DNA of 64,000 bases from Ardenticatenaceae bacterium. Lineage in GTDB: Bacteria; Chloroflexota; Anaerolineae; Promineifilales; Promineifilaceae. The stretch spans positions 1-64,000 of the forward strand of contig JACKBT010000017.1 in assembly GCA_020634415.1 (NCBI GenBank). The letters run 5' to 3'. Positions 1 through 64,000 of this stretch are shown here, piece by piece (position 1 is the first letter of the stretch; each line of letters begins with the position of its first letter). Both the position numbers and the translations under genes were made by a program. The notes beneath the pieces are model-generated. The model was not told the DNA's origin. It saw nothing but the letters and a program-made list of their open reading frames with translations, and made no database searches.

Positions 1-332
1 ATATAAACCTAATTTGTAAATTGCTCAATCAGACAAGATATGAGCGCAAGTAAATTGAACAAAGGCCAACCAATTCTCACTTTTCTTGCACCAATGTGTA
101 CGAATACTGCCGTGGTGGCTACTTAAACCATCTATTCAACATTCCTGACTTTTCATGGTGATTATCCAAGCCAATCTCTATAAGGGCAACCAATGGTTCG
201 TTTTCTTTACCGTCCCACCCTAACCGACGAGCCAGCCCTATTTTCAGTCGCCGACAGGCAAGAAACTCAGTAACGAAATCAAAGTAAAAAAAGTCCTTGA
301 AATGATGGGTTTCCTGCCTGTATGATGGAGGT
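1..332. other. non-coding left edge
   Basis: I see no convincing gene, tRNA or repeat here. The only readable signal is a strong ribosome binding site (GGAGG) at the right end, which serves the resolvase starting at 333. If the mobile element that ends at the tRNA-Asp near 39.9 kb extends leftwards, its other end is not in this stretch by eye. Confidence 0.5.
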
Positions 333-896
333 ATGCTTGTTGGCTATGTCAGAGTTTCAACTTTAGAACAAAACGCATCGCTTCAGATTGACGCTTTACA
401 ACAAGCTGGCTGTGAACGAATCTTTCAGGATAAAGTCAGTGGTGCCAAAACAGACCGCCCTGGTTTACAAGAAGCCATAGATTTTTTGCGTGATGGCGAC
501 AGCCTGGTTGTCTGGCGTTTGGACAGGCTGGGCCGCTCTCTCAAACATTTGTTGGAGACGGTCGCTTTTCTTGAGGAGCGGAAGATTGGCTTTCGCAGTT
601 TGCAGGAAGCTATTGACACGACGACCAGCGGCGGCCGTTTAATCTTTCATATCTTTGGCGCACTGGCTGAGTTTGAACGCAACTTGATTCGGGAACGAAC
701 CATTGCCGGACTCAAAGCAGCGCAGGCACGAGGGCGCAGGGGCGGCAGGCCCAAAGCGTTAGATGCCAAGAAGACAGAGCTGGCTCATCGCCTTTACAAC
801 GAGAAACAGCACACGATTATGGAGATTTGCCAGATGTTGGGAGTTTCTAAACCGACTTTGTATGCCTATTTGCAGGGTCAGCACAAAACGTCGTGA
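333..896 (+). CDS. serine resolvase/invertase
   Basis: Small serine recombinase of the Tn3 resolvase/DNA invertase family, 187 residues, the usual length. The N-terminal catalytic domain (about 1-140) opens with YVRVST, placing the nucleophile at Ser9, and contains the conserved stretch WRLDRLGRS (about 61-69) and the E-helix region EFERNLIRERT. The C-terminal part (about 145-187) is a helix-turn-helix (HTIMEICQMLGVSKPTLYAYL) that would bind res/inversion sites. GGAGG lies 5 bases before the ATG. Family members cut both strands through a phosphoserine link and resolve cointegrates or invert segments. No partner transposase or obvious res site pair is seen beside it, so which recombination it performs is unknown. 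With the nearby ssb it suggests plasmid or integrative-element ancestry. Confidence 0.93.
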   Translation: MLVGYVRVSTLEQNASLQIDALQQAGCERIFQDKVSGAKTDRPGLQEAIDFLRDGDSLVVWRLDRLGRSLKHLLETVAFLEERKIGFRSLQEAIDTTTSGGRLIFHIFGALAEFERNLIRERTIAGLKAAQARGRRGGRPKALDAKKTELAHRLYNEKQHTIMEICQMLGVSKPTLYAYLQGQHKTS

Positions 897-918
897 TTGT
901 GCACTGGCTGTGGTGGAG

Positions 919-1185
919 TTAGTCTTCTTCTAACGCCAGGGTTTGGCGTAGAACATAAAGGAGATTGACGAGAAATTGTTCAGCCCCTTCCTTATTAATA
1001 GCGGCCGTTGCGGCGGCTACCCATTGCTCATCAGAAACAACGGCCGGATACTGACCCATCCCGGCATAAACGGGGTTACAGACCATGCCTCTTATTTCGG
1101 CGGGTGTGATGTCACCAGTCTGGTCGTTGGTACGAAAGGCAGCGTTGGGACGAGGGAGTTTGCTGTTACCTGGTTTCTTGGACAT
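919..1185 (-). CDS. conserved hypothetical protein, 88 aa
   Basis: Short protein of unknown function. Start is supported by AGGAGA about 6 bases upstream of ATG on the minus strand. The middle reads ITPAEIRGMVCNPVYAGMG followed by PAVVSDEQWVAAA. The 'NP-YAG ... P-V-SDEQW' pattern resembles the recombinase domain of large serine recombinases (where it is usually 'L-NP-YAG ... PAIVS-E-F'), but the catalytic domain is absent, so it is not a recombinase. The C-terminus (EQFLVNLLYVLRQTLALEED) is predicted helical. It converges on the resolvase gene, with the two stop codons about 22 bases apart. It may be a free-standing relative of that recombinase domain; this is inference from one motif. Confidence 0.6.
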   Translation of the reverse strand: MSKKPGNSKLPRPNAAFRTNDQTGDITPAEIRGMVCNPVYAGMGQYPAVVSDEQWVAAATAAINKEGAEQFLVNLLYVLRQTLALEED

Positions 1186-1538
1186 AGAGTTCTCCTGTTT
1201 GCTTGGTTTAGGCGGCTATTATAGCTGACAATGACGGGTCACACAGGTTTGCCTGAGGCACTTGCTTGTTGCCAACGGCCGTTCTGAGGCGTATGATGCC
1301 TTCCAGTGGTGCTAGCCAGATGCGGGTAGACGGGTTAGTTAAATGGCGTTGGACCCTCCATCCCTTGACCAGCCATTTCAGCCAAGATTTTTCTACAATT
1401 CAAATACAGGTTGGGGCTTTCATCACCGATGAAGCCTGGAGAGGCCAATGTGGATACGACCTGTACCCAGATGCCACTGGTTAGCCGATTATCTTATCCG
1501 GCGCACAGGCGCACTTTAACATGTAAGGAGAGTGAATC
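1186..1538. other. intergenic region upstream of ssb
   Basis: No supported gene. It contains one copy of the genome-wide palindrome ACGGCCGT near 1275 and, at its right end, the ribosome binding site AAGGAGAG for ssb. Short open frames here lack ribosome binding sites and recognisable content. The ssb promoter and the leader of the divergent 88-residue gene must lie here but I cannot place them. Confidence 0.4.
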
Positions 1539-1871
1539 ATGTCATATCAGAATACGATCATTGTGGGTAACGTTGGTAGAGAGGTGACCAGCCACACGAC
1601 GAGCACCGGTAAACAGGTTGCCAATTTCAGTGTCGCCGTCAATGAAAAGATTAGCGGTGAGACGCAGACGACTTGGTTTCAAATTGCAGCTTGGGAGCGG
1701 TGGGCTGAGTTAGCTGTGGAGTATGTCCGCAAAGGTCACTTGCTTTTGGTGGAAGGTCGTATTGCGGCTGAAACCTGGCAAGACCAGCAAGGACAAACAC
1801 AAGTCACCTTGAAGCTGACGGCCAGGAATATTCGTTTTCTGGGTAGTAAGTCGGAAGAGGCTGAGGAGTAG
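1539..1871 (+). CDS. ssb: single-stranded DNA-binding protein (short form)
   Basis: OB-fold protein that coats single-stranded DNA. Residues 1-105 match the SSB core: NTIIVGNVGREVTSHTTSTGKQVANFSVAV near the start, then TTWFQIAAWERWAELAVEYVRKGHLLLVEGRI, the most conserved part of the family. The protein is only 110 residues and stops at GSKSEEAEE. The Gly/Pro/Gln-rich linker and acidic DDDIPF-type tip that recruit repair proteins in chromosomal SSBs are missing, although the last residues are acidic. Short tail-less SSBs are common on plasmids and phages. AAGGAGAG lies 7 bases before the ATG. A Rho-independent terminator follows at 1885-1930, so the gene is probably transcribed alone. Confidence 0.93.
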   Translation: MSYQNTIIVGNVGREVTSHTTSTGKQVANFSVAVNEKISGETQTTWFQIAAWERWAELAVEYVRKGHLLLVEGRIAAETWQDQQGQTQVTLKLTARNIRFLGSKSEEAEE

Positions 1872-1884
1872 TTGATGCTCCCCC

Positions 1885-1930
1885 ATCAAGAAGAGGCTTT
1901 TTTATGAGGTCTCTTCTTGATTTCTTTTTG
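1885..1930 (+). terminator. Rho-independent terminator after ssb
   Basis: Arms ATCAAGAAGAG (1885-1895) and CTCTTCTTGAT (1911-1921) form a hairpin followed by a T-rich run (TTTCTTTTT). Confidence 0.8.
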
Positions 1931-2584
1931 GGCGGGAAACGGCCGTTTCCAAGTATTCACATTTCAATTTAATAGATAGCCATTCATTATTCATGATTCT
2001 CATCGTTAGCTTCATGACTATAATGTGTTTCAACCTTGGCTTGACCTCCCCCTCCTACTGCTAATGCTTCAGCTACTAGCTTGCCTTGGCCTTGAACAAT
2101 CACGCCACTGTTCAAAATGGTGGTTTGTCTCGCTTTTAGATCGCTTGTATCAATGTTATGTGCTTCCAGAAAGGAATTGAGCGATTCCAAGATTTGCTTT
2201 TCAATTACTTTGAAATACTTTTCTTGATCCAATTTTTGGAAGTAGTGAGAAAAATTTTGTCCACTTACTAGCTCACGCAAACTCATTAGCGCCCCAAAAT
2301 TATATTGGTAGTTTTCACGAATATTATTGATTTCTTTATCATCCAATGAGATTAGCACTTGATTATTCAACCAGACCCACACGAGCACAAACAAACCCCT
2401 CAACCCTTTTAATGAGCCCAATACAAGAGATGGCAAACTAGTAAATATGCCTGCCAAACCATTTTTTATGAACTGTAGAGTTCCAGGTTTGGGTAAATTA
2501 TCAATAATTCGATACCGATCCAATAGAGGGGCGAGTAAGAAGCGATTTACTTCAACAAACAAGTATTCGCCACTTCTGGATAAA

Positions 2585-2592
2585 CGAAAAAT
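2585..2592. repeat. left target-site duplication of IS1-family element
   Basis: CGAAAAAT directly before the left terminal repeat; the identical 8 bp follow the element at 3376-3383. An 8-bp duplication is within the usual IS1-family range and shows that the insertion is recent and that both flanks belonged to one locus. Confidence 0.92.
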
Positions 2593-3375
2593 GGTAGTGG
2601 TAAATGTGTGACTGATGGAAGTAGAATCAGGGAATGATAACCATGACAGTCACTTTTGAATGTACCCGATGCGGCAGCCTTGATATTGTCAAAAACGGCT
2701 GCACACCAAAAGGCAAGCAGAAATTTCACTGCCATAGCTGTGGTGCTTATGGCACACTTGAGCCAGAGGTGAAATACTCCCCAGAACGGCAAGCAGAAAT
2801 TCTGCGAGCTTATCATGAAAGGTCAAGCCTACGAGGTTTGGCCAGAACCTTTGGCGTGGCTCGGCAAACAGTAGCCAAATGGTTAAAAAAAAGCCCAGAC
2901 TCTACCACCCATTGCTCAGACCTTAGTGACCAGTAAAGGAGATGATGTTTTGGAACTGGATGAACTCTGGTCATTTGTCTTGCATAAGGGCAACAAACGG
3001 TGGATTTGGATTGCCCTCTGTCGTCGCACTCGCCAAGTGGTTGCCTACTTTATTGGTGACCGTAGTGAGGAAAGTTGCTGGCGTTTGTGGCAACGGATTC
3101 CCCGGGCTTACCGTCACTGTCAGACCTTCAGCGACTTCTGGGAGACCTATGCCACTGTTTTCGGCACTTTGGCTAAAGAGCATCAATCGGTCGGCAAAGA
3201 AAGTGGTCAAACGGCTCACGTTGAACGCTGGAATAACACCTTGCGTCAACGCTTGGCACGCTTTGTACGGAAGAGTCTCTCTTTTTCCAAATCGGATGAA
3301 TTTCATGAAATTGCTCTCAAACTCTATCTGCATGAATACAATTTGAGGGTCATCAGTTGAGTGTTAACCATTACC
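2593..3375 (+). mobile_element. IS1-family insertion sequence, 783 bp
   Basis: Complete element with imperfect terminal inverted repeats: GGTAGTGGTAAATGTGTGAC at the left and GGTAATGGTTAACACTCAAC (read on the minus strand) at the right end, both continuing into CTGATG. These GGTAATG-type ends are typical of the IS1 family. It is flanked by 8-bp duplications (2585-2592 and 3376-3383). The internal transposase lies in two overlapping frames. It interrupts the membrane gene 1987-4682 and is oriented opposite to it. Confidence 0.93.
2634..3360 (+). CDS. IS1-family transposase, two frames joined at an A8 run
   Basis: Frame 1 (2634-2936, 100 aa) has the InsA zinc finger (CTRCGSLDIVKNG..., CHSCG) and helix-turn-helix ending WLKKSPDS. 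Frame 2 (open through 3360) carries the DDE catalytic part: D in VLELDELWSFV, D in QTFSDFWETY, E in HVERWNNTLRQRLARF. At 2885-2892 there are eight A residues; slipping one base there joins WLKK to AQTLPPIAQTL and then to the catalytic part, giving a normal 241-residue IS1 transposase. The usual IS1 programmed shift is -1; here the frames need +1 (or -2). So it is either slippage on A8 or a one-base insertion that has inactivated a single-frame transposase. I cannot decide from one copy. Confidence 0.88.
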
Positions 3376-3383
3376 CGAAAAAT
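3376..3383. repeat. right target-site duplication of IS1-family element
   Basis: CGAAAAAT immediately after the right terminal repeat, identical to 2585-2592. Confidence 0.92.
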
Positions 3384-4845
3384 ATAGGAGACAACAAGTT
3401 CATTACTCCAATCATAAAATTGTAGCCATTTATAATAACGGATAGTTTGATCGTTGCGGTTGATATAATGAGCGATGTGGTCATTTCCAACTTGGGTTGT
3501 TGGGGATGAGGAATCATCTGGCAGTATCCAAGGTATCTGACGAATTTGCGTGCCATTCACGAAAAGAAAATCTCTAGCAAGAAACCCTTTAAAACGACAT
3601 CTGTCCATTGACTGTACAATAGCATCATATATGTCTTTCAGTTCAAATGATTTGATGGGTTGTGCTATACTTAATGGTTCCTTAGGATGACAGATATTGA
3701 TCGGAAACGACCAGCCTTCCGTATCGTCTATTCGAAACCCAGCACCAACGAATGGGATGAAATCACCATATACGAGTATGTTTTGATTCACACCAGGCAA
3801 ATTACTAATATCATATTTTAATTTGTGATTTGATTTTAATGCTCTTTCTAACCTATCTGGCCCATAACCTCTTTTTGTAACAAGAGGGAGCAATCGAAAA
3901 TCTCGCTCATAGTGATAGTAAGCAGTCACTATAATTGATGATAAAAGTAAAAAAACCAATGTTAAGCTATAATCAAATTGAAAGAGAATGAATGAAAGCA
4001 TTGAGATAACCAAGTAGATGAAATTGTATTTTTGCTGTCTAGAATTAAGTAAAAAGCTTATCCGTGCCAGTTTACCAATATCAATTCCTAACTCAGGGGC
4101 AAAAGCAATATGTTTGTTTTTGACAAAATCAAGCACCATTTCCCTAAATTGAGTGTCTAATACGAGAGTAGCTGTGAGTAACCGGGTAACTTGTGTAAAT
4201 TTTGGATTCAGTTCTGGCTCTTCGTACGCGATTTTACTTGAATGAGGCTTGTTGATGCGGGGTTTATTCAGGTCAGGAGACCTAATTAACAAGACTGCTA
4301 TAGTGGTTAGAGTGACATATTCGACGAGATTAGAGGCGTTTATTGGCTGTAGAATTCTGGCTACCAACTGATCCCAAAATATTCCCTGAAATATATTTGA
4401 AAATTGCACGAAGGTTAGCATATCAAATTCAATATAGTGCAATATTGACAGCAGCAAATGTCCAATTGTGGTAACAATTGTAAATAAGAGAGCACTATAA
4501 CTCCAAGTGTCAAGGTTACTTCCTTCTTCCAATATGTAGGCAAATGTAATAATGACGAATCCTAAAACAATTCCATTTATGAAATTCCATCCCGATCTGT
4601 CTAAATATTGTGATACAAATAAAGCTCGGACAATAGCTGCTGCACCTATCATAATCAAGATGGTAAGATTTTTGGATTTCATCAGTCCCTCCTATCTCTA
4701 TACTGGTTTAAGTAAAACGAACTATGTTCTCAGAAAAAGATTTCCACGATTCTCTCTGGTAGATGGCAAAATCTTTCTATCAGGAGTTCCGAAAATTTCC
4801 TTCTGACTACTTCATTGAGTGAGCAATTTAAATCAGAGAAAAATA

Positions 4846-5250
4846 TTAAATTTCAGAACGATTAGTTTTTGTTGGCAAAAACCATTGACCATTTGGCCGA
4901 AGTTTGCGTCCCAGGCCCACCAATTTTTCAAGTTGCCCTTTACGGTTTAGAAGTAATATCAATTCGCGTACTCGATCGGATTTATTCTGACCTGGCATAT
5001 TTTCATAATCTTCACCCAACTGGAAACATAAATCTCGTAATTCACCTTCGTTAAATAGAGCTATCAATGTCTCTCTCAATATGTTCAAAGCCTGTGTATT
5101 TTCAATCCTATCCAGTTCTGCGTTTGAATTCGAACTAGATTGTTTAGCATCTGAGCTTACAGCTTTTGCCCCTTTTCCAACGGCAAGAGCACCTGCATCA
5201 ATTGTTCCACCTGAGATAATAATGCCTTCGTTTCTTGAGGTGTTAGACAT
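4846..5250 (-). CDS. small adaptor: glycine motif plus death-like effector-associated domain (EAD)
   Basis: 134-residue protein in two parts. Residues 7-28 form a small-residue motif, IIISGGTIDAGALAVGKGAKA. After a Ser-rich linker, residues about 52-118 form a helical domain: LNILRETLIALFNEGELRDLCFQ...DYENMPGQNKSDRVRELI...GQLEKLVGLGRKLRPN. The pattern 'F-EGELRDLCF-LG-DYE-LPG-NK--KVRELI' is that of the small effector-associated/bacterial death-like domains found next to STAND NTPases, proteases and nucleases in bacterial conflict systems, where they bring partners together by like-like binding. Start supported by AGGAGA before the ATG. It lies 35 bp after the DUF499 gene on the same strand, so it is likely co-transcribed with the defence island. 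Role as a signalling adaptor is inferred from the family. Confidence 0.8.
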   Translation of the reverse strand: MSNTSRNEGIIISGGTIDAGALAVGKGAKAVSSDAKQSSSNSNAELDRIENTQALNILRETLIALFNEGELRDLCFQLGEDYENMPGQNKSDRVRELILLLNRKGQLEKLVGLGRKLRPNGQWFLPTKTNRSEI

Positions 5251-5285
5251 CGAATTTCTCCTATCAATTTACTCTACTATTCCCC

Positions 5286-8200
5286 CTAATCCTTCTCAAA
5301 CTCATAATGGTCGAACTTCAACGTCCGACTGTTTTCACTGACCGTGCGAATGGTGGCTTCATCAAAGCCCTCTGGTAGTTTGGCACTGATCTCCAGCGAG
5401 ATTTCCACCTCACAACCCACCAGACTCGTCAACCGCTCAATCACTTCTTCCACAATCAAACCCATCTCCCGGTTAACGCGCTGCGGGTTCAATTCCACAC
5501 GGCCGTAATAACGTGTCGTCGCTTGCGGTTCAGGTGTGGCTGGTGTTGAGGTATCTATCCTTGGCTTTGGCTCGCCTACCTGTGTTGCAGGTAGCGGGCC
5601 AGTCCCTGGCTTGGGCGGTGGTGGTGGAGCAAGGTTGATGTGGTCAGGGTGGACTAAAATGCTTTGGTCATCAAAATAGATTTGCCCCATTGCCTGGTAG
5701 AGCAACCCCGTATGATACCCTTCTGCGCTCACGCCAGTAGCATAAGCCATTGGTGCATCAATACGGCGGATGCCGTTGCGCACGGCCGTTAACAGCACCT
5801 CCTGGTCAAACAGACGCGGCAAATAACAATATTGCGCTAGATATTCCCATAACTGTTTGAGACCGACTGTCCAGCCCTTGCCCTCACCCCAAATGTAACG
5901 GTCAAGCTCCATGCGCAGAATGTCGGGCGACCATTCATTGATGAGCAGGCCATCTTGGCGCAGTTTGCGTGCGGCTCGGTCATAGAAATTATCATCACCG
6001 CTGATGCGGTTGGCCTGGAACTCAATCTTGCCCAATGGCTCTGGTTGGATGGGTGTGAGCAGCCAGCTATAGGCTTCACGGAGGCGCAAATCTACGGTTT
6101 CATCAGCTTTATCAAAGCTGGTTTTCACCTGACGACGCTGCTGGGCATCCAGGTTGAGTGGTTCTTCATCCTTTTGAATAGAACGCCAGGCCATAAACTC
6201 ACGCACGGCCGTTTCCAAAGCCTCTACCCCATTGTCATCCGCTGCCACAAAAACCAGCATATTCTTGTATAGACGTTGACCACTACCTCGGCTCTCCAGA
6301 ATAGATTGCGCCGTTTTAATAGCCTCAGACTCGCCATTGCGCCGTTTGTAAGCGGCATCGGGCGGCAGTACCACAATGCGGACACGGGCTTCATCTACCA
6401 CATCGCCGCTGTCAGGTGGGGCTATATGAAAAGCGGCAAACTCTCGATTCTTGGGCACTTTCTTCAAACGGCCGATCATCTCCACCGTTACCTCATCACC
6501 TGGAAAACCTTGGGCCCGGTCTCGCGCCAGGCGATTGACCGTTGGCCGGGTATCGTACCAGTAGCGACTGCCATCACTGTAAAGATAAGTCAGCAAACTG
6601 CCCATACGACGCAGGGCATCGCCAAAAACGGCCGTTGGCTCACCGGGTTGGGCGCAGCCCAACCGCACTCGAATCTCCTCCAGGCCGCGCACCCGCTGTC
6701 CAGCCACCGAAGGCGCACTGCCCAGAAAAATTGTCCGCGCCACGCGCCGGGCGGCGGCATAACGGCCCAGCATGGGCACATCGCCATCAATTTGCAACGG
6801 CAGCGACTCTTGACCATCGACATCCTTATCAAAAACGGCCGTCCACGTATCTGGCAAATAGCGCAGCAGTTCATTGCGGACGGGCGTGGCCGCCAGGGGA
6901 ATCGTCCCGGGCATAATTAGCAGCGAGGCATCATTGCGCGTCCACAACTGGTGAATGACACCCGCCATCAGGCGCAGCACACCCCGAGTGCGTTGGAACC
7001 GTTCCAGTGTTGACCAATCCTGGTACAGTCGGTCAAACAGTTCGGGGTGGATAGGATAAGCCGAGACCATACGCTCATAATAATCCCGCTCGGCGATACC
7101 CGACGGAAACTCGCCCGCGCTGTGACGATACATATTGTTGAAGGCTTGTAAAACCGCATCCCGCGCCGCATACTCCACATCGCTGGCAAAGAGGCGGCGG
7201 CGCACGATTTCAAAACTTTCGGTGGCCGTCACTGGCTTCCACACCGATTCAATCCGACCCACAATATGGGACAGTCGGTTGAGGGCTTCTTTACCCGCTT
7301 CGCCGCCTACTTCGATGTCCGACTCCGGCAGAGAGATGAGCAGCATCGAATCGGGGGCGCGGCGTACCGCTTCGGTCAGGGCTTGCAGGAAAGTGGTGAC
7401 GGAATCGAAGGAGCCGGAGGGCAGACCGTCTACTTTGTAGATGTTGCGGGCGTAGGCCACAAACTCATCAATGATGATGAGGCAGGGGCCAAAGTTATCC
7501 AGCAGTTCGGTCAGGGTATTAGAGTTGGGGCTGACACCTTTTTGGTCGGCTTGGGCCACGATGGCGTAGCCTTCCGCCCCACCTAGCTGATAGGCTAACT
7601 CGCCCCACAAAGTATGGACGGTGACTTCGGGATAGGCATGAGGACGAGCCGGGTCGAGGGCCGTGCCTACCAGGACGGCGCGATTGGCTTCGGGCAAATC
7701 TACCTGACCGATGCCTTGACTGATGCGTTCGCCACCGGGGAAGTCGCTGAGGCGGACGTTGCCGCTGCACAGATGATAGAGGGCCAGCATGGAGTGGGTC
7801 TTGCCGCCACCAAAGGCGGTTTGCAACTGCACCACTGGGTCACCGCTTTGTGAGGTGAGCCGCTGGATGCCTGTCACCAGCATACTGAGCAGCCCTTCGG
7901 TGAGGTAGGTGCGGCGGAAAAACTCGACCGGGTCTTGATATTCTCGTTCGGCCGTTCCGGCCACTACCTGGGATAAATCAGCGGCGAACTCGGCCTGGAG
8001 ATAACGGCCGCTGGCTACATCAGGATGAGGGCTGACGACTTCACGCCAGGGTTTGAGACCAGCCATGGTGGTGGTCTCGGGTGTTTTCTGACTCTCCGCT
8101 TCTTGTTTGGCTTTTTGGGCTTCGGCCTGGAAGCGCAGCCGCAGCAGGTCATGGGCGATTTGCTCTACCTGTGCTGCTTGTTCGCCAGCACTAACCATTT

Positions 8201-8582
8201 TCAGGAGGCGAACGGCCGTATCCGCCACCCGATAGGCTTCATCATTGGTGAAGGCTTTTTGATGCGCCCAATCGTTGCGGGCGTTAAACAGTTCGCTGAC
8301 GTAACTGCGCCCCACATGGCCTAATTTGTCCTGAAACACCTCACGCCAATTACGCAGCATCAGGTTCAAGACGTTATGCACGTCCAGGTTGGCAATTAAG
8401 GTGTTGACATCATCAAATGCCTGACGTGGCAGTTCATATGCTTGCGTGGTCAAGGTGGCATCTATAGTACGCATGAAGTCGCTGCGATAAACCATACGAT
8501 ACTCGCGCACAACGAAAGGGGCTAATCCCACATTCACCCCCTCCAACACCCGTCCTACTCGTTCTCTATTGCTTAGTGCCAT
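5286..8582 (-). CDS. DUF499 P-loop ATPase with N-terminal Swt1/HEPN-like domain
   Basis: 1098-residue ATPase of the DUF499 family, which occurs with DUF1156 methylases and helicases in phage-defence islands. Residues 1-165 resemble the Swt1-type HEPN domain; FNARNDWAHQ (about 99-108) supplies the R-N-x3-H motif typical of HEPN ribonucleases. Walker A is AFGGGKTH (about 256-263) and Walker B is LIIIDEFVAYAR (about 370). A Pro-rich linker with PPPPPKPGTG precedes the conserved C-terminal block RYYGRVELNPQRVNREMG...VEISLEISAKLPEGF. Start supported by AGGAGG 6 bases before the ATG. Seven copies of the ACGGCCGT palindrome lie in or near this gene, so by base content it looks native, unlike the methylase and DUF262 genes. 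It may act as the ATP-driven sensor or loader of the system; HEPN nuclease activity is inference. Confidence 0.9.
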   Translation of the reverse strand: MALSNRERVGRVLEGVNVGLAPFVVREYRMVYRSDFMRTIDATLTTQAYELPRQAFDDVNTLIANLDVHNVLNLMLRNWREVFQDKLGHVGRSYVSELFNARNDWAHQKAFTNDEAYRVADTAVRLLKMVSAGEQAAQVEQIAHDLLRLRFQAEAQKAKQEAESQKTPETTTMAGLKPWREVVSPHPDVASGRYLQAEFAADLSQVVAGTAEREYQDPVEFFRRTYLTEGLLSMLVTGIQRLTSQSGDPVVQLQTAFGGGKTHSMLALYHLCSGNVRLSDFPGGERISQGIGQVDLPEANRAVLVGTALDPARPHAYPEVTVHTLWGELAYQLGGAEGYAIVAQADQKGVSPNSNTLTELLDNFGPCLIIIDEFVAYARNIYKVDGLPSGSFDSVTTFLQALTEAVRRAPDSMLLISLPESDIEVGGEAGKEALNRLSHIVGRIESVWKPVTATESFEIVRRRLFASDVEYAARDAVLQAFNNMYRHSAGEFPSGIAERDYYERMVSAYPIHPELFDRLYQDWSTLERFQRTRGVLRLMAGVIHQLWTRNDASLLIMPGTIPLAATPVRNELLRYLPDTWTAVFDKDVDGQESLPLQIDGDVPMLGRYAAARRVARTIFLGSAPSVAGQRVRGLEEIRVRLGCAQPGEPTAVFGDALRRMGSLLTYLYSDGSRYWYDTRPTVNRLARDRAQGFPGDEVTVEMIGRLKKVPKNREFAAFHIAPPDSGDVVDEARVRIVVLPPDAAYKRRNGESEAIKTAQSILESRGSGQRLYKNMLVFVAADDNGVEALETAVREFMAWRSIQKDEEPLNLDAQQRRQVKTSFDKADETVDLRLREAYSWLLTPIQPEPLGKIEFQANRISGDDNFYDRAARKLRQDGLLINEWSPDILRMELDRYIWGEGKGWTVGLKQLWEYLAQYCYLPRLFDQEVLLTAVRNGIRRIDAPMAYATGVSAEGYHTGLLYQAMGQIYFDDQSILVHPDHINLAPPPPPKPGTGPLPATQVGEPKPRIDTSTPATPEPQATTRYYGRVELNPQRVNREMGLIVEEVIERLTSLVGCEVEISLEISAKLPEGFDEATIRTVSENSRTLKFDHYEFEKD

Positions 8583-8679
8583 CTCTCCTCCTGGAGTGCC
8601 AGAATCCTGCTGGCATGTGCCTTCTGGAAAGTAGAATGCCTAACCGCATACCTTCGCTTCATAAGGTGTAAGAAGTAAA

Positions 8680-10107
8680 CTAAGGCATCCTTACAATCAG
8701 TGGCAAATATATTCTTGATTCATCCACCAGATAAGAAACAAAAACATCACCTGTACTATTGTTATCATTAGTGACAAGATTATCGGCATCCGAATCAAAG
8801 GTGATAATAGTCCCATCTGAGGAAATGGATGTGGGTACAGAGATATGGTTCCCCTGCACACCGTTCGGTGTCACAGAAACACGAGTGGTTACGCCGCTTT
8901 GCCGATCATGGACAAAAGCATCTATGGCGCTGCTCGTATCATCAGGTACGATGTTGGTGGCCTCAGAGTAGAATAGAATGTAACGGCCGTCTGCTGCCAC
9001 AAAAGTAGGCAAAGAATAACCATTAGCCTCACTGCCATCATAGCCCACCGAAATCCGCGACACCTGCTCCGTGCTGCGTTGATAAAGAAAAACATCCCCT
9101 TCACCATTCGTATCCCCTACAACCAGATTATTGGCGTGGGAAAAGAATGCTACAAATTCTCCGTTTTCAGAGATAGCATTCCAAGTAGACCAGCCGTTGC
9201 CTAACGTGCCGTTATCAGCTTTCGAAATTAGTATTGTTTGCTGAGTGTTTCTATCATGCAAGAAAACATCCGCCTGGCCATTGTTATCATCAGCGACTAA
9301 ATTGGTGGCCGAAGAATAAAAGGCGACAAATTGTCCATCGGCAGATATAGATGCTGTTCCCGACAAACCATTGCCTTCAGTACCGTTAGAGGCCACTGAT
9401 ACCCGGTTCATTTCTGCTGTCTGTCGATCATACACAAACACATCCCTTACATTATTTGTATCTCCAGCCACTAGATTGTTGGCCATAGACTCAAAGGCCA
9501 CATAACGGCCGTCTGCCGAAATTGCTTGGTAAGCAGACCAATTATTGGCCTCAGTTCCATCCGTAGCAATTGAAACCCGCGTGGTTTGCCCCGTTTGCAA
9601 ATCATGCACAAAAATATCGCCTTGCTCATTTGTATCGTCGGGCACTAAGTTGTCGGCAATAGAATAAAAAGCCACAAAGCGACCGTTGGCCGAAATCCTG
9701 GCATCAGATGACCAGTCATTCCCCTGAGAGCCATCAGAGGCTATAGAAACTCGTCTCGTCACGCCAGTTACCCGGTCATGGACAAAGACATCCGGGCATT
9801 CTCCGGGATCCGTCATGATGCCACAGGTGTTTGTATCGCCCTCAACTAAATTACCGGCGGTAGACTCAAAAGCGATATAACGGCCGTCAGCCGACATAGA
9901 CGAACGCACCGAAAGGCCATTGCCCTCTACTCCAGCCGACGAAACCGAAACCTTCTTGATATAACGAGCCAGGGTTTGCTCGGCTGCTGCTCCGATCTCT
10001 GTATCAGACAGGGCATTCACGGGCAGGTTCGGTAATGGATGGATGCTCAGCCAAAACCAGAGCAGCACCACACATAAACCTAAGACGAAAAATTTAACCA
10101 TGCGCAT
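8680..10107 (-). CDS. secreted seven-repeat PD40/TolB-like beta-propeller
   Basis: 475-residue exported protein. Residues 4-24 form a signal peptide or anchor (VKFFVLGLCVVLLWFWLSI). The rest is seven repeats of about 53 residues, each with a 'S-DGRY-AFES-A-NLV-GDTN---DVFVHDR-TG-T-RVS' pattern, i.e. a PD40/WD40-like propeller of seven blades. The tail SRIYLPLIVRMP resembles the C-terminal 'YLPL' tail I associate with secreted Chloroflexota proteins (recollection, not checked). Start: GGGAGAGA before ATG. It sits between the methylase (97 bp) and the DUF499 ATPase (97 bp) on the same strand, although an extracytoplasmic protein has no obvious place in a DNA-defence operon. Three ACGGCCGT sites fall in 1.4 kb, so it is likely a native chromosomal gene. 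Ligand unknown. Confidence 0.85.
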   Translation of the reverse strand: MRMVKFFVLGLCVVLLWFWLSIHPLPNLPVNALSDTEIGAAAEQTLARYIKKVSVSSAGVEGNGLSVRSSMSADGRYIAFESTAGNLVEGDTNTCGIMTDPGECPDVFVHDRVTGVTRRVSIASDGSQGNDWSSDARISANGRFVAFYSIADNLVPDDTNEQGDIFVHDLQTGQTTRVSIATDGTEANNWSAYQAISADGRYVAFESMANNLVAGDTNNVRDVFVYDRQTAEMNRVSVASNGTEGNGLSGTASISADGQFVAFYSSATNLVADDNNGQADVFLHDRNTQQTILISKADNGTLGNGWSTWNAISENGEFVAFFSHANNLVVGDTNGEGDVFLYQRSTEQVSRISVGYDGSEANGYSLPTFVAADGRYILFYSEATNIVPDDTSSAIDAFVHDRQSGVTTRVSVTPNGVQGNHISVPTSISSDGTIITFDSDADNLVTNDNNSTGDVFVSYLVDESRIYLPLIVRMP

Positions 10108-10204
10108 GATGTCTCTCCCTTAGTGCCAAACCTCACGGACACGTTGGTTGGCCAACTTCATGATGGTCTTGGAAAATGTTATCATCAACCAAATTACCTT
10201 CTCT

Positions 10205-13021
10205 CTACTCAAATAATCTCCCTTGTTGATAACTTTGTTTCACTTCGGCGGCGCGTTCCTGGCTGGTGGACCAGGAGATGACCAGGGCGTTGTAGTCGCG
10301 GGCGTGGTCGGCCCAGCCTTTGCGTTCGCAGATGGCGTAGAGGCGGTAGGCCAGTTGGCGGGCATCGGCGGCTAACTCTGGTGGCATTTTTGCCAGGAGC
10401 AAGGCTGCACCTTCTTCGCCGTGGACGTTGAGCCGCTCGATGAGGTGGTGGGTGGCTTCCCAGACGGTGGGGCGGCTGTCAGCGGCGGGATCCCAACCGG
10501 GGTCGAGTTCTTCCCAGGTGAGCAGACGCACTTTACCGGCGCCGGATTCGATGACACCAGCTTGCCCCAGGCCATCTACGGAGGTGTTTTTGGCACGAGC
10601 CAGCACGTCGGCGATGCCGAATTCGCCGCTGTTGAAGCTGTATTGCTCGAACCAACTGACGGCGAAGCGGGAATCCCCATCTAGATCGCCTTCGGTTTCG
10701 GCCAGGAATTCGTCGAGGACTTGGTTGATGAGTTGCAGGGCGGCGCGGACGGTGAGGCGGCTGCCGTCAGCTTCTAGCACCTGGCTGTAGCGGCTGTAGA
10801 CGGCCATGCCAGGGCCGATGCTGGCCTGGGCTAAGTCCACCGGGGCGATGTTACCCGACTGCATCTCGCGCAGAGCGATGGGCAGCTCCCGGCGCAGGGT
10901 GTTGACAAATTCGCGGCGGCTAGTGAGGGGTGCGTTTTCAGGGCGGGGACGGCAAACAAGCACGATGGAGGAGGCCAGTGCATTTGTGCCATGTGAAATT
11001 AATCTATGCTTTTGTTCACTTCGTAATGGCCAAGTACCTAATATAGAAAAGCCTGCATGAATTAAACCTGATAACATTGTTTCCCAACCTGTACTACTAG
11101 TCGTCTGATCTCCTGCATCATATTCTTCTTGCTTAAATGCATAATAAACCGTCAGAGGATACTCATCCGCCAACAATTCTTTCATATTTTCAAAAGCTTT
11201 TTCAAGACCATCTTCAAAATGTTTATTGGCCTTTTCTACGCTACCATCAAAACGATAAGGACTCGCAACTAATTCAGATGTCTTAGGCACAACCATTGTC
11301 CCAAATATCTCAGGAAAAATATCTTGCAGGTTTTTTCTCAGCCAAATATAAAAGAAGTCACTTAAATCCGCATAGGCAATATTGTCATAGTAAGGAGGGT
11401 CTGTAGAGATAATCAATCCTTTGCCAACCTGATGTATTGGTTTTGCAGCATCTGCTAGATAGCCATTTCCTGATGCAGATCCATTTAATGTTTCAATGCA
11501 GTCTGCAACATAATCCACACATGTGATCCAGCCACCTACAACCCTTTGAAGGATATTTGCTTCACCAAAATCCCAAACCATCGGGATGGCCTGCCTAGCA
11601 AACAAATTCATTATCTTTTCATTAGTTGGAACCCATCTTGCCAAAGAGTTGTTGAAATCAGTAGCTCGATCAAAGGAAAATGCCAAATAGACACTAACTG
11701 CTTCGGAATATGCGACAGCACCAACACCACCTTTTCGGAGTGACATGGGACTATTCTCAAGAGCAGCAGCAAGTGCATCAGTTTTTATCTTTTGGCGCGT
11801 TTCGGCAAGGAGTTCGCTAAGGGTAGTTAGCGCTACTAACTGCCGCGTAGTAAAGAGGTCAGCATAAGTTTCAAGCCCATAAAGTTGTGGCCGAATATCT
11901 CGTGGGTTGTAGTTAATGGAGATATCAGGTTTCCATGTGGGGTCTACACTTGACGCTATTGTAGTGTGTGTTTCATCCGGCGAATAGTAATTTCGGCCTT
12001 TCTTGCCTTCGGTCACAATAGCCATTAATTGAGCGTTTATACGCCCTGCCTGACCCTCTGTTCGTATGTAATCAAAGGAAGCGGGAGTATTGCACACTAG
12101 GCATGATCCTCCCCGTCGTCCCATCGTACCTTCTGGACTGCTACCTTTTTTAGCACGCTTTATAGTAAAGGTAATTTTGCGCAACTCGAAATTAATGCTT
12201 GGCTCTACCCAGGTATGCTTACCTTTCTTTTTACTCAGGTTAAAGGAACGAACCAGAGGCATTTGTGCTCTGCAAGCTGGGTTGGGGCATATTATTGTTC
12301 TGGCCCACAGCCACGCAGTTACGATTTCCCCATCATATTCAGGGTACAGATAACCAATCCGTTCCCATGCTTTTTCTCGCATCCACTCTCCGTAGTAACG
12401 GACATCGGCAGCTAGACCGTTAGTTCCTTCCCAATGGCTAGTACCGCCCACTTTAGCACGATCACGTGGATTTATGGGTGGCTGATTGGCAAATTTTGCC
12501 GGTATCTCAATTAACCCTTTGTTAATCATTACTGCCACTGGATTCAGATCACTGGCGTAAGCTTCTAAGCCTAGCCGTTTAGCCTCAAGAGGAATTGCTC
12601 CTCCACCTGCAAATGGATCTAATAATGCGGGTGGTTTTCCATTGGTCGAGAGTTTGATTAGCAGTTGAGCTTTAACAAGCAAATCGCGCTCTATCATTTT
12701 GTCTTTGATATTCTTCCAATCAGATAAATCAGCAATAAAATCAAGAAGCCTATGGCGAGCAGTATCTTTTACCGCAGTATGTTCCTTTGCTGGTAAATTC
12801 CGGCAAGCATCTACGTAGTCAATAGGAGCATTTGGATTGTCAGGATCATCAACCAAGGTTGCAAAAATTATTGCCCGGGCAGCCGCTAATGGTCGTCGCG
12901 CCCACCAGTGATGAATACCTCTAGGGTGTGGCCCAATCCCTGGCATCTTTTCGTAGGCACTGGCATCACTTATAGCCTCCAGTGGCAAAGCCACTTCAAT
13001 CAATTTCTTACGCGTGCTCAC
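10205..13021 (-). CDS. DUF1156 adenine-specific DNA methyltransferase
   Basis: 938-residue amino-methyltransferase that would mark host DNA at adenines. The DUF1156 head (about 1-60) is clear: KKLIEVALPLEAISDASAYEK then IHHWWARRPLAAARAIIFA. SAM-binding motif I is DPFAGGGAIPLEAKRLG (about 137-153), a zinc ribbon is suggested by CPNPAC and CLVCN, and the catalytic motif IV is DPPYYDNIAYADLSDFF (about 545). Length and layout are normal for the family. Its start overlaps the end of the DUF262 gene by 4 bp (ATGA), showing tight translational coupling. The family is found in defence islands with DUF499 ATPases. No ACGGCCGT site occurs in the gene, unlike its downstream neighbours, which fits later acquisition. 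Recognition sequence unknown. Confidence 0.93.
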   Translation of the reverse strand: MSTRKKLIEVALPLEAISDASAYEKMPGIGPHPRGIHHWWARRPLAAARAIIFATLVDDPDNPNAPIDYVDACRNLPAKEHTAVKDTARHRLLDFIADLSDWKNIKDKMIERDLLVKAQLLIKLSTNGKPPALLDPFAGGGAIPLEAKRLGLEAYASDLNPVAVMINKGLIEIPAKFANQPPINPRDRAKVGGTSHWEGTNGLAADVRYYGEWMREKAWERIGYLYPEYDGEIVTAWLWARTIICPNPACRAQMPLVRSFNLSKKKGKHTWVEPSINFELRKITFTIKRAKKGSSPEGTMGRRGGSCLVCNTPASFDYIRTEGQAGRINAQLMAIVTEGKKGRNYYSPDETHTTIASSVDPTWKPDISINYNPRDIRPQLYGLETYADLFTTRQLVALTTLSELLAETRQKIKTDALAAALENSPMSLRKGGVGAVAYSEAVSVYLAFSFDRATDFNNSLARWVPTNEKIMNLFARQAIPMVWDFGEANILQRVVGGWITCVDYVADCIETLNGSASGNGYLADAAKPIHQVGKGLIISTDPPYYDNIAYADLSDFFYIWLRKNLQDIFPEIFGTMVVPKTSELVASPYRFDGSVEKANKHFEDGLEKAFENMKELLADEYPLTVYYAFKQEEYDAGDQTTSSTGWETMLSGLIHAGFSILGTWPLRSEQKHRLISHGTNALASSIVLVCRPRPENAPLTSRREFVNTLRRELPIALREMQSGNIAPVDLAQASIGPGMAVYSRYSQVLEADGSRLTVRAALQLINQVLDEFLAETEGDLDGDSRFAVSWFEQYSFNSGEFGIADVLARAKNTSVDGLGQAGVIESGAGKVRLLTWEELDPGWDPAADSRPTVWEATHHLIERLNVHGEEGAALLLAKMPPELAADARQLAYRLYAICERKGWADHARDYNALVISWSTSQERAAEVKQSYQQGRLFE

Positions 13022-14781
13022 AGGGTTGCATCTCCTGCTGTATCTACAACGTCAAATGTCATGCTGGTCAATTTTTGTTGCAAGATCTCAATAAACAAAT
13101 CAATTCGTTTTTCAATGAAAATATCCAGAGCGTTGGCAGGCATTTCCTCCTGCCGCGCCCATTCAATAATATCCAAAGGAACAAGGTGATCTTTTAGGAC
13201 GGACTCTAATTGAGGAGAATCAAGATCACGCAAGTAAATCAGAGGATTTTTTGCCCTTATTTTAATGTTAGTGATTTGTGTTAGATAGGCGATGTTCATG
13301 AGACTATTGACATCCAGTCTGTTGCTTCCTGGATGTTCAGAAATGAAACCTACAGGGAAAATATGATGCAAATTGGGATTGTCTGTCAGGACATAATAAA
13401 CGTCTGACAGCACATGCCGATCTGTGTTTTCCCAATCTCGTGGCTCCTGATTCGCCAATAAAGCCATAATAGCAGTCGCAAGGCGGCCGCGTGTGCTATA
13501 TGAAGCAGTTCGGAGACGATTCTTATCAATCAAAAAGCGTTCATTCAAGACAGTTCCAGGTTTCTTTGCTCGTGCCAAAAGATTGACCTGCTGCCGCATA
13601 TGGGTGGTATTTGTTAGCAAATCTTCATTATGAAAGCTGTAATACCAAAAATACTGTTTAAGGAAATCATAATCTGGATGGGGATTATTATAAAAGTGAT
13701 TGGCAACCGTAAGATAAAAATAGCGATAGGGGATGAGCTTTGGACCTTTCAAATGAAGATGGTTATCGAAAAAATCAAACATCTTCTGGATGGCCTTTTT
13801 TGATCCTTCCCAAACGGCTTCGATGTGTTCTGTTCGCAGCCGATTTAAGTAGATTGGGGTTACATTTAATATACCTGCATCAGGCAACTCTTGATTGATG
13901 ATCATAGAAACAATCTGTAGGTAAGTAAGATCGTCTATGGGTGCAAAATTGCCCGCTGTTTCATCCCTAAAATCACTAATGAGTTCACGTAAATAAAAAC
14001 CAGCCTGAGTAGTGGTGTCCAAACGAAAAGTCTTGGCGACAACAATATCAAAAATATCAAGCGGCTTACCGGCTTGATTGATACGCTCAAATATCTGGCA
14101 GACTTCCGAAACCTCAATACCTTTAAGTTCTATAAAAGACAGCCTATAATTATCTAGAACATCACGAATATCCCGTAATCTTTTCCGAATGGGATCGTCA
14201 TAATCACTATATTTGCCTTCCACTAATTTTTTCTCGACTGTCCCAAAATTTTTCAGTACATCTGATAGTTTGACAATTAAACCTTCTTGATACCGATTGG
14301 TACGGGATGTGTTACGTGTCAATTTGCCACCACGATCATCAATATCGTCCCAAAACAAAAATCTTTGCCTAAAGGTCTGATCATCAATTTCATCTACGTC
14401 TTCAACTGTTAAGTCGAAATAAAGTGTTGGATCGAACCCTTCTTTCCCCTCAATTTGACCACCATATAATGAGGTTAGTAAGGACGTGGTTCTTTGCTGC
14501 CCATCAAGTATGTATTGAAAGCTTTCGGCTGAACCATTTCCGGTAATAATGTGCCCACCAATTGAGCGATGGTTTTGCAATTTCAAGTCTGTTTTCCAAA
14601 TGAGGATGCTGCCAATGGGGTAGAAACGATAGATACTGTCCCAGAGCATTTTTACCGAGTCGCGATTCCATACAACTTCTCTTTGAAAAGTTGGTATCTG
14701 GTATTTCTTTTGAAGTAAATCTTCCAGATAAGAACGAATGTGATAATCAGTGGGTTTGATGCGATCAGAATAAATAGACAT
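13018..14781 (-). CDS. DUF262 (GmrSD-type/ParB-like) protein with HNH-like C-terminus
   Basis: 587-residue protein. The N-terminal DUF262 domain carries PTFQREVVWNRDSVKMLWDSI and the hallmark DGQQRTTSLLTSLYGG (about 92-107), the ParB/sulfiredoxin-like fold that hydrolyses nucleotides in type IV enzymes such as GmrSD. The central region is helical and contains LSFIELKG and IFERINQAGKPLDIFDIVVAKTF, the usual 'F--iN--G--L---el--a' block. The C-terminal part has NLHHIFPVGFISEHPG...NSLMNIAYLTQ...K, an HNH/DUF1524-like arrangement (HH, N, K) that could be the nuclease site. It lies 18 bp after the SNF2 gene and overlaps the methylase by 4 bp. It is the best candidate for the DNA-cutting subunit of the island. 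Cleavage is inferred. Confidence 0.9.
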   Translation of the reverse strand: MSIYSDRIKPTDYHIRSYLEDLLQKKYQIPTFQREVVWNRDSVKMLWDSIYRFYPIGSILIWKTDLKLQNHRSIGGHIITGNGSAESFQYILDGQQRTTSLLTSLYGGQIEGKEGFDPTLYFDLTVEDVDEIDDQTFRQRFLFWDDIDDRGGKLTRNTSRTNRYQEGLIVKLSDVLKNFGTVEKKLVEGKYSDYDDPIRKRLRDIRDVLDNYRLSFIELKGIEVSEVCQIFERINQAGKPLDIFDIVVAKTFRLDTTTQAGFYLRELISDFRDETAGNFAPIDDLTYLQIVSMIINQELPDAGILNVTPIYLNRLRTEHIEAVWEGSKKAIQKMFDFFDNHLHLKGPKLIPYRYFYLTVANHFYNNPHPDYDFLKQYFWYYSFHNEDLLTNTTHMRQQVNLLARAKKPGTVLNERFLIDKNRLRTASYSTRGRLATAIMALLANQEPRDWENTDRHVLSDVYYVLTDNPNLHHIFPVGFISEHPGSNRLDVNSLMNIAYLTQITNIKIRAKNPLIYLRDLDSPQLESVLKDHLVPLDIIEWARQEEMPANALDIFIEKRIDLFIEILQQKLTSMTFDVVDTAGDATL

Positions 14782-14799
14782 TGCTGTTCTCCAAATGAT

Positions 14800-17700
14800 T
14801 TATTTAGCCGGTAAGGTTGCTTGTTTAAGCAGTTCTTGTAAGTTGTAGTTGATACTCGTGACTCCGAAATCAGGTTCTTTATGAAATGGTTGGCGTACAT
14901 AGCGTGATGGTTTGGCCTGTCCATTTTCTATTTCCACCAGTGCTAGAATGAACTGCTCTGGCTGGTTAAGCCCCACTAAGATTTCGTTGCGGGTAATGGT
15001 GACGGTTTGTGCGTCAGCGCGTCGGCCCTTGACTTCAATGAAACGCAAACGGCCGGTTTCGGGGTCGAAACTCTCAATGTCGTAGCCCAGTTTTTGTTGA
15101 CTTACATCACGGGGATGGTTGCCTAGCGCAATTTCCGCATCCGTCACCGCCTTCATAGCGATAGCTTCCGTGATGCTCGTGTCCATGATGTCGGCTGGGG
15201 TACGTTCACCTAACAACAGGCCAAGGGGGACAATTAAAGCACCACCGATTATCACAGGTGGTGCGGCTGAGATTTGCCGTTCCAGCCCCAGTTCCTCTTT
15301 GCGCCGTTCCAGGCGAGCGGCCAAGTCATCAGCCCGCTGCTGCGCCAAAGCTGAATTGAGGCGAGCATTCGCTTTGCCTTCCCGTTCCTGGCGGCGCAGT
15401 TCGGCGGCCCGTCTGTCCCAATAGTTAATCTCCCGCGTCAGCCGTTCCTGGACAGCATGAAGCGTCTTGTCTATCAATTCTTCACGACGGCGGCGGACTT
15501 GTTCCAGGTGACGGGGAATGAGTTGAGTGATGGCGTGGCTAACGACTTGGCTTTCTAGGGTTTCGGGGGCCGACAAGATGTCGGCGCTCCGGTCGGCGCT
15601 CCGTATGAATTCTAATTGCTCAGGGGTAACCGGATCATAATCCAAATAAGGGGCATAGCCACCGGAGCGAAGCTGGCCGTCCGCCTCAATTTCGACAAAG
15701 TGAACTTCTTGGGAGATCGGCCGTTGGGCGGCATCACGGACGGTTTGTTCCAGGAAAAAGAGATAGCGGGGTGTCTGGCTGGGGTCTCGGCTGTCTACCA
15801 AAATTGTGCCTGTGCGTAACGTCTGGCGTTGTTTGTCCAGAATCAACTCGATGACGGTATCAAGCAGAGGATGGCCGGGACAAAGGAATTGCGCAAGCGG
15901 TTTGCCTTCGGGGGAGATAAGCTCTTTGTCGAAGCAGACCCGCTCATATTGACGCAAAACAGGCATGGCCGTCCCCCTGGTCTGGGCGCGGTCACGGATG
16001 GCAGCAGGTACATGGGTGATGCGGAAACGACCTGGTTCTCGTTCACGCATCGTGCCACCCAACTCTGGAAAGGCTTGCAGGAAGAAGCCCTGGATGTAGA
16101 AGGGTTGTAAGCGACGGGCGGCATAGCGTTCCATGTCGGCGCGGATGCGCTCAATCTGGCTAAGGTCGAGGCTGTCAGCGGCCAGGGAGCGGGATTCTAA
16201 GAGGTCACGCACATGGTTCTGGTCTACGGCATCATCTACCGTCTGGTTAAGTTTGGCGCGAATATCGGGGCGGTCGCCATATAGGACAGCTTCCATGAGC
16301 AGCTTGCGTAAAGGGGTTTGCTCGAAGAGTTGACCGAGGATGTCAAACACACGGCCAGCGAGAGCTTGGTTTTCCGTTTCCAGCTTGCGCAGCAGACGCT
16401 CGTAGACATAGCCTTCACGGGTCTCGGCCGCCACCAGATTCCATAGATGGCACACCTCTGTCTGGCCAATGCGGTGAATACGGCCAAAACGCTGCTCCAG
16501 GCGGTTGGGATTCCAGGGCAGGTCATAGTTAATCATCAGGTGGGCGCGTTGTAGGTTGATGCCCTCACCAGCGGCATCGGTCGCCAGGAGAAAATGGACA
16601 TCGGGGTCATTGCGGAACCTGTCTTCTACTTCTCGTCGTTCCTCACGTCTCAGACCCCCATCAATGTGGACGATGTGCTCATCACGGCCAAAGAGGGTGG
16701 TGATGCGCTCTTGTAAATAGCGCAGGGTATCGCGGTGTTCAGTGAAGATGACCAATTTGCGCCGGGCATTACCTGGCCCCACCATATGCTCATCATCCTG
16801 GATGAGGGTAGCTAACTGCGACCATTTGCGATCTGTGCCGCTCTGACGCAGGCGGTAGGCTTGTCGCTCCAAGATTTGCAGGGTAGTAATTTCCTCTTGC
16901 AGTTCAGTAGCCGTGAGAGCGGCCGTAGCCGCATCCATGACCAAGTCTTCAATCACTTCGGCTTCTTCAGCAGGGGCATCATCAAAGTCGTCCCAATAAT
17001 CGTCATCAAAAAGAGGCAGTTGATTGTCCGAATACTGTAAGTTACCCCCGGCGATTTGTAGCTGTTCAATTTCGTGCAGCCGCTTCTCTAAGCGTTCGCG
17101 GCGGCGGCGCAGCGATTGGTAGATGGCTTCAGGTGAAGATGCCAGACGACGCTGTAAAACGGTGAGGGCGAAGCCAATGGTGCCTTTACGTTTGTCATCA
17201 AGCAGTTGTTCGGCGCGGTTGAACTCGGTGCGGACGTATTCGGTGACATCTTCGTACAGCTTTTGTTCGGCCTGTGAGAGTTGATAGTTGACGGTGTAGG
17301 CGCGACGTTCGGGGAAGAGGGGACGGCCGTCGAAGCGGCGCAGCTCTTCTTTGACCATGCGCCGCATGATGTCGGAGACATCTACCGGCTCATTGTGCAG
17401 TTTGGAGCGGTTCTCAAAGCGGTCAGGGTCTATGAGCCGCAGGAACATTTGGAAATCTTCTTCTTTGCCGTTGTGAGGCGTGGCGGTCATGAGCAGGAAG
17501 TGGCGGCTGATGCTGCCCAGCAGTTCACCCAAACGATAGCGCTTGGTCACTTTCATCTCACCACCCCAAAAGGAGGCGGACATTTTGTGGGCTTCGTCTA
17601 CGATGACCAAATCCCAATCGGTGCGACTGAGTTTGGCTTGCAATTCTTCGCTGCGAGCGACTGTATCCAAACGGATAATCATCAAATCTTTTTCTTGAAA

Positions 17701-18285
17701 GGGGTTGCCGCTGACGGAGGCTTCGAGGCTTTCACGAGTGAAGATGTCGAAGTGGGTCTGGAATTTGAACCACATCTCATCCTGCCATTGTCCGGCCAAG
17801 CTGCCGGGGGCACAGATGAGACAGCGACGTACATCACCGCGCACGATGAGTTCTTTGATGAGCAGCCCGGCCATGATGGTTTTGCCTGCGCCAGGGTCGT
17901 CGGCCAGTAAGTATCGCAATGGTTGGCGGGAGAGCATTTCACCGTAAACGGCCGTTATCTGGTGCGGCAAAGGCAGCACAAGTGAGGTGTGGACGGCCAG
18001 AACGGGGTCAAAGAGGTGGGCCAGGTGGATGCGGAAGGCTTCGGCGGTGAGCTTGAAGGTGTCGCCGTCGGCGGTGAAGGCCCATTTATGCCGGGTCTGG
18101 CTGATAGTGAGATTAGCCTCATCGCTGCGATAAAGTAACTGGCTGCGGGGTTCACCATCGGCCCGCCTGTAAGTGATTTCAACGGCCGCCGAGCCATGCC
18201 AGGTGACATCTATGATGGTGACGGTTTGTTGGGGCAAAATGCCGTTGACGATGGTGCCTGGTTTCAGGTCTTCTAGTCTGGCCAT
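14800..18285 (-). CDS. SNF2-family helicase with C-terminal DUF3883 (DrmD-like)
   Basis: 1161-residue SNF2/RapA-type DNA translocase. Walker A is DDPGAGKTIMAGLL (about 129-142), the DEAH box is VIVDEAHKMS (about 228-235), motif III MTATPHNGKEEDF follows, and motifs V-VI read ATDAAGEGINLQRA and EQRFGRIHRIGQTE. A long helical region with many R/E residues (about 960-1010) precedes the C-terminal DUF3883 domain: HPRDVSQQKLGYDIES...RLRFIEVKGRR. DUF3883 resembles PD-(D/E)xK nuclease folds, here with E-V-K. The same head-to-tail organisation occurs in DrmD of DISARM. This is the first gene of the island; its start faces an intergenic region shared with the EAD gene at 18690. A direct repeat (GTCGGCGCTCC, twice) with a small palindrome sits in frame near 15575-15605 and adds RSADRSADI to the protein. 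Confidence 0.93.
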   Translation of the reverse strand: MARLEDLKPGTIVNGILPQQTVTIIDVTWHGSAAVEITYRRADGEPRSQLLYRSDEANLTISQTRHKWAFTADGDTFKLTAEAFRIHLAHLFDPVLAVHTSLVLPLPHQITAVYGEMLSRQPLRYLLADDPGAGKTIMAGLLIKELIVRGDVRRCLICAPGSLAGQWQDEMWFKFQTHFDIFTRESLEASVSGNPFQEKDLMIIRLDTVARSEELQAKLSRTDWDLVIVDEAHKMSASFWGGEMKVTKRYRLGELLGSISRHFLLMTATPHNGKEEDFQMFLRLIDPDRFENRSKLHNEPVDVSDIMRRMVKEELRRFDGRPLFPERRAYTVNYQLSQAEQKLYEDVTEYVRTEFNRAEQLLDDKRKGTIGFALTVLQRRLASSPEAIYQSLRRRRERLEKRLHEIEQLQIAGGNLQYSDNQLPLFDDDYWDDFDDAPAEEAEVIEDLVMDAATAALTATELQEEITTLQILERQAYRLRQSGTDRKWSQLATLIQDDEHMVGPGNARRKLVIFTEHRDTLRYLQERITTLFGRDEHIVHIDGGLRREERREVEDRFRNDPDVHFLLATDAAGEGINLQRAHLMINYDLPWNPNRLEQRFGRIHRIGQTEVCHLWNLVAAETREGYVYERLLRKLETENQALAGRVFDILGQLFEQTPLRKLLMEAVLYGDRPDIRAKLNQTVDDAVDQNHVRDLLESRSLAADSLDLSQIERIRADMERYAARRLQPFYIQGFFLQAFPELGGTMREREPGRFRITHVPAAIRDRAQTRGTAMPVLRQYERVCFDKELISPEGKPLAQFLCPGHPLLDTVIELILDKQRQTLRTGTILVDSRDPSQTPRYLFFLEQTVRDAAQRPISQEVHFVEIEADGQLRSGGYAPYLDYDPVTPEQLEFIRSADRSADILSAPETLESQVVSHAITQLIPRHLEQVRRRREELIDKTLHAVQERLTREINYWDRRAAELRRQEREGKANARLNSALAQQRADDLAARLERRKEELGLERQISAAPPVIIGGALIVPLGLLLGERTPADIMDTSITEAIAMKAVTDAEIALGNHPRDVSQQKLGYDIESFDPETGRLRFIEVKGRRADAQTVTITRNEILVGLNQPEQFILALVEIENGQAKPSRYVRQPFHKEPDFGVTSINYNLQELLKQATLPAK

Positions 18286-18689
18286 AGGACTCTGGGCTTG
18301 CTCTATTATGATATGTGGCTGTGAATGGGTTGTTTGGGAGAATGGTGTTGGGTGGAACGGCCGTTTCCCAAACTGAACTCGCTAGCGGATAGGATAGCAC
18401 AAGGCCAAAAATCACACAATGTCTGTGATAATATGAAGTTAGAGAGATGGGGGGGAATTTTTAACGGAAAATTGACGGCCGTTTCCCCAAAAACGATGCC
18501 AACTTTGCTACACTGCCTAAAGTATAAATACCCAGTCATTGAGAAGAAGGCAACAGGTAAAGTTGTTATCAAATCCAGTTGGCAACCTCCCTAACCAATG
18601 GCGTTCTTTCACAACAAGTAAGATGTCGTTATTTCTCTTCCCCATAACCATGTATAGCCAAAGCTAACACCTTCTTGGAGGGTAAAAGG
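18286..18689. other. divergent intergenic region of the defence island
   Basis: About 400 bp between the SNF2 gene (leftward) and the EAD-LamG gene (rightward). It holds two copies of ACGGCCGT (near 18358 and 18476), both followed by TTTCCC, and no supported gene. Promoters for both transcription units should lie here; I cannot assign -35/-10 boxes with confidence. GGAGGG at 18677-18682 is the ribosome binding site of the rightward gene. Confidence 0.5.
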
Positions 18690-19922
18690 ATGAATCAATC
18701 ACACGAAAACAAAGAGGGGTCAGATTTTAAGCAAAGATTGTATCATACCCTATTGCGAATAAGTGAAGCGGACTTGCCAGAGATCTGCGAAGCTGTCAGT
18801 ATAAATTACAGGGATCTGGCTGGCAATAACAAAAATGAAAAGCTAGAAACGCTGGTTGAACATTTAAGTCAGCATCCCGAGAAATTGCGCCCCCTTATCA
18901 ACGCAATCAAGCGAATCCAACCAAGGGCTACCAGTACCCCACCACCAATTCCCCGACCCTCACCACAATCTGAAAAAAGGAAATACGACTACATCATGTT
19001 TATCATCGCCTTTGGTCTGGGCTTGGTTATTGCCCTCGTTTTGTTTTCCGTAGGGGTAGCTCCCAATTCTGAGTTCAAGCGATCTGTTCCCACTGTTGTT
19101 CCCAGCACGGCTGTTTCCAGTGTTGTTGAAGCCACACGCCTTGTCGAAATCACCAGGATAATCCAGGTCACGCGCCTCATTGAAGCCACCCGACTGGTAG
19201 AAGTCACTCGTCTGGTCGAAGTGCCAGCCAGCCAGGAAACACCTGAGATAGCAAGCATCACACCCTCAGCGACGGAAATTGTGCAGCCAACACCTCTCCT
19301 ACCCTCCCCTACCCTAACCCCCGCACCAACCGCCGGGCCACTCGCTTTCTTTGACGATTTCGAGCGAGGTCTGTCTTCAAACTGGCAAGTGGCTTATGGC
19401 TCCATAGGTATGTCCAACGGTAACCTCACCGTAGTCTCCCCCTTTGATGAAATTTCTCGCCAACACTTGGTGATTTTGGATGGATACATCTGGCAAGATT
19501 TTGTTCTTACAACCAATTTGGCCTCGTTTGAGGAAAATATCTATACCACTGTTGCTCGTGGCGGAATTCTGGTCAGGCAGCTAGCGGATGGGCAGTGGGT
19601 GGGGATACTCATTATGCCGCAGAACGGCGGTATAGCATTTGCCACCTTTGCCGAAAATGGGGATTATACTATTCAGTCTGGCTCTTTAGTCGAAGGTAAT
19701 GAAAAGAACTTTTCTTTTAGCAACGAAGGGGCTGAACTCCGCATTGAAGCCTATGGCAATGCCTACATCCTGTATCTGGACGACCAACAAATCACCTCAG
19801 CTACCTTTCCTGGCCCCACATCGGGACGCATTGCTCTTTGGGCTCAGAACAGTGAATATGATGCGGACTCAAACGGTTATGCACCCAGATTTGAGGATAT
19901 ACTCATAGAGAGTGTACCTTAG
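18690..19922 (+). CDS. EAD - transmembrane - linker repeats - LamG-like protein
   Basis: 410-residue membrane protein. Residues about 13-80 form a second death-like EAD (LYHTLLRISEADLPEICEA...INYRDLAGNNKNEKLETLVEHL), alignable with the EAD of 4846-5250 around the DY/NY-x-x-L/M-x-G-x-NK core. A Pro-rich spacer and Lys/Arg lead into a membrane span (about 109-130, IMFIIAFGLGLVIALVLFSV). Outside follow five to six copies of a 6-7 residue repeat of the type TRLVEV/TRLIEA (about 142-175) and a Pro/Thr-rich linker. The C-terminal 185 residues (FFDDFERGLSSNWQV...) form a LamG/concanavalin-like jelly roll. GGAGGG lies 7 bases before ATG 18690. It looks like an outside sensor carrying a cytoplasmic EAD that could bind the soluble EAD protein across the island; that link is inference. 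Confidence 0.78.
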   Translation: MNQSHENKEGSDFKQRLYHTLLRISEADLPEICEAVSINYRDLAGNNKNEKLETLVEHLSQHPEKLRPLINAIKRIQPRATSTPPPIPRPSPQSEKRKYDYIMFIIAFGLGLVIALVLFSVGVAPNSEFKRSVPTVVPSTAVSSVVEATRLVEITRIIQVTRLIEATRLVEVTRLVEVPASQETPEIASITPSATEIVQPTPLLPSPTLTPAPTAGPLAFFDDFERGLSSNWQVAYGSIGMSNGNLTVVSPFDEISRQHLVILDGYIWQDFVLTTNLASFEENIYTTVARGGILVRQLADGQWVGILIMPQNGGIAFATFAENGDYTIQSGSLVEGNEKNFSFSNEGAELRIEAYGNAYILYLDDQQITSATFPGPTSGRIALWAQNSEYDADSNGYAPRFEDILIESVP

Positions 19923-20031
19923 GCCCTAGAGGATTTCGGACAACATTCTCAGACTTTATCCCTGCCACTTACCCCAACTCGCCCCCTCAACTTGTGCTTG
20001 ACAAGCCCCTCCAGATGCGTCAAGATGGAAC

Positions 20032-20835
20032 GTGTACGCCAAAAGCTTCAACTTATCCGAAACACCGTTCAAGATATTGCCCGACCCCCGTTTTCTCTGG
20101 TATTCCAGTCAACACAAAGAAGCCAAAGCCAAAATAGAGTTTCACATCGCCCAAAAAGATGGCCCTGTATATTTGAGTGCAGAGGTTGGCTTGGGCAAAA
20201 CCTCTATAGCTCAGCGTTTGCGCGATGAGTTTGCCTCAGATGCCTCCAAGAAAGTCGTCTTTGCCTTTGCGCCCAACCTGAAAACAGCCAATCAATTCTT
20301 ACGCTTCATCGCCGATGAGTTTGAGGTCAAAACAGAACGCTCCTACGCCGACACCTTGCGTAACTTTGAGCAGTACCTGGTAGCGCAGTATCAAGCTGGC
20401 ATCTCCCCTATCCTGCTGATAGATGAGGCGCAGAACCTGACCTACGACACCTTAAAGACGATTCACCATCTGTTTAACTTCTCCACCCGCCATGAGTTCC
20501 TGATTCAAATTGCCCTGTTCGGCCAACCGGAGTTACACAAACGCATTGCCCGTTTCAAATCCTTGAGCAGCCGCATGTACATGGCCAAGTTGCAGCCCTT
20601 TACGGTTGACCAGACCCAAGAGATGATGCAGTTCCGTTGGACAGTGGCCGGTGGTCAGGAACTGCCCTTTGATGAAGGCGCTATCACCGAAATCTATCGT
20701 CTGACCGGGGGCATTGCCCGCGACATTTGTAAATTAGCCAATGAGACGCTGCTGCGAGCAGCGATTGAAAACAAACAAGTTATCAGCAAGGACACAGTGT
20801 TGGCTGCCGCGGCCGATGCTTTTGAGACGGTTTAG
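20032..20835 (+). CDS. ExeA/TniB-like AAA ATPase
   Basis: 267-residue AAA+ ATPase with a GTG start. The opening MYAKSFNLSETPFKILPDPRFLWYSSQHKEA is the standard start of ExeA-type ATPases. Walker A is EVGLGKTSIAQRL (about 53-65), Walker B is ILLIDEAQNLT (about 123-133), and the sensor region is IALFGQPELHKRI. The C-terminal helical lid contains RLTGGIARDICKLANETLLRA. ExeA acts in type II secretion, and TniB/IstB-like relatives serve transposition or plasmid functions; here neither a secretin nor a DDE transposase is near. It begins the gene series of the mobile element and is followed after 4 bp by the repeat-containing gene, so both are probably one transcription unit. Confidence 0.85.
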   Translation: MYAKSFNLSETPFKILPDPRFLWYSSQHKEAKAKIEFHIAQKDGPVYLSAEVGLGKTSIAQRLRDEFASDASKKVVFAFAPNLKTANQFLRFIADEFEVKTERSYADTLRNFEQYLVAQYQAGISPILLIDEAQNLTYDTLKTIHHLFNFSTRHEFLIQIALFGQPELHKRIARFKSLSSRMYMAKLQPFTVDQTQEMMQFRWTVAGGQELPFDEGAITEIYRLTGGIARDICKLANETLLRAAIENKQVISKDTVLAAAADAFETV

Positions 20836-20839
20836 GCCT

Positions 20840-21424
20840 ATGGGTATCTATGACCAACTGGTTCAGTTAGAAAAAGGCACGCCACCAGATTCATCTAAGC
20901 CGATAGAAGGCACGTCGTTAAATCCAGAGCCAGACCAGAAGAAACCCGTTCCCGTCACCCAAACAGCCTCTCACTCCAAGAAAAGCCCGAAAGCCAGATT
21001 GCCCGAAAGCCAGATTGCCCGAAATCAGGCAAGCCAGAAAGCCAGATTGCCCGAAAGCCAGAAAACCAGAAATCGGGCAAGCCAGAAATCAGGCAAGGAG
21101 ACTAATCTCCCCCAAAGCCCAGTGGCGAGCCAACCGACTTGCCTACCGCAAAGTCAGCCAGAACCATGGTTTGAGGTCATTCAACCCTATCTAGATTTAA
21201 GAGCCGCCAACAAGGTTTCTCTACGGTATCCAGATACCTTAATTGCCTGGTTGGAAGAAGCCTTGTATCAGCTCAAGAAAAGCAGCCACCAAAAGCTGAC
21301 TAAGAACGCTATCCTGGTAGCCGCCCTGGCCTATGTCTTGTGGGATTTGGAGCAGTATGGTCAGGCAAGTTTTCTCTATCGACTGTTCAGCCAGGAAGCA
21401 AATGAAGAGGAAGGGGCAGCCTAG
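20840..21424 (+). CDS. hypothetical protein with internal DNA-repeat region, 194 aa
   Basis: No family recognised. The N-terminal 30 residues precede a low-complexity stretch (about 50-95) made by a DNA repeat with core AGCCAGATTGCCCGAAA, read as ARLPESQ/IARNQASQ. The C-terminal 85 residues (WFEVIQPYLDLRAANKVSLRYPDTLIAWLEEALYQL...) are predicted helical and could be a DNA-binding or dimerisation domain. The start ATG lies 4 bp after the ATPase stop. More copies of the same repeat lie outside the gene at 21445-21510, so the repeat is probably a DNA site that the reading frame tolerates. The pairing 'ATPase, small protein, repeats' resembles a plasmid partition locus; that is a guess. Confidence 0.65.
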   Translation: MGIYDQLVQLEKGTPPDSSKPIEGTSLNPEPDQKKPVPVTQTASHSKKSPKARLPESQIARNQASQKARLPESQKTRNRASQKSGKETNLPQSPVASQPTCLPQSQPEPWFEVIQPYLDLRAANKVSLRYPDTLIAWLEEALYQLKKSSHQKLTKNAILVAALAYVLWDLEQYGQASFLYRLFSQEANEEEGAA

Positions 21425-21515
21425 ATGATAGCTTTGCATTACATTGCCAGATTGCCCGAAATCTTGCATGCCAGAAAGCAAGAAAGCCAGATTGCCAGAA
21501 AGCAAGAAAGCTGGC
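20990..21515. repeat. interspersed short repeats, core AGCCAGATTGCC
   Basis: The core AGCCAGATTGCC or close variants occur around 20992, 21009 and 21040 inside the gene 20840-21424, and again near 21446 and 21485 in the following non-coding gap, with related pieces (AAGCCAGAAATCAGGC, CCAGAAAGCAAGAAAG) between them. Copies are on the same strand. Such arrays can be iterons, partition sites or simply unstable repeats. Confidence 0.7.
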
Positions 21516-21570
21516 ATCTACAGCCTTGACAGGGCTGTTACGGCCGGTGTAGCGTTGACCTAATCAACTT

Positions 21571-21870
21571 ATGCAACAGATACAACAACTCTTACAACAG
21601 AAGAAGCGAAACGGCCAGAAAAACCCCAGGCTGCGTTACGAGTTCCAAGCCTATGGGCAACGGCTGGCCCAAGATTTGCAGGATTTTGCCAAAGAAACCC
21701 TGTACATGAAGCTGGCTAAAGAAGTGGACAGAACCTTACTAGAACAGGCACGGGAGCACGTGTTGGGGTCAGAGGGCGTAAGGAATCGGGGAGCTTTGTT
21801 CATGTATAAGCTGAAGGAGTTAAGAGACAAGAAAAAAAGAATGAACCATTCGGTGTCAGATAAGGCTTGA
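21571..21870 (+). CDS. hypothetical basic protein, 99 aa
   Basis: Unrecognised small protein rich in Lys, Arg and Gln (MQQIQQLLQQKKRNGQKNP...). Residues about 18-65 are predicted helical. No clear ribosome binding site is seen before the ATG. A hairpin with arms CAGATAAG/CTTATCTG-like sequence lies at its 3' end (about 21858-21892). It may be a DNA-binding accessory protein of the mobile element, but nothing specific supports this. Confidence 0.5.
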   Translation: MQQIQQLLQQKKRNGQKNPRLRYEFQAYGQRLAQDLQDFAKETLYMKLAKEVDRTLLEQAREHVLGSEGVRNRGALFMYKLKELRDKKKRMNHSVSDKA

Positions 21871-21889
21871 GACCTCCCTCTCAGGTCTT

Positions 21890-22145
21890 ATCTGCTACTG
21901 AAGTAAGGATAAACATCACCTGCCCACGAGCAGGCATGTTCCAGGGGAAGCCCGAATGAAAGAGGTAGTGGAGCGCGTCGCCGAAGAAAAAAGAACGGAT
22001 CTGCTCAAAAGACAATAACCAACTCTCAGAGCAACGACGCGCCAATAAATTCTAAAAAGTGGCTGTTTCTTGGTTAGGAATTTAACCAGGAAAACACAAG
22101 AATCGAATTTGCGCTAGCAAATTAAGTTTAGAATTAGGGCGAGGT
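21890..22145 (+). ncRNA. candidate untranslated RNA ending at a strong terminator
   Basis: This 250-bp stretch has no supported reading frame yet is closed by a good Rho-independent terminator at 22146-22179. It contains a short GC hairpin (CTGCCCACGAGCAGG, near 21920) and complementary GCGCGTCG/GACGCGCC-like pieces near 21976 and 22033. A structured RNA or a long 3' untranslated region of the preceding gene are both possible. I do not recognise a known RNA family. Confidence 0.3.
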
Positions 22146-22182
22146 GTCGTCAAGGACTTTTTCAGCTTGACGACTTTTTATT
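22146..22182 (+). terminator. Rho-independent terminator
   Basis: Perfect 9-bp arms GTCGTCAAG (22146-22154) and CTTGACGAC (22166-22174) with an 11-base loop, followed by TTTTTATTTG. Confidence 0.85.
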
Positions 22183-22293
22183 TGTCCCCAAACCCCCAGC
22201 TAAGCCCCACTCCTGACAGATTGGCCTCTCTAGGGCCGCCCTATCCCACCGTCCCTGTCTGCCGCTCATTCCCTTTTGTGGCTGCGCCCCAAA

Positions 22294-22344
22294 CTTTGTG
22301 ACCACACCCCCACCGCCTGTCGTTGTGTGCGTGTGGTCACAAAG
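22294..22344. repeat. perfect 14-bp inverted repeat upstream of transfer genes
   Basis: Arms CTTTGTGACCACAC (22294-22307) and GTGTGGTCACAAAG (22331-22344) around a 23-base C-rich then GT-rich spacer. No T run follows, so it is not a simple terminator. Its place just before the replication-relaxation and DNA-pump genes, next to an 85-base all-purine run, makes it a candidate origin of replication or transfer, or a protein binding site. Confidence 0.75.
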
Positions 22345-22376
22345 GCGGGTATGAGCGACGGGACGGTGGGGGCGGC

Positions 22377-22461
22377 GGGGAGGGGAGGAGGGGGGAGGGG
22401 AGAAGAGGGGAGAGGAGAGAGGAGAGAGGAGAGAGGAGAGGGGAGAAAAAGAGGGAGAGGG
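22377..22461. repeat. 85-base homopurine (GGGGAGA) tract
   Basis: Only G and A occur on the plus strand from 22377 to 22461, built of GAGGGGAG/GAGAGGAGA units. Such tracts form triplexes or G-quadruplexes and unwind easily. It lies 130 bp before the replication-relaxation gene. A shorter tract of the same composition (minus strand) encodes the linker of the XdhC-YHS protein at 62459-62488. Confidence 0.85.
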
Positions 22462-22593
22462 CATTGGCCGGTGAAGCGTAGCGGGTTAGTGGTTATCAAG
22501 TTGAGATAGCACCAGTTTGATGGCTTTGCCAAGTGGATGGTCGCTAGTTGACAGAGGGACTTGGTGACAAGGTATACTGACATCAGATTGCCC

Positions 22594-23313
22594 ATGCCAG
22601 ATAGTGTCCAACAAAAACAAAAACGCCCAGTGAAACGCCGCAGTGATTATGGCTCGGTGCAGGCCACCGAGCGGGATCTGTACGTGCTGCACTGGATTGG
22701 TCAGATGTATGCGGCCAGATTAGACCATGTGCAAGTATTGGGGGCGTTGAAAGCTGAGGATAAGACGATTCAGCTTTCCGGCCAATTGGGGTATTCGGCC
22801 ATGAAAAACATCTACCGCCGTTGGCTCAAAGCCGGTTGGGTCGAGAAACAGAAGCTGCTGGTGAGCGAACCGCAATGGCTGTGGTTAAGCCGTCGGGGGT
22901 TACAAGCGGTCGGTTTAGACTATGCCTATCGTTCCCCCAGTTTAGCCAGATTACGTCATATCCATGAAGTCAACAGGGTTCGTTTATACATTGAAGGCGT
23001 GCTGGGGGATAAAGCCGAATGGGTCAGTGAACGGGATATTAATCAGGCCCGGAAAGAGGCCGGTAAAAAGCATCTGGTAGATGGGGAATTATTGTTTGCT
23101 GGCAAGCGGATCGCCATCGAGGTGGAGTTAAACCGCAAGTCGCAAAAACGTATGGCTTCTATTTTGCAGGAGCTGAGGCGGGATTATGAAGCGGTCTGGT
23201 ATTTTGCCGATACAGCCTGCTGGCAGACGGTGCAGACGGCCATGAGCCAGCAGAGCCACTATCAAGAAACCTTTGTGCTTTATAACCTGGCCGATGTCGG
23301 CCGCAGTGAGTAA
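22594..23313 (+). CDS. replication-relaxation family protein (first copy)
   Basis: 239-residue protein of the replication-relaxation (Replic_Relax) type, found on plasmids and integrative elements. The winged-helix N-terminal half contains ATERDLYVLHWIGQMYAARLDHVQVL and YRRWLKAGWVEKQKLLVSEPQWLWLSRRGLQAVG. The C-terminal half (RLRHIHEVNRVRLYIEG...LVDGELLFAGKRIAIEVELNRKSQKRM) has the D-x-n-E-V-E arrangement of restriction-fold nucleases. ATG 22594 is chosen because the product then opens MPDSVQQ, matching MPDTAQQ of the second copy at 28982. It overlaps the start of the pump gene. No relaxase is present, so this protein may help open or nick the origin; that is inference. Confidence 0.85.
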   Translation: MPDSVQQKQKRPVKRRSDYGSVQATERDLYVLHWIGQMYAARLDHVQVLGALKAEDKTIQLSGQLGYSAMKNIYRRWLKAGWVEKQKLLVSEPQWLWLSRRGLQAVGLDYAYRSPSLARLRHIHEVNRVRLYIEGVLGDKAEWVSERDINQARKEAGKKHLVDGELLFAGKRIAIEVELNRKSQKRMASILQELRRDYEAVWYFADTACWQTVQTAMSQQSHYQETFVLYNLADVGRSE

Positions 23314-25027
23314 ACAGCCGGTCATTGACAATACCCGGCCAGGGCAGTTTGAGTGGCTGCTGCTGCAGGGTTTGTTTTATGGCTTGTTATTGCTGGTCTT
23401 GGGGCCACTGACGGTGGGCCTTGCTTTTTTCCTGAAACAGAAACCAGTTAGTAGGCGAGTGCGCCTTTTATTCCTGACCATCGCTGGTTCGTGGCTGTTA
23501 TTCACCCCAATCTTGTTGCCCACCTGGCGACAGGTTTGGTTTTACACCATACCGTTGTCGCCATTGGTATCCTTTCTCCTCCAGGCATTTAACGACATCG
23601 TCCTCCGGCTCAAACCGAAATCCCTGCAAGAGCATTTAGTGGCCGAAGAACAGGCCCTACAAGCTCAAGAACAACGCTTATCAGAGCGAGCCAGTCATTT
23701 GCCACTGCCTGGTGTAGAAGCCGGTCAGCTGCGTTTGGGAGCCAGGATTCAAGGCGACTCCTTCTCTACCCATGTTGGCTTTTGTCAACGAGAGGGGTAT
23801 CTCTGTATGGAGGAAGGAATATTAGACCAACATCTTTTCCTATTAGGGACAACTGGGGCAGGCAAAAGTGAAACCATTAAACGACTGGTCACAGAAATAT
23901 TAACCGCCACCGATAGGCATATTTACTTTGTGGATGGCAAAGGGGACGAAGATTTAGCTAATGATATGCGTGCCTTAGCCCACCAATTTGGCCGGGGCAT
24001 GGCTCCTGTTTTCAAGTTAGGCTTTGACCAATATGGGGCTGTCTATGATGGCTTTCGTGGCTCAGCAGCCGATGTCTACAACCGGCTGTGTGCCCTTATC
24101 AGTGTGCAGGAAGTGGAAGGCAATGCCCAATATTATGCCGATGGCAATCGGGATTTGTTGCAGCTCATCTGTTACCCTCGCGGTGGGCCACCCCGTACTT
24201 TTGAAGCGGTCAGAAGCAGACTACAAAAGGCATGGCTGCAGCAGGCGTATCATGACAATCCAGTAGAGTTGGAGATGATTGACTCTCTCAGCTACAAAGA
24301 GATAGAAGGCTTGGCGCGGCGCATACGGCCGTTGGTACGAGAATTCAGCCCTTGTATTGGCCCCGAAGGCTTTGCCTTAGAGGAAACCCCCTGTGCCATC
24401 TTCTCCCTCAGAGTGCAGAGTGTGGGGGACACCTCCAAACGCTTCCTGGATTTTCTAGTGGAAGACTTGAAAGATTTCATCGGTAAACGGCAGCAGCATC
24501 CCTCAGTGCTTATCATTGATGAGTTTGGTCAGTTCAGCAACAAGAACATCACGGCCTTGTTATCCTTAGCCAGAAGCTCCCAGTTAGGCATCATTTTAGC
24601 CACTCAGGATGTAGCCAGTCTCAAAGATGAAACAACCAAGAAGCTGGTCTTAGCCAACACTCGTACCAAGCTGCTGATGGCCACCGACTTTCCCGAAGAT
24701 GTGGCTACGTTGGCTGGCACGTTTTACCAGATTGAAGCCAGCATCCAACAGCAAGATGGAGGGATGACGGGTTTAGGCAGTGCCCGGGTGCAACATGCTT
24801 TCAAGGTAGACATGAATGAAGTAGCCCAATTACAACCGGGCGAAGCCTTTCTTATCCGCCAACGTCAGGCCGCCAAGATTCGGATTAAGGCTATTGGCAA
24901 GGTGGAGCATATTGCGGCACAACCAGCCGAACTGCGCCAGAACAGCCTCACAAAAGAAGCCAAAAAAGCCAAAACACCGCCTAAATTACCGCCAACAAAG
25001 CGTGACTTTACCCCTGGAAAACCGTGA
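23294..25027 (+). CDS. membrane DNA-pump ATPase, VirD4/TraG-FtsK-like
   Basis: About 577 residues. Two hydrophobic segments near the N-terminus (LLLQGLFYGLLLLVLGPLTVGLAFF and LLFLTIAGSWLLFTPILL) anchor it, as in coupling proteins. Walker A is LLGTTGAGKSETIKRL (about 185-200) and Walker B is SVLIIDEFGQFSNKN (about 405-419), followed by RSSQLGIILATQDVASL, the sensor stretch typical of VirD4/TraG/HerA ATPases. The C-terminus is Lys-rich. It overlaps the preceding gene; ATG 23294 and GTG 23306 are both possible starts. Family members move DNA through a membrane pore. With no relaxase or mating channel nearby it may move double-stranded DNA by itself. A short inverted repeat (AGCGTGC/GCACGCT, 25063-25088) follows the stop. 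Confidence 0.88.
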   Translation: MSAAVSKQPVIDNTRPGQFEWLLLQGLFYGLLLLVLGPLTVGLAFFLKQKPVSRRVRLLFLTIAGSWLLFTPILLPTWRQVWFYTIPLSPLVSFLLQAFNDIVLRLKPKSLQEHLVAEEQALQAQEQRLSERASHLPLPGVEAGQLRLGARIQGDSFSTHVGFCQREGYLCMEEGILDQHLFLLGTTGAGKSETIKRLVTEILTATDRHIYFVDGKGDEDLANDMRALAHQFGRGMAPVFKLGFDQYGAVYDGFRGSAADVYNRLCALISVQEVEGNAQYYADGNRDLLQLICYPRGGPPRTFEAVRSRLQKAWLQQAYHDNPVELEMIDSLSYKEIEGLARRIRPLVREFSPCIGPEGFALEETPCAIFSLRVQSVGDTSKRFLDFLVEDLKDFIGKRQQHPSVLIIDEFGQFSNKNITALLSLARSSQLGIILATQDVASLKDETTKKLVLANTRTKLLMATDFPEDVATLAGTFYQIEASIQQQDGGMTGLGSARVQHAFKVDMNEVAQLQPGEAFLIRQRQAAKIRIKAIGKVEHIAAQPAELRQNSLTKEAKKAKTPPKLPPTKRDFTPGKP

Positions 25028-25323
25028 TTTTAGGCCAAAGAAGCGTGACTTTAGATTTCGATTAGCGTGCCTTTCTAAAAGCACGCTTTGCTGATTATTC
25101 CCAGGCAAAATCGCCTAAACAGCTGCGCGGACACCTATGCTTCTGAGCATAGAATGAACTATTTTCTTTGTCCAGGCACCACTTCGTTCGCTTCGCGTCC
25201 TTGACAAAGCCTCTATTTCAATCTAAGCACATAAGCATAGGAAATATTCAGATATTACCTATGCACGTTGACAAATTAATAGATTGAGAAGTAGTTGGTT
25301 TTACAGAAAGGGGGTGATAGAAA
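25028..25323. other. non-coding gap with small hairpins
   Basis: Holds the inverted repeats AGCGTGC...GCACGCT (25063-25088) and CTATGCTTCTGAGCATAG (25131-25150), and at the right end a strong ribosome binding site, AAAGGGGGTGAT, for the next gene. No gene supported. Confidence 0.5.
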
Positions 25324-25557
25324 GTGAGTAATGAAGAACATTACAAGTGGATGAGGCTTCGTGCTATCCAATATGAACGGATGAGAGAAGCACAAGAATG
25401 GAGGGAAAGGAGAATGAAACAACCTTATCGGTACAAGACCTCAAGTATTAGACCGAAAGTTGGTTTTCCTTTTAACCTACTCGATGGCTCAATCAAAGTT
25501 AGCCTAAGAACCATCGAGTATTTGGTTAAATTACTCGTTACCAAAATTATGAGGTAA
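25324..25557 (+). CDS. hypothetical basic protein, 77 aa
   Basis: Small protein with GTG start and an excellent ribosome binding site (AAGGGGGTGAT) 8 bases upstream. It is rich in Arg, Lys and Tyr (YERMREAQEWRERRMKQPYRYK) with a hydrophobic, helical C-terminus (IKVSLRTIEYLVKLLVTKIM). The gene contains an inverted repeat, ACTCGATGG...CCATCGAGT. A hairpin GAGATCGGG...CCCGGTCTC (25582-25607) follows the stop. No family recognised. Confidence 0.6.
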   Translation: MSNEEHYKWMRLRAIQYERMREAQEWRERRMKQPYRYKTSSIRPKVGFPFNLLDGSIKVSLRTIEYLVKLLVTKIMR

Positions 25558-26375
25558 CTTACAAACCTTCATAACATAAAAGAGATCGGGGGGCAACTCC
25601 CGGTCTCTGGTCTGAAACAATCTATTGAGATTGGTTATATAAAAAAAAAGAAGATGTCAGTCCCACAGAATCATGGGTATCACATACTGCTGCCTCTGAT
25701 GAAAATTGGATACAGAATAAATAGTCTCATTACTATAGGCTTACATCAACACTATAGGCTTTTATCAAACAAACTGCTGTAGCAAATGATTGCACCAATC
25801 CGCTATCTAAAATTGCATGAGAAAAAGCAGATAGCAGGCTAACACCAGGGGGTATGGCTTGTTAATTGGGGCTTAGTAGATGAGGGGGTGGTGGTTGGGA
25901 TAGGATTGAGGTTAATATTTAGAAGCCCTGTTTAGTAGGGGATTGTCGGTATTGGTGTTGTGGTAGTAGTTGCCAGTGTGGGTGATGTAGTGGAAAAGGG
26001 GAGGGGGTGTGGGGGAGGGGTGACCAGAAAAATGTGCCCTGTGAGTCGCTACAGTTTGTTCTGGGAAAGTTTTGATTGAAAAATGATAGATGATAGCTCG
26101 ACTAACCTAAAGTGCCTGAGTGAGCATTGTAGCGCTTTGTCTTAGAATATGGTTGGACTAACCAGCCAGTGTTATTCACGCCTTCTTTATTTCTTCACGC
26201 TTTCTTCACGCCTGCCTTAGTACATTTGTGCTAAACTATTGCCTTAATATTGGGGTGCTGTAAAGCCATTACGAACTGTAGTGAAGAACGGGTTGGGGGG
26301 ACTGTTCTGTCGTTCGCCTTCATCTGTCATGATGAAACGCAATAAATCTCTCGTTCGCATCAGGTTGGAAATCTC
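25558..26375. other. 818-bp non-coding region inside the mobile element
   Basis: Contains the hairpin GAGATCGGG/CCCGGTCTC near 25582-25607, a duplicated ACTATAGGCTT (25731 and 25752), and G-rich tracts with GTGTGGGGGAGGGG near 26005. I find no reading frame with a ribosome binding site. It is the longest gene-free stretch of the element, so an origin, a regulatory RNA or a decayed gene could lie here; I cannot support one. Confidence 0.4.
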
Positions 26376-26672
26376 ATGAAAGAATGCCCACACTGTTATG
26401 GCCTAACACCAGTAGAGTCCTCTTACTGCATTCGCTGCGGCGCTGCTTTATCCACCACTGGTGTAGGAATGCCACCACGAGAGCATTCACAAGAATCCCA
26501 CCCACCTGGATACCCTAACCCTCAAGAGATTGGCAATCCAGATATTGGCAACCTCCTCGCCCAAATACCCAATCTTTTTACTCTACGCGGTTGTCTCTTT
26601 TTACTGGCAGTCATGACCATCTGTAGTTTCGTGTCCATGATTTTAGAATCTCTTTTCCGTTTTTCGCCCTAA
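26376..26672 (+). CDS. zinc-ribbon membrane protein, 98 aa
   Basis: Starts with a double CxxC zinc ribbon (CPHCYGLTPVESSYCIRCGAAL, residues about 4-25), then a Pro-rich spacer and one C-terminal membrane span (LFLLAVMTICSFVSMILESLF). It lies 17 bp before the next zinc-ribbon gene, so the two are likely co-transcribed. Function unknown; such proteins often anchor or regulate membrane complexes. Confidence 0.75.
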   Translation: MKECPHCYGLTPVESSYCIRCGAALSTTGVGMPPREHSQESHPPGYPNPQEIGNPDIGNLLAQIPNLFTLRGCLFLLAVMTICSFVSMILESLFRFSP

Positions 26673-26689
26673 GAGTGTGAGGAAGCATT

Positions 26690-27499
26690 ATGACACAGAC
26701 GAATTTTTTTAAACTATGTGCTAACTGTAAAAAGCATAACCCACCAGATGCCGCCTATTGTTTGGGGTGTGGGGTCTCTTTTCATTACCCATTATCCGCT
26801 ACTCAGGATAGACGGCAGGGATACCAAAACGGCCGTTCCAACCAGCAGCTTTATGACCCACCTCAGGTCAATTTACGTGAATTAGAAAACGTGGCTGAGG
26901 AGTTGAACAATCTGTGGCATGACTTCTATCTTATTCGTCAAACTGGCAATGAGAATAGTGTCCTTTGGCATGTCCTGTTCAAGCATCTAGCAGCTTATCA
27001 ATTGGATAATAAGATACACGAAGCCAAACTCCGCATTGAAGATATTTATATAGAAGGTTATATCCAAGCTCACCAGATAGGTGTGCAGCGTTTTCTGTCT
27101 CTGTTAGAGCAACAAATCGCCCAAGAACTCGCTTTGCTGCAACTCGGTTATGACCAGGAACTTGAACGGCGGCGCTTTGCCTTTGTCCAAGATCAGATGG
27201 ATGAAGCATTGTCTAGATACCTACAACGACAAAAAGATGCCTTCATTGTCTCGCAGCATCTTGATGATGAGGCAGTTCTCGGTAGGGTCGAGCGGTTTGC
27301 CAAGGCAGTAGACCATTTGGACCAACTTTTCATCAAAGAGGGTCGCCTGGGTGGACTGGCTTATGAGGACAAGCAGATTATCTTGGCTGAACTGGTTAAC
27401 TTGCTCAAAGCGGAAATATTCCCCGGTATTGTTGAAGAGCATAATTTTGCGGCGGATATTGACGAGCTAGGGGAAGTCGTGAACAGCAGATATCCGTAG
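26690..27499 (+). CDS. zinc-ribbon helical protein, 269 aa
   Basis: N-terminal zinc ribbon (CANCKKHNPPDAAYCLGCGVSF, residues about 10-31) followed by about 230 residues predicted to be mostly helical and rich in Glu, Gln and Leu (QQIAQELALLQLGYDQELERRRFAFVQDQMDEAL...), consistent with a coiled-coil or helical-bundle scaffold. It lies 8 bp before the HerA/VirD4-like ATPase and is probably its partner. It contains one of only three ACGGCCGT sites of the mobile element (26829). No known family recognised. Confidence 0.7.
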   Translation: MTQTNFFKLCANCKKHNPPDAAYCLGCGVSFHYPLSATQDRRQGYQNGRSNQQLYDPPQVNLRELENVAEELNNLWHDFYLIRQTGNENSVLWHVLFKHLAAYQLDNKIHEAKLRIEDIYIEGYIQAHQIGVQRFLSLLEQQIAQELALLQLGYDQELERRRFAFVQDQMDEALSRYLQRQKDAFIVSQHLDDEAVLGRVERFAKAVDHLDQLFIKEGRLGGLAYEDKQIILAELVNLLKAEIFPGIVEEHNFAADIDELGEVVNSRYP

Positions 27500-27507
27500 G
27501 GTAAGTC

Positions 27508-28980
27508 ATGGGCGAACTGTTTGCCTTTATCAACAAAGGTCAAAAGCCTTATCGTTTAGGTGAGAACCAACGCACCAGGCGGCCAGTCACACTGCCCGAC
27601 ACCGACCGGTGTACTTATATAGTAGGCCATTCTGGTATGGGCAAGTCCACCCTGCTCACGAATCTAATACTCGCTGACATTGAACGCGGTGATAGAGGGG
27701 TGATAGTTCTTGACCCCCATAATGAATTGGCGGAAGCTGTCGCTTTGCGGTGCCCCCCAGAACAGGCGCATCGAGTAACCTATTTCTGCCCCAGCCATCA
27801 GACTAAAAAAGTGTTAGGCTTTAATCCTTTTCAACTCAATTCCACCAGTAAACAAGAGTTTGAATTGAAGGCCGATGCCATCATGCAGGTCTTTGCCCAT
27901 ACCTGGAATTTGAATTACGGCAATGCGCCCACTATGCAGAATACGCTGGAGACTTTCATCAGAACGCTGCTTTCCGCATATCCACAGTACCAGACCAACC
28001 TCTTGCACATGCTCTGTTTAACTCGTAAAGATGAAGTAGGGGATTTTTGGCGGGAGGCCGTTTTACCTTTTGTGCGCGGGAATCCAGCAATGGGTCAAAA
28101 TTGGTATGAATGGATGGAAGAAGGGAGGCGAAAAACAGACATTGAATCCAGTCGGCAGAAAATCAAGCACCTACTTATCAGTGATGTGTTGTGGCCGGTG
28201 TTGTGTCAGCCGACCACTTCTGACTGTTTCAATTTTCAGGACATGCTAACGCAAAAGAAGGTCTTGCTGGTAGCTTTAGGCGGATTGGATAGTGAGTTTG
28301 TGCGTTTGTTAGGTTCGTTCATTTTGACACAACTTTTGGTGACCGTAAAACTCAGCCAAGCTGAGCAGAGCAGCCCGTGCCAGGTCTATGCTGATGAGTT
28401 CTACTACTTTAATCCGCAATCGTTTCAGTTTATTATCAATGAAGGACGCAAGTTTAAACTTTACTGCACAATAGCTCACCAAAATCTGACCCAGATAAAA
28501 AACAAAAAATTAGAAGCAACCGTGCAAAGCTGCAACAATATCATTCTTTTCAAAGTTAGTCCTGATGATGCCCAACAACTGCGCAAGCATTTCTATACCC
28601 CCCAAGGCTATATTCAACCCCATCTTCTAGCCAATTTACCAGACTTCCATGCCCTCGTTCGTTACAAACAAGATAGGCAGCGACCACAAGACTGGATTAA
28701 GACATATGCGGAGGCAAGGCCGGTAAACCGACAAGTAGCTAAGACAATTTGGCAGCAATCTGTGGCCTATGGCCGACCTCGTGCCGAAATCGATAAGATT
28801 AAAGACAGTATCCTCAGAGTTGTCCCTGACACTGTGACCCCACCACAAACGATGCCCTTGGCTGAGGAATTCCCTACCGAGGCCACCGATGCCAAGCCTC
28901 CTGAAAAGACATCATCCCCTGAGAAGAAACCTCAGCAAAAAGCCAAACCTACTAAGTTTAAGCCAGGATTCACCGCTTGA
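27508..28980 (+). CDS. soluble HerA/VirD4-like DNA-pump ATPase
   Basis: 490 residues, no membrane span. Walker A is YIVGHSGMGKSTLLTNLIL (about 33-51), then RGVIVLDPHNELAEAV, the DUF87/TraC-like signature. Walker B is QVYADEFYYFNPQSFQFII (about 297), with TIAHQNLTQI as the sensor region. The C-terminus is Pro/Lys-rich (EKTSSPEKKPQQKAKPTKFKPG). Closest in pattern to the type IV secretion ATPases annotated as 'type IV secretory system conjugative DNA transfer family' and to HerA. It is the second of three pumps in the element. It overlaps nothing but sits 8 bp after the zinc-ribbon gene and 1 bp before the second replication-relaxation gene, indicating one operon. Confidence 0.88.
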   Translation: MGELFAFINKGQKPYRLGENQRTRRPVTLPDTDRCTYIVGHSGMGKSTLLTNLILADIERGDRGVIVLDPHNELAEAVALRCPPEQAHRVTYFCPSHQTKKVLGFNPFQLNSTSKQEFELKADAIMQVFAHTWNLNYGNAPTMQNTLETFIRTLLSAYPQYQTNLLHMLCLTRKDEVGDFWREAVLPFVRGNPAMGQNWYEWMEEGRRKTDIESSRQKIKHLLISDVLWPVLCQPTTSDCFNFQDMLTQKKVLLVALGGLDSEFVRLLGSFILTQLLVTVKLSQAEQSSPCQVYADEFYYFNPQSFQFIINEGRKFKLYCTIAHQNLTQIKNKKLEATVQSCNNIILFKVSPDDAQQLRKHFYTPQGYIQPHLLANLPDFHALVRYKQDRQRPQDWIKTYAEARPVNRQVAKTIWQQSVAYGRPRAEIDKIKDSILRVVPDTVTPPQTMPLAEEFPTEATDAKPPEKTSSPEKKPQQKAKPTKFKPGFTA

Positions 28981-28981
28981 C

Positions 28982-29908
28982 ATGCCTGATACAGCCCAGC
29001 AAATTAGAGAACGAGATATTGCTATTTTCTGGGCTATTTATGCTTGCCAGGCGTTGTCCACACCGCAAATTAATGCCCGCTTTTTCCCACCTGAAACCAG
29101 TGAAAGGAAAAGGGACGTGCGGGCCAATCAGGAGGTCAGCTCTCGCTGTCGCACGCGGCTCAAGCAGTTGTATCAAGCTGGATATCTGACTCGACAGGAG
29201 ATACCTACTACAACCCGGCAGGGGAAATTGCCTCTCCTCTACTTTTTGACACCAAAGGCTGTCAAGCTGTTGGCTAAAGAGGCTGGTGTCACTCTTTCAG
29301 AAATGGATTGGCGACCTGAACACAACGAGATTGGGTTTAACAAATTAGACCATCTCGTACACCTCAACGATGTGCGTTTGTCTCTGGGAATTGCGGCGGA
29401 GGCAGCGGGTTATGAGATTACCAAATGGTTGAATGAGCGTGAATTGCAGCGATTGAAGATGAAGGCTGCTGTGCCAAACAAGAAGGGAAGAAAACGTCGT
29501 GAAGCCTTAATCCCCGATGCCTTTTTTACTCTCTTGAATCCCAGTCAAGTGGAAGTAAAACGGTTTGCTTACCCTTATTTCTTGGAAGTAGACAGGGGGA
29601 GTGAGCATATTGGTCTCAGTAGTGATAAGGGGTATTTGAACTACTTTAAGTCAAAGATTCCCCGTTATTTGAGTTATTATCGTTCGGGAGCTTACACAGC
29701 GGCCTTCGAGTTTGAGCAGATGCAGGTGTTAATTGTCACCACAGATATGGTACGGCTGCAAAAGATGAAGGAAGCGATTGAAGTATCAGGTGGTGGCCGT
29801 CAGTTCTGGTTGACAACCCAAGAGCAGCTAACGACACCCTATCAAGCCTTGACTCATCCTATTTGGCACGTTGCCCAACAAAACGGCCCCTATCCCCTCG
29901 TTCATTAA
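28982..29908 (+). CDS. replication-relaxation family protein (second copy)
   Basis: 308 residues. The winged-helix part (RERDIAIFWAIYACQALSTPQINARFF ... RLKQLYQAGYLTRQEIPT) and the block NKLDHLVHLNDVRLSLGIAAEA match the Replic_Relax pattern, and the C-terminal half has LIPDAFFTLL...PYFLEVDRGSEH, the D-x-n-E-x-D arrangement typical of the family. It opens MPDTAQQ, like the first copy (MPDSVQQ), but the two are otherwise diverged. Two copies, each beside its own pump ATPase (22594 with 23294; 27508 with 28982), suggest two duplicated 'relaxation protein plus pump' modules. Confidence 0.85.
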   Translation: MPDTAQQIRERDIAIFWAIYACQALSTPQINARFFPPETSERKRDVRANQEVSSRCRTRLKQLYQAGYLTRQEIPTTTRQGKLPLLYFLTPKAVKLLAKEAGVTLSEMDWRPEHNEIGFNKLDHLVHLNDVRLSLGIAAEAAGYEITKWLNERELQRLKMKAAVPNKKGRKRREALIPDAFFTLLNPSQVEVKRFAYPYFLEVDRGSEHIGLSSDKGYLNYFKSKIPRYLSYYRSGAYTAAFEFEQMQVLIVTTDMVRLQKMKEAIEVSGGGRQFWLTTQEQLTTPYQALTHPIWHVAQQNGPYPLVH

Positions 29909-30142
29909 TTTCAGACAGCAACTATTCGCTGGTAGTGGTGACAATTGGGACGGTCGTTTAGGACAAAATTCTTGTCCCTGTATCTGCCAATATACATCGC
30001 CCAGCGGCAAATGTTACAATCTTTCTAATTGGGGAAAGGGAACCCAAGCCCAACAAACAAATTCAACTGAGCTTACCTGTGACTGACCTGAGGCGGTGAG
30101 TTCTACTCGGCTGTCTGCTCACAGGTTAGAAAGGAGTGTGAC

Positions 30143-30517
30143 ATGAACAGAAGCGAAGATGAGCTTATCCAGTTGCTGGCCGTCTCTCTAGCGGACATAC
30201 AGACAATGGCAGAGACCAGTCTTGGTCGTTGCTTGAGTCAAGTGGAGGTAGAGACCCTGCTGCGTCGGGTACAAGAGATTGTAAAGATACGCACGGGCTG
30301 GCCGGTATTGCTGCGTCACTGTATTGAGGAAATGAGCCTGAACGCCAAGTTTGAGCAGTGGCTCAAAGAGGTGGGTGAAGAAATCTGGGCGATGGCCGCT
30401 TGCGGTGTGGAAGATTTGCCAGATTTTGACTACTACTCGCTGTTTGTCGTGGGGTCAACGCCTGGACAAGCAGCCGGAGCCGTCTTGCTCAGTAATGGCT
30501 TTAGCCGTTTTGAATAA
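30143..30517 (+). CDS. hypothetical protein, 124 aa
   Basis: Ribosome binding site AAAGGAG 7 bases before ATG. The protein is acidic and mostly helical (EDELIQLLAVSLADIQTMAETSLGRCLSQVEVETLLRRVQEIV...). It is followed after 14 bp by the next small gene, so the two form an operon. No family recognised. Nothing suggests membrane or DNA association. Confidence 0.65.
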   Translation: MNRSEDELIQLLAVSLADIQTMAETSLGRCLSQVEVETLLRRVQEIVKIRTGWPVLLRHCIEEMSLNAKFEQWLKEVGEEIWAMAACGVEDLPDFDYYSLFVVGSTPGQAAGAVLLSNGFSRFE

Positions 30518-30531
30518 AGGAGTGTTGCCTC

Positions 30532-30816
30532 ATGAGTGAGAAAGAACCCTTGTTTCCTTTGGGACAAATTGTAGCCACACCCGGAGCCTTATCTGCCTTA
30601 GAAGAAGCAGGTCAGAGTGCCTTTGCGTTTTTGCAAAGACATCAAGCTGGCGATTGGGGCGAGGTACCTGACGAGGACAAAAAAGAGAATGATTTCTCTG
30701 TCAGCCGACAGCTGCGTATCCTCTCCGCTTACACGCTGCCCACAGGTGTTAAGATTTGGCTGATAACCGAAGCTGACCGCAGTGTGACGACATTTTTGTT
30801 GCCTGAAGAGTATTGA
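30532..30816 (+). CDS. plasmid-type small protein, 94 aa
   Basis: Strong ribosome binding site (AAAGGAG) before ATG. The sequence LFPLGQIVATPGALSALEEAG...FLQRHQAGDWGEVPDEDKKEND...SAYTLPTGVKIWLITEADRSVTTFLLPEEY has the pattern of short proteins commonly annotated on plasmids and integrative elements as 'plasmid related protein', function unknown. This supports the mobile nature of the region. A Rho-independent terminator follows at 30849-30891. Confidence 0.75.
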   Translation: MSEKEPLFPLGQIVATPGALSALEEAGQSAFAFLQRHQAGDWGEVPDEDKKENDFSVSRQLRILSAYTLPTGVKIWLITEADRSVTTFLLPEEY

Positions 30817-30848
30817 ATTGTTTAGAGTTTTGTTTGTTGTGGCTTGCA

Positions 30849-30891
30849 GCCAGAGTGTGCTTTTATATATGAAAGATGCTCTGGCTTTTTT
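30849..30891 (+). terminator. Rho-independent terminator
   Basis: Arms AGCCAGAG and CTCTGGCT around a 20-base A/T-rich loop, followed by TTTTTTT. It closes the two-gene unit 30143-30816. Confidence 0.8.
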
Positions 30892-31220
30892 TAGCCATTC
30901 AAGAGGATGGGGCTAGTGGTAAGTGTCTGACGCAGGCTCAAGCCACAAAAGGGACGACTGGCATCCGCCCCTTTTTTGTTGTCTTCAGCCTGCTTGTCCT
31001 GGGTGATGCTTGCTCCTGTTAAGTTCCATCAGAAAACATCGTGCGCCAACAGCACGCACCATGTTTTCTGATTGGAGGTTCAGGGGGCAGAGATATTCAT
31101 TTCTGAGTCTAGTCGTAAGGGCTGATTTGGCGTGGATATAAGAGGCAGTGAAAAAGTCAGTTGTAAGTTTCTAATTGTCGTTAATGGAGAGGGGGAACCT
31201 ACGGTGCTCATATTGACTTA
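30892..31220. other. non-coding gap with two further hairpins
   Basis: Contains a terminator-like hairpin AAAAGGG...CCCCTTTTTTG (30951-30981) and an inverted repeat with perfect 12-bp arms ATCAGAAAACAT/ATGTTTTCTGAT (about 31029-31074) and GTGC/GCAC next to the loop. No gene is supported. Confidence 0.55.
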
Positions 31221-31514
31221 TCAAGAGAACGTTGGATATCTAGCTGGCGCTCGTTGATACGCTCGATTCCACTGATAAGCTACATCTTTGTCTCTCTCAT
31301 TTAAGTGTTTGGCGGCCGCTTGTATTTTCAGCAACGCTTCTTCACGGCTGATGTAACCCGTTTTGGCAATACCCGCTATACGGAACAGACTTTGCCAGAA
31401 GGGATTATTCGGTTTGCGAATATTGGTGCTAATGGGCAGTGCCTCGATAAGGTTTAGTTCTTGCGCCAAAGCAGTCTGAAACCACCGTTCCTGGCGCACG
31501 TTGTTTTCCACCAT
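31221..31514 (-). CDS. hypothetical protein, 97 aa
   Basis: Small basic protein, ribosome binding site GGGGAAG before ATG on the minus strand. The sequence (VRQERWFQTALAQELNLIEALP...FRIAGIAKTGYISREEALLKIQAAAKHLNERDKDVAYQWNRAYQRA) is helical with no family I recognise; the second half resembles a short nucleic-acid-binding helical region. Transcribed away from the genes on its right. Confidence 0.6.
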   Translation of the reverse strand: MVENNVRQERWFQTALAQELNLIEALPISTNIRKPNNPFWQSLFRIAGIAKTGYISREEALLKIQAAAKHLNERDKDVAYQWNRAYQRAPARYPTFS

Positions 31515-31897
31515 TGATTGCTTCCCCTTTTAGCAGCGCAGGCTCCCCTCACCCCATCTTACGGCATTGTCGTCCCTCTGGAAAGAGGCAGATGGGCACT
31601 TACTCGGTTGGGGAACATCTGTGAATCTAGGGGCTATTTATGTCCTGGCTGTGATCGGCATAAACCAGAAAAGAACAAAGAATTGACAGAGTGCTGTCCC
31701 TCCTGTGTAATTTTTGTGTAGGTCTGCACCTTGAATCAACAACCAAAAGGAGAAGAGATGATGTAGAAAACCCTGTGGCTGGGGGAGTGGGGAAGAGCCA
31801 ATCTTTAGTAGCTCAATCTTATATGAATGCACGAAGCCGAACGGAGTTGCGACCTCTGTTCGGCTTCTCATTTTCCGGGCATAGGAGGCCCGACAAA
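31515..31897. other. non-coding leader of the 340-residue gene
   Basis: Holds a hairpin with arms GAAGCCGAAC and GTTCGGCTTC (31833-31867), followed by TCATTTTCC, just before the ribosome binding site AGGAGG at 31882. It may act as a terminator or a leader structure. An upstream frame-compatible extension of the gene is open, but the internal ribosome binding site favours ATG 31898. Confidence 0.5.
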
Positions 31898-32920
31898 ATG
31901 TTAGCTGACAATTGTAACACCGATTCCCAGCCTGTCACCCATCCTCACCAGTGGGGTCTGGATGAACTCGAAGCCCGCGCCGGTGCCTTAGTCAATGAGG
32001 CTCTGAGCAACTGGCCCGATGCTATCAAGCAGGTGCACTGGCAGGATATGAAACAGACGGCGATGTTGACGTTGCTGGAACACCAAGACCAAGCTGTAGC
32101 CTATGCCTACCTGGCTGCCCAATCCGCCTTGAAGAACTACAAGTGGGTCCACATTCGGGGCTTGAACGGCGGTTGGAAATCGTTGGCCTGTCACCAGTTG
32201 GAAGTCTTGGATGAACCACTGACCATTGAGGGTGACAGCTTTGATGCGCCTCGTGACAATCTGTTTTGGCGGCTGCCCGCCTCCGAACGGGATGTCATCC
32301 CCAGACCGGTCGAGTGGCAGGTCATCCGTCATCTAGACCAGGTTCGTCCTTTGACCACCGCAGCCATTAGCCGTGAAATCCTCATTATCCTGGCCGGGAT
32401 GTCCACCAGCAACTGGTATCCTGAACAGATATACCGCGCTGCGCTTATCATGGCTATGTTAATGACGGGCTACACCTGGGCGGATGTGGAAACACAGATG
32501 GTGCTGGACTACAGCCAGGTATGGGATATTTGGTGGCACTATCGTAAAACCAGATTGACCCCCTATCTGAAATTGACACCCATCCACCAAGAGTTGGTGA
32601 AACTCCGGGGTTCTTTCCGCCTTTGTTATTACGAAGAGCTGTCCACATACTGGTTGAACCAGGCACAACGGAAAATGGTTGTCTTGCCACATGGCATCTA
32701 CACCATTACCTATAAACGGCGGGGTCGTCGGCATGGACAGAAGGAGGGTTGCCTGGAGGCATCGCTACAGAAAGGGGTCAGTGTCAATGGCAAACCGGTG
32801 GTGAGAGCCGTCAGTTTGGGGGCAGTGGGGCAGATCACGCGCCAACGGCTGCTGACCTCATCGCACCGCTTGGATAGGAAGATGGTTCAGTTGGGGTATC
32901 GGCCCGCTGTCATGGCTTAA
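31898..32920 (+). CDS. hypothetical protein of the mobile element, 340 aa
   Basis: Start set at ATG 31898, 11 bases after AGGAGG. No family recognised with confidence. Residues about 10-100 (LDELEARAGALVNEALSNWP...AVAYAYLAAQSALKNYKWVHIRGLNGGW) are helical and vaguely like sigma-factor or replication-protein helices. The middle has a helix-turn-helix-like stretch (TWADVETQMVLDYSQVWDIWWHYRKT). The end is basic and contains GRRHGQKEG. It may be a DNA-binding control or replication protein. Followed 230 bp later by an excisionase-like gene. Confidence 0.6.
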   Translation: MLADNCNTDSQPVTHPHQWGLDELEARAGALVNEALSNWPDAIKQVHWQDMKQTAMLTLLEHQDQAVAYAYLAAQSALKNYKWVHIRGLNGGWKSLACHQLEVLDEPLTIEGDSFDAPRDNLFWRLPASERDVIPRPVEWQVIRHLDQVRPLTTAAISREILIILAGMSTSNWYPEQIYRAALIMAMLMTGYTWADVETQMVLDYSQVWDIWWHYRKTRLTPYLKLTPIHQELVKLRGSFRLCYYEELSTYWLNQAQRKMVVLPHGIYTITYKRRGRRHGQKEGCLEASLQKGVSVNGKPVVRAVSLGAVGQITRQRLLTSSHRLDRKMVQLGYRPAVMA

Positions 32921-33151
32921 TGATTAGCCGCAGCGGCGTTTAATGGATTGGTTCAAGCTGAAGGACTTACACAGAAGCAGGTTGCGGCCAGGTAAGGATA
33001 ATGGTGACACAGTTCCCTTTGTCTGCCGCCCAACCTGCTTTTTTGTTATCGGCTGACTCCACTCATCTCTGGAATTCGGGTTATAATTGCCACCATTTGC
33101 AAGCGACGAAACAAATGCAGGAACACGTCCAATACGTAAGGGTATCGCCAC

Positions 33152-33379
33152 ATGCCAAATGATGATTCTGAAAAAAACGAAGAACAACCCCGTCTGGATG
33201 ACCTCATCCCCTTAAGTGAAGCGGCCAAGTTCAGTGGGCTATCTCAAGGTCATTTGTCGTTGCTCATCCGGCAAAAAGAGTTATGGGGGGTTAAGATTGG
33301 CCGGAATTGGGTGACGACGGAGAAGGCGGTGCGGGCCTATTTAGCCCTGAATCGCAAACCTGGCCCCAAGCCTCAGTAA
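33152..33379 (+). CDS. excisionase-like helix-turn-helix protein, 75 aa
   Basis: Residues about 20-65 form a MerR/Xis-type winged helix: LIPLSEAAKFSGLSQGHLSLLIRQKELWGVKIGRNWVTTEKAVRAYL. Such proteins bind att sites or promoters and steer serine or tyrosine integrases towards excision. A second one at 37710 shares the layout. Start ATG has a weak upstream site. A strong terminator lies at 33537-33566. Confidence 0.8.
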   Translation: MPNDDSEKNEEQPRLDDLIPLSEAAKFSGLSQGHLSLLIRQKELWGVKIGRNWVTTEKAVRAYLALNRKPGPKPQ

Positions 33380-33536
33380 GCAGTTTGGCTAGAATCCTTA
33401 AAATTTCTTGGCAAATATATGAGGTATCGCATATAATCATCCGAACTTCTTGTAATGGCCGACAGAATGTGCATGATGCACCAAAGGAGCGTGTGAAATG
33501 AAAAGCGGTGGCTCTGGAACATAGAAGTTAAGGAAG

Positions 33537-33566
33537 ACGGCGGGTACTGCAGACCCGCCGTTTTTG
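33537..33566 (+). terminator. Rho-independent terminator
   Basis: Perfect 9-bp arms ACGGCGGGT (33537-33545) and ACCCGCCGT (33553-33561), followed by TTTTTGTTTT. Confidence 0.9.
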
Positions 33567-33621
33567 TTTTCATAGTCGTGTGAGTAGGGTGTTGCCTGGT
33601 GGGAGCCAGTAGGTGGCAGCC

Positions 33622-34290
33622 TTACCAGTCCCATTTGAGAATATATTGCTCGTGTAAATGAGGTTTATTCGTTTCCCATTGGATGTGCCAACGGCCGTCG
33701 GCCAACTGTTGAGCTTCCAGGTCATATTTGTGTTGGGTGCGCAGTGCCACTAACCAGGCATGGATAGGGGGTCTATTGGCCGGGAAGATGACCTGGATTT
33801 TGAGCTTCTTGGTCTTGTGACTGATTTCCGTGCCCCATTGTTCCATGGCACGGGTAAAGCCATTGAGGATACCCCATTGAATATGGAATTCATCCACATC
33901 CCCCTTTTTTTTGACATCATGCAAAGCGATGAGGATGAAGGTTTTCTGGTCAGGACGATAATAATCTACTGCTTTACCTGGTGAGCACTGGTAGTCAATG
34001 AGGATGTCGCCATCGCCCCAGGCCTGGTCTTGGTAGGCGATGATGTTGTTTTGACGGTATTGGACTTTTTGGCGTTTGCGGAAAACGGCCGCTTGCCCCT
34101 GGGGGTCAAGGAGTTCCAGTTGCGTCTCATACTCCAGCACTTCATACATACCTTCATCGGCCAGACCACGCCCAACTTTGCGGATGACTTGCCAGGCACG
34201 GATGCAGGCTTCCAAAAAGGGCTGGTTTAGCAGAGCTAAGGCTAGATTCAGATACCAGGTATTCTTCTGTTTGTCTGGGGATATTGGCAT
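33622..34290 (-). CDS. hypothetical protein, 222 aa
   Basis: No recognised family. An alternating hydrophobic pattern (YEVLEYETQLELLDPQGQAAVFRKRQKVQYRQNNIIAYQDQAWGDGDILIDYQCSPG) suggests a beta-rich fold. Residues QVIFPANRPPIHAWLVALRTQHKYDLEAQQL and the end WDIQW-type stretch are not diagnostic. It is one of few element genes carrying an ACGGCCGT site (33691). It reads leftward like the two membrane genes to its right, after a 165-bp gap, and may belong to the same unit. Confidence 0.6.
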   Translation of the reverse strand: MPISPDKQKNTWYLNLALALLNQPFLEACIRAWQVIRKVGRGLADEGMYEVLEYETQLELLDPQGQAAVFRKRQKVQYRQNNIIAYQDQAWGDGDILIDYQCSPGKAVDYYRPDQKTFILIALHDVKKKGDVDEFHIQWGILNGFTRAMEQWGTEISHKTKKLKIQVIFPANRPPIHAWLVALRTQHKYDLEAQQLADGRWHIQWETNKPHLHEQYILKWDW

Positions 34291-34455
34291 ATAGGCTAAC
34301 TATAGCAGAGGCAAGTGTGGGCTAGCAATGGCAAGTAAGCCCACGAAAAAGGATGGGCGTGAATAAGCAGGTTGTGATCGCCAGAAACAGCGTCAAAGCT
34401 AATTTATTGGTAGCCTGTCGTGTCAAAATGAAGGCGACAAAAAGTTTTGCCACCT

Positions 34456-36561
34456 TCATTCCATGCCTGCCACCGCCTCTGTCACCCAGGCATAGGTCTT
34501 GCCATTCTTGAAGCCATACACCTGACGACAAATACGATTTTTACTCATCCCCCTGTTGTATAGCTGCTGCATGTATTGCTGCTCAGCCGGGGTGGGCGGT
34601 CTATCATGGCTAAAGGGGATTTGGGGATTTAGAACCAGTTCTGGTTCTGGGATAAAGTCTGGTTCCAGGGGGACAGAACTGGTTTGAACCGGTGCTAGCG
34701 GTTCTACTGGTTCCAGGTTTTGCGAGACCAGCAGCCAATCTTGACAGGTAACAGGCGGCACTGGATGTTGAGTCAGAAAAGCAGTGAGGTCGTGGTCACT
34801 AGGGTTAGCCGCCGTGCCCTGTTCCAACTGACTGCCTAACATGGCTAAGAACTGACCTTCGCCTAAGCTCTCGGCCCCATCAGTGTCTAGGACAGCCCGA
34901 GAGATATTGGCTTTGGCCACGCGAAAACTGATACGAGCATTGCACTGCTCACGCCAGTTGAGACCAGGGCCGAGGATACGATAGGTGGGGTCAGTCAAAG
35001 CCCCAATGCTGCCCATCGAGAGTTTGCGAGCCCGGCTAGCATAGGTAGCCAACAGCCCCCAGAACTGTCGCTGCTCCCGACTGGACATGAGCATAGCCAG
35101 GGAGAGGACTTCATCAATGACGATGAGGACAGGTGGCCCACTGCGGAGGTGGTCGGGTAAACGGCTCCATTCGGAGACACGAGCTTGGCGCAAGATATTT
35201 TCACGGCGGGCCATTTCGCCGAGGGCCGATTGAAGTAGTTGCATATAGGTGTGGGCCTGACCATGCATGATGAAGGCATTGGGGTGGTCATAGAAAGGAC
35301 TGAAATCGGCGGCCGATTCATTGAGCAGCACCACCACCGCACCCTGGGCCAGGGCTTGCGCCACCATCGGGCGTAAGGCACGCCGTGTTTTACCGGCTCC
35401 ACTAGAACCGGATAACAAGATATGAGGCGTGTAAGCCAAATTCAGACGGATGACCCCTTGCAGGCCCATACCCAAGACCAGCCCATTGCCAGTGTGCGCT
35501 TGGAGGGTGGGCCAGCTGATGGGTAAGGGTAGTTGTTCCCTGTCAGCTAAAAAGCTCTCTGGGGGCAGCGTAGGCTCTTGTAGGGGGGTGTTTGGCGGAG
35601 GGGACGCATATTGGATGGACTCAGAACTAGACAAAGGGCCAAGATGACGTTCTCTATTTATCTGGTCTGGCAATCTGGGCGGATGACCAGGGGCATGGCG
35701 GGCTTGTTCCATTAAGGTACGCAGCACGCCCCCGGTGACCAGGGTTTGTATTTCCTCCGCTGTCAAGTCGGGCATAGTGACCTGACCTTGTTCATCAATG
35801 ATGAGGCTGGCCTGATGCATTCGTAACGGATCTGTCACGATGAGCTGACCATTGTGAGCCGACAGGAGGAGCACGTTGCCGTGTTGACCATAACGCACCA
35901 AGCCCAGACGGTTGACCAGGATGGGGATGATTTTCCAGAAGAAGAGGATTAATAAAGTGGCGGCGGCGAGACTGGCTAAACCCAGCATGATGGTGACAGC
36001 CAGGGTGACTATCTGTTCTCTACGGGCAGCCGCCAGCGCTTGCTCTAGTTCGGCCGCTTGGCGTGTGGCCTGGAGAGAATCCACTGTGGCTAAAGCCGAG
36101 GCGGTGCTGGTCGCGGCTGCATTTTGTTGGACTTGGGCGGTTATAGTCGTGTTGGCCCGTTCGGTCGCGGCTACGGCAGTTGCTTGCACTTGTTGGGTGG
36201 CAGCCATGAAGGTTTCTTGGGCCTGGACGGTAGCACTATCGGCGGTGAGGGCCAGGTTGAGAGCATTGAGGGTTTGTTGGGCTTGGCTGGTAGCGGTGTT
36301 GGCTTGAGCTGTCAATTGTATCTCAAAGGCGACGGCTTGTTGGGTCAAGTTACGCGCATCCAGGGTGGCGGCGGCATCGCGCAGGTATTGGTCAGCTTGA
36401 GCCGTAGCGATGAGGGCAGGGTTGGCGGTGGCTTCGCCGACAACGGCACTGGCAGCCGAGGGGGGAGTGGTGCAGGCGATGAAGAGAGAGGCCAGATAAC
36501 CATATAGGCAGACAAAAATCACCCACTGTTTAGGTTGAACGAATCGCTTCTTGGGGGACAT
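34456..36561 (-). CDS. membrane DNA-pump ATPase with long extracytoplasmic coiled region
   Basis: 701 residues in four parts. (1) Residues 12-30 form a signal or lipoprotein signal (VIFVCLYGYLASLFIAC, possible lipid site Cys30). (2) Residues about 40-183 are Ala/Thr/Gln-rich with repeated TATAQA/ATAVAAT-type steps, a probable outside coiled region. (3) A membrane span at about 184-212. (4) An inside FtsK/HerA-like ATPase with Walker A LLSGSSGAGKTRRA (382-395) and Walker B VLIVIDEVLSLAML. The last 45 residues form a helix-turn-helix (PAEQQYMQQLYNRGMSKNRICRQVYGFKNG), as the gamma domain does in FtsK. ATG 36561 lies 4 bp after the stop of 36566-37468, so the two are coupled. Third pump of the element; likely the transfer motor. 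Confidence 0.82.
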   Translation of the reverse strand: MSPKKRFVQPKQWVIFVCLYGYLASLFIACTTPPSAASAVVGEATANPALIATAQADQYLRDAAATLDARNLTQQAVAFEIQLTAQANTATSQAQQTLNALNLALTADSATVQAQETFMAATQQVQATAVAATERANTTITAQVQQNAAATSTASALATVDSLQATRQAAELEQALAAARREQIVTLAVTIMLGLASLAAATLLILFFWKIIPILVNRLGLVRYGQHGNVLLLSAHNGQLIVTDPLRMHQASLIIDEQGQVTMPDLTAEEIQTLVTGGVLRTLMEQARHAPGHPPRLPDQINRERHLGPLSSSESIQYASPPPNTPLQEPTLPPESFLADREQLPLPISWPTLQAHTGNGLVLGMGLQGVIRLNLAYTPHILLSGSSGAGKTRRALRPMVAQALAQGAVVVLLNESAADFSPFYDHPNAFIMHGQAHTYMQLLQSALGEMARRENILRQARVSEWSRLPDHLRSGPPVLIVIDEVLSLAMLMSSREQRQFWGLLATYASRARKLSMGSIGALTDPTYRILGPGLNWREQCNARISFRVAKANISRAVLDTDGAESLGEGQFLAMLGSQLEQGTAANPSDHDLTAFLTQHPVPPVTCQDWLLVSQNLEPVEPLAPVQTSSVPLEPDFIPEPELVLNPQIPFSHDRPPTPAEQQYMQQLYNRGMSKNRICRQVYGFKNGKTYAWVTEAVAGME

Positions 36562-36565
36562 GGGA

Positions 36566-37468
36566 CTACCCTCCTTGTCTGCCGTTGAGTTGGGCTTTCA
36601 AGCGGGAAACGGTGCTTTCACTGGTTTGATGGCGGCTGGCAATCTCTGTCTGGGTCAGGTCATCGCCTGCCAGCAGCTTGCCAATGTCTTGCACCAGAGG
36701 ATTGAAGGTTTGCAGGATGCGTTCACTTTCTTGCAGGCTGGCAAGCTGACTTTCCAATTGTTGATTGCTTCTGTCCAATTCTGCATTTTGTTTTTCCAGC
36801 CGACCGAGACGAGTCTCGAGCGGTTGCAGTTTGGCCGTTAGTTCTGCCACCTGGTTTTCAAGGGTTGTGTTCGTCTTGCCAACCACTTCCAGTTTGTGTA
36901 AGGCTTCTTGCAGGTCATGGTGCCATCTTTCCGCTTGGGTTTGCCATATTTGCAGTTGCTGCCGCAGTTGAGTGAGGATGCCTGCTTTGCGGGAGTGGAG
37001 CATCATCTCCAGGCCACTGCCGATATACATGATGGCCGCCACAGCATAAGACAGCAAACCTGCCAGACGAATAGTGCTGTTATTGTCGAAAGTGATGATG
37101 GCAATGGCCCCCGATGCCAGGTAGATGCCGGTTAGCACTGCTGCTGTGATAAAGCCTGTCAGGGCTTCACGGTCGCCTTCGCGCCAGGTGGCGAAGAAGT
37201 CCAAAGCGGTATGGGCTACTTTGACTCCTGTAGCTTCCAGAGCAATAGCCAGCGCAATGGCGACGGTCATGGCCCCGGCCTGACCGATGAGGGGGACAAG
37301 GGCTTTGTGGCTGGCGAAGGCAAACATGAGGGCTGGCGGCAGGGCGGCACAGATGAGGCCGAGGGTGCCGGACACACTCATGAAGGTGTGTCGTGCTTCT
37401 TGCATGTATCGTTCTACAGTTGTGGCAAAGGGGTGTGGTTCGTAGGGAACCATCTGTTTGTCTTGCAT
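36566..37468 (-). CDS. membrane coiled-coil protein with C-terminal helix-turn-helix, 300 aa
   Basis: Start set at ATG 37468 (MQDKQMVPYEPHPF) because GGAGAG lies 6 bases before it; an upstream ATG adds 16 residues. Four to five membrane spans fall within residues about 30-165 (TLGLICAALPPALMFAFA, AGAMTVAIALAIALEATG, GFITAAVLTGIYLASGAIAII, AGLLSYAVAAIMYIG). A long coiled coil follows (about 185-260, LENQVAELTAKLQPLETRLGRLEKQN...). The last 40 residues are a helix-turn-helix (LTQTEIASRHQTSESTVSRLKAQL). It is the first gene of a two-gene unit with the pump. It would tether DNA to the membrane beside that pump; this role is inference. Confidence 0.8.
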   Translation of the reverse strand: MQDKQMVPYEPHPFATTVERYMQEARHTFMSVSGTLGLICAALPPALMFAFASHKALVPLIGQAGAMTVAIALAIALEATGVKVAHTALDFFATWREGDREALTGFITAAVLTGIYLASGAIAIITFDNNSTIRLAGLLSYAVAAIMYIGSGLEMMLHSRKAGILTQLRQQLQIWQTQAERWHHDLQEALHKLEVVGKTNTTLENQVAELTAKLQPLETRLGRLEKQNAELDRSNQQLESQLASLQESERILQTFNPLVQDIGKLLAGDDLTQTEIASRHQTSESTVSRLKAQLNGRQGG

Positions 37469-37506
37469 CGGAATCTCTCCTGAGCCGCTTTTTGCCAGAA
37501 ACAAAA

Positions 37507-37535
37507 AACCGCCCACTGGTAGCCGGTAGGCGGTT
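37507..37535 (-). terminator. hairpin with T run in the leader of the membrane-pump operon
   Basis: On the minus strand, arms AACCGCC and GGCGGTT enclose 15 bases and are followed by TTTTTGTTT. It sits 40 bp upstream of ATG 37468, so it is either the end of an upstream leftward RNA or an attenuator. Confidence 0.7.
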
Positions 37536-37595
37536 AGAGATGCCGATGGTACAATACGACACTGGGCCTGGCCGCCTGTTCGGCTAGGTTTTTAG

Positions 37596-37623
37596 CCGTT
37601 GTCGTGTGACGGCACGACAACGG
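37596..37623. repeat. perfect 11-bp inverted repeat
   Basis: CCGTTGTCGTG (37596-37606) and CACGACAACGG (37613-37623) with a 6-base loop, in the divergent region between the membrane-pump operon and the excisionase-like gene. May be an operator or att arm site. Confidence 0.7.
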
Positions 37624-37709
37624 TATTTCTTAGTTTTATCTATTTTGATCTGGATTTTGTGCCAGATTGCTAGCTTTGATTTACTCCTATTACCTTTTAT
37701 AATCAATTT

Positions 37710-37937
37710 ATGTCCGACGATGTCAACGATAAAAACAGTCTAATCTCCTTAGGTGATGCCGCTGAAATTTTTGGCTTTTCTGCTGATTATCTGCGCAATC
37801 TTGCTCAAAGAAATCGGTTGAAAGCTCAAAAAATTGGCGGCATATGGTTAACTACTCGTGCCAATGTTGAAGAATATATAGAAAGTCGCCAGAAACGCGG
37901 AGCATATCGTGACGACATAGACTCTGAAAGCAATTGA
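37710..37937 (+). CDS. excisionase-like helix-turn-helix protein, 75 aa
   Basis: MerR/Xis-type protein: ISLGDAAEIFGFSADYLRNLAQRNRLKAQKIGGIWLTTRANVEEYIESRQ (about residues 12-62), the usual 'L--AA---g-s---lr-l---grl-a-kiGg-W-tt---v--Yi' pattern. The ATG has no clear ribosome binding site, so it may be made from a leaderless message. Placed 310 bp before the large serine recombinase, the normal position for a recombination directionality factor. Confidence 0.82.
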   Translation: MSDDVNDKNSLISLGDAAEIFGFSADYLRNLAQRNRLKAQKIGGIWLTTRANVEEYIESRQKRGAYRDDIDSESN

Positions 37938-38247
37938 CAACAGTTCGTTTGCGAACTATAATCACAGTATAATCTAATAGCACTAAAAACGCAACATGGG
38001 CTTAGGTGCGTCAACACCTAGCCCATGTCTACCCAAGACCTGATGTGGCAGGCACCGGGCTGATTTTATTTTATCAACAGCTATCTATTGTGGGTAGCTT
38101 GTTAATTGATATATCAGCTAGAGCCGCTTCTCAGGTTTGAGGAGCGGCTTTTTGTTTATTCAAATGGTTTTGCAGAAAGGATAAGTAACAAGAAGAAATA
38201 TCAAAACAAATATTTAGTTCAGCCATATTCAGGCTGGAAAGGAGCAT
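37938..38247. other. hairpin-rich leader of the recombinase gene
   Basis: Two strong hairpins: ACATGGGCTTAGGTG/CACCTAGCCCATGT (37994-38028) and AGCCGCTTCTC/GAGGAGCGGCT (38122-38149), the second followed by TTTTTG and thus a Rho-independent terminator. Ribosome binding site GGAAAGGAG directly precedes ATG 38248. A terminator between the excisionase and recombinase genes suggests separate control. Confidence 0.65.
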
Positions 38248-39975
38248 ATGTCCAATGGCGAGACAGAAAAAAATACAACTCAGCAACCCCAATTCTTTTT
38301 AGCACCCAATGCGGATGCATTTAAAGATCATCCACTTATTAAGTTACGTTTGAGTCCAGATTTGAGAAAAAAGAAAAATAAGGAAAAAAGGAAGATAAAG
38401 ATGAGATACGCAGCTTACACACGAATTAGTTCAGACGAGCAGATTGGTAATTATTCGATAGATGCCCAAAAGCGAGCCATAGAAGCCTGGGTGATTACTC
38501 AAGGTGGAATATTGGCAAATGTCTATGTTGATGAAGGTTACTCTGGTCGAACAGCTGATCGCCCTGCATTCAAAAAGCTACGAAATGATGCCAGAAAGCG
38601 TAAATTTGATGCGATTGTTGTTCACAAATTTGATAGGTTTGCCCGTAATCGCACAGATGCCATAGCGATCAAATCGTTACTGCGTCATGACTATGGCATC
38701 AAGGTTTTTTCAGTCAGTGAGCCATCCGAGGATAGTGATGGCCCAATGGGCGCACTGATTGAAGGAATTATGGAATCTGTGGCAGATTGGTACAGCCAGA
38801 ATTTGGGTGCCGAGACTGCTAAAGGAAAGAAAGAGCGAAGTCATCAAGGCATCCACAATAACCGAGCACCATTTGGAATGAAGAAGAACAAAGACAAGGT
38901 TCTCGTTCCAGATGAAACTGAATTACCTGGATTAATCCTTGCCTTTGAAAGCTATGCAACTGGTAAATACAGTGACAAGGATATAGCCCATTTACTGAAT
39001 CAACGTGGCTATAAAAGCAAAACAGGTCGGCCGTTTTCAAAAGATACTATCCGAAGTATGCTACAAAACCGCACCTATCTAGGTGAAATCAAGTATCAAA
39101 AGTACAAACGACACGCAAACGGTAAACGCTCATTTGAAGCTCCTATTGAACTGTTTGAGGGTCAGCACGAAGCGGTAATTGATGTAGAGTTATTTGAAAA
39201 GTGCCAAGAGGTGAGAGCAGGGCGGAGATCACACCGCCAAGCAACAAAGCGATTTAACCATTATTTGTTACGCAATTTAGTTTATTGCTATCGCTGTTGT
39301 AGTAACCCACCTGAGGGCAAAACGTTCCAGTATTATGGTAAAATGCGAGGTCAGTCCCAATGGAATGGTAATCACCTTTATTATCGCTGTCGTGCTTCTG
39401 ATTTAGGCTACGAATGTGAACAAAAAGGAGTTGTTGTAGACGACATTGATAATCAAGTAATTAATACTTTAATGACTTTGAAGCCCCCTAAGACTTGGCG
39501 TGAGGGTATAACCAAAACAATGAGTGAGCTTTTAGGTGAAAAGGGCCTCGAGGAACGACTAGATGAGATTCGGGCTATAATCAAACGAATGGACACTCGT
39601 TGGGATCATGGCTTTTTTGCCGATGAAGACGAATATATGCAACAACGAATAAAGCTACAACTCGAGTTGGAGCAACTTACGCCAGTGCCTATGAATGATT
39701 TAGAGCGTGCTGCTGATTTGTTAGAAAACTTTCAAATTCATTGGGAACAACTTCAGGGGGATCCAGAAGCCCAACATGAGTTGGTTAAGCTTATTGTGGA
39801 ACGAGTTTATGTGAAGGATGATAGATTAGTGGCGATGACACTACGTTCAAACTATCATTTAGTATTAGGCCATAACGGAAATGGGCCAACCTTTCACAAG
39901 GTTGACCCATTATACGCCCACGGGAGCGACGGGGTTCGAACCCGCGACCTCCGGCTTGACAGGCCGGCGTGCTGA
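38248..39975 (+). CDS. large serine recombinase (integrase of the element)
   Basis: 575 residues. After a 51-residue Lys-rich leader the catalytic domain begins RYAAYTRISSDEQ, with nucleophile Ser61, and continues to FDRFARNRTDAIAI and IMESVADWYSQNLG. The recombinase domain (about 205-330) has GMKKNKD..., SDKDIAHLLNQRGYKSKTGRPFSKDTIRSMLQNRTYLGEIKY. The zinc ribbon has YCYRCCSNPPEG and YYRCRAS...CEQKG. A coiled coil follows. GGAAAGGAG precedes the ATG. The last 18 residues (HGSDGVRTRDLRLDRPAC) are encoded by the antisense strand of the tRNA-Asp gene, so the stop depends on the integrated state. These enzymes join attP and attB in one direction and need a directionality factor for excision, probably 37710. 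Confidence 0.92.
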   Translation: MSNGETEKNTTQQPQFFLAPNADAFKDHPLIKLRLSPDLRKKKNKEKRKIKMRYAAYTRISSDEQIGNYSIDAQKRAIEAWVITQGGILANVYVDEGYSGRTADRPAFKKLRNDARKRKFDAIVVHKFDRFARNRTDAIAIKSLLRHDYGIKVFSVSEPSEDSDGPMGALIEGIMESVADWYSQNLGAETAKGKKERSHQGIHNNRAPFGMKKNKDKVLVPDETELPGLILAFESYATGKYSDKDIAHLLNQRGYKSKTGRPFSKDTIRSMLQNRTYLGEIKYQKYKRHANGKRSFEAPIELFEGQHEAVIDVELFEKCQEVRAGRRSHRQATKRFNHYLLRNLVYCYRCCSNPPEGKTFQYYGKMRGQSQWNGNHLYYRCRASDLGYECEQKGVVVDDIDNQVINTLMTLKPPKTWREGITKTMSELLGEKGLEERLDEIRAIIKRMDTRWDHGFFADEDEYMQQRIKLQLELEQLTPVPMNDLERAADLLENFQIHWEQLQGDPEAQHELVKLIVERVYVKDDRLVAMTLRSNYHLVLGHNGNGPTFHKVDPLYAHGSDGVRTRDLRLDRPAC

Positions 39976-39993
39976 CCGCTGCACCACGCCCCC
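39921..39993 (-). tRNA. tRNA-Asp (GTC)
   Basis: Full cloverleaf on the minus strand: acceptor GGGGGCG/CGCTCCC, D arm GTGC...GCAC, anticodon stem CCGGC/GCCGG with loop CTGTCAA (anticodon GTC), T arm GCGGG TTCGAAC CCCGT, discriminator G. CCA is not encoded. The 3' end faces the recombinase gene, which overlaps it; this is the usual placement for an integrase at a tRNA attachment site. I found no second copy of the 3' half elsewhere in the window by eye. Confidence 0.95.
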
Positions 39994-40040
39994 AAGCAGT
40001 CGAAATGTTATCAGATATTGAAGATTGTGTCAATAAAATC

Positions 40041-40049
40041 ACAATTCTG
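40041..40049. repeat. left target duplication of the MITE
   Basis: ACAATTCTG, repeated exactly at 40295-40303 after the MITE. Confidence 0.85.
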
Positions 40050-40294
40050 GGGTGAGCGTCAAAAATGGGTCTGTCATATTTAATGTCATAAGTAGAGGGC
40101 ATTTCTAGAAGAGGTAGGTCTTGATTTGTCATTCCGAACCGTCCTCGGTGAGGAATCCCGACGGACTTGTTGATCCGTCGGGATTCCTCGGAGGACCTCG
40201 GAATGACATAAGGGAGGTGTTGCCTCTTTGAAACATCTTTATTACAGGTCACAGTGAGAATGCTTTATGTTAGACTCAAAAGTGACGCTCACCC
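40050..40294. mobile_element. 245-bp MITE with GGGTGAGCGTCA ends
   Basis: Terminal inverted repeats GGGTGAGCGTCA (left 40050-40061; right end TGACGCTCACCC, 40283-40294), with weaker pairing continuing for about 20 bases. Flanked by 9-bp direct repeats ACAATTCTG (40041-40049, 40295-40303). No reading frame. Its centre is the hairpin repeat at 40127-40208. It would need a transposase supplied elsewhere; I do not recognise which family has these ends. Confidence 0.85.
40127..40208. repeat. REP-like hairpin, copy 1
   Basis: Outer arms TGTCATTCCGA and TCGGAATGACA, inner arms GAGGAATCCCGACGGA and TCCGTCGGGATTCCTC. A second diverged copy lies at 51424-51509. Copies with TGTCATTCCGA ends occur as dispersed repeats in many bacterial genomes (established in general terms). 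This copy lies within the MITE. Confidence 0.85.
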
Positions 40295-40296
40295 AC

Positions 40297-40306
40297 AATT
40301 CTGAGA
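40297..40306. repeat. left target duplication of ISAs1-family element
   Basis: AATTCTGAGA, repeated exactly at 41561-41570. It overlaps the MITE duplication at 40295-40303. Confidence 0.88.
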
Positions 40307-41560
40307 TAGGGCAATTGGGTATCTTATGTAAACAAGAAGAGGCGACAAAGTGGAAAAAACTGAGAGAATAGGGGTAAAAAAGGAAAAACCCCGTGAATAA
40401 CGAAGTCATAGCGACGATAAAAGAGCATTTTGGTCAGGTAAGAGACCCTCGCCAACCAGGCAAAGTAGAACATCCCTTAATAAACATCATCTTCATCACC
40501 ATCTGTGGGGTTCTTTGTGGAGCCAATAACTGGGTAGCCATTGAAGATTTCGGCAATGCCCAGAAAGAGTGGCTAGAGCAATACCTGAATTTAGAAAAAG
40601 GTATACCATCCCACGATACGTTGGGCAGTACCTTTGCCGTGCTAGACAGAGAACAATTCAGCCGAGGCTTTTTGAGTTGGATGCAAGCCGTCTGTGAATT
40701 GGTAGCAGGAATTGTGGCCATTGATGGCAAACAGCTGAGACGGTCACATGATAAGTCTGTGGGCAAAGGAGCTATCCATATGGTCAGTGCCTGGGGAGAA
40801 GCCAATGGTCTGGTTTTGGGGCAAGAGAAGGTAGCCGAAAAATCCAATGAAATTACGGCCATCCCGCTGTTGCTGGCGGCACTAGACTTAACCGGCTGTA
40901 TTGTGACCATAGACGCGATGGGTTGCCAGCGAGAGATAGCGGCCCAGATTGATGAGCAGGGTGGCGATTATGTCTTATCACTCAAGGACAACCAGGGGCA
41001 TCTCTATGAAGATGTGCAAGAGATGTTTGCCTATTTTCAGAAAATAGACTTTGTGGATGTCCAACATGATTACTGTCAAACGGTGGACAAAGGACATGGC
41101 CGCATTGAGATTCGAGAATGTTGGGCTTTCAACCCTCATGAGTGGCAAGATTATTTTCGCACCCTGGATAAGTGGCAGGGCTTGCAGTCAGTAGCGATGA
41201 TTCGTGCCCAAAGGGTCAGCGGTGACAAGACAACAGTGGAGACCCGTTTTGTCATTAGCAGCCTGACTGCCCAAGCCAAGCTCATTCTCCAGGCCAAGCG
41301 GCGTCATTGGGGTATTGAGAACAAACTCCATTGGGTGTTAGATGTCGCTTTTGCCGAGGACTTGTGTCGAGTTCGGCAAGGGTATGCAGCTGAGAATCTA
41401 GCTGTCATCCGCCATTTGGTTCTTAATCTGCTACGGCAGGACAAGAAGAGCAAGCTGGGCATTGAAAACAAGCGTTTGCGCTGTGGCTGGGATGCTCGCT
41501 ACCGAACTCAGATTCTTAAGGGCATCACTTCGTTATGTTAACTTTCATCCGATTGCCCTA
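40307..41560 (+). mobile_element. ISAs1-family insertion sequence, 1254 bp
   Basis: Complete element with ends TAGGGCAATTGGGTATC (left) and TAGGGCAATCGGATGAAAG (right, read on the minus strand), and one transposase gene. Flanked by perfect 10-bp duplications AATTCTGAGA, matching the 8-10 bp expected for the family. It landed at the left terminus of the ISKra4-family element. Confidence 0.92.
40393..41541 (+). CDS. ISAs1-family transposase
   Basis: 382-residue transposase, full family length, GTG start. It has the DDE_Tnp_1-associated N-terminus (HFGQVRDPRQPGKVEHPLINIIFITICGVLCGANNWVAIEDFG), then IVAIDGKQLRRSHDK (first catalytic D), GCIVTIDAMGCQREIAAQI (second D) and HWGIENKLHWVLDVAFAEDLCRVRQGYAAENLAVIRH (catalytic E). 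No frameshift or stop is seen, so it should be active. Confidence 0.95.
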   Translation: MNNEVIATIKEHFGQVRDPRQPGKVEHPLINIIFITICGVLCGANNWVAIEDFGNAQKEWLEQYLNLEKGIPSHDTLGSTFAVLDREQFSRGFLSWMQAVCELVAGIVAIDGKQLRRSHDKSVGKGAIHMVSAWGEANGLVLGQEKVAEKSNEITAIPLLLAALDLTGCIVTIDAMGCQREIAAQIDEQGGDYVLSLKDNQGHLYEDVQEMFAYFQKIDFVDVQHDYCQTVDKGHGRIEIRECWAFNPHEWQDYFRTLDKWQGLQSVAMIRAQRVSGDKTTVETRFVISSLTAQAKLILQAKRRHWGIENKLHWVLDVAFAEDLCRVRQGYAAENLAVIRHLVLNLLRQDKKSKLGIENKRLRCGWDARYRTQILKGITSLC

Positions 41561-41570
41561 AATTCTGAGA
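41561..41570. repeat. right target duplication of ISAs1-family element
   Basis: AATTCTGAGA, identical to 40297-40306; its last bases also belong to the left end of the ISKra4-family element. Confidence 0.88.
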
Positions 41571-43039
41571 GTATAGCAACGAATCGTTGGGAGGGTTCTA
41601 CTGAGTTGCAATCCATACCTGCTCGAATCTGCCACTGTGCAATTCACTCAGGGCAGCCAACATGGGGTTGACATTCTCCCGACACCAGCCTCTACCCTGT
41701 CGTTTCATACGATGGTGGATCACATTGTTGATGCCGCTCTCTACTGAACCACTGCCAATCGGAAAGCCGACAATACGATATTGATGGTACTTCATTCTGT
41801 CCTGTTGTCGTTGAAAGTCACCAATGCTCATCTCAATGTCCTCTGGTTCCAGAGCCTGAGTTGCATCTACCCTTTCTAATTCGGCATTGACGGCTGATAA
41901 ACGTCCCATCCAGAGGTCATCCAACCGTTTTTCCACCCAATCAGCCCTTTCTGGTTTGTTGCCAATGGTTTGTTTGCCAATGTGCCACATTTTTTCAGCC
42001 GCATGAAACCAATCTACGATTTGAGTGGCATTAGGAAAGTTTTCTCCGGTGATGCGGTTGATCCATTGGGCACCATCGTTAGGTGAACTCACTTTGGGAC
42101 AATGGGGGATGTCTCGCCGTAATCCTTCCAGATATTGATGACGCCCCATTTCATCTGCATCCCACAGACCTGCCTGGTAGCTGTGTTTTTCCAACATCAT
42201 CTGCGGCTCGTATGGTTTGTATCTGCGGCCATCAGGATGTGCCCCTTTTTCGGTTTCCTTTTTCGGTCGTACAGCAGAGACCGTGACTAACTTTGCTTCT
42301 TTCCATCCCTCATCACGCACATGCACATATCCGCCATCTGTGGAAAGGCTGGCTTGTGTGGTGATGGATGCTATCTTTTCGAGTTCTGCTGGTTGTCGCA
42401 CATCAAAAACTGCTGCTGCTTCTCTCTCGCGCTTCTCATCCACCGCTTTGCCCCATCCCTGCGTCACTTGCCTTATCCCTTCTTTGGACATGCTGCAACC
42501 TGTCGCATCACTGAATAATTCAGCTCCCAGCTCAAACGACTTTGATTGCAACCCCTGTCTTACGGCCACTCGTGCTGCCCCCGGTGTCCAATGGTCTTGT
42601 CGTCATTTCAATCATCTATCCAGGGGGAAAAAGCTTTTGTTCCTCACAAACTTCACATACATAGTAAGCCCGTTCCAATGTTGTTTCCCCTTCTATTCCA
42701 TACAATGTCTTGGGGCGATAGCTATTGAACTTCAGCCTTTGCCCGCATTGTTCGCACCTTGGTGCTTCCTCCGTTTTTCCCACATCACGGCCGTTTATCA
42801 TGATGCTCAACGATTCACCCATCATTTTTCGCCTTTCCTGTCGAGCCTGTTCTTCTATTTCTTCAAAACTTGCTTCTGGGTTTTGGTCGTACCAGCTTTC
42901 TAGTTCCTCGAACATTTCCTCTGCTTGTTTCATGAATGCAGCTTTTCGTTCTGCTCGTGTCATGGGTCGGGGCATTCGACTTATCCTTTCTGCTTTTGGC
43001 TTCCTAGTATCTCATCTCCAACAAATCGTTGCTATACTC
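41569..43039 (-). mobile_element. ISKra4-family insertion sequence, decayed transposase
   Basis: Terminal repeats GAGTATAGCAACGAATCGTT (left, from about 41569) and GAGTATAGCAACGATTTGTT (right end, read on the minus strand from 43039). CACAATTC follows the right end (43040-43047) and also occurs at 40040-40047, left of the MITE, which I read as its original target duplication now separated by two later insertions. Boundaries on the left are uncertain by a few bases. Confidence 0.8.
41598..42975 (-). pseudogene. ISKra4-family transposase, frameshifted
   Basis: Two fragments of one gene. The N-terminal piece (42975-42616, 119 aa) has MPRPMTRAERKAAF...CEQCGQRLKFNSYRPKTLYGIEGETTLERAYYVCEVCEEQKLFPP, with the CxxC pairs of the family. 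The C-terminal piece (42569-41598, 323 aa) has the DDE region: ASLSTDGGYVHVRDEGWKEAKL, then IVDWFHAAEKMWHIGK, then GFPIGSGSVESGINNVIHHRMKRQGRGW. Between them the frame shifts at the TTTTTCCCCC run and a TGA stands in the downstream frame, so a single slippage would not restore it. The transposase is probably dead. Confidence 0.85.
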
Positions 43040-43047
43040 CACAATTC

Positions 43048-43346
43048 GGGCAGCATTTCGAAATATGACCTCTGTCGGCGCGATTTAGGTTATCCATCCA
43101 TGTTTTTCTCTAGTTGCCACCGTGAAATGGACAAGATCAAGTGAATTGGTCCAATCGATGTAAGGTTGTTTGGGTTTGACGATAACGGCCGTTTACTTCA
43201 CACGCCTCATGATTCACTTCCCATCAATCAGCAGGGTCAATACATTTTGCTTGGTTGAGGCGAGGGTAATTTATTGATATGGACCCAAAACGAGTAGAGG
43301 CGCATTATCCATCATTTCAAAGAGTTCTACCTCCCTTCCCATGTAA
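43048..43346. other. intergenic region right of the insertion pile
   Basis: About 300 bp with one ACGGCCGT site (near 43186) and no supported gene. It resumes the sequence that originally stood beside tRNA-Asp before the three insertions. Confidence 0.5.
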
Positions 43347-46300
43347 CTACCTGAGCGCAGTTAACTCTTTCATACGATTGCGTAGACGATTGGAGAGGGT
43401 CTGAACGATGGGGATAGTGATTTCGGCTCGCCCTTCAAGAAGCTGATAAAACGACCCTTGATCTAAGCGGAGCAAGGAGGTCGGCACAACGGCCGTTATG
43501 CCTGCCATCCGTGGTACTGTATCCAGCAAGGCCATCTCTCCAAATACCTGCCCTCTATACAAATGATTTACGGTATGCCCATTATCATGTACGCGCACCT
43601 CTCCCTGAGCAATGATATACAACGCATCGCCCACGTCCCCTTTGACAAAAAGTGGCATTTCGGCCTTAAGCTGCACATCCTGTAAGAGCAATGCTAGTTC
43701 CGTTAAGATGTTGTTTGGTAGACTGCGGAACATGTCAACACGTTTCAGTAAAATGATTCTCTCCATAGGCGAGAGCGTGGCCTTAACGGCCGTTGCTTTA
43801 TCAATATTTACTGCCTCAACAGCGGTGGGCAATGGCTGGGTTTCCCCTTGTAGCTCTACCAAGTCGCGTACCCGTTCCCGCAAATGATGGGACAAAACCT
43901 GAATAATTCCCCGTGAGAGACTCGGCTGGCTTTGCAGTAAATCCTGAAACGCTGCCTGATCTAAACGAAGTAAATGGGTCGGCTCCATGGCCGTGACTGA
44001 AGCAGTGCGCGGCTCTGCTTCCAGCAAGGCCATTTCGCCAAAGACATCAGCCGTAGCCAGAAAGTTAAGCGTGTGATCCCCATCATGAACACGCACCTTG
44101 CCCGATACAATCATATACATGCTGTCACCTGCATCGCCCTTCATAAAGATCGGATCAGCAGCAGCATATTGAACCTCTATCAATTGGGTAGCCACATTGA
44201 TTAATGCCCTTGCCTGGATTTGGTGAAAGAGGCTGGTTTTGAGCAAGGCCTCAACTCTACCCATAGTGGGCAAGAGAGGCGACGGTCGCTGCTGCCATTG
44301 GTTGATTTGCTCAGCAACCGCTTCACTCATTGCGAAAGTTTTGATGAGTTGTTCATCTAGCTGGCTCAAACTCCAAACGGCCGTTTCTGCTATCAATTTC
44401 TCACGAGAATGTGCCAAATTTATCACATCCTTAGCAATGGTTTCATCGTACAGCTTCAATCGCCCCACAGTGTAAAGGGCACATAGTTGTAACTGTGGTT
44501 GCAGGTTCTGTAATAAATCCCGCAAATGCTGTACACAAGAGCGGCTTTTTTGCGGAAAAATGACATTCAACTGAGCTAACTGTTCGGGCAAGCCGAGCTT
44601 ATGGGCAAAGGGACGCACCAGAGGCAGAATATCTTTGTCAATTGTTAGTTCCATTACCTCCTGCGCATACGCTTGTTGTTCAGATGAAACAGGTGCGGTT
44701 GGTTGCAGAATTGCCCATACACGGCCGAGTGTGTCACTGTCATAAACCAATGACAGTAGATGAAAAATATGCTCCTGATGAAGAGCGACCATGCGTTGTA
44801 GGGCGTTAAGCAACAGGAACAGTTCTTCCTGTTGAGCATCTTGCTGTAAATCAAGAATCATTTGGATGATGGCAGTCGCATGTTGCCCCTCCGCCCGAAT
44901 TTGTTGAAAGACAGTGCTTCGCTCTTTTGCCGCCACCTGAAAACCGACTTGGTTCAGTCCCATAAGAATCTGTCGGCGCACGATGTGGTCGGGATGATTG
45001 AGATGATTACTGAGGAAAGCAAGTGCGTCAGGTGTGCCCATGCGCCCTAAAATATAAATGATTTCCTGCTGTACTTCCGGCTGGGATGTTGTGGCAAAGG
45101 CGTTTTGTAGGGCAGATACGGCCGTTTCTCCCGCCGTCATCAAAGACATGGTCGCCACTTTTCTTGTCTCAGGCACAGCCAAAGCATCAATGAGAGTAGG
45201 CCATAAGTCAGGAAAATGGGCAGCTGCCGTTAATGCCGCTTGCCTGACGCTAAGGTCTGGATCGTTCAGCAATTGAGGCAAGAGAATCTTGCAAGCTGGA
45301 TCGCCTGTTTCCGCGATAATGTTAGCCGCTAATTGGCGCTCTACCTTATCAGAAGTATGCGCTAAATGCTTAAGCCGCTGCCGGGCATCTTCTCTTACAT
45401 CTGTATCTGCATTACGCAGCAGCCCGATGAACGCCCCTTGCCGAATTTGGACATTCTTATGGGCAAGAAATGGCTCAATCTCAGATAAAACAGTGCTGCT
45501 GGCAAGAGTGGCTAAGGTGCGTAAGGCTACAGCCAAAACCTCTGGTGAACTTTCTTGGGGAATGTGTTGACTTACGGCTGTTACTGCATCCCCCAAGCCC
45601 ATTTTCTCAATCCGTGTCAACACCTCTTGCCGCACTTCTGGCACAGGATGGGTTAACAGTTCAGGCCATAAATCAGCCATAGCTTCTGGCTGATGTTGCA
45701 TGAGTGTATCTAGAGCATAGAGAACGACACCAGCATGGGGACTGTTTCGGCTTTGGCGGATAATGTCTAAGGCTTCTTCATCGAATGGCAGTTGAGCATT
45801 TCCTTGAAAGAGCCGCTGCGCTAAGGCATCTTGCACCTGACGTGGATAGGCTCGGCCAAGACGAATACCCACAGCTAACCACATTCCTAACACCAGCAGT
45901 GCTATATAAGCGAGCCAAACTGGTGTGAAGCCCAGTACATTGGTGAAGAATAAAAGGGCCAAACCTGCTGCCCCAATCGCGAGGGGATAAATGATGCCTA
46001 CAACTGTCGTTTGTGCTTGGGTGCGTTGATGGGCAGGCAGGGGTTGGTACATGACATTGACGGCCGCGCTGTCAACCGCGTCCAAGATGAGGCGATACAA
46101 ATTGGCTAACACAGCCAGGGTAAAGAGTACGGCCGTTCCTACTCCCAAACTCCCCAACAGCGCAAACAGCCCCATCAAAATGAGTAAGCCCACCGGCGTG
46201 GCTAAAATCATGGCGCGTACCCCAAAACGATTGAGCACACGCCCTACGACAAAGGCTTGAATAATCAGGCTGAGCACGCCAAATGCACCGAAAAAGATGC

Positions 46301-47111
46301 CGATAAAACTAGCCAAAGCATCTTCATTGGCGAATTGTAATTCTGCCTGACTGTAGAAAATGTTGTCAACAAAATAGATGCCTACAATGAACAAGGCGAA
46401 TAAGCCAATGATGAGACGGACATAGGCATTCTTAAATAGGCTGTCTGACTGCTGAGAACTAGCAGAACTTGTTTGTGCTTTGTTTACCTGTACTTTCCCC
46501 ATTGTGTCAGCATGTTGTCGTACAATCTGGTTCAACAAGATAATGGTAACGACGATGATGAATGAGGCTACAAAAAATAGATTGGAGATGCCTAACCAAT
46601 TGATAAGCAAGGGTGCTAAAAAGCCGGCCAAAATCGTAGCGACATGTTCGCCTGCACTGAGTAATCCAAAAAGCCGCTTTCCTTGTTGTAAATTAAAGAC
46701 ACGGCCGAGTAAATTCCAAAATGAAGAGATGGTGAGGCTGTTGTTAACGCCAAAGTAGATGGGGAGGGTGAAGAGAAGCCCAGAAACGGCCGTAATGTTT
46801 AAGCCAACACCATAACTGAGCAAAGTCAACAGCAAAAAACCATGAACACCTAACAGTACCTTGCCTAACGGTAGGCGTTGATTCAACCGCATGATAACGG
46901 CCGATACCAACGGGGCCACAATGCTAATCCCTATATAGGCATAAGGCAGCATCGTGGCATCAAACTGCGTCAGAAAAAGGGCATAGCAGGCCATTCTGAC
47001 CAAAACATTGGCCGCATACAGCAAAAGGGCATAGGCAAGCGTAAGGCTGACTAATCTGACTTCACTTGCTTGAATGTTGAAGAGTGACAATAGGGTAGAT
47101 TTCCACTTCAT
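43347..47111 (-). CDS. NTT/MFS-like transporter fused to HEAT repeats and two cyclic-nucleotide domains
   Basis: 1254 residues. About 1-420: twelve membrane spans with a Npt1/NTT (ADP/ATP carrier-like) or MFS flavour (SLTISSFWNLLGRVFNLQQGKRLFGLLSAGEHVATILAGF is typical of the NTT-like group). About 450-930: HEAT repeats (VPEVRQEVLTRIEKMG, NVQIRQGAFIGLLRNAD, DLSVRQAALTAAAHFP, DHIVRRQILMGLNQVG). About 960-1085 and 1120-1245: two cyclic-nucleotide-binding domains, each with a phosphate cassette (GEMALLEAEPRTASV and GEMALLDTVPRMAGI) and preceding G-D--Y-i--G-VrVhd strand. Both cassettes keep the Glu; the second lacks the Ala-Ser after Arg (RMAG), which may lower binding. AAGGAG precedes ATG. Probably a nucleotide- or signal-regulated membrane protein; substrate unknown. 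Eight ACGGCCGT sites mark it as native. Confidence 0.85.
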   Translation of the reverse strand: MKWKSTLLSLFNIQASEVRLVSLTLAYALLLYAANVLVRMACYALFLTQFDATMLPYAYIGISIVAPLVSAVIMRLNQRLPLGKVLLGVHGFLLLTLLSYGVGLNITAVSGLLFTLPIYFGVNNSLTISSFWNLLGRVFNLQQGKRLFGLLSAGEHVATILAGFLAPLLINWLGISNLFFVASFIIVVTIILLNQIVRQHADTMGKVQVNKAQTSSASSQQSDSLFKNAYVRLIIGLFALFIVGIYFVDNIFYSQAELQFANEDALASFIGIFFGAFGVLSLIIQAFVVGRVLNRFGVRAMILATPVGLLILMGLFALLGSLGVGTAVLFTLAVLANLYRLILDAVDSAAVNVMYQPLPAHQRTQAQTTVVGIIYPLAIGAAGLALLFFTNVLGFTPVWLAYIALLVLGMWLAVGIRLGRAYPRQVQDALAQRLFQGNAQLPFDEEALDIIRQSRNSPHAGVVLYALDTLMQHQPEAMADLWPELLTHPVPEVRQEVLTRIEKMGLGDAVTAVSQHIPQESSPEVLAVALRTLATLASSTVLSEIEPFLAHKNVQIRQGAFIGLLRNADTDVREDARQRLKHLAHTSDKVERQLAANIIAETGDPACKILLPQLLNDPDLSVRQAALTAAAHFPDLWPTLIDALAVPETRKVATMSLMTAGETAVSALQNAFATTSQPEVQQEIIYILGRMGTPDALAFLSNHLNHPDHIVRRQILMGLNQVGFQVAAKERSTVFQQIRAEGQHATAIIQMILDLQQDAQQEELFLLLNALQRMVALHQEHIFHLLSLVYDSDTLGRVWAILQPTAPVSSEQQAYAQEVMELTIDKDILPLVRPFAHKLGLPEQLAQLNVIFPQKSRSCVQHLRDLLQNLQPQLQLCALYTVGRLKLYDETIAKDVINLAHSREKLIAETAVWSLSQLDEQLIKTFAMSEAVAEQINQWQQRPSPLLPTMGRVEALLKTSLFHQIQARALINVATQLIEVQYAAADPIFMKGDAGDSMYMIVSGKVRVHDGDHTLNFLATADVFGEMALLEAEPRTASVTAMEPTHLLRLDQAAFQDLLQSQPSLSRGIIQVLSHHLRERVRDLVELQGETQPLPTAVEAVNIDKATAVKATLSPMERIILLKRVDMFRSLPNNILTELALLLQDVQLKAEMPLFVKGDVGDALYIIAQGEVRVHDNGHTVNHLYRGQVFGEMALLDTVPRMAGITAVVPTSLLRLDQGSFYQLLEGRAEITIPIVQTLSNRLRNRMKELTALR

Positions 47112-47210
47112 GGGGTTACTCCTTGGACTAAAGCAAAGAATGAAATGCGTAACAGGATAAGCAAGCAGGTATAGACATGCTGCCTCTTTTGACTATTAAG
47201 GGAAAAATCT

Positions 47211-47316
47211 AGCAGGCTGTCGGAAAAATGGTCGTAGGCGCGGTATCCTTACCGCGTTCCCAGAGGGCGAAAGGGATTTCGCGGCTACAAATTGGGGTTC
47301 TCCGACAAACTGCTAG
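47211..47316. repeat. 106-bp MITE-like inverted repeat
   Basis: Ends CTAGCAGGCTGTCGGAAAAA (47211-47230) and TTCTCCGACAAACTGCTAG (47298-47316) are imperfect inverted repeats. Inside lies a smaller hairpin, GCGGTA...TACCGC. No reading frame and no clear flanking duplication. It lies between two convergent-free minus-strand genes in a 250-bp gap that holds nothing else I can identify. Confidence 0.75.
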
Positions 47317-47363
47317 AAGAAAGAGAATGTTCTAAAGTTGTTTGGTGGCTAGTAGTTGGTCGT

Positions 47364-48236
47364 TTATGTACTTGTGTGAACGATGTAAGCAGTGTGTTGG
47401 GTCAAAGTTGTAATAGGTCTACATTGAAGTAAATATAGTGTGCCATCTGCATAAGCACACTCCACATCAACTGGGATCCCCATCGCTTTTTCGAGTGTGA
47501 GGGCAAGTTGAGCTATTTCCAGCACTTGCTCATCATTGAGCGAGGCCTGGCTGCGTAAGAAGCGTGGCACGTCCACTTCCAACGTACCGCCTGGCACAGC
47601 AACCGTCATGTGCTGCTTGTCGGCAATGATGCGGCTGCTAATTGTCTGCTCAGGCTTGCTCACCACAAAAGTGTCGGGCGTGACTGTGCCGCCCACGATG
47701 CTTTCACCTAACCCCCAACTGGCGTTGATCATGATCAAGTCCCGTTCGCCTGTAACTGGATTAGCACTAAAGACAACGGCCGAACTGTCTGCCGCCACCA
47801 ACTGCTGCACAAGCACCGCAATTTGCGGCCGCTCCGAAGTCAGCCCTTGTTGGCGACGATAGGCTAAGGCCCGTTCGGAATGCGCCGATTGCCAGCATTG
47901 GGCGATGGCCTGAATGATGGCCTCTACACCCACGATGTTGAGGTAGGTTTCATGCTGTCCGGCGAAGGAAGCGTCGGCACTGTCTTCATCTACGGCGGAA
48001 GAGCGAACGGCCGTTACCAATTCAGCCAAACCATGGCAGGCCATCAGCATAGAAACGGCCGTAACCACATCATCATACAAATCAGAAGGGTGCATCTCAT
48101 GCAATGCCGTCGCCGGGATACAAAAGCCATCTGGCACACGATGGAATGCGCGGGCCAGGCGGCTGAGATTGGCCGCTTTGCCTCCCACGAGAGCCGCATC
48201 AAACGATTTGGGATCACCCAGCCAGAGCAGGTTCAT
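47364..48236 (-). CDS. PEP synthase-like ATP-binding subunit (PPDK_N domain)
   Basis: 290 residues, equal to the N-terminal nucleotide-binding domain of PEP synthase, pyruvate phosphate dikinase and rifampin phosphotransferase. Key stretches are LVGGKAANLSRLARAFHRVPDGFCIPATAL, VRSSAVDEDSADASFAGQHETYLNI, IAVLVQQLVAADSSAVVFSANPVTG and WGLGESIVGGTVTPD, and VDVECAYADGTLYLLQCRPI at the end. It would transfer phosphates from ATP to the swivelling histidine of its partner. It begins 23 bp inside the end of 48214-49998, so the two are translated together. The acceptor substrate is unknown. Confidence 0.88.
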   Translation of the reverse strand: MNLLWLGDPKSFDAALVGGKAANLSRLARAFHRVPDGFCIPATALHEMHPSDLYDDVVTAVSMLMACHGLAELVTAVRSSAVDEDSADASFAGQHETYLNIVGVEAIIQAIAQCWQSAHSERALAYRRQQGLTSERPQIAVLVQQLVAADSSAVVFSANPVTGERDLIMINASWGLGESIVGGTVTPDTFVVSKPEQTISSRIIADKQHMTVAVPGGTLEVDVPRFLRSQASLNDEQVLEIAQLALTLEKAMGIPVDVECAYADGTLYLLQCRPITTLTQHTAYIVHTST

Positions 48237-49998
48237 GAGTCGTCTCCTCTACCAGAATGCGTACTGTGCCGTCAGTGCCATTTACTTCCACAAGCTGTCC
48301 ATCGCGGATCGTTTTTGTGGCGATACTCGCCCCAACGACGGCGGGAATACGATATTCGCGGGCAACAACGGCCGTATGCGACAACACGCCCCCATTATCC
48401 GTCACCACCGCTGCCGCTGTGGCAAACAGCGGTGTCCAGGACGGTTCCGTCGCCACTGTTACCAACACATCACCGGACTGTAATCTGCCAGCCTCGTCTA
48501 GGGAGTGTATTACCCTGGCCGTGCCTTGCACCACTCCCACCGAACCGCCTAATCCTTGCAATAGATTGGCTGCTGGTTGGCTCCCATTGGCTTGCGCCAT
48601 TTCGCCCTTAAAAATAGCCCGAACCATTGAGCCACTATCCGACAGGTCAAAGGGCGGGGCTGTGCCTAGCATCGGCGGCGGGGTCATTTGGCCGAAATGT
48701 GCCATCTCAGCCTTGCGCTGCTGCACCAGTGGTTTCAAGGAACTATTGCCATTGGCCTGTAGTTCTTCGGGTGTCAGGTAAAAAACGTCATCGGCTGCAT
48801 CCAGTATTCCTGTTTGCGCCAGACGCACCCCAAATTCGGCGGCGATGCGACGGATGTGATAGAAGAAGCGTTGGTCAATCCAAACGTTGTGGTCTTCATG
48901 CACAATGGTGGCAATTTGGGCGGCTTTTAATAGCGTTTCAAAGCGAGTGACCACAGGCTGAGGATAGCCCGTGAGCTGGGCGCGGGCAGTGGCAACGGCC
49001 GTTTCCCGCTCAACAACTGCCACATTTTCTGTTTCAGGCTGGCGATCAGGCAGCGTAATGTACGCCTGCAAATTTCGGATGGCTGGTGTCGGCTCCTCGA
49101 TCCAGCTTGGCTCGTTTAGGTTAAAGACAGCGTTGAGACGCTGCCCATATTCAGCCAGCCAGCTACGCAGCTCAGCCAAAAACGGTTTGCTGGCAGGCAA
49201 TTTTTCCAGAGCCAAGATGACTTCGCTAGCTGTGTACTTGGCGAGAATCGTATGTACTTCGGGGATGGCGCGGGCGGTGCGGCTTAACTGCCACAAAGCC
49301 TCGTCGCTTTTCACAGTCAGATTGTCAAACCCCTGCGTCAATCGCAGCGCATCCAGCGTCGTAGCGCCAGCGAACAGTTCGCAATAGAACTCTTCAAACT
49401 GGCTCATGGCAAAGAGCATCGGCATTAAAATCTTGTGATGGATGGCACCGATACATTCGGTGCGTCGCATCGCTTCTGCCAGGTGGGCACGCAGTTGATC
49501 CAGACTCATGCCGCGCAGATCGCTGCTTTCAAAATAGGCCAGATGCTGTTTGATTTCGGGCAGAAGTTCCTCGTGCCAATAGGTATCGAACCGTTCGATG
49601 ATGGGGTTGAGAGCCACCTCTTGCTGTTTGGACATACCTGCTCCTACCTTGCCCATCATCGCTTTAAACATACTGGGTGCAGCACGGCTGATTAACCCCA
49701 TGGCTTTCATGACGACCTCTGGCGGAGCGGCTTTGGGGGCCATGCCGATATAGGCAAAGGTGTTGATACGGCTCATACGCGCTTCAAATGGCAGCCCCGC
49801 CTTCTCCAGGCCAATGTTGCCGCCAACGGTGAAGGCGTCGATTACTGCATAGATGAACGGCCGTATCGAGGTTCTGTATTGGGAAAAGGTCAACCAAGTG
49901 ATCTTGGCATCCTGCGGATCATCCCAAGTGACTGGAAAGTCCAGGGGAGGCAGAACAGGTTGACCAGGAACGACTGTTTGGGCTGCTTTATCAGACAT
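48214..49998 (-). CDS. PEP-utilising swivel-histidine subunit (rifampin phosphotransferase-like)
   Basis: 594 residues. The C-terminal 90 residues are the PEP-utilisers mobile domain: GSVGVVQGTARVIHSLDEAGRLQSGDVLVT then GGVLSHTAVVAREYRIPAVVGA, with the phosphorylated His in LSHTA. The first 480 residues match the helical middle domain of Rph/PEP-synthase-like enzymes (IMPMLFAMSQFEEFYCELF, LRSWLAEYGQRLNAVFNLNEPSWIEEPTPAIRNL, LDAADDVFYLTPEELQ). In fused enzymes the order is ATP-grasp, then substrate/helical, then histidine; here the ATP-binding part is a separate, downstream gene. Ribosome binding site CGGAG before ATG. Product: phosphate transfer to an unknown small molecule. Confidence 0.87.
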   Translation of the reverse strand: MSDKAAQTVVPGQPVLPPLDFPVTWDDPQDAKITWLTFSQYRTSIRPFIYAVIDAFTVGGNIGLEKAGLPFEARMSRINTFAYIGMAPKAAPPEVVMKAMGLISRAAPSMFKAMMGKVGAGMSKQQEVALNPIIERFDTYWHEELLPEIKQHLAYFESSDLRGMSLDQLRAHLAEAMRRTECIGAIHHKILMPMLFAMSQFEEFYCELFAGATTLDALRLTQGFDNLTVKSDEALWQLSRTARAIPEVHTILAKYTASEVILALEKLPASKPFLAELRSWLAEYGQRLNAVFNLNEPSWIEEPTPAIRNLQAYITLPDRQPETENVAVVERETAVATARAQLTGYPQPVVTRFETLLKAAQIATIVHEDHNVWIDQRFFYHIRRIAAEFGVRLAQTGILDAADDVFYLTPEELQANGNSSLKPLVQQRKAEMAHFGQMTPPPMLGTAPPFDLSDSGSMVRAIFKGEMAQANGSQPAANLLQGLGGSVGVVQGTARVIHSLDEAGRLQSGDVLVTVATEPSWTPLFATAAAVVTDNGGVLSHTAVVAREYRIPAVVGASIATKTIRDGQLVEVNGTDGTVRILVEETTHEPALAG

Positions 49999-50048
49999 TG
50001 TAATCTCCGCATGTTACTAGGGTTCGGTAAAAAACAAGTTTGGGCTTT

Positions 50049-50094
50049 GAGAGACTAGAGACTAGCCGCTCTCCAATCTCTAGTCTCCAGTCTC
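50049..50094. repeat. hairpin of GAGACTAG repeats
   Basis: GAGACTAGAGACTAG (about 50050-50064) faces CTAGTCTCCAGTCTC (about 50080-50094) as a near-perfect inverted repeat. It lies between the secreted protein (3' end at 50141) and the start of the PEP-type gene, and may end the leftward transcript of the former. Confidence 0.7.
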
Positions 50095-50140
50095 TATCAA
50101 ACCAAGAAGTTTATTCTGCGCTTACCAAGTGTTGTGAGGA

Positions 50141-50518
50141 TTATGGTGTGAAGAAGCCAGTCAGCGCAAACTCGAAGGTCAAGCCGCCCCTAACCTCTGT
50201 CACAAAACAGGTTGTCAAGTCACCTTGGAGGCCTTGAGCCTGACCGTTTCCTGCGCCATAGGGGACGGTTCCAGTTTGTCCTGTTTCCACGATAGTGAAG
50301 TCAACCTGTGTTAAATGGAAACCGCCAGTGCTGTTTACGTCTAGTAAAGTTGGTGACCCAGCGGGCATAACAACAAAGGTCACGGTGCCATCGCCACACT
50401 GAAGTGTCGCAGTGAATGTATTCGGATTGTTCGTCGCATCCGCCGAAACGATCGTAGGTAGTGCAAAGAATAATACTAATAACAAGATTCCGATAAGTAA
50501 ATTCCAATTTGTTTTCAT
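50141..50518 (-). CDS. secreted hypothetical protein, 125 aa
   Basis: Start set at ATG 50518 because GGAGGTTATC lies just before it. Signal peptide: MKTNWNLLIGILLLVLFFALPTIVSADA, with likely cleavage after SADA. The mature part (NNPNTFTATLQCGDGTVTFVVMPAGSP...) has an even pattern of beta strands and two Cys (CGDG and TTCFV) that could form a disulfide. No family recognised. Likely an exported small beta-sandwich protein. Confidence 0.78.
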   Translation of the reverse strand: MKTNWNLLIGILLLVLFFALPTIVSADATNNPNTFTATLQCGDGTVTFVVMPAGSPTLLDVNSTGGFHLTQVDFTIVETGQTGTVPYGAGNGQAQGLQGDLTTCFVTEVRGGLTFEFALTGFFTP

Positions 50519-50586
50519 GATAACCTCCATCAAAGTAAATAAAAAGATTGATAACAATTTCAAAACCCAACTTTTTTCATGCAGAC

Positions 50587-51300
50587 CTAGAGCAATCCGG
50601 CAATAGCAGCCCAGATAGCAACCACAAAGCCTACTAACAGGGCAGGGGCCAGACGCAAAGTGATCCGTGCTGCCTGAAGTTGCCGACGCATTGTCTTTTT
50701 GTCATTGACCTTTGGGAATGGTGTATCAGGTACAGGAACTCCCAGAAATTGACAAAGCGGTTCCCAACCCTCTTTGACGTTAAAAATAAGCAGCTGATCG
50801 GCGGGAACCGTTCGTTTGACTTCTTCTGTCCGTTCATTAAATATTTCGATGGCTCGTTGGCGGTTCTCAAACTGACCTTCAAATAAGCCGTTCCAGATCA
50901 GCGTGTCCGACATTGTGACCCATTGACCAAACATCTTGACCATTCGTTGTACCCATTTGGGGAACACGGTCGAGCCGGCCGATAGATAAATCGTTTCCAT
51001 TGTGCTGGCGTACCACTTTTCTGGCTCACGAACGGTGTGAACGACTTTGGCCTCTGGAAAGGCAGACAGAATTTCTTTGTACAGTACGCTGGCGGGAAAA
51101 TCAACGGCCGATTCATAATTTTGAAATATTTTTTGCCAATTAGCAGGTTTGCCCTGTGAGATATGATACCAGGCTTCCGTGTGTTCTTTGTTAAGCGCCA
51201 CCTCATCCATATGATAGCAAGGCCCAAACCCGAGTTGCTCTAAGGCTGCTTTCATTGACATTGTGCCTGTGCGTCCAAATCCAGAACCGATTACTTTCAT
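50587..51300 (-). CDS. sulfotransferase-like P-loop protein with C-terminal membrane span
   Basis: 237 residues from ATG 51300, which has AAGGAG upstream. The 5' phosphosulphate loop for PAPS is VIGSGFGRTGTMSMKAALEQLG (residues 3-24), typical of the bacterial/animal sulfotransferase-like family. KVVHTVREPEKWYASTMETIY supplies the 3' phosphate-binding Arg/Ser, and EGWEPLCQFLGVPVPDTPFPKVND is the conserved C-terminal block. The final 25 residues form a membrane anchor (LRLAPALLVGFVVAIWAAIAGLL). PAPS-dependent transfer is known for the superfamily; whether this branch is active is not known. Confidence 0.87.
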   Translation of the reverse strand: MKVIGSGFGRTGTMSMKAALEQLGFGPCYHMDEVALNKEHTEAWYHISQGKPANWQKIFQNYESAVDFPASVLYKEILSAFPEAKVVHTVREPEKWYASTMETIYLSAGSTVFPKWVQRMVKMFGQWVTMSDTLIWNGLFEGQFENRQRAIEIFNERTEEVKRTVPADQLLIFNVKEGWEPLCQFLGVPVPDTPFPKVNDKKTMRRQLQAARITLRLAPALLVGFVVAIWAAIAGLL

Positions 51301-51423
51301 GATGTTGCTCCTTGTTTTGTGTGTTGATGACAGTTTACAGGGCGTATGGGGAGGACACATCGGTAAGTTGCCTATAAGGCTTGCCTATTTAGGTTGCCTA
51401 TTTGGGTTTGGGAAAAAGCATAC

Positions 51424-51509
51424 TGTCATTTCGAGCCGTCTTCGGCGAGAAATCCCGACGAAATTGATGATCCGTCGGGATTCCTCCTCGAAGACTCGTC
51501 GGAATGACA
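51424..51509. repeat. REP-like hairpin, copy 2
   Basis: Ends TGTCATTTCGA and GGAATGACA with inner arms GAAATCCCGACG and CGTCGGGATTCC; the same design as 40127-40208 but diverged. It fills the gap between the sulfotransferase-like gene and the decayed regulator. Confidence 0.82.
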
Positions 51510-51589
51510 AGAAAAACGGCCGTTTGCCTCACAAAACCATTGCCTATTTGACTCTAGACCTTGGACGGGGCGACCACAAGGGTACGCCC

Positions 51590-53997
51590 CTACGGCAGTA
51601 GCCCGCGCTCTTGAGCCACACGGAGGGCAGCATCGCGGGATTTGACACCCAGTTTGTCATAGATTGAACGAAGGTGCGCGTCCACCGTGCGGCGGCTGAC
51701 GACGAGCTGTTCAGCAATTTGGGGGTTGCTCAATTCTTGGGCGAGGAGTTGGAGGACATCAAGCTCTCGTGGCGTTAGGCTGTCAATTGACTGGGTTGGA
51801 GACGTTGACGGGTTTGGAATTGCTTGGAGGTCGGCGATACTCATTTGTCGGCCGACGGCCAACTCTCGCGCAAACGCCTCTGCGCCCAATTGGGTACGCA
51901 AGTTATCATAAAAGTTGTGGGTTATTGTGAATCGGTCAAGAATAGCCAGATTGGGGTTACTATTGCCACCGTCAGCTCTAATATTGGCCAGGCCAAGAAC
52001 CCTTGCCGACCATGTTGCCAGATTCTGTTTCCACAAAACGAAAGCCAGATTGACTAAATTAAGTTCTAACACATGATCTTTGCGCCTATACGTTGACTCG
52101 ATGATCTTATCCAGCGCTGTCGCGCCACGTCAAATTCTTCCTTTATTATGTCAAGATAGATATTGAAGTATCAGTACGTGCGTCGCTATATTCAGTGCGA
52201 GATTCCTTTAATGACTGTTCCGCTTCATTGGCTAACGAGATTGCTGAGGCTACTTCACCTTGTATCAAAGAAAGTGTAGCACGTTGGATAACTGCCAGGC
52301 TAGCTCCATGCGATCTTTGAACTGCCGAGAGAGCCTTTCATGCTCCGCTTGATAACGGATGTTTGCCTCGGTGAGGGATCGGGGCTGTAGAGAATGCTCA
52401 AGTGCATATCTTTATAGGCTTTTGCTTTCTCCATGGAGTCAGGCAAGGCGCCAATGAGGGTGGCTGCCTCGGCTAGGAATGCCCTCCGTGCTTCTTGGTC
52501 TTCTTGATATAAGGTGATGCGGGCTAAGCGGACGAGGGTCATAACCGTTCCGAACTGGTTATCGAAGGTGCGATAGAGAGCCAGGCTTTGTTCGCACAGC
52601 CCTCGCGCTCGGGCATAGTCACCTTGATATTGAGCCAGATAGCTGGCTTGGTACAACACCTTGGCGCGGAGGGTTGGCTCTGGTGTGGCATCCGTTTGCA
52701 AAGCCAGCACTTCTTCTAACAAGCGGCGGCCTTCTGTCCAACGGCCGTTCACAAACCAAAACTGCCCCAGTGTGCCAGCCATACGGTAGGCCACATCCGC
52801 ATCACGGCTTTCTAACGCCCAGCGCAAAGCTGCCCGAAAATTGTCTTGTTCTAATTCCAGGCGAGGCAGCCATGCTTTTTGATTGGCTCCGAGTAGGTGG
52901 GGTTCGGCTGCTTCGGCTAGGGCTGTGTACCAGTGGGCATGGGCGTGACGGGCGGTTTGTAATTCGGCCGTTTGCGCCAACTGTTCCCAGCCAAATTCAC
53001 GAATCATCTCCAGCATGGTGAAGCGAGGCGTGCCGCCGCTACCCGTTTGCCGAATGAGGCTTTTGTTGACCAGCGAATCCAGCGTCTCGAAAGAAGCAGG
53101 CGTGCCAATCACAGCCAAAGCCGCCTCCAGCGTACAGCCACCCACGAAAACGGCTAAACGACGCAGGGCCTGTCGTTCTTCATCTGTTAATAACTCATAG
53201 CTCCAGCGCACGGCTCGCCGCACTGTCTGATGGCGGTCGGGCAGGTCACGGGCGCCGCTGCGGAGCAGTTGCAGGGAGGATGTTTGCAGCTGCTCTAGCA
53301 GGGCTTGGGGCGGGAACAGCTTGATGCGGGCAGCGGCCAATTCAATAGCCAGGGGCAGGCCATCTAACTGTTTACAGATGCCGGCCACAGCAGCGGCGTT
53401 TTGCTCGGTCAGTTGGAAATCAAGCTGGACGGCCTGGGCGCGTTGGACAAACAGTTCAATGCTTGGAGAGCGTCGAAGTTCGGCGAGAGTTGGCTGTTGG
53501 GGCAAGGCCAGGGGGGAGAGCAGGAACTCTTGCTCGCCACGCAGGCGCAAGGGTTCACGGCTGGTGACGAGGAGGCGCAGCCCCGCGCTGGTGGTAAGCA
53601 GTTCTGTCAACAAGGGGGCAGCGTTGATGATCTGCTCGAAATTGTCGAGGACGAGGAGGATTTGCTTGTCTTGTAGATATTCTTTGAGGGTATCCAGCCG
53701 CAGTTGGCGGGGGGATTCGGGGACATTGAGGGTTTGGGCGATGGTGGGGATGATGAGGGTAAGGTCGTTGATGGGCGCGAGGGGAACGAAACAAACGCCG
53801 TCGGCGAAAAGGTCTTGCAGGGCGTGGGCGGCGGCGAGGGAGAGGCTGGTCTTGCCAACGCCAAAGGGGCCGGTGATGGTGACGAGGCGCAAGTTTGGCC
53901 GCTGGAAGAGTTGGCGCAGGGTGGCTATTTCCTGTTCTCGCCCGAGGAGGGTGGTGAGGGGTGTGGGGAGAGGGTAACGGCCGTTCATGATGCACAT
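51590..53997 (-). pseudogene. AfsR/LuxR-like STAND regulator, broken
   Basis: Read right to left. The intact first part (53997-52300, 565 aa) has the NB-ARC-like ATPase: TTLLGREQEIATLRQLF, Walker A TGPFGVGKTSLSLAAA, Walker B ILLVLDNFEQII, then LPLAIELAAARIKLFPP and TPR-like helices (ALQTDATPEPTLRAKVLYQASYLAQYQGDYARA). The frame then shifts; the TPR reading continues in another frame (LAVIQRATLSLIQGEVASAISLANEAEQSL, about 52200-52300) to a stop. A third frame from about 52110 gives the final helical part and the LuxR DNA-binding end (LTPRELDVLQLLAQELSNPQIAEQLVVSRRTVDAHL). At least two lesions separate the ATPase from its DNA-binding output, so the regulator is probably inactive. Sequencing error could explain one shift but hardly both. 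Confidence 0.8.
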
Positions 53998-54039
53998 TAT
54001 ATGCTATTTTGTAATTATTCAGTCCCTCGAGTGAAAAAT

Positions 54040-54092
54040 CCTCCTGGAGGTTTCTTTTACGGAGGCTCTCTCGGGGGAAAACCTCCGGGAGG
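54040..54092. repeat. CCTCC-GGAGGTTT inverted repeat
   Basis: CCTCCTGGAGGTTT (54040-54053) and AAACCTCCGGGAGG (54079-54092) pair with one mismatch, and each arm is itself palindromic. Lies in the divergent gap before the thioredoxin-like gene. Looks like a dispersed repeat or a bidirectional terminator. Confidence 0.7.
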
Positions 54093-54136
54093 GTGAACAG
54101 TTTCGCTCTATGCTTGAACCACCTTCGTGGTAAAAT

Positions 54137-54691
54137 ATGCCCATGTTGAAATCACGTTTTGAGTGGATAAGCCTTTTCCTGGTTGCAACGCTGTTAGGGG
54201 GAGGATGGATTATTATCTCCAGAGAGCAACAATCTGATCCAGGTTATGCTGTGTTAACGGAAGCCCCCATGGTGGGGCAACTGGCTCCAGACTTTACACT
54301 GACAACGGCCGTTTCCCAATCCCACACCCTCAGCAACTACATCGGTCAGCCAATTGTACTCAATTTCTGGGCAACCTGGTGCGGGCCATGCCGCATTGAA
54401 ATGCCATACTTCCAAGAAGCCAGTGAAAAATATAACGGCCGTGTCACCTTCCTCGGCATAAACGATGGCGAAACCCCCACCCTCGTCACTGACTTTGCCG
54501 CTGAATACGGTGTCACCTATCCGTTATTGTTGGATAACGGCCGTTCCGTCAACATCCTCTACAACATTCGCAGCCTCCCCACAACCCTATTCATCAACGC
54601 CAATGGCACAGTTGACGAAATCATCATTGGCACAATCAACCAGGGTGTCCTCGAAGATCGCCTCGAAAAACTTCTGGAGGCCAGCAGTTAA
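54137..54691 (+). CDS. TlpA/ResA-like membrane-anchored thioredoxin
   Basis: 184 residues. Membrane anchor at 9-27 (EWISLFLVATLLGGGWIIIS), then a TlpA-type thioredoxin fold: QLAPDFTLTTAVSQSHTLSNYIGQPIVLNFWATWCGPCRIEMP with redox pair Cys82/Cys85, LGINDGE, and the cis-Pro loop in IRSLPTTLFINANG. Such proteins reduce disulfides outside the membrane, for example in cytochrome c maturation. Three ACGGCCGT sites lie in the gene. Its stop overlaps the start of the Lgt-like gene (TAATG), so both are translated together. Confidence 0.93.
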   Translation: MPMLKSRFEWISLFLVATLLGGGWIIISREQQSDPGYAVLTEAPMVGQLAPDFTLTTAVSQSHTLSNYIGQPIVLNFWATWCGPCRIEMPYFQEASEKYNGRVTFLGINDGETPTLVTDFAAEYGVTYPLLLDNGRSVNILYNIRSLPTTLFINANGTVDEIIIGTINQGVLEDRLEKLLEASS

Positions 54692-55431
54692 TGTATCCAG
54701 CCCTACAAATAGGCCCTGTGGTGTTACCGACCGCCCCACTAACCTTCATCCTGGGTGCCTGGATTGCGCTGACACTTATCGAACAAACCGCCCGGCAGCT
54801 CGCCCCCAACCAGGTAGAAAAAACATACAATCTTGCTTCAGCAGGATTATTTACGGGGATTATCGGGGCCAGAATTGTATTTGTAGCCACCCATTGGTCA
54901 GCCTATCAGAGCAACTTATTAGGCATTTTGTGGCCGATTAACACGGGGTTCAATGTGGGGGCTGGCCTCATAATCGGCGTAGGGGCGGCATTTTTTTACG
55001 GCCGTTTCCACCAACTAGACCCCGCCAACACCCTCGACATTCTCACACCCGGCCTCCTCATTGGCCTGACCGCCATTAGCTTAGCCGATTTCTTAGGGGG
55101 TCCTGGTTATGGCACACTGTCCACTCTACCCTGGGCCATCTCCATCTTTGGCTTACGCCGTCACCCTGTGCAGATTTACGAAATCATCATAAGCCTCGCC
55201 GCCTTAAGTTTATGGTGGCACAGCCGACAAAACCGTCAATTCACAGGGCAACTCTTCCTAACAGCCCTCTCCCTCTACAGCGCAGGTCGCCTCTTTGTAG
55301 ATGCCTTTCGGGATAATGCCCCCTTAACCGCAGAAGGTTATCATATCATCCAAATCATCAGCCTGGCAATCCTGTTAACGGCCCTCTTTCTTCTCGCCCG
55401 CCAAACCCTCACTAACCCGGAAGAAGCCTAA
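54691..55431 (+). CDS. Lgt-like membrane protein
   Basis: 246 residues with about seven membrane spans. The pattern AGLIIGVGAAFFYGRFHQLDPANTLDILTPGLLIGLTAISLADFLGGPGYG followed by GLRRHPVQIYEIIISLAALSLWW matches prolipoprotein diacylglyceryl transferase (HPxQ(I/L)YE motif and the glycine-rich region). It lacks the classical 'RxGNFINGE' signature: here the corresponding stretch is 'SLADFLGGPGYG'. It is therefore a divergent Lgt-family member, possibly with another function, co-transcribed with the TlpA-like gene. Pairing of thioredoxin and Lgt-like proteins suggests a role in an envelope redox or lipid-linked process. Confidence 0.8.
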   Translation: MYPALQIGPVVLPTAPLTFILGAWIALTLIEQTARQLAPNQVEKTYNLASAGLFTGIIGARIVFVATHWSAYQSNLLGILWPINTGFNVGAGLIIGVGAAFFYGRFHQLDPANTLDILTPGLLIGLTAISLADFLGGPGYGTLSTLPWAISIFGLRRHPVQIYEIIISLAALSLWWHSRQNRQFTGQLFLTALSLYSAGRLFVDAFRDNAPLTAEGYHIIQIISLAILLTALFLLARQTLTNPEEA

Positions 55432-55448
55432 CCCTCACCCCTCATCCC

Positions 55449-55805
55449 CTACAGCGGGTCAAAACGGAAGAAGAAATTATGCTCACCCGTTAGCGTCTCC
55501 AAACGCATATGCAAGGATTTGCCCGTATCACACTCAAACGCCACTGTAACGCGCCGACCCTGCAAACGGCCGACCAAGCGCCAATACTCCCGCGTCAACT
55601 CCTCCACCGGCCGCATCTCACCAGTAGCCGACTCCTGCCGCCCCGCCATTAGCTCCCGCAAACAAACCACATACTTATCTGCCGCTGGCACAATATCCAA
55701 CACATCCGCCTTAAAAACAGCGCGAATAAAATCCCCATCCGGCAGCCGCCAGACAAACTGCACAGGGAAAAATTCCCCCTTCTGATAATGAGCTTCAGGC
55801 ATCAT
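55449..55805 (-). CDS. hypothetical protein, 118 aa
   Basis: Start at ATG 55805 (MMPEAHYQKGEFFP); the upstream extension runs through a terminator hairpin and is rejected. Soluble, mixed alpha/beta (FPVQFVWRLPDGDFIRAVFKADVLDIVPAADKYVVCLREL...RVTVAFECDTGKSLHMRLETLTGEHNFFFRFDPL). No family recognised. It lies 60 bp after ugpC on the same strand, behind the terminator, so it is probably expressed separately or by read-through. Confidence 0.65.
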   Translation of the reverse strand: MMPEAHYQKGEFFPVQFVWRLPDGDFIRAVFKADVLDIVPAADKYVVCLRELMAGRQESATGEMRPVEELTREYWRLVGRLQGRRVTVAFECDTGKSLHMRLETLTGEHNFFFRFDPL

Positions 55806-55813
55806 GACACACC

Positions 55814-55840
55814 AAAGAAAAAGCCGCCAAGCGGCGGCTT
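55814..55840 (-). terminator. Rho-independent terminator after the ABC ATPase gene
   Basis: On the minus strand AAGCCGCC-GCTT-GGCGGCTT (55840-55821) is followed by TTTCTTTGG. It ends the leftward transcript of 55866-56966. Confidence 0.85.
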
Positions 55841-55865
55841 CATAACATACACTTTTGCCCACGAC

Positions 55866-56966
55866 TTAACGGATAGCAATCTCTGTGTCCTTATCAAACA
55901 AGTGCATATGACTCATATCCATAACCAAATCAATCTTGTTGCCAGCATGGGTATTCACACGCGGGTCCAAAGTCGCCCCAAAGCTGTGCTTACCGGAAGT
56001 TAGGAAGAGATTAACCTCTGCCCCCAACAATTCAGCAACTTCAACAACGGCCGAAATCGGCGATGGAGCAATATTCGGCGGCGCATACTCCGGCGCATGA
56101 ATATGCTCAGGGCGAATCCCAAAAATCACTTCCTTACCCACATAACTGTTGTAAGTAGTCTTATGATCATCCGGCACACGCACCCGGAAAGCACCTGTAT
56201 CAATCCAGAAATTACCCTCTTCCTTGACGAGGGTGCTGTTGAAGAAATTCATACTGGGGCTGCCAATAAAGCCAGCCACAAACACATTATGGGGAACATT
56301 ATATAAATTACGGGGCGTATCTACTTGCTGCAAAACGCCATCATGCAACACCACAATACGATCCCCCATCGTCATCGCCTCTACCTGATCGTGGGTAACA
56401 TAAACAAAAGTTGTGCCCAAACGTTGGTGCAATTTGCTGATGGTGGCCCGCGCACTCACACGCAATTTAGCATCCAGATTAGAAAGCGGTTCATCCATCA
56501 GGAAAACGGCCGGTTCCCGCACAATCGCTCGTCCCACCGCCACACGTTGGCGCTGACCACCCGACAGCTGCTTCGGTTTCCGATCCAGCAGTTCCGAAAG
56601 CCCTAAATACTCAGCCGCCTCTTTCACACGTCGTTCAATTTCGGCACGAGGCGTTTTGCGCAATTTCAGGCCAAAAGCCATATTGTCAAACACAGACATG
56701 TGGGGATAGAGGGCATATGACTGGAAAACCATCGCAATATCTCGATCCTTGGGTGGCACATCATTGACCACTCGATCACCGATGAGAATTTCGCCGCTGC
56801 TAATCTCTTCCAGGCCGGCCAACATACGTAAACTGGTTGATTTGCCACACCCTGAAGGACCCACAAAAACAACAAATTCCTTGTCGCCGATTTCCAGGTT
56901 CATATCCTTGATCACAACATTATCGCCATACTGTTTGACTACGTTTCGGAAGGTTACACTCGCCAT
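55866..56966 (-). CDS. ugpC: sugar/glycerol-phosphate ABC transporter ATPase (UgpC/MalK type)
   Basis: 366 residues. Complete ABC ATPase: Walker [15 protein letters not shown] (about 37-50), Q-loop [13 protein letters not shown], signature [15 protein letters not shown] (about 134-148), Walker [19 protein letters not shown]-loop [11 protein letters not shown]. The C-terminal third is the MalK-type regulatory OB domain ([17 protein letters not shown]...[29 protein letters not shown]). GGGAGA precedes ATG. No permease or binding-protein genes are adjacent, so it is probably a shared ATPase serving several sugar importers. Confidence 0.92.
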
Positions 56967-57055
56967 TCTTTTTCTCCCTAGATGATCTAACTTACAGGAA
57001 ATATGGGATGATATTATGACAAACTATACTGGCAATCTGGTGAACTGTCAAAAAG

Positions 57056-58039
57056 CTACAGGATAGTAAGAATGATAGCTAATACGAACAAACTCAGGGC
57101 TATGAGGGCTGGTAAACGGTTGCCTCTCAGAGCGGCCGTCAGGGTGTCTTCGTTGGTTGTCATGTTCCTTCTGCCAGGCCGATTTTCTTTGCCCAGCAGC
57201 ACTTGCCGGAACTCGGCAATGCTTGCTGGCCTATCATCGGGGTGCATTTCCATAGCCCACATGACGGCTTCGGAAACGTGAAGGCTGATGTGTGGTTTGA
57301 GTGTGCGTGGCGGCTGCAAAGCTCTGGGATTTAGGAAACGGGACTTGGCATCGGGTGGGGGAAAATCGGTGAGCAAATGATAAAGTGTGGCTCCCAGGGC
57401 GTATATGTCGGTACGGCCGTCTGTATGCCCACTTTCACCGCCGTACTGTTCCAAAGGGGTGTACAGGGCTGTACCACGCCCTTGCACAACGGTGATGGTG
57501 CGATTGTCATCGGGCAGCATCAGTTTCACAAGGCCGAAATCTACCAGTTTAATACGGCCGTCTGGCGTAACCTTAATATTGGCAGGTTTAATATCACGAT
57601 GCAAAACAGGCGTAGACTGGCGATGAAGATAGGCCAACGCATCCATTATCTGCTCAGCCCATTCCAGAATTTGAGACTCAGTGAGCGGACGGCCGTTCCG
57701 GCGACTCTCCTCCAAAATCTGCTTCAAATCCTGTCCCGGTACATAATCCATCACCAGATAATCCCGCTCATTCTCTGTAAAAAAGTCAGAAACTTTGGGC
57801 AGATTAGGGTGATCTAGCTGCGCCAAAACGCTGGCCTCTTTTAGAAACTGCGTTTGCGCCTGCGCCCAACTATCATCCGTATCATTGGGGTCAGGTTGAA
57901 TTTCCTTAATCGCACACAAGCGGCCAGGCAGGCGTAAATCTTCAGCGCGATAGACATTCCCCATGCCACCATGCCCCACAATATTGGTCAGCTTGTAGCG
58001 ATTTCGTAAAATAGTATCTGTTCGGTGTGGTGATAACAT
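57056..58039 (-). CDS. Ser/Thr protein kinase (PknB type)
   Basis: 327 residues. Gly loop VGHGGMGNVY (21-30), Lys45 in CAIKEIQ, catalytic loop HRDIKPANIK (147-156), DFG at 167-169, and YTPLEQYGG as the activation/P+1 loop. A C-terminal membrane span (about 307-325, LPALIALSLFVLAIILTIL) leaves almost no outside domain, unlike PASTA-bearing kinases. It diverges from the FHA gene starting at 58137, with about 100 bp between, and FHA domains bind phosphothreonine, so the FHA protein is a likely target. The same layout occurs in other Chloroflexota (recollection). Confidence 0.92.
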   Translation of the reverse strand: MLSPHRTDTILRNRYKLTNIVGHGGMGNVYRAEDLRLPGRLCAIKEIQPDPNDTDDSWAQAQTQFLKEASVLAQLDHPNLPKVSDFFTENERDYLVMDYVPGQDLKQILEESRRNGRPLTESQILEWAEQIMDALAYLHRQSTPVLHRDIKPANIKVTPDGRIKLVDFGLVKLMLPDDNRTITVVQGRGTALYTPLEQYGGESGHTDGRTDIYALGATLYHLLTDFPPPDAKSRFLNPRALQPPRTLKPHISLHVSEAVMWAMEMHPDDRPASIAEFRQVLLGKENRPGRRNMTTNEDTLTAALRGNRLPALIALSLFVLAIILTIL

Positions 58040-58136
58040 GATTTAGAAAGACGTAACCAGTCAGCCTTAGCTTGACGGTTTACGGATTACAGATTACGGT
58101 TTACTATTATAGTATGCAACGATGAGGGACAAAACA

Positions 58137-58781
58137 ATGGATGAAAAACCAGTTCTAATTACCCGCGAAGGTATACTTGTTGGCGAACGTTGGACGATTG
58201 ATAAAGATGAATTTGTCATTGGGCGCGGCAGCGAGTGCGATGTGATGCTGCCCGAAAGACAAGTATCCCGCGAACATATCAAGATTTTGCATGAAAACGG
58301 CCGTTACAGGCTCCAAGACCTCGGCAGCAAAAATGGCACACACCTAAACGGCAAACAAGTCACAGGCACAGTTCCCTTACAAGATGGCGACGAAATCCAG
58401 ATAGCCCTGGCCGTCAAACTCGTCTTTGTCGGCACCGATGCCACCCTGCCACTCACCTTTGACGCACCCAGTTTAGAAGGCAACATGGTGCTAGATGAGG
58501 CACAGCGGGCTGTTTTCATCAACGGCGAAGAACTGAACCCACCTTTATCACTAGCCCAATTCCGCCTGCTCCATCTGCTTTACGAAGCCGACGGGGCTGT
58601 TTGCAGCCGCGACGATATTATTGAGGTCGTCTGGCCTGGCACGGAAGGCATTGGCGTTTCCGAGCAAGCCATTGATGCCCTGGTGCGCCGCTTGCGCGAC
58701 CGCTTAGTCGAGCTAGACGATTTCGAGTACATCGTCACTGTGCGCGGGCACGGCTTCCGCCTAGACAACACACCCCATTGA
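58137..58781 (+). CDS. FHA domain - winged-helix transcription regulator
   Basis: 214 residues from ATG 58137, preceded by GAGGGA; an upstream ATG at 58122 would add 5 residues. FHA domain at about 10-95: DEFVIGRGSECDVMLPERQVSREHIKILHENGRYRLQDLGSKNGTHLNG has the GR, SREH and N-G-T signature. A linker leads to an OmpR-type winged helix at about 115-212 (LVLDEAQRAVFINGEELNPPLSLAQFRLLHLLYEADGAVCSRDDIIEVVW...ALVRRLRDRL...VTVRGHGFRLD). So it joins phosphothreonine binding with DNA binding, a one-step link from the neighbouring Ser/Thr kinase to transcription. Established for FHA and winged-helix families; the connection is inference from context. Confidence 0.9.
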   Translation: MDEKPVLITREGILVGERWTIDKDEFVIGRGSECDVMLPERQVSREHIKILHENGRYRLQDLGSKNGTHLNGKQVTGTVPLQDGDEIQIALAVKLVFVGTDATLPLTFDAPSLEGNMVLDEAQRAVFINGEELNPPLSLAQFRLLHLLYEADGAVCSRDDIIEVVWPGTEGIGVSEQAIDALVRRLRDRLVELDDFEYIVTVRGHGFRLDNTPH

Positions 58782-58786
58782 TTGAT

Positions 58787-58817
58787 GGTAGAGACGTTGC
58801 AATGCAACGTCTCTACC
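58787..58817. terminator. bidirectional palindrome between convergent genes
   Basis: Perfect 15-bp arms GGTAGAGACGTTGCA (58787-58801) and TGCAACGTCTCTACC (58803-58817) with a single-base loop, placed between the stop codons of the FHA gene and the CpXC gene. The T run is short (TTATT), so it may be a dispersed repeat that also stops transcription. Confidence 0.75.
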
Positions 58818-58820
58818 TTA

Positions 58821-60152
58821 TTAATTCAACCGTGACTGAATCATCGTCTTGATCTGGCCTAAACGGCCGTTCAACGCCTCCTGACCTTCACCCCCAGCCC
58901 GCTCACGCAGCATATCCACCACCTGCACCAACTCCTTAGACAGCAGATCCTCGTGTTCATCCAACAACTGCCCCATCACCGCTTCCGATTCAGCTTCCAT
59001 CAAATCATTCAATAGCTGCACCTCCGGCGGTGCCTGCTGCTCCGCAAAACTCATAATCAGCCCATACAGATCATTCAAAGCTTTGGCCTGCTCTGTCTTC
59101 CCTTGCTGGTCAGCCTGGGCAATACGATTAGACAGCACATACATAAACGCATCATCAATGCGGTTTAGATTGGCGCGAACGGCCGCTTGCTTATCCGGCG
59201 ACTGCAAAATCTGCTGCAACAACTTATCCGCCTCCATTACCATCTGCTGCGACTGCTGCCGCAGCGCCTCTTGAAACTCCAGCAGTCGTTTGCGAATCTC
59301 CGTAAGGCGACCCACAGCCACTTTATCGGTCTCCTTGTCAAGCACGTCCGTCAACAGTTGGAAAAATTCATAAGTGAGCGCCGCCTGACCAGACATCGCC
59401 AGCGTTTCCACAATCTCCATATTCTTTTGATTATTGACGATATGCTTCAACAACAGTTCAGGGCTTAATCCCCCCTGCTTTTGTGCTTCTTTGCTCAAGC
59501 GAACAACGGCCGTTTGCCGAGCTTCCAGGCGGCGGCCAACGGCCGTTTCCGTCATCAACCGCGCCCGCAAATTCAGCAAAGGCAACAGTTGCTTATTGTC
59601 ATTCATCTGCTGGGCTGCATCCAAATACGTCTGCAAAATAGCAAAAAACTCCTCATCAATCTCCTTGCCCCGCTCCTTAAGCAAATAATCAGCCACATCC
59701 TTGTCAGCTTGCAGCAGCTTTTGCAGCAGTTCCACCTGCCTCTGCTGCTTGTTAATCATCTCCTTCGTAATGCCCTCCGTCTCCAGCACCTTCTCCATAA
59801 AAGTCTGCATCGTCAAAATCATCTGCGGCTGAAAAAGGTAAGCCCGACGCTGCTCCTGGGGCGTAGCATCCATCACCTGGCGTGTAAAACGGCCGATCAT
59901 CTCCTCCCGCTGCACCTGCGTCACATTCATTTCTTGTGGCACATGAATCATAAACAGTTGGTGTTCAGAGTCATGGTAAACCAGCGGTGTAGACAACTGC
60001 GTGCCAGCCCCACAGTTCGGGCAGACCGCTACATTCAAAGCGCCATTAAGCAGTTGCATCTTCAATTCAGGGTGCTGACCCACATCAATCATCTGGTGAA
60101 TCTCAGCCTGAAAAGGCGTGCCACAGCGCGGACAAGTAACTTGAGCGTACAT
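58821..60152 (-). CDS. CpXC-domain protein
   Basis: 443 residues. The N-terminal CpXC domain (about 1-125) has CPRCGTPFQAEIHQMIDVGQHPELKMQLLNGALNVAVCPNCGA, two CxxC pairs forming a zinc ribbon, and a C-terminal part LVYHDSEHQLFMIHVPQEMN. The remaining 310 residues are predicted helical, rich in Gln and Leu (LRQQSQQMVMEADKLLQQIL...). The function of the family is unknown. AAGGA precedes the ATG. It lies 36 bp after the histidine kinase gene on the same strand, so they are probably one operon. Two ACGGCCGT sites lie 31 bp apart (59507, 59538). Confidence 0.88.
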   Translation of the reverse strand: MYAQVTCPRCGTPFQAEIHQMIDVGQHPELKMQLLNGALNVAVCPNCGAGTQLSTPLVYHDSEHQLFMIHVPQEMNVTQVQREEMIGRFTRQVMDATPQEQRRAYLFQPQMILTMQTFMEKVLETEGITKEMINKQQRQVELLQKLLQADKDVADYLLKERGKEIDEEFFAILQTYLDAAQQMNDNKQLLPLLNLRARLMTETAVGRRLEARQTAVVRLSKEAQKQGGLSPELLLKHIVNNQKNMEIVETLAMSGQAALTYEFFQLLTDVLDKETDKVAVGRLTEIRKRLLEFQEALRQQSQQMVMEADKLLQQILQSPDKQAAVRANLNRIDDAFMYVLSNRIAQADQQGKTEQAKALNDLYGLIMSFAEQQAPPEVQLLNDLMEAESEAVMGQLLDEHEDLLSKELVQVVDMLRERAGGEGQEALNGRLGQIKTMIQSRLN

Positions 60153-60169
60153 AAAAAATCCTTGTGAGG

Positions 60170-60198
60170 TAATTACGTAATTACGTAATTACGTAATT
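60170..60198. repeat. tandem TAATTACG repeats
   Basis: About three and a half copies of the 8-mer TAATTACG fill the gap between the histidine kinase stop and the CpXC ribosome binding site. The unit contains the palindrome TAATTA. The last copy encodes the kinase's final residues and stop (IT-stop). Copy number could vary and alter spacing. Confidence 0.85.
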
Positions 60199-61784
60199 GG
60201 TAATGAAAAAGTAAATGTTGTGCCAGGGCCGCGTTCGTTATTGGCAAACCAAATACGGCCGTTATGCGCTTCAATAATCGCCTTCGACAAAAACAAACCC
60301 AAACCCGTACCCTCCGTCTTACGGCTAAGCGCATTGTCCAGGCGCGAAAATTGCTGAAAAATGCGGTGCTGCTCATGAACCGGAATCCCGATCCCCTCAT
60401 CCTGCACAAACACCGTCACATGCTGCGGATGCACCGCCCCCCCAATAGTAATCTGCCCGCCTTCTGGAGCATATTTCATAGCATTGCTAACCAAATTATT
60501 CAACACCTGCGTCAAACGCCGCTCATCGCCAATAACAGTCGGGAACTCGTGAGGAAAATTGACAAAGAAAGTATGCTTACTCGTTTGGCTGCTAAATTTG
60601 CGCACCGTAGCTTCCGCCAAACGCGGCAGCATCACCTCATCACTAATTTCCAAGTTAAACGTCCCCGCCTGCACCCGCGAAACCTCCAACAAATTATCAA
60701 TCAAATCCGTCAGATTATCCGCTTCTTCCTCAATCACCATCAGCGATTCACGCACAACTTCGGGCGACCACTGGGCATCTTGCCGCTGCAATGTACCCGC
60801 ATACCCCTTAATGATAGACACGGGCGTTTTTAGCTCATGGCTGACGACCGAAATGAAGGTCTTTTGCAGGGCTTCCTCCTGGCGATAGCGCGTGAGGTCA
60901 CGCACATTGGCGATGATGTCGGTCATACGGCCGTTTGCCCCCAACAACGGCGCATACGTAATCCCCAAACTTATCTTCTCCCGATCTTCAGGGTAAAGCG
61001 GATTACGCCGCCGCTTCAACTCACCTTCCACATACAGGTGCGCCGCATTGGGCAACGGCCAGCCATTGGCTAACGCATCCTTCAAATCCGACTCCGTTTT
61101 CAGATTCAGCCACTGAAAAACCTCATCATGCGTCTGGCCGATGGCCGTCTCACCCGGCCAACCCGTCATCGTACTCAGAGCTTTGTTAAAGACAGTAATT
61201 TTCAAGGCGGGGTTGAGAATCATCACACCATCGGCACTTTGCTGCAAAATAGCGTCCAGCCGCTGTTTTTCCATGTTAATCTGCTGATACAACCGCGCAT
61301 TTTTAACGGCAATCGCCGCCTGCTCGGCAAAACTACGCAGCAAATTAGCCGCATCCTCCACAAAGACATAGTTGCCAGACTGGAAGATATAGATAAGGCC
61401 AATCACCTCATCACCGCTAATCATGGGTAGGGCCAGCACTTTAGTAAGCCCAATGTTGACGTTTTGCGCGATTTCCTGCAAGCGGCGGGTCAGTTCGGCC
61501 ACCACTTCGCGCTCGTTGCCCACTTCATAAGCCAGGCCCCGCACCAGAGGCGCAAAGTGGTCTACCAGTTCAGCGGCGATGCCAGTAACGGCCGTTACCC
61601 GAAACGTCTCCGAATGGGGTTCCACCAAAGCAATCATCCCCGCCCGCCCCGACACCAGATCAACAGCCGATTGCAAAATAATGCGCAGCACATCTTGCAG
61701 ATCTAATTCGGCCGTTAAAGCCCGGCTAATCGCCAGCAAATACTCCCGTTGCAGGATGCGTATGTCTACTAAAGCCCGTGCCAT
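60189..61784 (-). CDS. GAF-PAS sensor histidine kinase
   Basis: 531 residues from ATG 61784 (MARALVDIRILQREYL); a start at 61817 would add 11 residues. Domains in order: GAF (about 10-165, LTAELDLQDVLRIILQSAVDLVSGRAG), PAS (about 185-300, LDAILQQSADGVMILNPALKITVFNKALSTMTG), HisKA with phosphorylated His in FISVVSHELKTPVSIIKGY, and HATPase_c with N box VLNNLVSNAMKYAP, G1 VQDEGIGIP and G2 GTGLGLFLSKAI. No membrane span, so it is cytoplasmic, with GAF and PAS as sensors. No receiver gene is adjacent; its partner must be elsewhere. First gene of the operon with the CpXC gene. Four ACGGCCGT sites. Confidence 0.92.
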   Translation of the reverse strand: MARALVDIRILQREYLLAISRALTAELDLQDVLRIILQSAVDLVSGRAGMIALVEPHSETFRVTAVTGIAAELVDHFAPLVRGLAYEVGNEREVVAELTRRLQEIAQNVNIGLTKVLALPMISGDEVIGLIYIFQSGNYVFVEDAANLLRSFAEQAAIAVKNARLYQQINMEKQRLDAILQQSADGVMILNPALKITVFNKALSTMTGWPGETAIGQTHDEVFQWLNLKTESDLKDALANGWPLPNAAHLYVEGELKRRRNPLYPEDREKISLGITYAPLLGANGRMTDIIANVRDLTRYRQEEALQKTFISVVSHELKTPVSIIKGYAGTLQRQDAQWSPEVVRESLMVIEEEADNLTDLIDNLLEVSRVQAGTFNLEISDEVMLPRLAEATVRKFSSQTSKHTFFVNFPHEFPTVIGDERRLTQVLNNLVSNAMKYAPEGGQITIGGAVHPQHVTVFVQDEGIGIPVHEQHRIFQQFSRLDNALSRKTEGTGLGLFLSKAIIEAHNGRIWFANNERGPGTTFTFSLPIT

Positions 61785-61994
61785 TTTATTGTTCCCAAGC
61801 GGGTGATTGTAACACAATTCAGAGGAACAGGGGGTACTCTTACGACGAGGGGATCTCTATGGGAATAAGTGGGGTCGGACTAAATATAGGGGCGTACCCT
61901 TGTGGTTCCGGAGGGCGGACATAAAGCCACACCCCTCCTAATTCCCTCAGGTCTTGTTCTGGCAGAAACATTAAAGGTACGTTGATATAAAACA

Positions 61995-62022
61995 AAAAAG
62001 TCCCGATTAATCGGGACTTTTC
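61995..62022 (-). terminator. Rho-independent terminator after tRNA-fMet
   Basis: GTCCCGATTAATCGGGAC is an 18-bp perfect palindrome (62000-62017 approx.), flanked by AAAAAA on the left, i.e. TTTTTT on the minus strand after the hairpin. It lies directly behind the tRNA gene. Confidence 0.88.
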
Positions 62023-62027
62023 TAGAG

Positions 62028-62099
62028 TAGCGGGGACAGGATTCGAACCCGTGACCTTCGGGTTATGAGCCCGACGAGCTGCCACTGCTCCACCCCGCA
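62028..62099 (-). tRNA. initiator tRNA-fMet (CAT)
   Basis: Cloverleaf on the minus strand: acceptor TGCGGGG/CCCCGCT, anticodon stem TCGGG/CCCGA with loop CTCATAA (anticodon CAT), T arm ACGGG TTCGAAT CCTGT, discriminator A. Two initiator hallmarks are present: three consecutive G-C pairs in the anticodon stem and a mismatch at 1:72 (T-T here rather than the usual C-A). CCA is not encoded. Confidence 0.93.
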
Positions 62100-62154
62100 A
62101 TAACGAATAGTGATTATAGCCACTCGATTTGTTTTGTCAAGCCAATTTTGAAAC

Positions 62155-63309
62155 TCACAAGGAGGCCACCTTGCTTTGGGCAAAGGCAGATTGGCAGCCT
62201 GCACAACAAAAATAATAGGTTTCACCTTCAAATTCATAGGTGTATTGGGCGGTGGCAATTTCCACCGTCATGCCGCAAATGGGGTCAACGGCCGTTTCCC
62301 TCACCACATACTTCTCCGGCTCTTTGGCAAAAGCCGACTGACAACCCGCACAACAAAAATAATACATCTTACCCTTGTATTCATGCGTATATTTAGCCGT
62401 CGCCATCTCCACGTCCATTTGGCAAATGGGGTCAACGGCCGTTCCCCCTCGCTCCTCGCCCCTCTCCCCTCTCCCCTCTCTCCTCTCCGCAAACAGCGCC
62501 AAATCCATCGCCTCCGTCGTGCGCCGCCGTTCCACAATCTCCGCCATAATACTCAGCGCAATCTCATCGCCGCGCCGCGCCTGAATATCCAACCCCGCTG
62601 GTGCTTTTAGCGGCAGCATCTCCGTCTCCGAGACACCCGCCATCGTCAAATAATCGCGCACCGCCTGCGCCCGCTTCGGACTAGCCACTAATCCCACATA
62701 AGAGGGATGCGCTGCCAAGATTTTGACGAGAGCTATTTCATCGTAGCTGCCGTGCGTAGCGATGACGACATAGGTAAACGGCGAACGCGGACCTTCGCGC
62801 CGTACTTGCCCCGCCACCTCCTCCAAATCTAGCAACACCTCATCCGCATGAGCCATCGCCGTCCCATCACTATCTAAATCTACCGCCACCACATGGTAAT
62901 TCATCGCCCGTCCCAAATGGGCCAACGCCTGCGCGACGGGCAAACCACCCACAATCAACAAACGCGGGCGTGGTGGCTGTGGTTCAATATAAATTTCCAA
63001 GGTGCCGCCGCTAAAACAGGTCATGGGCAAATCTAGCAGCCCTTCACGCGACGTTTGTTTCTCCGGCTCAGTAGACAGCCGAATCAGCCGCGATTCATCT
63101 TCGGCTAAAGCCTTCAACGCCTCTTTAATTACCGTCGGCTGGGCGCAGCTGCCGCCAATCCAGCCGTGCATCACACCATCGGCCGTTATAATCGCCTTGT
63201 CCCCTGGTTTAGCTGAGGTAGGTTTTTCAGCGCGAACGACAACGGCCGTTACAAACGCCTCCCCCTTCTGCACCAACTCATGCGCCTTCGCAAAAAAATC
63301 ATCATACAT
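62155..63309 (-). CDS. xdhC: XdhC/CoxI-type protein fused to two YHS domains
   Basis: 384 residues. About 1-90: XdhC_CoxI domain (VQKGEAFVTAVVVRAEKPTSAKPGDKAIITADG...GWIGGSCAQPTVIKEAL). About 110-265: XdhC_C Rossmann domain (PRPRLLIVGGLPVAQALAHLGRAMNYHVVAVDLD, YVVIATHGSYDE, YVGLVASPKRAQAV, DIQARRGDEIALSIMAEIV). XdhC proteins bind and insert the sulfurated molybdenum cofactor into hydroxylases. A Gly/Glu/Arg linker encoded by a pyrimidine-only run (62459-62488) then leads to two YHS/TRASH-type modules, each 'AVDPICxM-VE-ATA-YT-E--G--YYFCCAGCQSAFA', about 45 residues, with conserved Cys suited to metal binding. The fusion suggests the maturation step is tied to a metal. It lies 75 bp after a molybdenum-hydroxylase gene, its likely client. 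Confidence 0.92.
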   Translation of the reverse strand: MYDDFFAKAHELVQKGEAFVTAVVVRAEKPTSAKPGDKAIITADGVMHGWIGGSCAQPTVIKEALKALAEDESRLIRLSTEPEKQTSREGLLDLPMTCFSGGTLEIYIEPQPPRPRLLIVGGLPVAQALAHLGRAMNYHVVAVDLDSDGTAMAHADEVLLDLEEVAGQVRREGPRSPFTYVVIATHGSYDEIALVKILAAHPSYVGLVASPKRAQAVRDYLTMAGVSETEMLPLKAPAGLDIQARRGDEIALSIMAEIVERRRTTEAMDLALFAERREGRGERGEERGGTAVDPICQMDVEMATAKYTHEYKGKMYYFCCAGCQSAFAKEPEKYVVRETAVDPICGMTVEIATAQYTYEFEGETYYFCCAGCQSAFAQSKVASL

Positions 63310-63325
63310 GGGATTTTCGATTGTT

Positions 63326-63375
63326 GATTGACGATTGACGATTTAGATCAGTCACCCAATCGTCAATCGTCAATC
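63326..63375. repeat. 18-bp perfect inverted repeat of GATTGAC units
   Basis: GATTGACGATTGACGATT (63326-63343) and AATCGTCAATCGTCAATC (63358-63375), each arm made of a repeated 7-mer. It lies between the hydroxylase stop and the XdhC start on the minus strand and could stop transcription or stabilise the upstream message. Confidence 0.85.
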
Positions 63376-63384
63376 GTAAATTAT

Positions 63385-63999
63385 TTAGTCACTCACACCT
63401 GCATCCCGCAGCGCCTGCCACACCTTTTGCGGCGTAATCGGAATATCCAGGTGACGCACACCCAGATGCCACAGCGCATCCACCACCGCGTTAGCAATCG
63501 CAGGCGGCGCACCAACGGTGGGCGATTCACCCACGCCCTTCGCGCCGATGGGATGATGGGGCGATGGCGTAATGGTGTGGCCTGTTTCCCATTTGGGGGA
63601 CTCAACGGCCGTTGGCAGCAAATAATCCGCAAACGTCCCGCTCAGGCACTGACCATTCTCATCATACACAATCTCCTCATACAGCGCGGGCGCGAGACCC
63701 ATTGTCAGGCCACCATGCACCTGCCCTTCCACCACCAGTGGATTGATGATATTGCCACAATCATCAATCGCCACAAAGCGGCGCACCGACACCTCACCCG
63801 TACCCTTGTCAATGTCCACCACGGCGATATAGCTGCCAAAGGGGAAGGTCAGGTTGGGCGGATTGTAATAATCAGTCGCTTCCAAACCGGCTTCAAGGTC
63901 TGGCGGATGGTTGGTGTAAGCGGCAAAGGCAATATCCTGAATCGTCTTGGCCTGTTCCGGCGAGCCTTTCACCTGCCACTGATTCACATTCCACTCCAA
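63385..63999 (-). CDS. molybdenum hydroxylase large subunit, C-terminal part (cut by window edge)
   Basis: The last 204 residues of an aldehyde oxidase/xanthine dehydrogenase/CoxL-type molybdopterin-binding subunit. Family blocks seen: FPFGSYIAVVDIDKGTGEVSVRRFVAIDDCGNIINPLVVEGQVHGGLTMGLAPALYEEI (the conserved 'DCG--iNP--v-GQi-GG---G' motif), then TFADYLLPTA and GAKGVGESPTVGAPPAIANAVVDAL, which holds the catalytic Glu (GVGE). The N-terminal part, FeS and FAD subunits would lie beyond the right edge. The substrate (CO, aldehyde or purine) cannot be told without the active-site loop. Confidence 0.92.
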   Translation of the reverse strand: MEWNVNQWQVKGSPEQAKTIQDIAFAAYTNHPPDLEAGLEATDYYNPPNLTFPFGSYIAVVDIDKGTGEVSVRRFVAIDDCGNIINPLVVEGQVHGGLTMGLAPALYEEIVYDENGQCLSGTFADYLLPTAVESPKWETGHTITPSPHHPIGAKGVGESPTVGAPPAIANAVVDALWHLGVRHLDIPITPQKVWQALRDAGVSD

Positions 64000-64000
64000 A

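Follow-up and report, generated by a model that had tools for sequence, protein, structure and literature searches.

The question raised by this locus is how an integrated element with three DNA pumps might move between cells, and in particular whether it could do so without a relaxase, as was supposed in the original prediction of an AICE-like element exporting double-stranded DNA. The DNA analysed (the window) comprises positions 1 to 64,000 of contig JACKBT010000017.1 in assembly GCA_020634415.1, from an Ardenticatenaceae bacterium (Chloroflexota; Anaerolineae).

Architecture of the element at tRNA-Asp

The features on which the argument rests are the following:

5286-18285, minus strand: HmaABC-type anti-phage defence genes (HmaC 5286-8582, HmaB 10205-13021, DUF262 protein 13018-14781, HmaA 14800-18285)
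20032-20835, plus: ExeA/TniB-like AAA_22 ATPase (AAA_22 8.6e-23), in the place held by ParA in other relatives
20840-21424, plus: small protein in the ParB/RHH position, matched at the corresponding site of G001:C27 by a homolog of 29% identity
20985-21088, plus: 8-bp repeat array 1 (GCCAGAAA/GCCAGATT/GCCCGAAA), inside gene 20840-21424
21446-21524, plus: 8-bp repeat array 2, intergenic, upstream of RRx1
22561-23313, plus: RRx1, divergent MOBC-like putative relaxase (winged helix and D174..E187-x-E189-x3-K193)
23294-25027, plus: VirD4/TraD-type coupling protein (TrwB_AAD_bind 1.1e-5, TraG-D_C 9.8e-6), overlapping RRx1
26376-27499, plus: two zinc-ribbon-like proteins of 98 and 269 aa (DZR 0.008 and 0.0034, below cut-offs)
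27508-28980, plus: HerA/TraG-like ATPase, the second pump (DUF87/HerA 1.4e-5, T4SS-DNA_transf 4.6e-5)
28982-29908, plus: RRx2, MOBC-family (Replic_Relax) putative relaxase (P178-D179..E202-x-D204)
33152-33379, plus: HTH_17 excisionase-like protein (6.2e-5, under the Pfam cut-off), with a 64% identical homolog in G350:C63
33622-34290, minus: conserved element protein, with homologs of 42-56% identity in C27, C11, G274 and G350:C63
34456-36561, minus: FtsK/TcpA-like pump (FtsK_SpoIIIE 1e-5) with a lipobox-like N-terminus and TM segments
36566-37516, minus: four-TM, coiled-coil protein with a C-terminal HTH-like part, adjoining the FtsK pump
37710-37937, plus: HTH_17 excisionase-like protein (3.1e-8)
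38248-39975, plus: large serine recombinase (Resolvase 2.5e-30, Recombinase 8.9e-20), its 3' end overlapping tRNA-Asp
39920-39994, minus: tRNA-Asp(gtc), integration site and right border

Pfam matches, the distant MobC profile match of RRx1 and the tRNA call recover the whole predicted inventory, namely three ATPases, two replication-relaxation proteins, excisionase-like genes and a serine recombinase at tRNA-Asp; the anatomy of the element is real. Homologs of the recombinase that are 74-75% identical occur in G001:C27, with the same tRNA-Asp overlap, and in G350:C63. Two further genomes thus have the recombinase/FtsK pair, the first at a tRNA-Asp and the other at a contig end. C11, a complete relative of 51.6 kb, lies at tRNA-Lys. 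The left border proposed at 20032, in contrast, finds no support: no left end was found between the Hma genes and tRNA-Asp, and no stretch of at least 12 bases from the tRNA-Asp region is repeated in 1-39,800. Because a serine recombinase can leave a very short repeat only, this search is not in itself proof of a left end beyond the window, yet such a position is the likelier case. The Hma genes (5.3-18.3 kb; PADLOC scores for HmaA/B/C of 1616/1147/1073 bits) are probably cargo of the element, and Hma-like genes lie inside or beside the relatives C11, G350:C63 and G185:C108. AEP primases were encountered in G274, C27, G003 and G350:C63, and none was recognised in the visible part of the window element; the protein at 31691-32920 has neither a Pfam nor a PDB match.

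At the 5' end of the transfer region, the AAA_22 ATPase has a 76% identical homolog in G001:C27, beside the same small gene. The small protein, which has no Pfam match, is presumed to be a DNA-binding partition or relaxosome accessory protein, and its attribution to the RHH type is a guess. The 8-bp repeat has 49 matches across the window as against 19.8 expected, a number reached in none of 100 shuffles; 11 of these fall in array 1 and five in array 2, and C27, C11 and G274 carry arrays at the two corresponding positions. Array 2 is a candidate oriT binding site, centromere or operator.

Two MOBC-type proteins beside the motors

The claim that the element has no relaxase fails because both replication-relaxation proteins belong to, or resemble, MOBC relaxases. 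RRx2 is a clear member of the family: it matches PF13814 (Replic_Relax) at 1.9e-20 (74.2 bits, the cut-off being 25.3), which passages of PMC5357655 and PMC12857230 identify with relaxase family MOBC, Table 1 of the former giving the equivalence with the CONJscan MobC profile. Its AlphaFold model (pLDDT 86, pTM 0.85) shows a winged helix joined to a restriction-endonuclease-like domain; in structural comparison it matches MarR winged helices as well as BstEII, PaqCI and Cdn1. The motif is present in 19 of 19, and RRx2 combines a winged helix with a PD-(D/E)XK-like nuclease domain bearing conserved acidic residues. A tblastn search with RRx2 in plasmids gave no match.

RRx1 is more divergent. 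It lacks a match to PF13814 or any other Pfam family, and reaches the NCBIfam profile MobC_subf (NF041423) at 6.6e-7 but with 28.9 bits against a cut-off of 200. The catalytic-type D..ExE..K motif is, however, kept in all 14 distinct proteins compared, the AlphaFold model has a pLDDT of 82.8, and its VIA-align structural list is filled by winged-helix chains; the motif, a winged helix and adjacency to a coupling protein coincide in one protein. Searches of RRx1 and RRx2 against PDB sequences returned nothing convincing, the best values of 0.0043 (beta-arrestin) and 0.016 (SeqA) being taken as chance.

A profile of five Chloroflexota RRx1 sequences (A4) served as the independent test against plasmids; a second profile (A3) includes pHAU02 itself and seven Chloroflexota sequences. 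Eight plasmids, pHAU02 and seven of other phyla, were hand-picked among 20 of the 42 records with a T4CP match. In 7/7 plasmids of other phyla the gene adjoining the coupling protein ranks first with A4; in psAtri6, from Spiroplasma and read with code 4, 14 genes were compared and the one annotated directly behind the T4CP scores best (A4 2.1e-5, A3 1.3e-7) and retains the RRx1 motif. No A4 match is seen in pHAU02, where the partner of the T4CP is a Replic_Relax protein. MOB-suite assigns MOBC to two of the seven plasmids of other phyla with an RRx1-T4CP pair; PLSDB labels five of the seven non-mobilizable, including one with adjoining trb-type T4SS genes. CloDF13 was dropped as a MobC reference, its gene table lacking mobC and A3 weakly matching one fragment (0.00023). 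We conclude that RRx1 is a divergent MOBC-like protein, with a distant MOBC relationship and a catalytic-type motif; from their sequences, nicking is a putative activity of both RRx1 and RRx2.

These proteins may be compared to the MOBC modules typified by MobC of CloDF13 and TraX of pAD1, in which a relaxase with a winged helix and a restriction-endonuclease-like domain accompanies a VirD4-type coupling protein. In CloDF13 that partner is MobB, and TraX carries residues of the D..ExE..K type. The likeness extends to PF13814 in RRx2 and the D..ExE..K-type motif in RRx1. Unlike those modules, the element has two relaxase-ATPase pairs, one with a relaxase-like protein outside Pfam and the other with a HerA-like partner, and it sits at a tRNA, where a serine recombinase integrated it, in a member of the Chloroflexota.

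Three pumps and the search for a mating channel

Pfam matches bear out the three FtsK/HerA/VirD4-type ATPases, and each lies beside a putative partner. RRx1 adjoins the VirD4-type ATPase, which has two N-terminal TM segments and is closest by sequence, in the P-loop region only, to the solved structure of IcmO/DotL. RRx2 adjoins the HerA-type ATPase, whose homologs in C27, G274, G290 and G350 are longer (727-940 aa) and likewise adjoin RRx2. The FtsK/TcpA-like pump has a presumed extracytoplasmic coiled-coil; homologs of 54% identity to it adjoin the recombinases of C27 and G350:C63. The pump's closest solved structures by sequence are 6o1w (1.1e-9; 'DNA translocase coupling protein'), which we take to be TcpA of pCW3, and then FtsK; it differs from TcpA in its lipobox-like N-terminus, and neither a TcpM relaxase nor a T4SS was recognised beside it. 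The layout of its four-TM neighbour is like that of the DUF2637 partners of related FtsK pumps, but sequence homology to DUF2637 proteins is undetectable. Distant relatives of the pump adjoin DUF2637 membrane proteins (2.8e-20, 1.3e-20) and ParA in G350:C71 and G185; no paper on DUF2637 with FtsK was found.

The T4CP was found in 0 of 25 genomes of the host's likely order. Viral contigs, searched with few patterns, gave no relative of the T4CP or FtsK pump, phage records no T4CP match, and plasmids two weak Hymenobacter matches to the FtsK pump.

The predicted lack of a mating channel holds for the visible part of the element: no MPF gene, HUH relaxase or VirB4 was found among the 30 window proteins scanned with Pfam, HmaB, HmaC and the DUF262 protein being scanned with PADLOC only. 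VirB4 (TIGR00929, 1e-5) has no match in G002, G003, G185, G256, G274, G290 and G350, and a weak one of 26 bits in G001, so that no VirB4 is recognisable in the sister elements of these genomes. The search for other MPF families covered the C11 and C27 proteins, relatives' proteins being chosen by ORF length rather than with a gene finder. Across Anaerolineae, VirB4 (E<=1e-20) occurs in at least 13 of 298 genomes, with three candidates scored per genome; the genome searches were samples of 396 or 298 genomes, mostly MAGs, with few candidates scored in each.

Mode of transfer

Sequence and models support the pairings and the recurrent recombinase/tRNA architecture, and the element is probably a MOBC-class integrative mobilizable element (IME-like), integrated by its serine recombinase at the tRNA-Asp of an Anaerolineae chromosome. 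Excision by the recombinase and excisionase would yield a circular form. RRx1, RRx2 or both, acting as metal-dependent nucleases of MOBC type, would cut a single strand at an oriT that perhaps lies within or close to the repeat arrays at 20985-21524. Two motors would take the nicked DNA to the membrane and drive it across, the VirD4-type ATPase working with RRx1 and the HerA-type ATPase with RRx2. A helper T4SS would be the likelier source of the channel, and the membrane pumps encoded by the element itself the less likely one. Streptococcal IMEs offer a precedent. Passages of PMC5357655 describe a Class_8 with MobC relaxase, VirD4 and serine integrase but without MPF genes, and a Class_10 with two relaxases; against these descriptions, the present element has extra HerA and FtsK pumps, a tRNA-Asp target, defence cargo and a host of another phylum. 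Integrase and relaxase-type genes without MPF genes likewise characterise the visible part here and, by the Pfam scans made (25 families listed of 28 for C11 and C27), the complete C11.

AICEs of the pSAM2 type use a TraB pump, as passages of PMC5365140 also describe. The window element resembles them as a tRNA-integrated element with an FtsK/TraB-type membrane pump, and this part of the AICE-like prediction stands, as do the three pumps and the absence of MPF genes from view. Its relaxase-free premise does not: the identity of PF13814 with MOBC rules it out as the main reading, and RRx1-T4CP and RRx2-HerA pairs, with a putative role in transfer, are encoded. In a modified form, double-stranded DNA would pass through a junction of septum or contact type, driven by the FtsK-type lipoprotein pump, and the T4CP/relaxase pairs would be accessory or relics. 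In its favour, the window, G001:C27 and G350:C63 all have the pump adjoining the recombinase or close to it, related pumps accompany DUF2637 proteins and ParA, and no T4SS family is in view. We nevertheless consider it unlikely: the partners of the other two pumps have fully conserved catalytic-type motifs and hence look under selection, the solved structure closest to the FtsK pump carries the annotation of a coupling protein, and Streptomyces plasmids are described in PMC5365140 as requiring a single TraB translocase. Compared with AICEs, this pump has a lipobox-like N-terminus followed by a long stretch ahead of the TM segments, and the element has relaxase-type proteins, VirD4/HerA motors and a serine recombinase. 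Thermus transjugation (TdtA with NurA, ICETh1), described as relaxase-independent in passages of PMC5365140 and PMC7767461, similarly sets a HerA/FtsK-class pump beside a nuclease-like protein in an integrative element with no T4SS; TdtA is likened here by description only, and the nuclease-like partners in our element are MOBC-type. The adjacency of RRx1 and RRx2 to VirD4/HerA-type ATPases is better explained by nick-and-load mobilization than by relaxase-free pumping of double-stranded DNA.

A full ICE with T4SS genes to the left of the window would agree with the missing left end and with related T4CPs on T4SS plasmids (trb genes in Sporomusa pSSP59, a protein annotated as VirB4-like in pHAU02); it is quite unlikely given that the Pfam scans of the complete C11 showed no T4SS family and given the VirB4 results in the relatives. 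Anti-phage defence modules, formed by the HerA/T4CP and nuclease-like pairs beside Hma in the manner of HerA-nuclease systems, would fit the PADLOC mad8 match to HerA (3.1e-12) and an element rich in defence genes, but are most improbable: Replic_Relax is a recognised relaxase family, and plasmids of other phyla carry RRx1-T4CP homologs, two of these plasmids being typed MOBC and one having trb genes.

The mobilizable-element reading replaces the idea of a pump element without relaxase by that of an element with two relaxase-motor pairs of MOBC type and an FtsK/TcpA-like lipoprotein pump beside the recombinase; among the papers listed by a full-text literature search on ICEs and Chloroflexota, no title or abstract start concerned such elements from this phylum. 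A bolder, doubtful extension is a T4SS-free conjugation machine of monoderm Chloroflexota, a MOBC/AICE hybrid in which MOBC-type relaxases would feed nicked DNA to VirD4/HerA motors, with the FtsK/TcpA-like pump and its four-TM partner as the membrane exit. Better supported than this is the view that plasmids at present classed as non-mobilizable carry, in the RRx1-type proteins, a relaxase lineage that has been overlooked; RRx1 is missed by Pfam and lies far below the NCBIfam cut-off. If RRx1 nicks DNA, transferable plasmids and elements would be undercounted by mobility typing, and relaxase-pump pairs without a channel make it a testable question whether conjugation in monoderm Chloroflexota needs a T4SS.

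Gene order and genomic setting

Gene and tRNA calls on the window, which forms part of a 108,512-base contig, together with Pfam and PADLOC, bear out the gene set of the original prediction, i.e., three DNA pumps, two replication-relaxation proteins, excisionase-like genes and a large serine recombinase at tRNA-Asp, with refined borders. From left to right the genes are:

5286-18285 (-), Hma anti-phage defence genes, leftmost
20032-21424, ExeA/TniB-like ATPase, then a small protein in the ParB position
22561-23313 (+), RRx1, a putative, divergent MOBC-like protein
23294-25027 (+), VirD4/TraD-type coupling protein (T4CP), its gene overlapping that of RRx1
between the T4CP and the HerA-like ATPase, two zinc-ribbon-like proteins
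27508-28980 (+), HerA-like ATPase
28982-29908 (+), RRx2, a Replic_Relax (PF13814) protein, one base from the ATPase gene
right of RRx2, small genes, then an excisionase-like gene, then a conserved protein
34456-36561 (-), FtsK-like pump, with a four-TM protein, right of the conserved protein
between the four-TM protein and the recombinase, a second excisionase-like gene
right end, large serine recombinase, its final codons within tRNA-Asp

The T4CP is followed by an AT-rich 1.3-kb stretch (25030-26370) that begins with a 41-bp imperfect repeat and holds one small ORF. In two related loci, L002 and L003, the corresponding place after the T4CP is taken by a gene for a polytopic membrane protein, of which tblastn detected no remnant in this stretch of the window. 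The host side of the tRNA-Asp (40393-42975) carries IS-type transposase genes, DDE_Tnp_1 and UPF0236, the latter perhaps split over two frames. Further right, a host gene (43347-47111) has strong matches (E <= 1e-100) in 18 of the 396 genomes of Anaerolineae, the only group searched with it, the best being 50% identical, in genome G255; relatives of the element genes occur in Anaerolineae and other Chloroflexota MAGs.

Relaxase-type proteins and their motors

RRx2 belongs to the MOBC family. RRx1 has no Pfam match and is matched by the NCBIfam model MobC_subf at 6.6e-7, far under the model cut-off; the five other RRx1 proteins tested are matched at 1.8e-8 to 7.9e-6. Profile comparison links RRx1 to RRx2 through the winged-helix part (probability 96.1, E 3e-9). 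All 14 of the distinct RRx1 proteins keep the D, E, E and K of a D..ExE..K motif (D174, E187, E189 and K193 in RRx1), whose E-x-E-x3-K spacing is, we presume, that of the catalytic residues of TraX.

An independent test of A4, a profile built from five Chloroflexota RRx1 sequences, used 255 ORFs of at least 60 aa from six plasmid stretches (Sporomusa, two from Microbacterium, Herbiconiux, Gryllotalpicola and Streptomyces), hand-picked among records with a distant T4CP match. Its top six matches (7.2e-17 to 1.8e-5) each fall on the gene immediately upstream of one of the six T4CPs, the seventh-ranked scoring only 0.4. In a seventh plasmid, Spiroplasma psAtri6 (L042:7608-10025), A4 ranks the annotated gene that follows the T4CP first among 14 (2.1e-5), and this gene carries the motif; its detection requires genetic code 4, which Spiroplasma uses, and the standard code misses it. 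Over whole records, A4 has a sole match in pMspBDGP8B (2.3e-5) and in the Sporomusa plasmid pSSP59 (1.3e-16), in both of which a PF13814 search found nothing. The Herpetosiphon plasmid pHAU02, with no A4 match over its whole record, encodes a T4CP, a Replic_Relax protein (1.8e-19) and a protein annotated as VirB4-like. Because RRx1 falls short of the curated sequence test, while its motif and context agree with MOBC, we term it MOBC-like.

The seven plasmids with the RRx1-T4CP pair were typed by MOB-suite as MOBC in two cases and as non-mobilizable in five. Among the latter are psAtri6 and pSSP59 (L044:8324-11236). Of the five, pSSP59 alone has trb-type T4SS genes, and the RRx1 homolog encoded upstream of its T4CP is likely the missed relaxase.

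Within Chloroflexota, RRx1 lies by the T4CP in seven of nine loci (window, L001-L004, G290 and G274), with one small gene intervening in L003. The remaining two loci, both in genome G256, have a truncated T4CP without RRx1; contigs G256:C12 and G256:C41 (L012, L013, L030) hold two copies of the same truncated gene, probably duplicated or decayed element remains. RRx2 adjoins the HerA-like ATPase in all six loci readable on both sides (window, L006, G001:C27, G274, G290 and G350:C63), this ATPase being broken in L006; a solitary RRx2 relative occurs in L003.

Transfer channel and class of the element

The VirB4 model TIGR00929, at 1e-5, found nothing in genomes G002, G003, G185, G256, G274, G290 and G350, within the limits of MAG incompleteness, and scored 26 bits in G001 versus 439 bits in a trb plasmid. 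In the class sample of 298 genomes, with three candidates scored in each, at least 13 have a VirB4 match at 1e-20. Helper T4SSs are therefore present in the class, but none is seen in the genomes with related genes, so far as MAG incompleteness allows.

The FtsK pump would be the obvious alternative conduit. It has a start resembling a lipobox, a stretch rich in alanine and threonine, and TM segments; its motor is closest by sequence, among solved structures, to the 'DNA translocase coupling protein' 6o1w (1.1e-9), which we take to be TcpA of pCW3, and then to FtsK. Related FtsK-lipoprotein pumps in G185 and G350:C71 have the same layout and adjoin DUF2637 proteins; the window's four-TM partner resembles these in layout, with no homology detected. 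The loci with such pumps beside DUF2637 proteins and ParA, on two Anaerolineae contigs other than that of the window (L059:16199-19436 and L061:12120-21681), are possibly AICE-like elements of Chloroflexota.

This pump type is what the element has in common with the AICEs, to which the original prediction had likened it. The AICE label nevertheless does not hold, since the element encodes both relaxase-type and coupling proteins. The favoured reading is a MOBC integrative mobilizable element that carries an additional FtsK/TcpA-like pump besides two putative relaxase-motor pairs; by analogy, it would work like the known MOBC mobilization modules of CloDF13 and the streptococcal IME_Class_8.

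Sister elements, distribution and cargo

Contig C27 of genome G001 has a recombinase 74% identical to that of the window and overlapping tRNA-Asp in the same way. Homologs of the FtsK pump (54%), of the conserved protein (56%) and of the ExeA-like ATPase (76%) are present as well, the last again accompanied by the small protein. C27 also holds a long HerA-like protein, two RRx2 relatives and an AEP primase, and its intervening genes, judged from sequence starts alone, resemble restriction-modification cargo. G350:C63 combines the window's backbone with Hma-like cargo, its recombinase (75%) lying at the contig end and the tRNA off the contig. G001:C11 is a complete element with T4CP, RRx1, ParA, Hma-like genes and a tyrosine integrase, bounded by identical 20-bp repeats, one in tRNA-Lys and the other 51.6 kb away, the distal repeat extending into a second 3' half of the tRNA. 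Of the 28 Pfam families matched by 42 jointly scanned proteins from C11 and C27, the 25 listed include neither a T4SS family nor another relaxase family; a further scan of C11 gave a second T4CP-like ATPase (TraG-D_C, 2.6e-8), and in G274 and G350:C63 the Pfam scan covered only a few proteins.

The small gene after the ExeA-like ATPase contains an 8-bp repeat array, and between its stop codon and RRx1 lies a second one. GCCMGAWW occurs 49 times in the window against 19.8 expected, a count reached in 0 of 100 shuffles, and 16 of these copies fall in the two arrays. The same layout is found in C27, C11 and G274, the latter two using other repeat words; the best word has 10-16 copies in these three, where 20 shuffles each reach at most 7. 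The arrays may serve as partition site, operator or oriT binding site. The ATPase beside the small gene is ExeA/TniB-like in the window, C27 and L002, and ParA in C11 and G274, a possible swap of partition ATPases (20032-21424 in the window; L028:3040-4256; L019:3227-4425).

The T4CP family occurs in 5 of 396 Anaerolineae genomes. Searched by order, it is in none of 25 genomes of the window's likely host order, in 3 of 56 of another order and in 1 of 20 of a third. The FtsK-lipoprotein pump occurs in 3 of 396. This sparse and scattered distribution matches the expectation for mobile elements.

Proteins with the effector-associated domain EAD7, typical of NACHT/STAND-type conflict systems, are encoded at 4846-5250 and, weakly (0.0049), 18675-19922 in the window, and in C11 (L028:9085-13662). 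The HmaABC genes of the window include a DUF262 gene. Hma-like genes, 27-82% identical, lie in or beside C11, G350:C63 and G185:C108, and Hma is therefore a recurrent cargo of elements of this type.
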